Assembly: GCA_021817225.1 (NCBI GenBank)
Contig: JAKAVR010000021.1
Coordinates: 1 to 32,360 of the forward strand
Length of the DNA stretch: 32,360 bases
Direction of reading: 5' to 3'
From: Thermoplasmata archaeon
Lineage (GTDB): Archaea > Thermoplasmatota > Thermoplasmata > Sysuiplasmatales > Sysuiplasmataceae
In this document: positions 1 through 32,360 of the stretch, in pieces
How the letters are laid out: each line of letters begins with the position of its first letter
Position numbering within the stretch: the first letter of the stretch is position 1
Made by a program: the position numbers and the translations under genes
The notes under the pieces: model-generated
Told to the model about the DNA's origin: nothing
What the model saw: only the letters and a program-made list of their open reading frames with translations
Database searches by the model: none

Positions 1-202
1 CTAACTCCGGCTTCTGCTCCGTGGACGATACGCGAGCGTAGAGCGCGACCGTGTTCGTCGGGATGGGGACTTCTTGCACGAGAATCGTCCCCGTCGGCAG
101 TTGCTGTGCCGGGACAGGGAGGATTCCAGCATTGAACCAGCGATAGGCGGTGATGTAGCTGATACCTTGTTTCCGTGCCCAGTCAGCGAGTTTCTTAGAT
201 AT
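1..202 (-). CDS. IS607-family serine recombinase TnpA, N-terminal part, runs off left edge
   Basis: The reverse strand reads without a stop from about 220 to the window edge. It begins with a MerR-like helix-turn-helix (KLADWARKQG, then ISYITAYRWF), continues with LPVPAQQLPTGTI, and reaches the serine-recombinase start ALYARVSSTEQKPEL. The first Ser of VSS is the expected nucleophile. This order, a DNA-binding domain before the resolvase domain, is typical of IS607 transposases. No ATG, GTG or TTG lies in frame between the upstream TGA (221-223) and the HTH; only ATA at 200-202 is available. The start is therefore either unusual or lost, and the element may be a remnant. The catalytic domain and any TnpB lie outside the window. 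Confidence 0.8.
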   Translation of the reverse strand, partial: MSKKLADWARKQGISYITAYRWFNAGILPVPAQQLPTGTILVQEVPIPTNTVALYARVSSTEQKPEL

Positions 203-643
203 ACCTGTATATGAAAGCCCTCAATAGTGTTTAAAAGTTGGCGCTGTTGAATAGGCCCAGAGTTGCATAGGGCTATTCCATGGCAGCGAAGAGGGGACGG
301 ACTCAGCTGAACGGTTCCGTCACTTCAGTGGCCACACGCCCCTCACAGTTACTGAATGGGGTGCAGGGTACCTCAAGGCGGAATTCAATAGCAATGAAAT
401 GAGCTACTCCATCCCAATCATAGCCGAAGGAACTGAACTGCATACAATCACCAGTTACCATAGGAGCCCCGTGGGAATGAGGATGCTTGCAGGCGGCGGC
501 GTTGAACTGCTGCTGGAGGGGCACAGATTCATCAAGGGATGGAATTGCGGGTGGATAATTGCGCATCACATTAATCCACAATGCAACGACCACGTTGCTG
601 GTGGGCGGCGCAGTCTTAATCTCTGATGCAGCATTCACCATCG
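203..643. other. Gene-poor stretch beside the IS607 remnant
   Basis: I see no convincing gene here. A 112-codon reverse ORF (303-641) and a 75-codon forward ORF (399-626) overlap each other, match no family I know, and lack a promoter or ribosome binding site at a sensible distance. The stretch probably contains the outer end of the IS607 element and the promoter of the VOC gene. No inverted repeats were seen, and IS607 elements are not expected to have them. Confidence 0.5.
612..621 (+). promoter_or_regulatory. TATA-like box for the VOC gene
   Basis: CTTAATC is centred about 26 bases before the ATG at 644, the spacing expected for a leaderless archaeal transcript. No Shine-Dalgarno lies between them. 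Confidence 0.4.
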
Positions 644-1087
644 ATGTACATAAGCTACTTTGGTATCAGGGTCACGGACCTTGAGCGGTCTATCCGCTTC
701 TACCAGGAAGTCTTTGGGCTCAGAGTTGTCAGGAAAGGGGATTTTTCGGAAAAGGGCGGAGGAAAGTACGCCCTTCTCAGGGACGCAGTCTCTGGACAGA
801 GGATAGAGCTGAACTGGTATGCCGACGGTTCCAGGTATGCTGTGAAGTACGAGCCTGGGGAGGGGCTGGACCATATCGGTGTCAAGGTGGACAGCGTGGC
901 CGAGATGCAGAAGCGGCTTGCAGGGAAGGGGATAGAGATTGTGTCCTTGCCGGAAACTCTATCGACACAGCATCTGAGCAGCACATTCACAATGCACATT
1001 GGCTTTGTGAAGGACCCGGATGGAAACTGGATCGGGCTTTATGACCACGACCGTCCAGTGCAGCCCTATGATCCTGACAGTTACTGA
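644..1087 (+). CDS. VOC/glyoxalase-fold protein
   Basis: This 147-residue protein opens with MYISYFGIRVTDLERSIRFY, the first beta-alpha unit of the vicinal-oxygen-chelate fold, and has the second module at LDHIGVKV and DPDGNWIGLYD. By comparison with glyoxalase I, the Glu of IELNWY and the His of LDHIGV occupy metal-ligand positions. The first ligand position looks like Tyr and the last Glu (WIEL in glyoxalases) is Gly, so lactoylglutathione lyase activity is doubtful. I chose ATG 644 rather than 626 because the fold starts there and a TATA-like box sits 26 bases upstream. Its stop overlaps the convergent end of the ABC operon by seven bases. The family is clear; the substrate is unknown. Confidence 0.75.
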   Translation: MYISYFGIRVTDLERSIRFYQEVFGLRVVRKGDFSEKGGGKYALLRDAVSGQRIELNWYADGSRYAVKYEPGEGLDHIGVKVDSVAEMQKRLAGKGIEIVSLPETLSTQHLSSTFTMHIGFVKDPDGNWIGLYDHDRPVQPYDPDSY

Positions 1088-2067
1088 CCTCTCTTCAGCT
1101 CGTTCTCAAGCGGGTTGAAACATGCGTACCTGCCACTTTCATTCCCTGCCAGTGGCGGGAATTCCGATGCACAACGTTCAACTGCCCTAGTGCAAAGCTG
1201 CATGTATCTGCAGCCTTTTTCGGCCCAGGGATCGTGTTCCCCCGAATCTCCCTTCAGATTTACACCCTTGCTGTTTTCGGCGAACACGCTTGAGAGTGTT
1301 CGTGGCGCGTGGTCCAGCAGCACCTTGCTATATGGATGTCTTGGCGATGATACGAGTGCGGCTGTTTCAGTCTGCTCTATCACCTTTCCTGAATACATTA
1401 CGTAAATGTCCCTGGACGAGTATGCAGCCACCCCCATGTTGTGGGTTACAATTGCGTAGCCCATCTTTCTTGTATCTGCCAGCTTCTTCAGCAGGTTCAG
1501 TATTCCCGCTGCAGCAGAAGCATCCAGCATGCTTGTCGGTTCGTCTGCTATAATAAACTCAGGATCGCTTGCGAGGGCTCTGCCAATGGCAACCCTCTGC
1601 TTCTGGCCGCCGCTGAGCTGATGAGGATATTTCCACAGGACATCCTCCTTCAGCCCGACATATCCAAGCAGCTCCTCCGCCCTTGTTTCCATTTCCATCC
1701 TTGTCATATCGCCTGTGAGGAATTTCAGGGGCATCGTGATGTACTGGAGCATATTGTGCTTTGGGTTCATTGCGCCGTAAGGATCCTGGAATATTATCTG
1801 CACAGACATCCTGAACTCCTTCAGCGTCTTTCTGCCGCTCCTGTGTATGTCCCTGCCTTTGAAGATCACAGATCCGTTCGAAGGTCTCGTGAGTCCTATC
1901 AGGCACCGTACCAGTGTGGTCTTGCCCGCCCCGCTTTCACCTACTACGGCCAGCCTGTCCTCGCGTCCTATCCTGATGCTGACATTATCCAGTGCATTTA
2001 TCCTTCTGTTCCTCGACTCAAATGTGACTGTCGCATTCCTGAGTTCCAGAAGTGCTTCATCTTCCAT
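1081..2067 (-). CDS. dppF: Dipeptide/oligopeptide ABC transporter ATPase, DppF/OppF type
   Basis: This is the second nucleotide-binding subunit of the peptide importer, working on the cytoplasmic face. Walker A is GESGAGKTT (about residues 43-51), followed by the Q-loop (FQDP), the signature LSGGQKQR and Walker B/D-loop (IIADEPTSMLD). A C-terminal oligopeptide-transporter extension ends with several Cys (CRYMQLC, CASEF, ACFNP), a pattern linked to an Fe-S or structural site in this family. It is the last gene of a five-gene operon. An ATG at 2106 is possible, but the ATG at 2067 has a GAGG about 7-8 bases upstream and begins close to the domain (EDEALLELRN), giving an 11-base overlap with the upstream ATPase gene. 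The imported substrate cannot be read from the ATPase. Confidence 0.9.
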   Translation of the reverse strand: MEDEALLELRNATVTFESRNRRINALDNVSIRIGREDRLAVVGESGAGKTTLVRCLIGLTRPSNGSVIFKGRDIHRSGRKTLKEFRMSVQIIFQDPYGAMNPKHNMLQYITMPLKFLTGDMTRMEMETRAEELLGYVGLKEDVLWKYPHQLSGGQKQRVAIGRALASDPEFIIADEPTSMLDASAAAGILNLLKKLADTRKMGYAIVTHNMGVAAYSSRDIYVMYSGKVIEQTETAALVSSPRHPYSKVLLDHAPRTLSSVFAENSKGVNLKGDSGEHDPWAEKGCRYMQLCTRAVERCASEFPPLAGNESGRYACFNPLENELKRGQ

Positions 2068-3013
2068 TTTCTTTCCTCGGGTGGTAACAGAAGGCGACGT
2101 GGCCATTTTTCAGGTCCACCTGTGGTGGCTCGCTGTCGAAACATTCCTGAGTTGCGAATGGGCATCTGTCACTGAACCTGCAGTTCGTTGGCAGGTTTAT
2201 GGGGACGGGTGGATAGCCCTTGATGGATTCCACAGTTGAGTTCATGCTTTCTATCGTGATGTTTGAATCAATCAGTGCGCTTGTGTAAGGGTGGGCAGGA
2301 GATGCCAGGACGTCCCTGGTGCTGCCCATTTCAACAATCTTGCCGAGATACATTATTGCTATAGTGTCGCACATTTTTGCAAGTACGGAAAGGTCGTGTG
2401 AAATGAACAGGACGGTCGAAGAGCCGCCGCTGACAATGTCCTTCAGCAGATCAAGTATCCTCTCCTGAGATACAACATCCAGCGCTGTTGTCGGCTCATC
2501 TGCAATAATTAGCTTTGGTTGTAGCGCTATGGCCATCGCAATTACAATCCTCTGCTTCTGGCCGCCGCTCAGTTGGTGCGGGTACTTGTGTATGCTGTCT
2601 GGCGGCAGGCGGACCCGGCGGATAAGCTCGGCAGACATTTTGAGAGCTTCCAGCCTCGTCTTCTTTGTGTGGTCCATAATAGAGTCTGCTATCTGGCTGC
2701 CCACCATTTTCACGGGATTCAGGCTGTTCATGGCGCCCTGGAATATCATCGACACTTCCTTCCACCTGAATCTCCGTAACTCTTCATCAGAGAGGGAGAG
2801 CAGGTTTCTTCCTGCAAATTCTATGTCTCCCTCGACCACTCCTGGTGGCCTTATCATCCTGAGCAGCGTCAGCCCCGTAGTCGTCTTTCCGCATCCCGAC
2901 TCACCTGCAAGACCGAGCACCTTCCCCTGATCGATGCTCAGTGAAATGCCATCTACCGCGGTCACTTCACCTTTCAGGGAGGGAAATTTGACGCTGAGGT
3001 TGCTTATCTCCAC
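2057..3013 (-). CDS. dppD: Dipeptide/oligopeptide ABC transporter ATPase, DppD/OppD type
   Basis: This is the first ATPase subunit of the importer, 318 residues. Walker A is GESGCGKTT (residues 38-46), the signature is LSGGQKQR (near residue 150) and Walker B runs IIADEPTTALD. The C-terminal oligo_HPY region holds the characteristic cysteine set (CRFSDRCPF, ECFDSEPP, AFCYHP), which binds an iron-sulfur cluster in some OppD proteins. The start is GTG at 3011-3013, ten bases after the permease stop. Both ATPases keep all catalytic motifs, so the importer appears functional. It would pair with the DppF-type subunit as a heterodimer. Confidence 0.92.
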   Translation of the reverse strand: MEISNLSVKFPSLKGEVTAVDGISLSIDQGKVLGLAGESGCGKTTTGLTLLRMIRPPGVVEGDIEFAGRNLLSLSDEELRRFRWKEVSMIFQGAMNSLNPVKMVGSQIADSIMDHTKKTRLEALKMSAELIRRVRLPPDSIHKYPHQLSGGQKQRIVIAMAIALQPKLIIADEPTTALDVVSQERILDLLKDIVSGGSSTVLFISHDLSVLAKMCDTIAIMYLGKIVEMGSTRDVLASPAHPYTSALIDSNITIESMNSTVESIKGYPPVPINLPTNCRFSDRCPFATQECFDSEPPQVDLKNGHVAFCYHPRKENGR

Positions 3014-3023
3014 TAACAGAAAA

Positions 3024-3902
3024 TCATCTCCCCACCGCAGAATACCTGGGATCCGTTATGTCGTCTATCGCCCGTGCTATCAGTGTGATCGCGATTCCAG
3101 TGAGCGCAATGAAAATGCCGGGAGCGAGTATCCAGGCTATTCCTCCATGGAAGACAGCTCCTTCGTTCTGCGCATTGTAGAGAACAGTTCCCCAACTGTA
3201 ATTCTTTGTTGACGCAAGTCCGAGGAATGCAAGCGACGCATCCGCTATGACTCCGTATATCACCGCGAGAATTCCGTTCGCTATAATGAGTGAAATCACG
3301 TTTGGAAAGATCATGCTTCCAAGTATGTACCATTTCGGCGCACCGCTTACGACTGCAGATTCAACAAACTCTCTCTCCCTCAGCGTGAGTGTCTGCGACC
3401 TGATCATTCTTGCCATTGGCGGCCACCCGAATACAATTATGACAATAAGCACCGACTCTAATCCTGGTCCAAGTATCACCGCGACGAAAATCATGAATGC
3501 GATGGATGGGATGACAAGGAGGACATCTACTATGCGCATAAGCGCCTCATCCACATAGGAGCCAAAGTAACCAGATATAATTCCGACTGTGGTTCCAAGG
3601 ATTGTGATGCCTGCAGCCGAAACAAAACCGATTTCAAGAGAAAGAGCGGTGCCGTGTATCATCTGGCTGAATATATCCCTGCCAAGCCCGTCTGTACCGA
3701 ACGGGTGCGAGTAGCTGGGTGGAAGGTAAGGCTCTGCAACGAGCGCTGTGGGTGCATATGGCGAGAGGAACGAGGCAAGGAGGGCGATCACCACAAGCGA
3801 AAGCAGGATCACCAGCCCGGCAATTGCTGCTTTATTGGACAGGAGTTTCTTCAGGAAGGTATCCTCTCCCGAAGCGCTTACCATGAGTCTCTTCACGTTC
3901 AT
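3024..3902 (-). CDS. dppC: Peptide ABC transporter permease, DppC/OppC type
   Basis: A 292-residue membrane permease with an N-terminal helix (IAGLVILLSLVVIALLASF), the OppC-type periplasmic segment (YSHPFGTDGLGRDIFSQMI), and the binding-protein-dependent transport domain with several more helices. The EAA-like loop that contacts the ATPases is near ESAVVSGAPKWYILG. Its ATG overlaps the stop of the DppB gene by four bases (ATGA), a sign of translational coupling. It forms the transmembrane pore with the DppB subunit. Length and domain order are normal for the family. Confidence 0.92.
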   Translation of the reverse strand: MNVKRLMVSASGEDTFLKKLLSNKAAIAGLVILLSLVVIALLASFLSPYAPTALVAEPYLPPSYSHPFGTDGLGRDIFSQMIHGTALSLEIGFVSAAGITILGTTVGIISGYFGSYVDEALMRIVDVLLVIPSIAFMIFVAVILGPGLESVLIVIIVFGWPPMARMIRSQTLTLREREFVESAVVSGAPKWYILGSMIFPNVISLIIANGILAVIYGVIADASLAFLGLASTKNYSWGTVLYNAQNEGAVFHGGIAWILAPGIFIALTGIAITLIARAIDDITDPRYSAVGR

Positions 3903-4897
3903 GTGTATCTAATCCTCGGGTCCACAAGAGAATAGATCAAGTCCGCGAAATAATTGGCAAGAATCACGGTGATTGCCAGTATGTAGAAGATGCCCTCGAT
4001 CACTGGGTAGTCATGACCGAGAATGGCGTTGAAGAGCAATGTGCCAATCCCGGGATAGCCAAAAACTATCTCGACAAGCAATGCGCCACCGACAACATAG
4101 CCGAAGTTCACCGCTATGATGCTTATCACAGGGAGTATTCCGTTTCTGAGCGCGTAGGAAATCAGGATTCTCTGCTTTTTCAGTCCCTTTGACTCTGCAA
4201 CATTCATGAAGTCTTCCCTGACGAGATCCGCCACGTTGTTCCTCATTATGATGGCGTAAACAGGTGCTGTCGAAACGACTAGGGTAATCATGGGGAGCAT
4301 GCTGTGATAGGCGACATCCAGAGTCCACTCCGGCGAGAAGGCTGGACTTGTGTCAAGTATCGAGTATGCCCCGGCAACCGGAAATATCCTGAACACAACC
4401 GCAAAAAGAATCTGGAAGAGTATCGCCACCCAGAAATAGGGCAGAGCTCTGAGCGTCATAGAGCTGTAAGTGATAGTCCTGTCGAGCATGCTGCCTCTCC
4501 TGTAGCCTGCATACAGTCCGACAAATGTACCCACAAGGGCAGAGACGGCTACCGAAGAGCCGACCAGGAAGAGTGTCCATGGAAGTGCCGTCGCTATGAG
4601 CTGGTATGTGGATGTAGGATAGTACTCGTACGAGTAGCCAAGATTGGGAGGGAAAGTCAGCAGGACATTTTTCAGATACAGCGCGAATTGCACATAGACA
4701 GGCTGATTCAGCCCAAACTGGATTATCAGCTGCTTCGTCACCGAAGGTGGAAACTGCTGCGATGCCGCCAGTATATCAACAGGATTGACGGCAACAAGGC
4801 GCGGGATGATAAATATCATCACCAGCGCTATGAAAAAGGTTAGGACGGCGTAGATTGAACGCCGTATCAGGTATTTGCCGGATATTCTCAAACACAA
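3899..4897 (-). CDS. dppB: Peptide ABC transporter permease, DppB/OppB type
   Basis: A 332-residue permease with the OppB N-terminal helix (YLIRRSIYAVLTFFIALVMIF), an extracellular segment carrying FGLNQPVYVQF, and a C-terminal transport domain ending near LADLIYSLVDPRIRYT, typical of DppB. The EAA-like loop is around FMNVAESKGLKKQRIL. The start is TTG immediately after the solute-binding protein stop; a second TTG two codons later is equally placed relative to an AAAGG upstream, so the true start is uncertain by two residues. It partners with DppC. Confidence 0.9.
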   Translation of the reverse strand: MCLRISGKYLIRRSIYAVLTFFIALVMIFIIPRLVAVNPVDILAASQQFPPSVTKQLIIQFGLNQPVYVQFALYLKNVLLTFPPNLGYSYEYYPTSTYQLIATALPWTLFLVGSSVAVSALVGTFVGLYAGYRRGSMLDRTITYSSMTLRALPYFWVAILFQILFAVVFRIFPVAGAYSILDTSPAFSPEWTLDVAYHSMLPMITLVVSTAPVYAIIMRNNVADLVREDFMNVAESKGLKKQRILISYALRNGILPVISIIAVNFGYVVGGALLVEIVFGYPGIGTLLFNAILGHDYPVIEGIFYILAITVILANYFADLIYSLVDPRIRYT

Positions 4898-6664
4898 CTA
4901 CCTTTGTCTTCTTCTCATTAGTGCCACGGCTGCCACGGCAACGACTGCAGCGACCACTATTCCAACACCGATATATACATAAGTGTAGTCGGGCGCTGCT
5001 GATGTCGCCCCTCCTGAAAGGCTAGTCAGCAAAGTGGCCTGAGGGAACTGGTAGCCCTGAGTTGCCGGACTCCACCCCTGGATGCTTGCATTTGAGTACG
5101 CCCAAATGGAATTGCCATAGTAGAGTGTTATAAGCGGAACCTGAGTCGCAAGTATGTTCTGTGCGTCGGCATAGAGCTGGTACTGGGCGCTGAAGGTGCC
5201 GACCTGTCTTGCCTGTTGCAGGTCGTTCCAGAGAGTACTGTTCGTCCACCTTGTCCATCCGTGGTAGTTGAGTTCTTGCTGACCGATTGGTGTAGTTGTG
5301 TTCAGTGCAAAGACACCAAGCACAAAGTCAGGTATCGGCGGTCTGCTTGTAGTCAACAGTACCATGTCGAAGGTGCCATATTCCAGCGCGGAGACGAGGC
5401 TCCCAATGGTTACAACCGACTCGGATGCATCGATGCCAGCAGACTGGAGGTTCTGGACCATGACCGAAACCACATTGCTGTTGGCCCCTCCGGTGTCGAG
5501 GATCTTTGGCGTCCAAGCAGTGCCATTCGGGAATGTCAGGAAACCGTTGGTTCCGTTCTTGAAGCCAAGGCCGAGGAGCATCTGTCTTGCATGAGCCGGA
5601 TCGAATGTGTAGTTGGGCAGGTTGTTGGGTATCCACTGGGTAAGTGAATTCGGCAACTGTCCCTGGCTGCCTGGTGTCCCATATCCGTTCAATCCGAGCT
5701 GGACAATCTGCGTCCTGTTAATGGCATAGGCAATTGCCTGCCTTACCTGGGTAATGTTGTACGGATAAAGCATGTCATCAAACATGAGCAGCCCGGCGGG
5801 GTCAAAGTAGGTGCCGAATATGGCGTTCCCGGGCGAGAAGGCTAGATGCATGTGGCTGACGCCGGTCAATGCTGATATCTGGTTTGTTGCAGGCTGTGCA
5901 AGGGCAAGACTGCCAGTCTGGAGCAGCGAGGCTATGTTTGAGGTCGATGAGAGTATCTGCACGGCTATTCCACCGATCTTGGGGGCGGGGCCGTAGTAAT
6001 ACGGGTTGGGTTTGTAATTTATGACCGAACTGCCGGGCACCCAGTTGGTCACAACAAACGGACCGTCACCGACCGGGTTGCCTGCGTTCGAAAAGTTTGT
6101 CATGTTGCTGACATGAGACCAAATGTGCGCAGGAACAATCACCTTTCCAAGACCGGCATATTCCAAGAAGGGCGAGAACGAGTGGTAGAGTGTGAACTGC
6201 ACTTCAGTGTTGTTCACGCTCGCGCTTACATTCTTAATGAGTGGCCCAACAATGAATCCGTTGAAAGAGTCAAGCAGAGCGTTGTGAATGAAGGCGTTGA
6301 AGGTGAAAACCACGTCATTTGCTGTTAGCGGCTGGCCATCAGACCACTTCAGGTTCTGTCTCAGCGTGAATGTGAACACTGATGCATTTGAATTGACGGT
6401 CCAGCTCTGGGCGAGCTGAGGGACAACAGTGCCGTTAGGATCCTGTGACAGAAGCGAAAGGTACATTACACCGAGCAGTTGGCTGTTTGCGGTCGCCGAC
6501 TGGCCCCCTGGATAGAATGGATTGAGAGTTTCTATGGGACCCGGATTCACTATCCCGACGGTGAGTGTTTGTGCAGTGGCGGCTCTTGTATTTCCGACTG
6601 CAACCGTGAGACCGCTGACAATAAACAGTGCCACTAACGCGGCGGCTAACAACTTGGCCTTCAT
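4898..6664 (-). CDS. dppA: Peptide-binding protein, SBP family 5 (DppA/OppA type), membrane anchored
   Basis: This 588-residue protein is the extracellular substrate receptor of the importer and the first gene of its operon. It starts with a signal peptide (KLLAAALVALFIVSGLTVAV) without a lipobox Cys. The family-5 body follows, with LTANDVVFTFNAF and GDGPFVVTNW as recognisable segments. It ends with a transmembrane helix (YVYIGVGIVVAAVVAVAAVA) and an MRRRQR tail, an arrangement common in archaeal binding proteins that stay anchored to the membrane. Many N-x-S/T sequons suggest glycosylation. The location beside murQ, anmK, nagA and amidase-like genes suggests muropeptides or murein-derived peptides as ligands, but family 5 also binds ordinary peptides, nickel and oligosaccharides. 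Substrate is inference. Confidence 0.92.
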   Translation of the reverse strand: MKAKLLAAALVALFIVSGLTVAVGNTRAATAQTLTVGIVNPGPIETLNPFYPGGQSATANSQLLGVMYLSLLSQDPNGTVVPQLAQSWTVNSNASVFTFTLRQNLKWSDGQPLTANDVVFTFNAFIHNALLDSFNGFIVGPLIKNVSASVNNTEVQFTLYHSFSPFLEYAGLGKVIVPAHIWSHVSNMTNFSNAGNPVGDGPFVVTNWVPGSSVINYKPNPYYYGPAPKIGGIAVQILSSTSNIASLLQTGSLALAQPATNQISALTGVSHMHLAFSPGNAIFGTYFDPAGLLMFDDMLYPYNITQVRQAIAYAINRTQIVQLGLNGYGTPGSQGQLPNSLTQWIPNNLPNYTFDPAHARQMLLGLGFKNGTNGFLTFPNGTAWTPKILDTGGANSNVVSVMVQNLQSAGIDASESVVTIGSLVSALEYGTFDMVLLTTSRPPIPDFVLGVFALNTTTPIGQQELNYHGWTRWTNSTLWNDLQQARQVGTFSAQYQLYADAQNILATQVPLITLYYGNSIWAYSNASIQGWSPATQGYQFPQATLLTSLSGGATSAAPDYTYVYIGVGIVVAAVVAVAAVALMRRRQR

Positions 6665-6685
6665 GCCTGCGATAAATTCCCTAGG

Positions 6686-6700
6686 CTATTAAGATATTTC
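6686..6700 (-). promoter_or_regulatory. TATA box of the dpp operon
   Basis: On the reverse strand GAAATATCTTAATAG is centred about 29 bases before the ATG at 6664. There is no ribosome binding site, so the first gene is probably read from a leaderless or near-leaderless transcript. Confidence 0.55.
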
Positions 6701-6878
6701 GTTGAATTGTCCATTTTGAAAACTAATAGCTTGCGTTTATCGCAACATTAAGAAAGAGCAACACTCGAAAGTCAAAAGCACGGAAATTTGCTTTATGACG
6801 CTGTTATGGCGTCCAAACACCTTCAGGGTGACTTAGTTGTTCGGCACGTTTCAATGGCGATAGACTCATCGGAGCAGA

Positions 6879-7937
6879 TCAGCCATGCATAGAGATCCGC
6901 TTTGCCTCTTCCAGGGCTTGCGTGTGGAACGCCACTCTTGTGCGCTGCATTTCCTTGAGGTCCCCGTTCACCTGGTCTCTGTTTGTCAGAAGCACTGAAA
7001 CGGACTTCCATTTTGTGTCGATGAATATCGACGTTCCTGTGTGGCCTGTATGGCCAAAGAGCTTCCGGACTCCAGGGACAGCAGAGGTTATCGCTCCAGG
7101 TGAGATCATTAGGCCGAGCCCGTATCTCTGACTGTCAAGAACCGTGGAAACTGGCGTGGTCATTCTTCTCAGCGAACTTGCGGTGAGCAGCCTGCCTTTT
7201 TCCTCGAGCAAGTCTCCCAGCAGTATGTGGCCGATCTTGATGAGATCCGATGAAGTCGAGAATAGACCAGCATGACCGCTTACACCTTCCATCTTCGCTG
7301 TCACCTCGTTGTGTGGCTCGCCTCTGAGCTCTCTTCTCCTTATGCTCGAATAGCCCGTGGGTGCGCACTTGCTGGCAGGCAGCGGAGAGTAGACAGGCAA
7401 TGTAGTCCTGGTCCGTGAGAGTATCATGTTTCTCATAAGCCAGTCCTGGTTCCTGCCAGAAATCTCCTCCAGTATTTCGCCCAGAAGCATATACCCGAGA
7501 TCACTGTAGACTCCTCTTCCGGCTCCCGACCTTTCACTCCTGTTCAAAACACCGAACACATTATCCCTTGAACTGCATCTCTTCATCGAATTTCTAAGAG
7601 GTGCAAGGCCCGAAATGTGTGAAAGAAGTTCATGCACGGTCACTCCGGCAATTTGCTCGCCGGCCTTTCTTCCAAGCACCTCGACTGCTTTGGTTGTAAG
7701 CTTGAGTTCTCCTCTTTCAATGAACTGCATGGCGAGGATGGCAGTGAATATCTTGGTAATAGATGCAAGATCATACAGCGTCTCCGTTCCGGCCCTGCCC
7801 CCGCCATCAGGACCGAGGGATCCCGCCGCCCCGCTGGCCAACGTCTTTCCGTCAACTGAGAGGGCATACGACGCGCACCCGTAAATCCTCCTTACCCCGG
7901 AAAGCACTGTCTGCCCAAGTCTGGTGATATCTTTCAC
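6879..7937 (-). CDS. Serine beta-lactamase-fold hydrolase, AmiE/YbbE-like paralogue 1
   Basis: A 352-residue member of the PF00144 (class C beta-lactamase/esterase/DD-peptidase) fold. The SxxK motif is SITK (59-62, nucleophile S59), the second motif is YSD (144-146), and the third is in GHTGHTG (295-301). It also has GVSGHAGLFST (219-229), shared with the amidase/esterase group to which Bacillus subtilis AmiE (YbbE) belongs; AmiE removes the peptide from MurNAc during muropeptide rescue. There is no signal peptide, so it likely acts in the cytoplasm. The start is GTG, 21 bases after the PHP-hydrolase stop, so the two are probably co-transcribed. It diverges from paralogue 2: the HDENA motif reads HNEVT here. 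It could instead be an esterase; amidase activity is inferred from context. Confidence 0.8.
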   Translation of the reverse strand: MKDITRLGQTVLSGVRRIYGCASYALSVDGKTLASGAAGSLGPDGGGRAGTETLYDLASITKIFTAILAMQFIERGELKLTTKAVEVLGRKAGEQIAGVTVHELLSHISGLAPLRNSMKRCSSRDNVFGVLNRSERSGAGRGVYSDLGYMLLGEILEEISGRNQDWLMRNMILSRTRTTLPVYSPLPASKCAPTGYSSIRRRELRGEPHNEVTAKMEGVSGHAGLFSTSSDLIKIGHILLGDLLEEKGRLLTASSLRRMTTPVSTVLDSQRYGLGLMISPGAITSAVPGVRKLFGHTGHTGTSIFIDTKWKSVSVLLTNRDQVNGDLKEMQRTRVAFHTQALEEAKRISMHG

Positions 7938-7958
7938 TTTCCTCAGTCGCCTGGAGTT

Positions 7959-9827
7959 TCAGAAGAGCCTTTCCTCGGGCCACTTCAGGGGGGATGTCTC
8001 CTCGTCTGCGGGCCTCACAATGACGTATCTCGTTCTTTCGGGAACTGGCACCGATTTCTTCGAATGACCTTTGATTGAGGACAGAGTCCTGGCACCAAGC
8101 CTGAGCTTGTCGGAGAAGCGAAGCAGCTCAACGCGGAAGCATCCTGACATGTACTCTCTCGGCTCCAGCTGCCTCCCATCCACACAGACTGCCGGTGCGG
8201 GTTTGCCATCGATCCTCGGGACCGCTTCATAAAGAAGTGAAGACATCTTCTTTGCCTTTATGAGCAGGCGGACAGATTTTCTCTCTGATACGGCAGCGAA
8301 GTGCCACGATGCCCTGCTTCCTTTCATTGCATACAGGTCGCCCCCGTATTTCACAGTGACCAGGTTTTCCGCTTTGATGCGCATCATTGACGCTCCGGAT
8401 ACCTCCACATCTCCTGAGAAAGCAGCTTCCTCTTCTCCCGCAACTACATCGATGCCGACTACAAACTCGTCAGCCCCCAAGTACTCAGTGGTGAAGTTGT
8501 ATCCGGTTCTTCTCCTGCTACCCGGGTTACGTTGCGCCATGATGGTTTTCGGATTAGAAGAGTAAAATGAGGCAATATGCGGGAAAGCAATGCCCTCTCC
8601 GCTGTTTATGACTTCAAGCCCATTCCTCTTGAGTGTGAAGGAAGGCGATCTGCCGTTTCTTTCGAACCACACGGGTGAGCTCCATGCCCGGTGCCCATCT
8701 TTCTGCAGGACTCTGAGATAGTACCAAGTGACTCCCGGGCCCGGTCTGTCCGTGATCTCGGCTGCGAATGAGGAGGATTTCGGAGCCCACCTTGCAGCAA
8801 CCCCGTTGTTCTTGACTAGCTCAACTCTGTTCAGTGTTCCCTCCCCCTTCACTTTGATGCTTATGTGTGCAATGTCGCTGTTGCCGGCCAGCAGTTCGGA
8901 ACCCATTACTCTGCCATTTACGGTGAAATCGACAATTATTCTGGCACCGGTAGTTGCATAGCACCTCTTCTCTGCTATGGCGCCGAATATTGCATCCCTG
9001 CTGAGTTCGGGGGCGATTACAGCAGTCAGGCCTCGTGTATTGGCTGTGTCTGTTGATATGTAGTCCGCTGCGCTCCTTCCAATAGGGTTGCTTCCGACAT
9101 TCTGACCCTCCACGAAGTTCTTCTTCCTCCTGTTACCGAAGGTTCTTTCGCCCGGATGACCGTCATGGCTGTCCCCTCCACCTATGAAACCAAGCCTGTA
9201 GCCTCTGTTGAGCGCATCTCTTACATATCTGTCCGGCAGCACATCGGAAATACCATGATCGATATCTGTATCGGGAGATTCAAAGTTGCCCCACAGCGAT
9301 GTTATCTCGGTGACCGGCTGGAACACAGTGCTGTGGTAGTTCCAGTCATATGGCATCTGGGAGACGCCTACGTGATGCGGCACTGTGATAATGTCTCCTC
9401 CCTTCCCTTCCAGGTATTTCCAGAGGGTCGTCGGTACCATCCAGTCTGCTGGCTGGGACGGTGACCAGAGAGCCATTTTGGGAAGTTCACCGTTGCCTGA
9501 GTCACCGTGCCTGCATTTGATGAGCTTCCCGGAATCGCCTGAGAAATATATGTTCTGGTGTCCGTACTTGGCAGAAGTCCATTCATAGCCCAGTATGGTG
9601 GCAAACTTCCCGTTGACATTTGACTCGTTTGTGGCATCTACTATCGCCTTCCACTCCTCGCTGGAAAGATTCAGATCGTGATCGGTCAGTGTGGCGAAGT
9701 CCAGTTTCCCATACTTCATTGCATTGGCATAGTATTCAATCGGGTCTATGGAAGGAAAATCGGTATCTTTCCAATAGCACTCAGAATACCCGGAATGGCC
9801 GTGCGGGTCACCCCAGTAGATATTCAT
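7959..9827 (-). CDS. PHP-type metallohydrolase (DUF3604 / CehA-McbA-like)
   Basis: A 622-residue protein whose first part has the PHP metal-binding series: HGH (9-11) in WGDPHGHSGYSE, LTDHD (47-51), the Glu of GYEWTS (82), PHH (150-152), and GGGDSHDGHPG (216-226). The remaining ~300 residues look like beta-rich domains (for example LNRVELVKNNG and WYYLRVLQKDG), as in the DUF3604/CehA-McbA group of metal-dependent hydrolases. There is no signal peptide. ATG 9827 is preferred because the WGD segment follows at once; ATG 9833 is also possible. It is the first gene of a two-gene unit with amidase-like paralogue 1 and faces amidase-like paralogue 2 across a shared promoter region. The substrate is unknown; a role on muropeptides is suggested only by the neighbours. 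Confidence 0.8.
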   Translation of the reverse strand: MNIYWGDPHGHSGYSECYWKDTDFPSIDPIEYYANAMKYGKLDFATLTDHDLNLSSEEWKAIVDATNESNVNGKFATILGYEWTSAKYGHQNIYFSGDSGKLIKCRHGDSGNGELPKMALWSPSQPADWMVPTTLWKYLEGKGGDIITVPHHVGVSQMPYDWNYHSTVFQPVTEITSLWGNFESPDTDIDHGISDVLPDRYVRDALNRGYRLGFIGGGDSHDGHPGERTFGNRRKKNFVEGQNVGSNPIGRSAADYISTDTANTRGLTAVIAPELSRDAIFGAIAEKRCYATTGARIIVDFTVNGRVMGSELLAGNSDIAHISIKVKGEGTLNRVELVKNNGVAARWAPKSSSFAAEITDRPGPGVTWYYLRVLQKDGHRAWSSPVWFERNGRSPSFTLKRNGLEVINSGEGIAFPHIASFYSSNPKTIMAQRNPGSRRRTGYNFTTEYLGADEFVVGIDVVAGEEEAAFSGDVEVSGASMMRIKAENLVTVKYGGDLYAMKGSRASWHFAAVSERKSVRLLIKAKKMSSLLYEAVPRIDGKPAPAVCVDGRQLEPREYMSGCFRVELLRFSDKLRLGARTLSSIKGHSKKSVPVPERTRYVIVRPADEETSPLKWPEERLF

Positions 9828-9860
9828 AGCCATGCGCCAAAGATGTAACATTCCTGTACA

Positions 9861-9870
9861 TAATTGTATC
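9861..9870 (-). promoter_or_regulatory. TATA-like box for the PHP hydrolase gene
   Basis: GATACAATTA on the reverse strand lies about 32-38 bases before the candidate ATGs at 9833 and 9827. The 170 bases between the divergent PHP and amidase genes are the only sensible place for their control region. Confidence 0.35.
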
Positions 9871-9986
9871 ATCAGGGGCTGGAAAGAGGAATATTTTTCC
9901 CGAATCTGCGGCGTGCCCTTCGGGAGTTGTATAGTCTCCCCGGCAAATGATTTAGCCTTGCGCAGTATCTATGCACCACAAAGGAC

Positions 9987-9991
9987 GGAGG
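9987..9991 (+). promoter_or_regulatory. Shine-Dalgarno GGAGG deciding the amidase-like start
   Basis: A perfect GGAGG lies six bases before ATG 9998. This favours 9998 over the upstream in-frame ATG at 9971, and shows the locus mixes leadered and apparently leaderless genes. Confidence 0.7.
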
Positions 9992-9997
9992 ATTCAG

Positions 9998-11077
9998 ATG
10001 GCCAAGAGTCTGAGCTCGATGCTCGATGTTCTTATGAAACAGGGGATTGAGGACGGCATTTTCCCCGGTGGTGTCGCGCTTGTCACAAAGAAGGGGAAAA
10101 TCGAATATGAAGGTGCATTCGGCAATTCAATGATTACGCCGGAAAAGAGAACGCTTTCCTCCGACTCCATCTTTGATATGGCGTCTCTTACAAAGGTCGT
10201 TGCAACCACCACAGCTGCTCTCCAGCTTATCGAAGATGGCAAACTGACACTTGCAGACAAGGTTAGCGATCATTTTGATGAATACTCCGGAAATTGGACA
10301 AACAAGGAGGCCACGATCGAAGACCTGATGGCACACACTTCGGGATTTGCTGCAGTGTATCCCTTCCAGAACACTGCCAAGAACCAGGCGGAAGTTGTCA
10401 ACGTCATTTCATCCCTGCATGCGGCGCTTCAACGAATGTATGAACCCGGCACTGCAGAGGTGTACAGCGATATTGACTACATACTCCTTGGCAGGATAAT
10501 CGAGAAGATAACAGGCACAACCCTGGACGCATACTGCAGGGACCACATCTTCAAACCGCTCGGAATGAATGACACCTCTTTCAATCCTGACAGGAAACTT
10601 GAGAAACGGTTTGTGGCCACGGAGGTCTATCCTGACAGGTTATGCCTTGGAACAGTGCATGATGAGAATGCATATTTCATGGGCGGAGTGTCAGGTCATG
10701 CCGGACTGTTTTCCACCGCACTGGATATGCATCTATTCGCGAGTTCAATCCTCAGGCATGGCGCATATGAGGGAGGCAGCATACTTTCCACCTCTTCTGT
10801 TGAACAGATGATCAGGCAGCGCAGACCTGCAATCAATGGCACATTCGGCCTTGGCTGGCAGCTCAATACAGGAAGAAACATCGGACCCTTTGGAGATCTT
10901 TTTCCACCCGGCAGCTTCGGCCACACGGGCTTCACTGGAACAATGATATGGATGGACATTCCCTCGGGGGTCTGCTCAATACTGCTCACAAACAGGGTTC
11001 ACCCTTCACGCAACAGTCCCGGCATTCTGAGGTTCAGGAGGCTCTTCAACAACATAGTTGCGAGTTTCCTACTGTAA
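9998..11077 (+). CDS. Serine beta-lactamase-fold hydrolase, AmiE/YbbE-like paralogue 2 (probable MurNAc-L-Ala amidase)
   Basis: A 359-residue PF00144-fold protein. Catalytic motifs are SLTK (63-66), YSD (156-158) and HTG within GHTGFTGT (308-315). It carries HDENA (221-225) followed by GGVSGHAGLFSTA (229-241), the signature I associate with the B. subtilis AmiE/YbbE group found in muropeptide-rescue clusters. No signal peptide is present, so it would act on imported muropeptides, releasing the stem peptide from the MurNAc lactyl group before phosphorylation by AnmK. It is divergent from the PHP/paralogue-1 pair and convergent with nagA. Family membership is seen in the sequence; amidase function follows from family and context, and an esterase remains possible. 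Confidence 0.82.
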   Translation: MAKSLSSMLDVLMKQGIEDGIFPGGVALVTKKGKIEYEGAFGNSMITPEKRTLSSDSIFDMASLTKVVATTTAALQLIEDGKLTLADKVSDHFDEYSGNWTNKEATIEDLMAHTSGFAAVYPFQNTAKNQAEVVNVISSLHAALQRMYEPGTAEVYSDIDYILLGRIIEKITGTTLDAYCRDHIFKPLGMNDTSFNPDRKLEKRFVATEVYPDRLCLGTVHDENAYFMGGVSGHAGLFSTALDMHLFASSILRHGAYEGGSILSTSSVEQMIRQRRPAINGTFGLGWQLNTGRNIGPFGDLFPPGSFGHTGFTGTMIWMDIPSGVCSILLTNRVHPSRNSPGILRFRRLFNNIVASFLL

Positions 11078-11128
11078 ACAACACGTGTGCCGTCCAGCAA
11101 TCGTCCGGGCATGTTCCCCGTGCGCCGC

Positions 11129-12241
11129 TTACCCTGTGCCGTACACTTCCTTTCCCAGCACGTACGTCTCTTTCACTTCAAGTGATGGTGACAAGAGGAC
11201 AAGATCGGCCCGTTTCCCCTCCTCAATTGAGCCCCTGTCGTTAAGGCCTATTGCACTTGCAGGGTTTGCAGTGGCCATGGGGACTGCATGCTCAAGCCCG
11301 ATCCCTGCAAAACGCATTATGTTCCCCAGAGCCCTGTCCATAGTCAGGGTGCTTCCTGCAAGAGTGCCATCCCTCAAGCTGGCCACGCCATCTTTCACAT
11401 TGAAGTCAAACGCTTCAGTGTGGAATTCGCCATCGCCGCTGTTTTGCGCTTTTATCCCGTCAGTCACCAGGATAATCTTGTCTGCAGGTTTCATCCTTGT
11501 TAGTATTCGTGCCGCAGCGGGAGAGACGTGGATGCCATCTGCGATGAGTTCGCAGTACACGCTGTCTTCGGTCAAAGCCGCTCCAACGACCCCCGGCTTT
11601 CTGTGATGCAGCCCCGTCATTGCGTTATAGGTGTGATTCACAATTGTCACCCCTCTTTCGAACGACCTCAAAGCAGTCTCTAAATTCGCCGCGGTGTGAC
11701 CTATTGATGTCCTGATGGAATGCTCTCTGCAGTAGTCTATGAATTCCATCGCTCCGGGGAGTTCGGGGGCCAGTGTGACAAGCCCGATGCCGCCGTCTGT
11801 AATCCGGCTGTATTCCTTCAGCTCTTCTATGCTTGGCGGGCGCATGAATTCCGGGTTCTGTGCACCCTTCATCTCCCTGCTGAGGAAAGGTCCCTCCAGA
11901 TGAATCGAGCATGGGTCGGCTCCCTCTGCGCTTTCAGTCATCCAGTTCCTCAGCGCGACCAATATTGTCGTCATTGGTGCCGAAGCAAGAGTTGGCATGA
12001 AAGTTGTAACACCGTTCATGACGAGGCACTTCGAAATTCGTGAAATCGCATTCTTGTTGTCCAGGAAGTCAAAATTGCAGCTACCGTGAAGATGTATGTC
12101 TATGAAACCGGGCAGAAGGAGCCTCTTTCCCTCCTTCTTTTCCGAAGTGATTTCGACTCCTGTTATCTTGCCTCCATGGGCTTCCACAGAACCGTACATG
12201 AGAGATCCGTTGCTGAAGACGTTCACATCATCAATTATCAA
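11129..12241 (-). CDS. nagA: N-acetylglucosamine-6-phosphate deacetylase
   Basis: NagA converts GlcNAc-6-P to glucosamine-6-P and acetate in the cytoplasm. The 370 residues match the family length (E. coli 382). Visible features are the metal site HLH (50-52) in GFIDIHLHG, the metal-ligand Glu in HLEGPFLS (E116), His of IGHTAAN (H182), His of VNHTYNAM (H203), and catalytic Asp in LVTDGI (D261). The start is TTG at 12241 with a GGGG about ten bases upstream. It lies 50 bases downstream of the NlpC/P60 gene on the same strand, so both probably share a transcript. In this locus its substrate would come from MurQ, and its product would feed NagB. Confidence 0.95.
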   Translation of the reverse strand: MIIDDVNVFSNGSLMYGSVEAHGGKITGVEITSEKKEGKRLLLPGFIDIHLHGSCNFDFLDNKNAISRISKCLVMNGVTTFMPTLASAPMTTILVALRNWMTESAEGADPCSIHLEGPFLSREMKGAQNPEFMRPPSIEELKEYSRITDGGIGLVTLAPELPGAMEFIDYCREHSIRTSIGHTAANLETALRSFERGVTIVNHTYNAMTGLHHRKPGVVGAALTEDSVYCELIADGIHVSPAAARILTRMKPADKIILVTDGIKAQNSGDGEFHTEAFDFNVKDGVASLRDGTLAGSTLTMDRALGNIMRFAGIGLEHAVPMATANPASAIGLNDRGSIEEGKRADLVLLSPSLEVKETYVLGKEVYGTG

Positions 12242-12291
12242 TCAACCAGTCCCCGTGAATTCCGGTGCATGTCTTCCTCAGCAGTTGAAAG

Positions 12292-13006
12292 TCAATCCTC
12301 ATTCTCAGTCTCCTTTCCCAAGCCTTCAATTCGCCTGATTGAGGTAATGGTCTCCCTCAGGCGCCTGGCATATGCGCTTTTCTGTAGCATATCTGTTATG
12401 CTCACTCGCTGACCATGGAGATTTGCGTGTATCATCAGACCTCCGCCCTTGCATAAGCCGACATGACCGGGAAAGAAGATGAGATCTGCTGGTCCGCACT
12501 CCTCTATGCCTGGGACATGCGTTCCAACCTTCTCCTGGTTTCCTGAATTCCTCGGCAGTATCCTCCCGCTGAAGGAGAAGATTCTCTGAACAAGGCCAGA
12601 GCTGTCAATTCCAAACTCAATCACACCCCCCCAAAGGTACGGAACACCAAGGTATTGTTCAGCAAGCTTCAGAGGGTTGAGTCTGAATCCCATCGGTCTG
12701 TAATAGCCATCCGGGATTTCCACTTCAAATATATCGTCATTTGTCAACAGAGAACCCGCCGGAAGTCTCAGATCGCCAATCCTAAAGGTTATGGCTATCT
12801 TGAATCCTGCCCCCCCGGCTACATTCCCCAAGGCCATTTCTCAACATGTAGCCGGTATAGCCGTCCGGGAGAATGTCCTTGGCAAAGTCGTCCTCTTCCC
12901 GGATAACTTCGACCACCTGCCCATAAACTGCATGGTCGACCCTTTCTGATCGGAACTGTGGTTCAGACATGAGATCGGCCATACCAACAGAAACCCTTAC
13001 AGCCAT
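12292..13006 (-). pseudogene. NlpC/P60 endopeptidase with SH3-like domains, frameshifted and lacking the catalytic Cys
   Basis: Two overlapping reverse frames together make one YkfC-like protein: an N-terminal SH3-like domain (MAVRVSVGMADL to DGYTGYMLRNGLG), then in the next frame a second SH3-like part (AGFKIAITFRIGDLRLPAGS) and the NlpC/P60 domain (YLGVPYLWGG). Removing one base from the G7 run (C7 on the forward strand, 12810-12816) restores an ORF of about 237 residues. The family's catalytic Cys in D-C-S-G is Ser here: GIDSSG, codon AGC at 12601-12603. The His of GHVGL and the second His of MIHA are kept, twelve residues apart as in YkfC. YkfC-type enzymes cut gamma-D-Glu-diamino-acid bonds of murein peptides. 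Either the gene is decaying, or the frameshift is a sequencing error and only the Ser change is real. ATG 13006 best fits the TATA spacing; 13012 is possible. Confidence 0.8.
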
Positions 13007-13030
13007 TTTCATCCGTCGATGAGCTGTCCG

Positions 13031-13040
13031 ATAATTACCA
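13031..13040 (-). promoter_or_regulatory. TATA-like box for the NlpC/P60-nagA unit
   Basis: TGGTAATTAT on the reverse strand ends about 25 bases before ATG 13006 and has no Shine-Dalgarno after it. It lies in the 73-base gap shared with the divergent murQ gene. Confidence 0.4.
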
Positions 13041-13085
13041 TTTGCGGTTCAGTGTCTGGACAACAATCAAAATGTATCACCTCAA

Positions 13086-13967
13086 ATGATCTGTTCAAAG
13101 ATGGCCGGGTCAGCGTCGGGAACAAAGGGCATTTCGACCGAAATGCAGAATGCAAGGACAAGGGATTTGAGCAGCATGTCCACGGAAGAAATCATGAGAG
13201 CCATCAACGAGGAGGATTTCACAGTCCCTTCAGCTGTCAGGGAGGCGCTGCCTGATATCTGCCGGGCAGCAGAGGCAGTTTCTGCAGCCGTGAACTCGGG
13301 CAACAGGATATTTCTTCTGGGTGCGGGAACAAGTGGAAGAATCGCTGCTCTTGATGCGGCTGAGCTGCCACCCACATTCGGTTTCCCGCGGAGTCAGTTC
13401 AAGGCGATTATGGCCGGAGGCACAAAGGCATACCTCAGGGCGGTTGAAGGGGCCGAAGACAGCACGAGCGATGCACCTGAGAGGCTGAAGCGGGGAAGAC
13501 TCAGTTCGGGAGATGCTGTGATTGGTATCACTGCATCGGGCAGAACACCATTCGTCATTGCCGGATTGAAATACGCTCAAACAAAGGGAAGCAGGACAAT
13601 ATGCATCACATCGAACAAGGGTTCTGAAATCACCAGGGTCGCGGACATAGCAATTGTGGTCGAGACAGGAGCTGAGGTCATAACAGGCAGCACAAGGATG
13701 AAGGCTGGAACTGCCCAGAAGCTTGTTCTCAACATGATAAGCACATTTGCAGGGATCAGGGCAGGAAGGGTCGTCGGCAACAACATGGTCGGCATGAAGC
13801 CTTCAAACAAGAAACTCAGGTTCAGGGCAGTCGACATTGTTGTCAATGTGGCAAAATGTGGAAGAGCGGAGGCGACGAGGAGGCTTGAGGATTGCGACTA
13901 CGATATCGCGGCAGCAATAGCCGCCATCGGCCTGGGAAGGAACAAAGATCGTTCGAATCGCAAGTGA
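13086..13967 (+). CDS. murQ: N-acetylmuramic acid 6-phosphate etherase
   Basis: MurQ cleaves the D-lactyl ether of MurNAc-6-P, giving GlcNAc-6-P and D-lactate. The 293-residue protein has the SIS-domain signature GAGTSGRIAALDAAELPPTF (79-98), EGAEDS (121-126), ITASGRTPFVIAGL and the family hallmark TGSTRMKAGTAQKL (200-213). Glu93 and Glu124 stand 31 residues apart, as do the two catalytic glutamates I recall for E. coli MurQ (83 and 114). The N-terminal stretch STEMQNARTRDLSSMSTEEI matches MurQ starts, so the gene begins at ATG 13086 or at ATG 13101. The C-terminus is some 20 residues shorter than in E. coli. MurQ has no use outside murein catabolism, which makes it the clearest marker of the pathway. 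Confidence 0.96.
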   Translation: MICSKMAGSASGTKGISTEMQNARTRDLSSMSTEEIMRAINEEDFTVPSAVREALPDICRAAEAVSAAVNSGNRIFLLGAGTSGRIAALDAAELPPTFGFPRSQFKAIMAGGTKAYLRAVEGAEDSTSDAPERLKRGRLSSGDAVIGITASGRTPFVIAGLKYAQTKGSRTICITSNKGSEITRVADIAIVVETGAEVITGSTRMKAGTAQKLVLNMISTFAGIRAGRVVGNNMVGMKPSNKKLRFRAVDIVVNVAKCGRAEATRRLEDCDYDIAAAIAAIGLGRNKDRSNRK

Positions 13968-14007
13968 TCGTAGACACATCCAAACAAACTGCGGTTCGGC
14001 AGTCAGG

Positions 14008-14020
14008 TTATTTTAAAATA
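14008..14020 (+). promoter_or_regulatory. TATA box of anmK
   Basis: TTATTTTAAAATA is an excellent archaeal TATA element, centred about 35 bases before the TTG start at 14050. It gives anmK its own promoter within the 82-base gap after murQ. Confidence 0.6.
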
Positions 14021-14049
14021 CGCAAAATCGCTGGACCTTTGGTGACCTG

Positions 14050-15162
14050 TTGAGAATATTTTCCTGCGTGTCGGGTACCTCATGCGACGGCATTTCATGG
14101 GCTTTGGTGGACGTATCAGAAAAAAAGGGGAAGATCGTCTTCGATCTTTCAAGGAAGGGAAACAGTGACTATGCCGTTGAATTGAAACGCTCCCTGCTTG
14201 AAACAGCCAACTCCGGAAAGACCGGTCTCCAGGAGCTCTGCGACATGCACTGGTCAATTGGAAAGCACCTTGTCCGTATAGCCAGGAGGCTTCCTTCAGG
14301 CATTGATGCAGCGGTGTTTTCGGGGCACACGATTTACCATACCGAGCAGGTTGGGAAAACAGGAATGGGGACCTTTCAGATTGGGGCAGTTGAACCACTT
14401 TCCTTGTTCCTTGAGGTGCCTGTGCTTCGGGATATGCGCTCCACCGATGTAGCAGCAGGCGGAATGGGGGCCCCCCTGGTTCCCAGGGCAGATGAATTGA
14501 TGTTTGGCCGGGGCTCAGCCGTGCTCAACATGGGAGGCATAGCAAACCTGACCCTATTGGGGTCCAGGACCACGGGCTTTGACACTGGACCCGGAAACAT
14601 GTTGATCGACGAGGCCTCACGCCTCTTGTTTGGAAAGGAGTTCGACAGGAACGGTTCTATAGCCAGGTCGGGGAAGCAGGACGCCAGAATCCTCTCTTCC
14701 CTGCTCAAAGATCCTTTTGTGAATTCAAGACCGCCCAAGTCCTGCGGGAGGGAGAGATACGGGACTGGTTTTCTTCACAGGATTGTGAAGCGCGCCTCAA
14801 GTCTCGGTATAAGGAATGAGGACATTATGGCCACACTTACTGAATTCACAGTGAGGAGTATTTTGAGAAACATGGGGCGATTTGCCCCGGGCTACAGGAA
14901 GCTGATTTGTGCGGGTGGAGGTGCCTACAACACCTATCTCATGGAGCGAATGGCAGAACTCTTTGATGGCAAAGTGTACATTTCGGACGAGTTCGGGGTT
15001 CCGCGCGACTCAAGGGAGTCGATCGCTTTTGCGCTCCTCTGTTACCTCTCGCTTCAGCTCAAAGCATCCAACTCGGACGCGACCGGGGCGAAGAAGAAAT
15101 TGCCGCTAGGCAGCGTGACAGTCCACGGTTTCGTTGGAGAGCCCGCGAGCATCATGCGGTGA
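14050..15162 (+). CDS. anmK: Anhydro-N-acetylmuramic acid kinase
   Basis: AnmK opens the 1,6-anhydro ring of anhydro-MurNAc with water while phosphorylating it with ATP, giving MurNAc-6-P for MurQ. The 370 residues match E. coli AnmK (369). The N-terminal phosphate loop is SGTSCDGI (8-15). GHTIYH (92-97), DMRSTDVAAGGMGAPLVP (128-145) and GFDTGPGNMLID (176-187) are family landmarks, with D178 equivalent to the catalytic Asp of E. coli. The nucleotide-binding CAGGGAYNTYLMERM follows near the C-terminus. The start is TTG, with GGTGA five bases upstream. Its presence implies that the cell receives anhydro-muropeptides, the products of lytic transglycosylases. I see no broken motif. Confidence 0.96.
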   Translation: MRIFSCVSGTSCDGISWALVDVSEKKGKIVFDLSRKGNSDYAVELKRSLLETANSGKTGLQELCDMHWSIGKHLVRIARRLPSGIDAAVFSGHTIYHTEQVGKTGMGTFQIGAVEPLSLFLEVPVLRDMRSTDVAAGGMGAPLVPRADELMFGRGSAVLNMGGIANLTLLGSRTTGFDTGPGNMLIDEASRLLFGKEFDRNGSIARSGKQDARILSSLLKDPFVNSRPPKSCGRERYGTGFLHRIVKRASSLGIRNEDIMATLTEFTVRSILRNMGRFAPGYRKLICAGGGAYNTYLMERMAELFDGKVYISDEFGVPRDSRESIAFALLCYLSLQLKASNSDATGAKKKLPLGSVTVHGFVGEPASIMR

Positions 15163-15180
15163 ACACAGCGGCGTAGGCGA

Positions 15181-15195
15181 ATTATTTTCTATTAT
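15181..15195 (+). promoter_or_regulatory. TATA box of nagB
   Basis: ATTATTTTCTATTAT is centred about 28 bases before the ATG at 15216, with no ribosome binding site between, as for a leaderless archaeal gene. Confidence 0.55.
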
Positions 15196-15215
15196 CCTCA
15201 TCATCGGTCCCAACG

Positions 15216-15971
15216 ATGAGAAGCAAAAGAGTCGGCGGCCTGACAGTTGAAGTCTACAGGGACATGCGTGAACTCATCAATGCCGCTGCTGAGTTGCTGT
15301 TCAGCCAGCTCCGGTCCAAGAAAGAATCGGTTATAGGGCTGGCGACGGGCTCAACATTTCTGCCTTTCTATGCGTACGTTTCGGCCAACTACCGGAAAGA
15401 AGGCATCAGCTTCAGAGATGCCGTGACTTTCAACCTTGACGAATATTACCCAATCGCGAATGAGGACAGCAATTCATACCATTCATACATGACAGCCAAC
15501 TTATTCTCGAAAATAGATATTCAGGCAGCAAATGTCCACATCCCAGATGGATCGGCCGTGAATCCAGACCTCGAAGTCATGGAATATGAGGGAGCGATAC
15601 TCAGGGCGGGCGGGATCGACCTCCAGTTTCTTGGAATCGGGCGCAACGGGCACATCGGCTTCAACGAGCCCGGGACCTCGTTTGAAAGCAGAACCCATGT
15701 CACCAGTCTGACCGATTCCACTCTTGCTGCAAACAGGCCCTTCTTCCCCGATTCGGGCTCACCGATGCCGGTCAAGGCAATCACTATGGGCATTGCGACC
15801 ATTCTTTCTGCTCACAGATTGGTGCTCCTCGCCTTCGGGAAAACGAAATCCGATGCATTATACGCCGCTTTGAATGGTCCTGTTACAAAGGAGGTCCCTG
15901 CCTCGGTCCTTCGGAAGCATGGAAAGGCGACTTTCATGGTGGACGAGGACGCTCTCGGGGAAATGTTCTGA
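15216..15971 (+). CDS. nagB: Glucosamine-6-phosphate deaminase
   Basis: NagB isomerises and deaminates glucosamine-6-P to fructose-6-P and ammonia, the step that brings amino-sugar carbon into central metabolism. At 251 residues it matches the shorter Bacillus-type enzymes rather than the 266-residue E. coli form with its allosteric tail. Key segments are the phosphate-binding LATGSTFLPFY (42-52), the catalytic Asp in FNLDEYYP (D75), and GIGRNGHIGFNEPG (140-153) with H146 and E151. It has its own TATA-type promoter and closes the muropeptide locus; the next gene belongs to sugar-nucleotide synthesis. Confidence 0.95.
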   Translation: MRSKRVGGLTVEVYRDMRELINAAAELLFSQLRSKKESVIGLATGSTFLPFYAYVSANYRKEGISFRDAVTFNLDEYYPIANEDSNSYHSYMTANLFSKIDIQAANVHIPDGSAVNPDLEVMEYEGAILRAGGIDLQFLGIGRNGHIGFNEPGTSFESRTHVTSLTDSTLAANRPFFPDSGSPMPVKAITMGIATILSAHRLVLLAFGKTKSDALYAALNGPVTKEVPASVLRKHGKATFMVDEDALGEMF

Positions 15972-16067
15972 AAAGCAGCCGATACGTCACACTTATTTTG
16001 CGGGAGAGCCTTAGGACTGCTCAGATGAACTTGAACCGATGGTAAACACTCTCCATAGGTTAACAAT

Positions 16068-16079
16068 AATATCTTAAGC
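16068..16079 (+). promoter_or_regulatory. TATA box of the ugd-galU unit
   Basis: AATATCTTAAGC is centred about 31 bases before ATG 16105 and closely resembles the dpp operon box (ATATCTTAA). There is no clear Shine-Dalgarno before the start. Confidence 0.5.
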
Positions 16080-16104
16080 AAAATCTGTAATTTGAGCTGA
16101 TAAT

Positions 16105-17370
16105 ATGAGGGCATCTCTGGTGGGTACCGGCTATGTCGGCATTGTAACCGGCGCCTGTTTTGCGCACGCCGGGCACGACGTGATAATGGTTGATAACATA
16201 AAGGAAAAAGTTGACTCGATCAACGCAGGCAGGTCACCGATATATGAGAAGGGTCTGGGGGAGATGATATCCGAGGAAGTGAGGCGTGGCCGGCTTAAGG
16301 GAACAACGAATCTCCGTGAGGCGGTTGAGTTCTCGGACATAACATTCATATGTGTCGGTACACCGGCACTTCAGGACGGGAGCCAGAATCTGGCATATGT
16401 GAAGGCGGTGGCAGAGGAGATTGGTGATGCAATTGCGGCGAAGGACAGCTTCCACACGGTAGTGGTCAAGAGCACAGTTGCACCCGGAACCACTCTCGGC
16501 ATGGTCAAACCGATTCTGGAGCAGACGACTGGAAAGAAGGCCGGAGAGGGATTTGGGCTGGGGATGAATCCGGAGTTTCTCAAGGAAGGCGATGCTCTGA
16601 ATGACTTCCTGAAGCCTGACAGGATCGTCTACGGCTACGTCGGTGAGGGGGCGGCAAAGATGCTGAGGGAAATCTACGCGCCATTCCCGGCGCCTGTCAT
16701 TGAGAAGGACTGCACCACTGCCGAAATGATAAAATACGCCTCAAATTCGCTCCTTGCCGCACGCGTTGCGCTTATAGATGAGATTGGCAACATATGCAAG
16801 GCTCTTGGCATCGATGTGAGGGATGTTGCAGCAGCCGCCGGAATGGACAGGAGGATAGGGCCGCATTTCCTCCATGCGGGCATAGGCTTCGGCGGAAGCT
16901 GCTTCAGGAAGGATGTCAGCGCGCTTGCATGGAAGGGCGGGGAGCTGGGTGTCGAGACACCTATCCTCAGTTCCGTCATCTCGCAGAACGATGCGCAGCC
17001 GCTCAGGATAGTTCAGATGCTAACATCAAAGATGGATGTGACAGGCAGGAGTATCGGCGTACTCGGTCTCTCTTTCAAGCCTGAAACTGACGACATAAGG
17101 GATGCTCCCTCCATCGTTGTTGTCAGGTCACTGCTTGAGAAAGGGGCAAGGGTTGTTGCCTACGACCCGATGGCAGGGGAAAACTTCTCGAAACTCTTCC
17201 CGCAGGTTTCATACGCCAAGAGCGCTTCCGATGTCGTGGCATCCTCCGACGCCGTGCTGGTTCTCACGGAATGGAAGCAGTTCGCCGATCCATCGCTGTA
17301 CGGCAGCAAACCTGTCTTCGACGGAAGGGGAGTGACCAGGACTGCCAACTATGAAGGTGTCTGCTGGTGA
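16105..17370 (+). CDS. ugd: UDP-glucose 6-dehydrogenase
   Basis: The enzyme oxidises UDP-glucose twice with NAD+ to UDP-glucuronate. The 421-residue protein has the N-terminal Rossmann motif GTGYVG (7-12), then VGTP (84-87), KSTVAPGTT, NPEFLKEGDA, and the catalytic Cys in GFGGSCFRKD (C266), followed by the C-terminal UDP-binding domain (LSFKPETDDIRDAPS). UDP-ManNAc and UDP-GlcNAc dehydrogenases share the fold, but NPEFLKEG and the pairing with GalU favour UDP-glucose. Its 3' end overlaps the galU start by twenty bases, so the pair is co-expressed. The product would feed surface glycan or protein-glycan synthesis. Confidence 0.92.
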   Translation: MRASLVGTGYVGIVTGACFAHAGHDVIMVDNIKEKVDSINAGRSPIYEKGLGEMISEEVRRGRLKGTTNLREAVEFSDITFICVGTPALQDGSQNLAYVKAVAEEIGDAIAAKDSFHTVVVKSTVAPGTTLGMVKPILEQTTGKKAGEGFGLGMNPEFLKEGDALNDFLKPDRIVYGYVGEGAAKMLREIYAPFPAPVIEKDCTTAEMIKYASNSLLAARVALIDEIGNICKALGIDVRDVAAAAGMDRRIGPHFLHAGIGFGGSCFRKDVSALAWKGGELGVETPILSSVISQNDAQPLRIVQMLTSKMDVTGRSIGVLGLSFKPETDDIRDAPSIVVVRSLLEKGARVVAYDPMAGENFSKLFPQVSYAKSASDVVASSDAVLVLTEWKQFADPSLYGSKPVFDGRGVTRTANYEGVCW

Positions 17371-18223
17371 TATTTTGAAAGCTGTAATTCCCGCCGCAGG
17401 AATGGGCACAAGGTTCTTGCCGCTGACGAAGGCTCAGCCCAAGGAAATGCTCCCCGTTGTTGACAAGCCGGTGATACAGTATGTTGTCGAGGAGGCAATA
17501 TCCGCCGGGATAGAGGACATACTCATAGTCACGGGCAGGGAGAAGAGGGCGATAGAGGACCATTTCGATGAGTCTCCCGAGCTTGAAAGGACGCTGGAGC
17601 ACAAGCACAACAATGAGCTGCTGAAATCAATGAGGGAGATAACAAACATGGCCTCGTTGCACTATGTGAGGCAGAAGTCCCCCAGCGGGCTAGCAGACGC
17701 GATTTACTGCGCAAGGCATCACATAGGCGACGAGAGTTTTGCCGTTATGCTGGGCGACACGATCAACATAGCGGATGTACCGCTTGTCAGGCAGCTTATC
17801 GACGCACACAAGCCTCTCGGCGCTTCCGTCATAGCTGTGGAGAGGGTCAGCCAGGAGAAGATAAGCGATTACGGCATCGTGGGCGGTCACATGCTCGGAG
17901 AGAGGCTTATTGAGATCGACAGGCTGGTGGAAAAGCCTTCTCCTAAGAATGCACCTTCAGACATAGGCATCACAGGGACATACATACTCACGCCGGGAAT
18001 ATTCGAGGCGATTGAGCAGACAGAACCGGGTGTGAACGGTGAAATCCAGCTCACTGATGCGCTCAGGGTACTGGCGAAGAAGGAGAAAATTTACGGTTAT
18101 CTGTTCACAGGAAAGAGGTATGACGTGGGGGACATGCTTCTCTGGATGAAAGTTAATCTTGAACTATCCCTGAAAAGCGAAAAATACGGCAGGCAGCTGA
18201 GGGAATTCCTGAAGACGCTCTGA
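17351..18223 (+). CDS. galU: UTP--glucose-1-phosphate uridylyltransferase, GalU type
   Basis: This enzyme makes UDP-glucose and pyrophosphate from UTP and glucose-1-P, supplying the upstream dehydrogenase. The 290-residue protein has the nucleotidyltransferase loop PAAGMGTRFLPLTKAQPKEM (14-33), DKPVIQYVVEEA, the metal/UDP-binding MLGDTI, VEKP, and GITGTYILTP. ATG 17351 lies inside ugd. A TTG at 17375 would give the common family start (M)KAVIPAAG and has GGTG a few bases upstream, so it may be the real start. The Glc-1-P:dTTP transferase RmlA is related, but the GalU-specific C-terminal part (GKRYDVGDMLLWMKVNLELS) is present. Confidence 0.9.
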   Translation: MKVSAGDILKAVIPAAGMGTRFLPLTKAQPKEMLPVVDKPVIQYVVEEAISAGIEDILIVTGREKRAIEDHFDESPELERTLEHKHNNELLKSMREITNMASLHYVRQKSPSGLADAIYCARHHIGDESFAVMLGDTINIADVPLVRQLIDAHKPLGASVIAVERVSQEKISDYGIVGGHMLGERLIEIDRLVEKPSPKNAPSDIGITGTYILTPGIFEAIEQTEPGVNGEIQLTDALRVLAKKEKIYGYLFTGKRYDVGDMLLWMKVNLELSLKSEKYGRQLREFLKTL

Positions 18224-18243
18224 CCAGGTTTGTCCGTTCCGCC

Positions 18244-18269
18244 TTTGGTGTGGGATTTTGGTGTGGGAT
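18244..18269 (+). repeat. Two tandem copies of a 13-base unit
   Basis: TTTGGTGTGGGAT occurs twice in perfect head-to-tail order just after galU and before the next promoter. It may be a recent slippage duplication or a small regulatory site. Confidence 0.8.
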
Positions 18270-18293
18270 TATACAATTCGCGCGGCCGCCAAG

Positions 18294-18303
18294 AAATATT
18301 AAT
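18294..18303 (+). promoter_or_regulatory. TATA-like box for the CxxC protein gene
   Basis: AAATATTAAT is followed about 50 bases later by an AGGAG (18338-18342) and a TTG at 18352, which together make a short-leader gene start. Confidence 0.4.
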
Positions 18304-18351
18304 GTAGATCGCAACCATTTGCTCCAGAAGAGGAAACAGGAGCAGAGCAGC

Positions 18352-18795
18352 TTGGTGGATATCATCACTGGAGAACAGCTGGCTGTTGTTGCGGAACAGG
18401 CAAGGCACTCCCATGTCAGCGAGCCCCACAGCTATGTATGGCTCGAAAGGGAATACGGTCAGGCAAGCACCATGGACATCCATTCCTACTGTGCCGAGTG
18501 CGGAGCCGTCAGGGTGGCGGCAAGGCACGGTAAGCCGGCGTCCTTCTTCGTTCAGGGTGTTGCCAACATGGTGAAATACGCGGCGATCAGGAAATCCAAG
18601 ATAACCGAATGCCAAGCCAGGCTGATGGCAAGGGCCGTCGTCTCAGACCCTGAACTGAGCGACAGCTATTCGACGCAGATAGACATGCAGATTGAGCGTT
18701 ACATCACGCTAGTACGCTCCTTCAGGCCCGAATTTGAAGAAGAGGAAATAGTGAAGTCGCTCTTCAGGAAGGAAAGGAAGGCCGTAACGCACTGA
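18352..18795 (+). CDS. Conserved-looking small protein with a CxxC pair, function unknown
   Basis: I do not recognise this 147-residue protein. It starts hydrophilic, has a His-rich stretch (QARHSHVSEPHSY), then CAEC within YCAECGAVRVAARHGKPA, resembling half of a zinc knuckle, and a helical C-terminus rich in Glu, Lys and Arg (FEEEEIVKSLFRKERK). A third Cys (TECQARL) may help bind a metal. The frame is open from 18250, but that part reads poorly; TTG 18352 has AGGAG upstream and fits the TATA position. TTG 18319 and GTG 18355 are alternatives. It sits alone between galU and the sugar-nucleotide reductase. Metal binding is a guess. Confidence 0.55.
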   Translation: MVDIITGEQLAVVAEQARHSHVSEPHSYVWLEREYGQASTMDIHSYCAECGAVRVAARHGKPASFFVQGVANMVKYAAIRKSKITECQARLMARAVVSDPELSDSYSTQIDMQIERYITLVRSFRPEFEEEEIVKSLFRKERKAVTH

Positions 18796-18942
18796 CTTGG
18801 TGCCTCCCTTACCTCGCACGCCGCGCAATGGTTGAGCTTCTTTCGCATAAAAGCACCCGTATAAAGGTAAAGCGAGTGCTTAGGATATGAACGAAGCCTT
18901 AAAACGAGTTCAGAAAGTTCAGTAAGTTCCAGGTGCAATATA

Positions 18943-19920
18943 ATGAAGGTCATAGTCACTGGTGGGACCGGTTTCATAGGGCATTATCTCACAAGAGCGC
19001 TGGTGAGCCGTGGTGATGAGGTCATTGCCACCCATTTTGACAGCGGCAGTCCTCTGGAGGGCGAGAGGATCGAGGGCGCCACCTACCTGAGGCTCGACAT
19101 TTCCTCCAGGGAAGATGTCACCGCCATGGTGGACAGGGAGAAGCCGGACCAGATATACCACCTCGCGGGCCAGGCGTACCCTGTCCCGTCCTGGAACGAC
19201 CCGGCCGGCACCTTCCGAGTCAATGTGCTGGGCACAATCTATCTCTTCGAGGCTGTGAGGAAGTCAGGAAGGCCGACGGTCATAGCCAACGCCTGTTCCG
19301 GGGCAGAGTACGGCGACAGGATAATGTCACCGATACCGGAGGAGAGCGTCCTCAGGCCCCTCTCCCCCTATGGTGTCAGCAAGGCTGCCCACGACATGCT
19401 TGTCTACCAGTACAACAGGTCATACTCGCTTCCGTTTTTCAGCCTGAGGCTTTTCGGGACAACAGGGCCGGGAAAGGCGGGCGATGCGCTCAACGACTTC
19501 GCGTCTCAGGTTGCGATGGCAGAGAACAATGGCGGGACGGTAAAGGTCGGCAGGCTTGATGTTATCAGGGATATCTCGGACGTCAGGGATGTGGTCAACG
19601 CATTCATGCTTGTGGCCGGGAAAGGCACTCCTGGGGAGCCTTACAACATAGGCTCCGGAAAGCACTACAGGATAGGCGACCTGCTCGACATGCTGCTTTC
19701 CATGGCAACGACCGAGGTCGGATACACCGTAGAGAGCAGCAGGATCCGGCCGGCGGACGAAGTGGAGACATATCCGGAGATAACGAGAATCAGGAACCTT
19801 GGCTACGTGCCGAAATACGACATGAAACAGACCATGTACGACCTTCTCGAATTCTGGCGCTCAAGGCAGGACAAGACTGTTGCCACAAGGCCGGCTGACA
19901 TACGGCATGCCGTAAACTGA
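18943..19920 (+). CDS. NAD(P)-dependent sugar-nucleotide epimerase/dehydratase or 4-reductase (extended SDR)
   Basis: A 325-residue extended short-chain dehydrogenase. The cofactor motif is TGGTGFIG (6-13); the catalytic pair is Y143 and K147 in SPYGVSKAAHD, with Ser near 119 (ACSGAEYG). HLAGQAYPVPSW and the FGTTGPG segment resemble GDP-6-deoxy-D-lyxo-4-hexulose reductase (RMD) and GDP-mannose 4,6-dehydratase more than UDP-glucose 4-epimerase. AGGTG sits seven bases before the ATG. With ugd, galU and two glycosyltransferases nearby, it probably makes a deoxysugar donor for surface glycans. The exact substrate cannot be settled by eye. Confidence 0.82.
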   Translation: MKVIVTGGTGFIGHYLTRALVSRGDEVIATHFDSGSPLEGERIEGATYLRLDISSREDVTAMVDREKPDQIYHLAGQAYPVPSWNDPAGTFRVNVLGTIYLFEAVRKSGRPTVIANACSGAEYGDRIMSPIPEESVLRPLSPYGVSKAAHDMLVYQYNRSYSLPFFSLRLFGTTGPGKAGDALNDFASQVAMAENNGGTVKVGRLDVIRDISDVRDVVNAFMLVAGKGTPGEPYNIGSGKHYRIGDLLDMLLSMATTEVGYTVESSRIRPADEVETYPEITRIRNLGYVPKYDMKQTMYDLLEFWRSRQDKTVATRPADIRHAVN

Positions 19921-20165
19921 GACAACAGCCTTGTTTTTCCGCGCCTGGTGCATGGAATCGAAAGGCAGTGTGCCTTAGACATGCCCCCATCCCTGAAGAT
20001 GGTGTCAGGGAGGCCGGACGCGCCGGGCTCTGCGTCTCTAAGCCACACCGCTGATACATCACTCTTTCGGCAGGAATGAATATAATGATGTGATGGCAAC
20101 AATAAAGTGACAAGGCGTGGATTCGGTCCAGCCGAGTGTCCCAACTGTTGCGGGTGGATTGGAAA

Positions 20166-22049
20166 ATGAAGGACTTGAAAACAGGCGGAGAGGCATCTGC
20201 ACATGGAGAACCGGCAGATCTTAAGCGGTATCTTACCTTCAGGGACGTCTTTTTCCTTTCTTTTGGGGGAGAATCGCCTCTCCTCAGCCTTCTTACATAC
20301 GGCGCTGTCGCGCTCAGCCTTGGCGGCTATCTTGCACCCGTGATTCTCATTATAGGCGCACTTATAGTGCTTGTGAACGGCATGGTGGTCCACAGGCTCT
20401 CAACCCGCTTCACCTCCACCGGCGGATACTACACATATGCAGTTCATTCACTTTCCGAAAGGACCGGTTTCCAGACAGGCTGGATGTATGTCCTTTACGC
20501 GGTTCTCTTTGGCTCCGCTTATGTAATTGGCGCCGCGTATATCATCAACTATGTGTTCGGTTTTTCCACCATTCTCGTCTCCCTTTGCATGACTCTGCCC
20601 GCATTTCTTTTTCTGATTCTCGGGATAAGGCCCTCCGCCAAGTATGCAATCGTCGCCGGTATCGTCGAGATATGTGTGCTGGCCCTCTTCTTTGCCTATT
20701 CCATCTACCTTGCCCATTTCACATTCTATAATCCTCTGACCTACCAGAGTGCGACAAGCATACCTGCGGGAAGGCTGGCGCTTGCGATTCTGTTTGCGAT
20801 GGGCATACCCACGGGATACGGTTCCATTGCACCCATATCCGGGGAGATCGTGAATGCACAGAAGGTGGTCGGGAGGGCAGCCATCTCTGTCATTCTCGCA
20901 GGGGGTGCAATGGGTGCCTTCTTCATGTACGGTCTTGCAAACCTTATAATTTCGAACGGCGCAAGCATCCGCGGAGTCACCGGCGCGAACGGACTCGGGG
21001 TGATATCGCTCATACAGAATTACTTCGGTGGTTCGGCTGAATTTTTCATATTTGTTCTTGCAGTTGGCGCAATAAGCGACGGTATGCTGGCAATTCTCTC
21101 GTTCGCTGCCGCGGCTTCAAGGACGATTTTCGGGATGGGCAGGGACAGGACGCTGCCCGGGTATTTTTCAATGCAGTACAAGGGTCAGCCGCTGGCAGCC
21201 AATGCCTTCGTCGGCATGCTTATGATTGTGATATGCTCAGTCATCCTGATTCCGCTTAATGCGGTTGATGCTTTCATTGCTCTTGGAACAATCTCATCCC
21301 TTGGCGGGCTTTTCATTCATCTCGCGGCAAACTTCTCCCTGCTTAGAATTGGCCTGAGAAAGGCAAGGAGGCGGGTGGGTGCAGGGATTAACACAGTCGC
21401 CTCACTGCTCTACCCGTACGGGGAGGCGCTTCTGGCAATTGCAGCAGTCATAATCACCTCGCTGGACCTTGTATTTTCGCTTGTGTCCACTGCCCTCATT
21501 TACGCCACGCTCTTTCTTGCCTGGATCGTCGTTGGATATCTCTATTCCGATACCAGGGAAATTGTTTTCAAGGCACCTGTCGGCCGTCTGAGGCCTTCTG
21601 CTTCCGGATCCGGGTCAGAAACATGGCGCGCGGTTGGAAAAATGACAGCAATGGAAATCAGGAGCGAACTTCCGGACATGCTTGTAGGGGAGGAGGATAA
21701 GCTGAAGGCGGCAATGAATAAATGTCTCGAGGCGGACTCGCCTGCTGCGGTCGTCATCGACAGGCAGGGCAGGCCTGCCGGGACCCTGCTTCTGAGGGAC
21801 ATCACGACTCTAAGCGATGAAGAACTCAACTTCTATTCGGCTGGGGATTTTGCCAAGCCGGCGGTCGCAACTGTTACAGGAAATGAGCATGCGCTTGCTC
21901 TGGCGTCCGTTTTCAGGGAAAGCGGGCTGCCAATAGTTGCAATAATCGACAACAGCGGAAAGGTTGTCGGCACCGTGAGGGAAAGGGAGATCATCAGGAG
22001 GATTGCAACCCTCCGCGAAAAACAGAAGGCAGACGCCACTGACAGCTGA
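20166..22049 (+). CDS. APC-superfamily amino-acid/polyamine permease with C-terminal CBS pair
   Basis: About 490 residues form a 12-helix APC permease, with the first helix region FRDVFFLSFGGESPLLSLLT and an APC-like GSIAPISGEIVNAQ loop. About 120 further cytoplasmic residues form two CBS motifs: EIRSELPDMLVGEEDKLKAA to GRPAGTLLLRDI, and KPAVATVTGNEHALALAS to GKVVGTVREREI. CBS pairs usually bind adenosine nucleotides, suggesting the transport is gated by energy state or a nucleotide signal. ATG 20166 has GGTGG about eight bases upstream; a GTG at 20136 is the alternative. The stop is followed immediately by the next start. The substrate may be an amino acid such as alanine or glutamate, but nothing in the sequence proves it. 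Confidence 0.85.
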   Translation: MKDLKTGGEASAHGEPADLKRYLTFRDVFFLSFGGESPLLSLLTYGAVALSLGGYLAPVILIIGALIVLVNGMVVHRLSTRFTSTGGYYTYAVHSLSERTGFQTGWMYVLYAVLFGSAYVIGAAYIINYVFGFSTILVSLCMTLPAFLFLILGIRPSAKYAIVAGIVEICVLALFFAYSIYLAHFTFYNPLTYQSATSIPAGRLALAILFAMGIPTGYGSIAPISGEIVNAQKVVGRAAISVILAGGAMGAFFMYGLANLIISNGASIRGVTGANGLGVISLIQNYFGGSAEFFIFVLAVGAISDGMLAILSFAAAASRTIFGMGRDRTLPGYFSMQYKGQPLAANAFVGMLMIVICSVILIPLNAVDAFIALGTISSLGGLFIHLAANFSLLRIGLRKARRRVGAGINTVASLLYPYGEALLAIAAVIITSLDLVFSLVSTALIYATLFLAWIVVGYLYSDTREIVFKAPVGRLRPSASGSGSETWRAVGKMTAMEIRSELPDMLVGEEDKLKAAMNKCLEADSPAAVVIDRQGRPAGTLLLRDITTLSDEELNFYSAGDFAKPAVATVTGNEHALALASVFRESGLPIVAIIDNSGKVVGTVREREIIRRIATLREKQKADATDS

Positions 22050-23345
22050 GTGCGCGTGATTTCGGATTCGAAAGTTCAGGCCTTTCGTAATGTGATAGGA
22101 CAGTCCACTTCATTCTTTCAGGCAGTGGATTCAGTTCTCTTCTCTGTTTTCATGAAACGAACCGATGCCAATGGTTATATGTCCCCGTTACTGCTGAGGA
22201 CGGCGATGGCAGTCATCACTCTCCCGCCTGCTGTTGCCGCTGTACTGTTCGGAGTTGTAGGCGGTCTAGTCGGCTTTCTGATTGCCCTTGTGCTGAAGAG
22301 AAGAATACCTGGAAGGTTTGCAATACTGATAACGGCAGCCATAGCAGGTGTTGCATCTGAACTGATTTCCGGTGCGCTGGGGGAGCTGACAGGCAACGGT
22401 GCAGTCGTACTGACTGCAAGGCTCATCGGCCTCTTCATGGGCGGGGCGATGTTCAGGTTCACCTTCAAGGGTCACTTCGGGAGCACTGCAGACTGGATGA
22501 CTCCATATCTGGCGAGTTCATTCGCTTCATGGACCGCATTTGCAATGAGCCTCCAGACGGTCGGGTTCGTTTCTGTTGCTGCCGCAATAGTGGGCGGTTT
22601 CTGCGCCTCCACGCTCGGAAGGCTGGTTTCAAGGTATCTTCCCTCCACTGTGGAACAGGCTTCCGCCATGACACAGATAGCGGGCCTGTCATGGGTGCTT
22701 GGCTTCATGGCATATTCCATCGGCATTGTGGCGATATACGCATCATCGGGAGTTCTGGCACTCACACCCTTCGGGATCTTCGCGGCCAGCAGCGTGGCGC
22801 TTCTGCTCTCGGTCCTAATCGCCCTTCCGTACGTCTCGAGGCAGAGAGTTTACTCGCGGCTGACAGCAAGAATCAGCAAACTGTGGAAGTACATGGGGTC
22901 ATTCATCCTTCTCTTCCTCTTCATAGCATTGCTGATACTGATTGGATATCAGAAGGCATTTTCGCTTATCATATTGGCAATCACCCTCGCAGGAGGTCTT
23001 GTTGCAGGCGTGGTTTCAGGTTCGGTTTCGTATTACCTCTCGAAGGAGAGAAAGGGCATTCCGCCGCAGACATTCAGTGCAATACTTCTCGGTATATCCT
23101 CAGGACAGGGGATCGGTGTGATTGCCTCCATTGCGCTCGATACCTTTGTGGTCAGGTTCTACACGGATACCATACTTGAGCTCATCTTCCTCTCGGGGCT
23201 GGCGGCAACCGTTGCCGGTTTTCTGCTTTCCGCCTGGAGGGTCAGCAGGGCTGCACCGGTTGAAGAACAACCCATGCCAGTCCAGCCTGAGACAGCACCC
23301 GTTGCCGATGCACAGAACGAGAGTCAGCCCAAACCACCGTCCTGA
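22050..23345 (+). CDS. Polytopic membrane protein, function unknown, coupled to the APC permease
   Basis: A 431-residue protein with about ten or eleven hydrophobic segments, for example LFGVVGGLVGFLIALVL, FAILITAAIAGVASELISGA and FILLFLFIALLILIGY, plus a soluble Pro/Glu/Gln-rich tail (from about residue 405). It starts with GTG directly after the permease stop, so translation is probably coupled and the two proteins may work together. I do not recognise the family. Gly-rich helices such as GGLVAGVVSG suggest a transporter or channel-like bundle. Confidence 0.75.
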   Translation: MRVISDSKVQAFRNVIGQSTSFFQAVDSVLFSVFMKRTDANGYMSPLLLRTAMAVITLPPAVAAVLFGVVGGLVGFLIALVLKRRIPGRFAILITAAIAGVASELISGALGELTGNGAVVLTARLIGLFMGGAMFRFTFKGHFGSTADWMTPYLASSFASWTAFAMSLQTVGFVSVAAAIVGGFCASTLGRLVSRYLPSTVEQASAMTQIAGLSWVLGFMAYSIGIVAIYASSGVLALTPFGIFAASSVALLLSVLIALPYVSRQRVYSRLTARISKLWKYMGSFILLFLFIALLILIGYQKAFSLIILAITLAGGLVAGVVSGSVSYYLSKERKGIPPQTFSAILLGISSGQGIGVIASIALDTFVVRFYTDTILELIFLSGLAATVAGFLLSAWRVSRAAPVEEQPMPVQPETAPVADAQNESQPKPPS

Positions 23346-23406
23346 GTGTGCTTTTCAGTGAACACTGTAATTGAATAGGGGGTCCGACTCTCTGGAATGG
23401 GCAAAT

Positions 23407-23886
23407 ATGGCGAACACTGTTCTGCTTCGTGAAATGCTGCGTGACGATCTCGAGATTTTCTTCAAACAGCAGCTGGACCCGGAAGCAAACTGGATGGCCG
23501 CATTTACATCGGAGAATCCCGCAGACAGGGCTGCTTTCGACGAACACTGGAGGAGAATAATGGGCAATCCATCAATCATGCGCAAGACAATCATCTTCAA
23601 CGGCCAGGTCGCGGGATATGTGTCGAAATACATGGATGAAGGCAGGCCCGAGATCACTTACTGGATTGGCCGGGAATTCTGGGGCAGGGGAATTGCAACC
23701 TCCGCCCTTTCGCAGTTTCTGTCAATCATGGTCGAGAGGCCGGTATTCGCAAGGGTCGCGAAGGACAACTTCGCATCATACCGGGTCCTCGAGAAATGCG
23801 GCTTCGCAATTATAGGGGAGGGAAGCGGACACGCAAATGCGCGCCGCGCCGACACTGGCGAATACATAATGCGACTCGACAACTGA
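23407..23886 (+). CDS. GNAT-family N-acetyltransferase
   Basis: A 159-residue protein of the RimJ/RimL-like GNAT type. The acetyl-CoA-binding loop is REFWGRGIATSAL (89-101), and the C-terminal NFASYRVLEKCGF (121-133) is the usual end of the fold. ATG 23407 is chosen over a TTG at 23371, because the GNAT domain begins at once with TVLLREMLRDDLEIF. It stands 60 bases after the membrane protein gene and may be part of that transcript. The acceptor (protein N-terminus, amino acid, aminosugar or antibiotic) is unknown. Confidence 0.85.
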   Translation: MANTVLLREMLRDDLEIFFKQQLDPEANWMAAFTSENPADRAAFDEHWRRIMGNPSIMRKTIIFNGQVAGYVSKYMDEGRPEITYWIGREFWGRGIATSALSQFLSIMVERPVFARVAKDNFASYRVLEKCGFAIIGEGSGHANARRADTGEYIMRLDN

Positions 23887-24104
23887 GAGCACCTGGAAAA
23901 GCGGAAAGTCAAATGCGCTATCGACAAATAAATCGCAGGCGCAAGCCCACGATTTCAATCATATGAGGATGTCAGCTATTCGAAAGCGGAAGAATCATGC
24001 GGCAGAAGAACATCTTTTATCACGCATCTGAAGTCACTCTGAAAAGTTGAAATAATCGAAAACGTTCGAGAGATGCATACCTAATCCAGGGTTGGAGGGC
24101 AGGC

Positions 24105-25166
24105 GTGGTTGACAGTCTGCTGAGTGTAATTGTCCGCAAGTACTATACAATGAACGGAACAAGAGTTCTGGCAGACAATGTGACTGCGACACTCAGAGAA
24201 CTTAAGGTCAAGTTCAATGAAAGAGTCGTCTTCGTCACCGATCCAAGAAAGAAACACCTTGGAACGGTGAGCGGTATCCTCGGGGCTGTCTCGACACGCC
24301 TGAAGAGCCATCGGGACGAGAAATCGATCAGTTTTACGGCGCTCGCTCCCGGGAACGTTCTGTATGTCCCCGATATAGGTAATCCTGACGGAAGATCCGG
24401 AACGCTCTCGGATGCAATCCTGGACCGCATAATGACCAGCTCAATAAGGAATACGGATTCAATCTTCACAAATTCGAAATATATGCGGCAGATAATCTCG
24501 GATAAGTATGACATTTCCCTGGACAACGTTTTTGACCTTCCTCTTCCCATAGATGACGTTTTCACCCCAGAGAAGAATCTCAGGAGGGACGACTGCATTT
24601 CGTTTCTCACCGTCGGCAAACTGACAAGGCGCAGGATTGGGTTACTGGACATACCGTCAATGCTGCGAAAAGCGCATGGAGACAAGAAAATCACATATTA
24701 CAGGGCGGGCCCAAGGTCGGATTATGAAGGCAGATTGATGGCAGCATGCAGGCAAGCGGATATCGAATACACGAACATCGGTGACACACCAAATCGAAAG
24801 TTGGTGGATTACTACAGAATGGTCAACTGTTATGTCTATCTGAGCGAGATGGAAGGGTACAGCCTGACGCCAAAGGAGGCGCTCGCCTGCGGTACTCCTG
24901 CACTCATCTCGCACAATCCGGTGCATGACGAAATCTACGGAGGTAAACCGGGTGTCGTCTGGTTCGACGGCTTTGACTCGGTCGCGAAGGCATGTGAAAT
25001 GCCACACTCTCAGGAATATTCTCTGTGGACTCACAGCTATTCATTCCGAAACCTTACCCTGGATCTGCTTAAGATCGCGGGAGTGGATGTGCCCGTAACA
25101 GCTCATCACCAATCGGATGACTCGAGAGGCATGGACAAACCGCCAAACTCAACCCGTAATGCCTGA
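24105..25166 (+). CDS. Glycosyltransferase, GT4-like (GT-B fold)
   Basis: A 353-residue protein. The C-terminal half shows the GT4 pattern: FLTVGKLTRRRIGLLDIPSM (donor-binding start), YYRAGPRSD, and EMEGYSLTPKEALACGTPAL (the E-x7-E type motif for the sugar nucleotide). The N-terminal half is more diverged but includes VLYVPDIGNPDG and SIFTNSKYMRQII, where GT4 enzymes often read ...SxxxK/R. GGAGGG lies five to six bases before the GTG start. No membrane helix is visible. It probably builds surface glycans using donors such as those made by the ugd/galU/SDR genes, though the acceptor is unknown. Confidence 0.8.
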   Translation: MVDSLLSVIVRKYYTMNGTRVLADNVTATLRELKVKFNERVVFVTDPRKKHLGTVSGILGAVSTRLKSHRDEKSISFTALAPGNVLYVPDIGNPDGRSGTLSDAILDRIMTSSIRNTDSIFTNSKYMRQIISDKYDISLDNVFDLPLPIDDVFTPEKNLRRDDCISFLTVGKLTRRRIGLLDIPSMLRKAHGDKKITYYRAGPRSDYEGRLMAACRQADIEYTNIGDTPNRKLVDYYRMVNCYVYLSEMEGYSLTPKEALACGTPALISHNPVHDEIYGGKPGVVWFDGFDSVAKACEMPHSQEYSLWTHSYSFRNLTLDLLKIAGVDVPVTAHHQSDDSRGMDKPPNSTRNA

Positions 25167-25300
25167 CGGCCTGCCATGCGCTGCAACCTGAGATTCGTGT
25201 CCAGGGCAAACACAGACATCGGCCGGAGATGACTTTGAAGAGCCATGCATTGAACACCTGGTTTGATCCCTGCGGTTGAAGACGTTGCGTGTCAATGACA

Positions 25301-25308
25301 TTTAAATT
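25301..25308 (+). promoter_or_regulatory. TATA box for the second VOC gene
   Basis: TTTAAATT is centred 28 bases before GTG 25332, with no ribosome binding site, as in a leaderless gene. Confidence 0.55.
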
Positions 25309-25331
25309 GACATGAATCCATCCTTTGTTCG

Positions 25332-25691
25332 GTGAATGAATTGAGGATAGGTTCCATTGTCATAGACTGCCGGAACTTTGAACAGATGATGAATTTCTGG
25401 CAGCATGCGCTGCACTATGTGCCGCTCTATCCGGCGGCTGGCGGATGGGTGATACTCACAGATCCGGCCGGGCGAGGTCCGAATGTGTCCATAAACCACG
25501 CCCCTGAAGTGGAAAATCACAGGAACCGCCTTCATCTCGACCTTTATGCCGGAGACCAAAAGGCAGAAGTGAACAGGCTTGTTGCCCTGGGCGCAAAGCT
25601 GCATCGCAGCCCTGAGCCGGGAGAGGATTTCACAGTGCTTGAGGATCCTGGCGGGAATCTCTTCTGTGTTGTGGATGCGAAGGGCCGATAA
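25332..25691 (+). CDS. VOC-family (glyoxalase-like) protein
   Basis: A 119-residue VOC protein with two beta-alpha-beta-beta-beta modules: IGSIVIDCRNFEQMMNFWQH, with VILTDPAG, and RLHLDLYAGDQKAEVNRLVA, ending in FTVLEDPGGNLFCVV. The PGGNLFCVV ending and short length resemble the glyoxalase-like/antibiotic-resistance-like subgroup (Glyoxalase_6) rather than true glyoxalase I. The start codon is GTG. It is convergent with the GT2 gene. Substrate unknown. Confidence 0.8.
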   Translation: MNELRIGSIVIDCRNFEQMMNFWQHALHYVPLYPAAGGWVILTDPAGRGPNVSINHAPEVENHRNRLHLDLYAGDQKAEVNRLVALGAKLHRSPEPGEDFTVLEDPGGNLFCVVDAKGR

Positions 25692-25733
25692 CAATCAGGT
25701 GAAATGCCGCCACTTGAATCAAAATGCGAGAAT

Positions 25734-26651
25734 TCATAGCCTGAACTTGACAGCCAGGTCAATCAGCGAGGTGAATTTGAGTATCGTTGAATCATCCCGG
25801 ACCCGCCTTCTCTGCACCGCTTTGCGCTTCTCGTATGTGGAGGACAACTGCTTCACAAAGTCCTTCAACCCGACCAACCTGAATCTTGTTGCCTGTGAGT
25901 TGCCTTTCAGCACATTCCCCATCATCCGCCTTACGGCTGCAACTGTAAAAAGGGGCATTGCCACAATCAGGTTCCTCAATTGAAGATTCTTTATCATCAT
26001 CATCGGATAGTTGCGTGCCTGATTCGCAAAACCGTAGCCGCTCAGGTTCATGCCTGTTCCATTGCCCAGGTGAAAAACAACTGACTTGGGCGCAAGCATC
26101 ACTTTGTATCCCATCAGTCTCGTCCTTATCGAGAGATCGACATCTTCAACGTAGGTGTGGAACGAGTCGTCGAACCCCCCGATCAGCTCAAAGACACGCC
26201 TGCTGATAAGCAGCGCTGCACCCTCGGCATACAGTATCTCTTTGGGATCGTCCTTAGCTTCATAGTCATCCGGCATAGTGTAGTCGACAAGACTGCTCTG
26301 GCAGGCTCCTATTTCAGTTTCGGAAAGCATGACATCCATCGCGTTCTGGACAAAATCAGGCTTCACCCTCACATCATTGTTGATGAAGAAGAGGTAATCC
26401 CCCTTTGCCGCTTTGGCTGCTGCATTGTTCCCGCCTGCGTAGTGCAAATTTGAGGTCAGCGGCAGTGCGCGGTACCTTTCTCCTTTGTAATTGGCATTGA
26501 ACCACTCGACTGAACCGTCGGTCGAGTTGTTGTCGGCAAGTATCACTTCATAATTGGGGTAGGTGATTCTTGTAAGACTGCGGAAGCAGTCGCGCAGAAA
26601 CCTGAGTCCATTGTAGTTCAGGACGATTATAGTTACCTTCGGGTACAGCAT
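25734..26651 (-). CDS. Glycosyltransferase family 2, rhamnosyltransferase-like
   Basis: A 305-residue GT-A enzyme. VTIIVLNYNG begins the donor-binding domain, NNSTDGS follows, the metal-binding acid motif lies in FFINNDVRV (normally DxD), and EDVDLSIRTRLMGYKV contains the catalytic-base region (ED) of WbbL-type rhamnosyltransferases. The C-terminal hydrophobic segment (LRNLIVAMPLFTVAAVRRM) may contact the membrane. It is divergent from the zinc-ribbon membrane protein with only 12 bases between starts. It probably extends a lipid-linked or surface glycan. Confidence 0.88.
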   Translation of the reverse strand: MLYPKVTIIVLNYNGLRFLRDCFRSLTRITYPNYEVILADNNSTDGSVEWFNANYKGERYRALPLTSNLHYAGGNNAAAKAAKGDYLFFINNDVRVKPDFVQNAMDVMLSETEIGACQSSLVDYTMPDDYEAKDDPKEILYAEGAALLISRRVFELIGGFDDSFHTYVEDVDLSIRTRLMGYKVMLAPKSVVFHLGNGTGMNLSGYGFANQARNYPMMMIKNLQLRNLIVAMPLFTVAAVRRMMGNVLKGNSQATRFRLVGLKDFVKQLSSTYEKRKAVQRRRVRDDSTILKFTSLIDLAVKFRL

Positions 26652-26663
26652 CTCTGCCCCCCT

Positions 26664-27578
26664 GTGTCTGCACCCATAACATTCCCTGATTACTTGAACA
26701 TAACTACGCTGCTCGAGAAAAGGGTGCGGGATGACATTTCACAGCTGGCATGGCATCAGCTTAAATTGGAATCGCTGTTTACGCCAAGCCTGATGGCTGA
26801 AGGTGCCCTCTGCCAGTTTTGTGGCGGCGAGAATGCCCGTGGCAATATGTACTGCTCCAGATGCGGCAAGCAGATTGCATCCGTCATGCCGTCCAGGAGG
26901 GTCAGGCCCGGCGGGAAAAAAGGCGTGGACAGAACGAGGGGCGGAATCGCATTCCTTATTCTTTCATCCTTCCTGATATGGCTTCCGCTTACAGGCACAA
27001 TAGGGTTGGTCTTTGGTTTCATTGGTGCGTCGCTTATCATCTTTTACAGGGGGAATTTCGGAGGCAGACACGGAATATATCCGATTGTCTCAGCCGCAAT
27101 GTTCATTTCAGGCATTACGCTTGAAATGGTGCTTGCAAACACAGCAGGCGAGACACTCTCTTCCTCGGGGAGTAATGCGAAAGGTGCCATTGCCGGGGCT
27201 ATGCCGCTTTTATTCGGTTCTTTTGTTGGACAGGCGCTTGTTTCTCTTTCATTTGCGATGATACTGTACGCGCTTATGAACCGAGCCGGGCGAAGGGCTA
27301 TCTGGTGCGGCGTTGCCTCGGACATTGCCATCAGCGCGTGGGCCATCTACCTTGTCCACACCAATCTGCAAAGGGCCATTCAGGCGGTTTCCGGAAGTCA
27401 AATCAATTATGAGTCTCTGGAGAGCGTGGCGACGCAGTTTGCCAGCATTGTTCCTGTCATGTATGTCCTTCTCCTCATCCCTCCCTCCTTCTATGCAATT
27501 GCCTACTTCATTGTGCTGGGCAGGATCAGAAGGAACGAGTTGCCTGCGACGAAGGCGGTTGCGGACACCGTCCAGTGA
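26664..27578 (+). CDS. Zinc-ribbon polytopic membrane protein
   Basis: A 304-residue protein with an N-terminal zinc ribbon, CQFC...CSRC (within GALCQFCGGENARGNMYCSR), then about six hydrophobic helices (for example FLILSSFLIWLPLTGTIGLV and YVLLLIPPSFYAIAYFIVLG). Such zinc-ribbon/membrane combinations are widespread in archaea and generally uncharacterised. The GTG start leaves only 12 bases to the divergent GT2 start, so its promoter must lie inside that gene, or it begins further in (TTG 26694). Function unknown. Confidence 0.75.
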   Translation: MSAPITFPDYLNITTLLEKRVRDDISQLAWHQLKLESLFTPSLMAEGALCQFCGGENARGNMYCSRCGKQIASVMPSRRVRPGGKKGVDRTRGGIAFLILSSFLIWLPLTGTIGLVFGFIGASLIIFYRGNFGGRHGIYPIVSAAMFISGITLEMVLANTAGETLSSSGSNAKGAIAGAMPLLFGSFVGQALVSLSFAMILYALMNRAGRRAIWCGVASDIAISAWAIYLVHTNLQRAIQAVSGSQINYESLESVATQFASIVPVMYVLLLIPPSFYAIAYFIVLGRIRRNELPATKAVADTVQ

Positions 27579-27626
27579 AGGACTATGCGGGATGTTAATC
27601 TGGAGGTTCAAACGGAATCGCTGTCT

Positions 27627-28640
27627 TCAGCTGACTTCGTCCACCTTCTTCAGGATTCTGAGTGCTGTCATCGTTATCCACTTGCTTGGTTCGCCTTCCT
27701 TCTCAAGCGCTAAGGGTTTGACATGGCTGACATCCATCCCGTATGCCGATCCTCGTCCCAGATCAGGATGCACTTTGTCAAGCAACCATGTCCCATCCGC
27801 CTGCCTTTTCTTCTTCAATATCTCAAGCGCCGGAACCAGACGCTTGTCTCCCGCATATCCGAACCTGGTCATCAGGTCCAGCCCAACCAGTATGTCGTAG
27901 TAGTAGTGGATGGGGTAATGGAACCTGAACCACGGCGAATATCTGCTCTTCCCTTCATCGAACAGTTTCCTCTCAAGGTAGAACTCCGCGCCCCTGGAGA
28001 TCGCCTGCTCAATCCTGCTGTTTCTCCCGGATTTGGGCAGTGCGTCGAAGGCTGCCAGTGCTTCCCAGTTGTCAAGCGTCCCTTTTTCGCTCTCGAAGCA
28101 ATGCCAGCCTCCGTCTTCCTTCTGATCCTCCACAAGCCTGTCAAACAGTTTCTTCACCCTGAAGTCATCATTGTATCCGAAACGGGAAAGCATCCGGGCC
28201 GTGTTTCCGACTATGCATACTTCCTCGTTGAAAATGTTGATCGGAGTTCGGAGTGGCAGCTTGTATTTGAAAAAGAGATCGGCTATCTTCCCAATTCTCC
28301 TGTCCTTCGCAGTCAGGCCCAGGTCCGATAGAACAAGAGCCTGCCAGTTTGTCGAGACATACTTGGGCCTGTACAGGAAGTCCATCCATTTGAGCAGATT
28401 TTTCTCATTCGGATCTCCAATTTCCCTTGGTTCCCAGTAGCCGCCTGGTTTTTGCCGAGCAAGCATGTCCCGGGCCCAGCCTTTCTTTGCAATTTGCGAG
28501 TGCGCTCTCCTGACCTCAGTGTCACTTTCCTTCCGGTCCAGTATGCCCGTGAGAGTGTGATATCTGACCGACGGCTGGTCATCTTCGAGGAGCCAGTCTA
28601 TAACCTGTTTATTCTGCCTTGTGAAATTCCTGGACGACAT
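27627..28640 (-). CDS. Alpha/alpha-toroid (terpenoid cyclase/prenyltransferase-like) protein
   Basis: A 337-residue soluble protein made of helical repeats with QW-like turns: KPGGYWEP, KEDGGWHCFESEKGTLDNWE and QADGTWLLDKV, the hallmark of the six-hairpin alpha/alpha barrel of squalene cyclases and protein prenyltransferases. It lacks the DxDD motif of class II cyclases and is much shorter, so cyclase activity is unlikely. The start at ATG 28640 is preferred over 28670 because a TATA-like box overlaps the latter. Proteins of this type are often left as hypothetical in archaeal and actinobacterial genomes. Function unknown. Confidence 0.7.
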   Translation of the reverse strand: MSSRNFTRQNKQVIDWLLEDDQPSVRYHTLTGILDRKESDTEVRRAHSQIAKKGWARDMLARQKPGGYWEPREIGDPNEKNLLKWMDFLYRPKYVSTNWQALVLSDLGLTAKDRRIGKIADLFFKYKLPLRTPINIFNEEVCIVGNTARMLSRFGYNDDFRVKKLFDRLVEDQKEDGGWHCFESEKGTLDNWEALAAFDALPKSGRNSRIEQAISRGAEFYLERKLFDEGKSRYSPWFRFHYPIHYYYDILVGLDLMTRFGYAGDKRLVPALEILKKKRQADGTWLLDKVHPDLGRGSAYGMDVSHVKPLALEKEGEPSKWITMTALRILKKVDEVS

Positions 28641-28666
28641 TTGCAGCGTGGTCAATCTCTTCCCTC

Positions 28667-28674
28667 GCATAATT
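28667..28674 (-). promoter_or_regulatory. TATA-like box for the toroid protein gene
   Basis: GAATTATG on the reverse strand is centred about 30 bases before ATG 28640, with no Shine-Dalgarno in between. Confidence 0.35.
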
Positions 28675-28892
28675 CCCTTTGCACCTGCTATGGTGCAGCG
28701 GCTGCCTGTTTACCCGGCAGGACCCTGGTTGCAATTGGCTGCATTCCTTTTCGGCTTCCTGCTGTCAAGCTTTAAATCGGCGCTTATTCCTGGCTGTCCA
28801 ATTCATGCTTAATCCTGCGTCCCAAAGGCTCAGCAATCAGGCAGGACGGTCGGTCCTGTCTCCGGGTAAGGCAGTCAGAGGTCTGAGAAGAT

Positions 28893-30143
28893 ATGCATGA
28901 CAAAGCAATCTCGATTTCACCAAAGGCAGCAAGCCGTCTCGCCGTGACCAAACAGCACCTTTCAGGCAAGTTGCCCAAGAAAGCAACTGACGAAACTATT
29001 CTCTCCCTGGTCAGGGACCTTTGTTATGTTCAATGGGATCCAATCAATGTCATCGCGCCGTCACATGTTATTGCCCTATGGAGCAGAATTGGCAATTTCA
29101 GTTCATCTTCGGTTGAGAATTTGCTCTGGAACGAGAAGAAGATATTCTATCACTGGATGCCAATCGCCTCGCTGGTGCTCACCGAGGATTATCCACTGTA
29201 TTACTCCCTGATGAAAGACTACCCGGATTCTCTCACAAAATCCTGGGGAAATCACGCTGCCAGGGCAAAGGAGTTCCTTGCAGAGCACAGGGACCTTCGC
29301 AGGAGCATTTTGAAGGAACTCAAGAATGGACCGTTAACGCTGACTCAGTTCAGCGATTACGTCAAAACAAAGAGAAGTCCGGACGGTTGGTCATCCGGCA
29401 GCGATGTATCCAACATGCTTTCCCACCTTCACATGAGCGGCGAAGTCATGGTCGTGGGTCATGAAGGCATGCAGAATATCTGGGGTCTGTCTGAAGATTT
29501 CCTTCCCGGCTGGGTCGAGAAAAAGGTTCTGCCCAGGGAGGAGGTGGAAAGGCAGGCAGCAGAGCGGACCATAGGTGCGCTCGGAACGGCAAGCCCGAGC
29601 GAAATCTACCGATACTTCATTCGTGGGCGTTTCGAGAACCTGAAGGGAGCGATTCAAAGCCTCGAGGAGGAGTCGCGCATAAGGCGTGTAGCCATAGATG
29701 GACAGCGGAGCAGAGACGGCATATTCATTCTCGAAAGGGATGAGCATTTACTTGATGAAATCGAAACAGATTCGTGGGAGCCGCGCATGTCGCTCCTTGC
29801 TCATTTTGACAACATGATTTGCGTGAGGGACTGGACTAAGCGGGTGTTTGGCTTTGATTATATCCACGAGCAGTTTCTGCCCAGGAACAAACGGAAGTAT
29901 GGAACTTTCGTGCTTCCCATAATTTGGGGCGATAGCATCATAGGCAGAATTGACCCGAGAATGGATTATGAGAAAAAGGAATTTCATGTCAATTCTGTTC
30001 ACGCCGAGCCAGGCGCTGCCAGTAACAGGGATGCTGCACCGAAGATTGCAGAGACAATAGGACTGTTTGCCAAATTCCTTGGCGCCAGGAAAGTGGTTTA
30101 TTCGGCCCGCGTGCCTTCCGCATGGAAGCATGCACTGCGATGA
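28893..30143 (+). CDS. Winged-helix DNA glycosylase of the YcaQ/AlkZ (HTH_42) family
   Basis: A 416-residue protein with the family's tandem winged-helix layout. The catalytic motif lies in YVQWDPINVIAPSH: Q47-W48-D49 fits the Q-hydrophobic-D pattern of YcaQ (AlkX), which unhooks interstrand crosslinks, rather than the QxQ of AlkZ. Other landmarks are FYHWMPIASLV and the beta-hairpin region WGDSIIGRIDPRMDYEKKEF. It should remove bulky or crosslinked N7-alkylated bases. In bacteria such genes can serve as self-resistance in genotoxin clusters, but no biosynthetic cluster is visible here, so a housekeeping repair role is more likely. ATG 28893 follows an in-frame TGA by two codons, so the start is secure. 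Confidence 0.85.
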   Translation: MHDKAISISPKAASRLAVTKQHLSGKLPKKATDETILSLVRDLCYVQWDPINVIAPSHVIALWSRIGNFSSSSVENLLWNEKKIFYHWMPIASLVLTEDYPLYYSLMKDYPDSLTKSWGNHAARAKEFLAEHRDLRRSILKELKNGPLTLTQFSDYVKTKRSPDGWSSGSDVSNMLSHLHMSGEVMVVGHEGMQNIWGLSEDFLPGWVEKKVLPREEVERQAAERTIGALGTASPSEIYRYFIRGRFENLKGAIQSLEEESRIRRVAIDGQRSRDGIFILERDEHLLDEIETDSWEPRMSLLAHFDNMICVRDWTKRVFGFDYIHEQFLPRNKRKYGTFVLPIIWGDSIIGRIDPRMDYEKKEFHVNSVHAEPGAASNRDAAPKIAETIGLFAKFLGARKVVYSARVPSAWKHALR

Positions 30144-30445
30144 TATTGCCAGCAGTGCAGTCGCTCCGGGAAGCATCCGCGTCCGAAGGCTTCCTCCGAT
30201 TTGTTTCCTGCATGCAACATTTCACGCCCTATGGGAAGCTTCACCAACAGCCAGATTGATTCCCTATTTTGCGTCAATGGGCAGGACGAAGGGGTGCTGT
30301 ATCCTGCCGCTATTTGGAAGAAGTGAATGCAGCCTTGCCTTTGCTTCATGCTTGTTTCAGCACCGCCTGGCGCTGGACATAACTGGCACTTCCGGGCATC
30401 TCCCACATGTGTGTTCAAATAGGAGGGAATATCGTAGCAGCTTCT
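30144..30445. other. Intergenic stretch without a recognised gene
   Basis: About 300 bases between the glycosylase and the hydrolase. Open frames here are short, overlap on both strands and match nothing. A GGAGG at 30421-30425 is too far (about 20 bases) from ATG 30446 to be its obvious ribosome binding site, leaving the hydrolase start open. Confidence 0.5.
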
Positions 30446-31297
30446 ATGGCTGAAGGTAGCAGGCACTCCAGTGAATCAGGCAAACGGGCAATGCTTGATG
30501 TGGGCGGCAGCAAACTCGCATACGAGTCTTCGGGCAACGGAACTCCGTTGCTTTTCATACACGCCGCGATAGCGGACAGCAGAATGTGGAATCGCGAAAT
30601 GGAAGTTTTTTCTGCGGGCCATCAGGTGGTAAGGTTTGACCTCAGGGGATATGACGGCTCAACGCCGGCCATCGGCCCGTTCTCATGTGTGAGGGACATC
30701 AGGGCATTGGTTTCACATCTGCATCTCGGCCGGCCATTCATTGTGGGATGCAGCATGGGCGGAGGTTTTGCAGTAGAGTATGCACTTGCCCATCCCGATG
30801 AAGTCAGCGGATTGCTCCTTGCAGCACCAGGACTCGGCGGAACCCCTTACGAGGCTTTCAGCAAGGATGAGATGCCAGCGTTCGAGTATGATGACAAGAA
30901 GTCAGCCGAGATTGCAGGGGCGTGGTCGAACGGCAAGGCGTCTGAAGCAATGGAGCTCCTGCGTCAGCTCTGGTGTTCGGCATTGACAGGAAGCAGTCGG
31001 GATCTTTTCATGGATATGGTAAAGGCAAATGCGGAGGAAGTATTCAACGATCGGAGTTTTCGGCAAATAGAATCCAGACCACCGTCCTACAACAGACTTC
31101 CTTCGATCCGGGTCCCCACAACGGTTCTTGTCGGCGACCGCGACAACCCTTCATCCGTTCCCTTTGCAAACCTGGTCGCCAGGGGAATAGCAGGTGCCCG
31201 TCTGGTTACAGTTAAAGGAGCTGATCACCTGATCAACATGTCCAGGCCCAAAGACTTCGAAACTGAGCTGAGGCTCGCGCTTGACAGAGCGAAGTAG
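30446..31297 (+). CDS. Alpha/beta-hydrolase fold enzyme
   Basis: A 283-residue alpha/beta hydrolase. The oxyanion-hole region is LLFIHAAIADSRMW, the nucleophile elbow is GCSMGG (S103), the acid is in VLVGDRDNPSS (D231 or D233), and the His is in GADHLINM (H261). The overall pattern resembles 3-oxoadipate enol-lactonase and small esterase-type members. An upstream in-frame ATG at 30407 adds 13 residues; 30446 is preferred because the domain begins soon after. It has no signal peptide and stands alone between intergenic stretches. The substrate is unknown. Confidence 0.85.
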   Translation: MAEGSRHSSESGKRAMLDVGGSKLAYESSGNGTPLLFIHAAIADSRMWNREMEVFSAGHQVVRFDLRGYDGSTPAIGPFSCVRDIRALVSHLHLGRPFIVGCSMGGGFAVEYALAHPDEVSGLLLAAPGLGGTPYEAFSKDEMPAFEYDDKKSAEIAGAWSNGKASEAMELLRQLWCSALTGSSRDLFMDMVKANAEEVFNDRSFRQIESRPPSYNRLPSIRVPTTVLVGDRDNPSSVPFANLVARGIAGARLVTVKGADHLINMSRPKDFETELRLALDRAK

Positions 31298-31426
31298 TCT
31301 ATTGACATCACGATTTCTGTTTCTCCCTGCATCTACGTTTGGACTGTCAGAGATGCTGGAGAATACACTCCCGGTGTCTGGATATTCCCGAACTACTGGC
31401 TGACAAAGCTCTTTGCCAGGGCTCTG

Positions 31427-31648
31427 TCAGGCCCGTCTCTTTTCTGCCTTCAGGCTAAGAAGCATGTACGCAGGGAGGCCTGTCGATGCGACTGCGGTAA
31501 GAAACAAACTGACATGCAGTGGAGTGACCGAGTCGGTTGCCAGGACAATGCCTCTCGAAATCTCTATTGCACCTGTTATCCAATACAGAAGAAGAACTAC
31601 CGAGGCAATAAACAACGGGACTGTTATGCTGTCGGGTATCGCCCTCAA
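31427..31648 (-). CDS. Small two-helix membrane protein, unknown function
   Basis: A 73-residue protein with two clear hydrophobic helices (VPLFIASVVLLLYWITGAI and LFLTAVASTGLPAYMLLSL), a short loop and a basic tail (KAEKRRA). The start is TTG, and the TATA-like box CTTATAAAG lies about 36 bases before it. No family is recognised. The overlapping ORF in another frame (to 31700) lacks any protein-like pattern. Confidence 0.5.
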   Translation of the reverse strand: MRAIPDSITVPLFIASVVLLLYWITGAIEISRGIVLATDSVTPLHVSLFLTAVASTGLPAYMLLSLKAEKRRA

Positions 31649-31679
31649 GACTTTTCTCGCGTAATAAATCCATCACGGT

Positions 31680-31689
31680 CTTTATAAGA
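31680..31689 (-). promoter_or_regulatory. TATA box, near-symmetric, for the small membrane protein
   Basis: Reverse strand CTTATAAAG. The sequence is nearly palindromic (TTTATAAG on the forward strand), so it could also fire rightwards into the hairpin-rich stretch that follows. Confidence 0.4.
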
Positions 31690-31704
31690 TTTTTTCGCAA
31701 AAAT

Positions 31705-31950
31705 CCTTATTCGATCACATACTATCCCATGTTGGTGTTTTTCATGGCGGTTCGGCGGTTTCAGGTAACGGCCCTTCTTCGGGCCGCTCGCCGGAGGGGT
31801 AGCGAGAGTAATAAGCGCTCCACATGATTTTGCAGGAAGATTACATGCCGCATGGATTGCTGTTCTCGACTGAGGCATTTGCGGCTCCAGTCCATACTGC
31901 AGGCTCTGACCATGCGGAGCCGAAGGCCACCGGCGGTGGTGCTGTTCATG
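31705..31950 (+). other. Hairpin-rich intergenic region, possible structured RNA
   Basis: No convincing protein gene spans this stretch, but several strong stems lie in a row: CGGCCC/GGGCCG around TTCTTC (from about 31769), CTCGC/GCGAG (31788-31806), CGGCTCC/GGAGCCG enclosing about 26 bases (31882-31922), and CCACC/GGTGG around GGC (31927-31939). A TATA-like box (31681-31689) lies before it on the forward strand. It does not show the conserved cores of SRP RNA, RNase P RNA or tRNA that I know. It may be an unclassified RNA or simply GC-rich spacer. Confidence 0.3.
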
Positions 31951-31955
31951 TTTTG

Positions 31956-31964
31956 GGCTTAAGA
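31956..31964 (+). promoter_or_regulatory. TATA-like box for the S66 peptidase gene
   Basis: GGCTTAAGA is centred about 29 bases before ATG 31990, matching the spacing of the other leaderless-looking genes here. Confidence 0.45.
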
Positions 31965-31989
31965 ACCTGAATCATATTAGGGAATTGAA

Positions 31990-32360
31990 ATGACGAATGA
32001 CACACTGGTTTCAAACAGATTACATGCGGGAGACACGATTGGCATTGTCTCTCCTTCGGCTGCTGTGACGGCCAAGGTTAAACCTCAGTTGAAGGAGGGT
32101 ATTCGCTTTCTTCACACATCAGGCTTCAAAACTGCGCTGGGTAAGAATCACCTGAAGATTCAGGATGGTTCAGCAGGGACTCCGGAAGAAAGGGCGGAAG
32201 ACATCAATTCCATGTTTGAGGACAAAGAAATTGCAGGAATAATATGCTCGCAGGGAGGGGATACTTCAAACACTTGCCTGCCCTATCTTGATTTCAATTC
32301 TATCAGGAAGAATCCGAAGATATTCATGGGGATAAGCGACATCACAGTGCTCCTGAACGC
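31990..32360 (+). CDS. S66-family serine peptidase (LD-carboxypeptidase/MccF type), N-terminal part
   Basis: The first 123 residues of an S66 peptidase, cut by the right edge. GDTIGIVSPSAA (15-25) starts the fold. GTPEERAEDINSMFEDKEI (63-81), ICSQGGDTSN (85-94), YLDFNSIRKNPKIFMG and ISDITVLL follow; S116 in GISD matches the nucleophile position of LdcA. The Glu and His of the triad lie in the missing C-terminal part. The QGGDTSN segment resembles the MccF branch more than the LdcA branch, where GGYG is usual. LD-carboxypeptidases remove the terminal D-Ala of murein tetrapeptides; MccF cuts microcin C conjugates. The first fits the muropeptide genes 16 kb away, but the link is inference. Confidence 0.88.
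   Translation, partial: MTNDTLVSNRLHAGDTIGIVSPSAAVTAKVKPQLKEGIRFLHTSGFKTALGKNHLKIQDGSAGTPEERAEDINSMFEDKEIAGIICSQGGDTSNTCLPYLDFNSIRKNPKIFMGISDITVLLN

Follow-up and report, generated by a model that had tools for sequence, protein, structure and literature searches.

The archaeon studied here, relatives of which have no bacterial-type cell wall, encodes enzymes with which bacteria recycle wall sugar: MurQ, AnmK, NagA, NagB, two beta-lactamase-family serine hydrolases, and an Opp/Dpp importer are found within 15 kb. The window analyzed is a stretch of 32,360 nucleotides (contig JAKAVR010000021.1). Profile searches recovered every gene named in an earlier note on this DNA, at about the positions given there (Table 1), and our results support its interpretation of the locus as archaeal catabolism of wall debris. 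Judging from the encoded proteins and their neighbors, the locus very probably specifies an intracellular route for breaking down imported bacterial peptidoglycan fragments.

Table 1. Features of the window, with the matches on which each assignment is based
Feature	Coordinates	Strand	Evidence
Opp/Dpp-type ABC ATPase, DppF-like	1081..2106	-	PF00005 + oligo_HPY; NCBIfam dipeptide ATPase 257 bits; orthologue in G332
Opp/Dpp-type ABC ATPase, OppD/DppD-like	2057..3013	-	PF00005 + oligo_HPY; 63% identity to G332
Opp/Dpp permease, DppC-like	3024..3902	-	PF00528 + OppC_N
Opp/Dpp permease, DppB-like	3899..4897	-	PF00528; 70% identity to G332
OppA/DppA-type family-5 solute-binding protein	4898..6664	-	PF00496 213 bits
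BLA2, second beta-lactamase-family serine hydrolase	6879..7937	-	PF00144 143 bits; adjoins Dpp + PHP protein in G332 too
CehA/McbA-family metallohydrolase, PHP-like	7959..9872	-	NF038032 89.5 bits, cut-off 80; orthologue in G332
BLA1, AmiE-like serine hydrolase	9971..11077	+	PF00144 219 bits; 65% identity in G332 operon
NagA, predicted GlcNAc-6-phosphate deacetylase	11129..12241	-	TIGR00221 303 bits, cut-off 225.7; T. maritima NagA 1o12
NlpC/P60 peptidase gene, damaged	about 12292..13000	-	frameshift + catalytic Cys -> Ser
MurQ, predicted MurNAc-6-phosphate etherase	13086..13967, conserved part from about 13134	+	NF003915 345 bits, cut-off 168; 4lzj E 2.9e-67
AnmK, predicted 1,6-anhydro-MurNAc kinase	14050..15162	+	PF03702 251 bits, cut-off 24; P. 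aeruginosa AnmK 3qbw
NagB, predicted glucosamine-6-phosphate deaminase	15216..15971	+	TIGR00502 239.4 bits, cut-off 236.9; B. subtilis NagB 2bkv
S66 LD-carboxypeptidase, gene start	31990..32360	+	PF02016 116 bits; continues on contig C79

Alignment to solved enzymes bears out the claim that AnmK, MurQ, NagA, and NagB have intact catalytic motifs. The window MurQ is a predicted MurNAc-6-phosphate etherase: besides its match to NF003915, it scores 312 bits with NF009222 (cut-off, 255), is borderline with TIGR00274 (301.2 bits; cut-off, 302), and contains the two catalytic glutamates, E93 and E124, which are invariant in 15 archaeal sequences and align to the solved MurQ 4lzj. In AnmK, D178 of the motif GFD(x)GPGN aligns to Asp182 of 3qbw, the catalytic Asp being kept. 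The best AnmK score falls below the NCBIfam equivalog cut-off (322.8 versus 387 bits, NF007148), and the AnmK of a closed relative, G230, reaches 386.8 bits with the same model; this cut-off therefore only just shuts out archaeal members. The metal-binding and catalytic motifs of NagA align to those of 1o12, and the NagB active-site motif, LGIGRNGHIGFNEP, is the same as in 2bkv. The importer, noted earlier as DppABCDF, indeed comprises Opp/Dpp-type permeases and ATPases and a binding protein predicted to begin with a signal-like segment and to end in a membrane anchor (hydrophobicity of 2.60 and 2.94 at these termini). A CehA/McbA-type metallohydrolase is also part of the window cluster.

Profile searches of 390 Thermoplasmatota genomes found MurQ in 14 (224-354 bits), and most of those sampled lack it; the MurQ model also picked up weak SIS-domain matches of at most 46 bits in a further 245 genomes, and these were discarded. 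Real AnmK is encoded in five genomes, all of which also have MurQ, and three short AnmK matches (about 55 residues, 20-24 bits) were set aside. Far from being absent from related archaea, as the earlier note had allowed it might be, the locus recurs in the same genus, in other families, and in closed genomes, and the cluster is kept in families f1, f5, and f14 of the class. In G332, a member of the same genus, NagB, AnmK, MurQ, BLA1, and NagA form a run in one direction, and in G230 (closed, 2,226,687 bp) NagA, an amidase, AnmK, MurQ, NlpC/P60, and Dpp lie together. A third relative, G093 (closed, 1,938,699 bp; 16S rRNA 79.6% identical to that of the window genome), which we take to be the cultured, cell-wall-less Cuniculiplasma divulgatum S5, has a cluster of about 26 kb, at 1.597-1.623 Mb, in which MurQ, NagA, an amidase, NamZ, NagZ, and NlpC/P60 are joined by LD-carboxypeptidase, L-Ala-D/L-Glu epimerase, and DAP decarboxylase. 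The neighbors of MurQ in the relatives' loci are further peptidoglycan enzymes, and among the 14 MurQ genomes NamZ occurs in 12 and GH3, BadF kinase, and MR_MLE family proteins in 13 each. DAP decarboxylase also lies inside the cluster in G230 and G046, where DapB is not detectable; G093 does have DapB, so the simple idea of a decarboxylase orphaned in all genomes was given up. None of the 14 MurQ genomes has MurA above the cut-off, which 10 bacterial controls exceed; this agrees with the suggestion that the host would not make murein itself and makes recycling of its own wall unlikely.

The two hydrolases described as AmiE/YbbE-like are PF00144 proteins, the stronger match being BLA1, in which the SxxK motif reads SLTK and the HTG motif is present. 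BLA1 reached none of the specific models (PBP4B, 200.8 bits; cut-off, 385), but its family is found in 11 MurQ genomes and its relatives adjoin murQ/namZ in bacteria; on this murQ-namZ context, archaeal and bacterial, BLA1 is predicted to be a cytoplasmic N-acetylmuramoyl-L-alanine amidase rather than an esterase or PBP. The reported NlpC/P60 gene is present but damaged: its SH3-like part (13000-12824) and peptidase part (12837-12292) are in different frames, and its catalytic motif reads DSSG instead of the DCSG of six of six relatives. NagZ, NamZ, and an amino-sugar (BadF) kinase were not detected in the window genome, a draft metagenome assembly of 99 contigs that is 95% complete. Together with the broken NlpC/P60, this implies that only a monosaccharide or anhydro-MurNAc-peptide could enter the pathway here. 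The description of the locus as near-complete is fair for the sugar branch, whereas the peptide branch is weakened. One could read the locus as vestigial, an ancestral muropeptide pathway that is being lost while parts still work, given the damage to NlpC/P60 and the presence in nearly all relatives of the NagZ, NamZ, and BadF kinase missing here. This is unlikely, however: AnmK, MurQ, NagA, NagB, and BLA1 show no damage, retain their active sites, and share 52-65% identity with their counterparts in the sister genus member, and undetected genes must be weighed against the draft state of the genome.

A second alternative concerns the substrate. The AnmK family also takes in levoglucosan kinase. 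The window kinase could act on levoglucosan or another 1,6-anhydro sugar, with NagA and NagB serving the cell's own GlcNAc glycans and MurQ nearby only incidentally. Among solved structures, levoglucosan kinases rank next after AnmK as relatives of the window kinase (145 bits, versus 161 for AnmK), NagA and NagB have general roles in amino-sugar metabolism, and sugar-nucleotide genes lie directly downstream of the locus (16105-19920). Gene context nevertheless favors AnmK. When archaeal genomes were searched for murQ beside anmK, as had been proposed, the two proved to be direct neighbors in the window as well as in G332 and closed G230; MurQ accompanies the kinase in every genome that has it; and the relatives' loci hold NamZ, NlpC/P60, and LD-carboxypeptidase. 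MurQ is not known to have any role other than with MurNAc-6-phosphate. Action on another anhydro sugar is therefore very unlikely.

Where would the fragments be degraded? In a hydrophobicity comparison, none of the Thermoplasmata hydrolases has a signal-like N-terminus, while three such N-termini were found in a Bacillus operon; the fragments are therefore probably imported first and then degraded in the cytoplasm. The same observation speaks against a role in attack on or defense against bacteria, through hydrolase weapons or beta-lactam destruction, in place of nutrition. Archaea do make bacteria-killing peptidoglycan hydrolases, in which Thermoplasmatota are rich (PMC12352652), and two of the locus proteins belong to the beta-lactamase superfamily, but a kinase-etherase-deacetylase-deaminase series is sensible for catabolism only, leaving a role in attack or defense highly improbable.

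The host is an archaeon, as had been claimed: the genome's 16S rRNA gives a full-length match to the archaeal model, at 1495.8 bits. The TATA-type promoters also cited in the earlier note are not established by a crude check near the start codons. Class Thermoplasmata MurQs form one clade on a short stem (support about 90/60: 91% of bootstrap trees, SH-aLRT 60). A scan of genome contigs with the MurQ alignment returned 80 loci, all bacterial by record title, and a single-protein scan of these contigs found no relative. Although every pathway family is typically bacterial and the genome was assembled from a metagenome into 99 contigs, bacterial contamination of an archaeal bin is barely credible, given that the GC content and tetranucleotide usage of the window equal those of the other contigs (a comparison suggested earlier as a guard against a chimeric bin), an exact overlap of 127 bases joins the end of the window contig to contig C79 of the same genome, orthologues from both window ends lie with the locus on one 182-kb contig of G332, the cluster is present in closed archaeal genomes, and the window MurQ groups with archaeal MurQs. 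Because the same genus carries the locus on this 182-kb contig and closed G230 has the cluster, the locus is no binning artefact.

We posit that the anchored binding protein and the Opp/Dpp transporter would import small muropeptides or anhydro-MurNAc derived from bacteria and that the AmiE-like hydrolase would take off the peptide in the cytoplasm. AnmK would then convert 1,6-anhydro-MurNAc to MurNAc-6-phosphate, MurQ would split this into GlcNAc-6-phosphate and D-lactate, NagA would remove acetate from GlcNAc-6-phosphate, and NagB would yield ammonia and fructose-6-phosphate, which would feed glycolysis; these steps are assigned because the enzymes belong to well-characterized families and have conserved catalytic residues. 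The fuller version of the relatives would include NamZ and NagZ for trimming sugars, BadF-type amino-sugar kinases as a second entrance, NlpC/P60, S66, and S13 peptidases, an L-Ala-D/L-Glu epimerase, and DAP decarboxylase for making lysine. We infer that the locus serves nutrition. More tentatively, and with the odds slightly against it, a cell-wall-less archaeal lineage may live partly on bacterial walls, importing whole muropeptides and dismantling them in the cytoplasm, with sugars supplying carbon and nitrogen, D-lactate energy, and meso-DAP lysine. Among the papers searched, there was no published description of an archaeal route of this kind, in keeping with the earlier note, and no assayed archaeal enzyme of such a pathway; a 2025 paper asked, as an open question, whether archaea feed on bacterial peptidoglycan (PMC12352652). 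The predicted intracellular pathway, conserved in Thermoplasmata and putatively present in a cultured strain, makes archaeal feeding on bacterial walls directly testable. Such a pathway would connect archaea and bacteria trophically in acidic habitats and would account in part for the "scavenger" habit described for these archaea.

Related systems are known from bacteria. The murQ-murR-murP-amiE-nagZ-namZ operon of Bacillus paralicheniformis (L084) likewise clusters MurQ with an AmiE-like amidase, NagZ, and NamZ, but these three hydrolases bear signal-like N-termini that their Thermoplasmata counterparts lack, and sugar uptake is by the MurP PTS, whereas the Thermoplasmata genes have ABC importers of the Opp/Dpp or another type next to them; the secreted AmiE, NagZ, and NamZ and the MurP import that mark a Bacillus-type MurNAc operon are not found at the Thermoplasmata loci. 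The AmpG-NagZ-AmpD-AnmK-MurQ-NagA-NagB route of Escherichia coli and Pseudomonas shares the AnmK, MurQ, NagA, and NagB chemistry and cytoplasmic breakdown after import, yet recycles the cell's own wall, while the archaea here are without MurA and have an amidase of another family and an Opp/Dpp importer. Fidelibacter multiformis (PMC11652737) similarly draws carbon and energy from wall fragments of other bacteria, but it is a bacterium that builds its own wall from them, unlike the MurA-lacking archaea. Among archaea, Opp-MppA uptake genes are reported to be enriched in those with peptidoglycan hydrolases, and scavenging has been raised as a possibility (PMC12352652). Woldo and Danwoldo (PMC12352652), too, are archaeal enzymes, lethal to bacteria, for a polymer that their makers do not synthesize; they are secreted lytic enzymes, whereas the locus described here would carry out the downstream intracellular catabolism of the sugars.

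The four sugar enzymes that the earlier note had credited with intact catalytic motifs, AnmK, MurQ, NagA and NagB, are borne out by profile matches and by alignment to solved enzymes, in which their catalytic residues are retained; both serine hydrolases and the complete Dpp importer were likewise recovered, and the matches of window genes are mostly far above chance. The NlpC/P60 protein, in contrast, is present as a gene but not as an intact one. Its SH3-like part lies in a different frame, the shift falling close to seven identical bases in a row, and its catalytic cysteine is replaced by serine (DSSG versus DCSG in six relatives), reflecting either gene decay or an assembly error combined with a real change. 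This damage was absent from the first account, as were a CehA/McbA-type metallohydrolase in the cluster and an LD-carboxypeptidase starting at the contig end. The metallohydrolase and the second serine hydrolase form a conserved pair adjoining the Dpp genes in this genus. Alike A+T-rich motifs (ATATCTTAA), possibly archaeal promoters, lie upstream of the binding-protein gene (6664, minus) and a UDP-glucose dehydrogenase gene (16105, plus).

Features of the window and of related loci
Feature	Position	Strand	Basis
Opp/Dpp-type binding protein, two permeases, two ATPases	1081-6664		profile matches
Second serine hydrolase (PF00144)	6879-7937		profile match
Second serine hydrolase with CehA/McbA-family metallohydrolase	6879-9872
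AmiE-like serine hydrolase (PF00144)	9971-11077		profile match
NagA	11129-12241	minus	profile match
NlpC/P60, damaged	about 13000-12292	minus	profile match and reading-frame inspection
MurQ, AnmK, NagB in series	13086-15971	plus	profile matches
S66 LD-carboxypeptidase	31990-32360 and end of contig C79 (L156)
MupG, genome G332	L040:13435-14526
Second, divergent MurQ, genome G332	L040:12490-13395
Flavoprotein and CCG iron-sulphur protein	L048:5101-7741; L051:12704-15338; L046:9747-12295
DAP decarboxylase inside peptidoglycan loci, three Thermoplasmata genomes	L043:1002-2279; L049:12044-13303; L154:6709-8004
G093 cluster: two BadF kinases, amidase, isomerase, NagA, MurQ, L-Ala-D/L-Glu-epimerase-like protein, NagZ, two NamZ, NlpC/P60, DAP decarboxylase, LD-carboxypeptidase	1.597-1.623 Mb

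The window comprises the whole of contig C35 (32,360 bases). The source genome (1.97 Mb, 99 contigs, 95% complete, 1.6% contaminated) makes bacterial contamination an unlikely origin for the contig, because three lines of evidence agree. Its single full-length 16S rRNA fits the archaeal Rfam model (1495.8 bits, positions 1-1478), establishing the suspected archaeal lineage. The composition also speaks against a chimeric bin: GC is 0.52 in each half of the window versus 0.498-0.536 in seven other stretches of the genome, and tetranucleotide correlations with these stretches (0.50-0.71) match those among the stretches themselves (0.46-0.72). Finally, the 3′ end shares an exact 127-base overlap with contig C79 of the same genome, which makes the two neighbours, and the S66 gene crosses their junction. 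C79 additionally encodes two VapC-like proteins and a tyrosine recombinase.

Real MurQ (224-354 bits) occurs in 14 of 390 genomes sampled across the phylum and real AnmK (215-265 bits) in five, all among the 14; by simple counting that ignores kinship, the chance of five random draws all landing there is ~3e-8. The locus sought in related archaea does recur, with murQ and anmK clustered in G332 and G230. In G332, of the same genus, NagB, AnmK, MurQ, the AmiE-like hydrolase and NagA follow one another in the same direction; the contig, 182 kb long, additionally holds the binding protein-Dpp-second hydrolase-metallohydrolase group and two genes from the window's far end. The closed genome G230 combines, within ~20 kb, Dpp, NagZ, NamZ, NagA, a BadF kinase, an amidase, a sugar isomerase, AnmK, MurQ, an S13 peptidase, NlpC/P60 and DAP decarboxylase. 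The two genes are not together in every genome, since in G104 an AnmK relative and MurQ lie on separate contigs. A tandem-SIS protein (GlmS C-terminal-like, NagB-II/GlmD-like) that may stand in for NagB is present in five loci (L050, L042, L047, L049, L053). In G332, MupG, a 6-phospho-N-acetylmuramidase whose usual substrate is a PTS product, adjoins a second, divergent MurQ.

None of the 14 MurQ genomes reached the MurA cut-off in profile searches, whereas ten bacterial controls all exceeded it; these archaea should therefore not make murein, as the earlier note had argued for the host, which rules out ordinary recycling as the pathway's role. Of 60 MurQ sequences placed in a tree, the ten from class Thermoplasmata make up a single clade (90/60; 91% of bootstrap trees), and the tree shows no bacterial donor close to it, a pattern that fits an old single acquisition followed by loss in many members. 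The clade has a short stem, and gene transfer among these archaea at a later time is possible. Four more archaeal MurQs fall outside it: the second G332 copy and those of G240, G019 and G028, from other archaeal classes (L054, L055, L056), which represent either separate acquisitions or contaminating contigs.

From the established enzymology of these families, AnmK, MurQ, NagA and NagB would act in series. The entry point in the window's genome would be anhydro-MurNAc, free or peptide-bound, via AnmK, because profile searches detected no NamZ, NagZ or BadF kinase there; in other members these enzymes would permit an additional start from MurNAc or GlcNAc. In the G314, G330 and G387 loci, a GlcD/D-lactate-dehydrogenase-like flavoprotein is encoded with a CCG iron-sulphur partner, and the pair may oxidise the D-lactate that MurQ sets free. 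DAP decarboxylase adjoins NlpC/P60 in G230 and G046, where DapB was not detectable, which suggests lysine salvage from bacterial-wall DAP. The enzyme is less telling in a second closed genome, G093 (TIGR01048 348.5 versus a cut-off of 297.9), because DapB is present. G093 (1,938,699 bases), with a local GC near the 37.3% published for Cuniculiplasma divulgatum S5, is taken to be that strain, which is S-layer-deficient and cell-wall-deficient according to PMC5155288, citing the species description in those words; muramic acid and peptidoglycan both go unmentioned in that paper, which deals with the biology of C. divulgatum.

The supposition that such an archaeal route had not been described holds within the open-access papers searched, none of which describes an archaeon catabolising MurNAc; individually, the genes may already be named in existing genome annotations. 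The closest paper (PMC12352652) reports bacteria-killing archaeal peptidoglycan hydrolases and enrichment of Opp-MppA uptake genes, leaving scavenging of peptidoglycan as an open question. What would be new is known chemistry in archaea without MurA, together with an apparently intracellular hydrolase set. Judging from gene neighbourhood, we posit that small wall fragments would be imported by the Dpp-type transporter and their peptide removed by the AmiE-like hydrolase, relatives of which adjoin murQ and namZ in bacteria too. Import first, then cytoplasmic breakdown, is the most likely order, because the amidases, NagZ, NamZ, NlpC/P60, S13 and S66 proteins of Thermoplasmata lack hydrophobic N-termini (at most 1.34). 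G240, which is not a member of the class, is the exception: its NamZ and its Amidase_3 both carry hydrophobic N-terminal segments. In lacking them, the Thermoplasmata proteins differ from their counterparts in the Bacillus operon, where AmiE, NagZ and NamZ all bear such N-termini (1.90-1.95).
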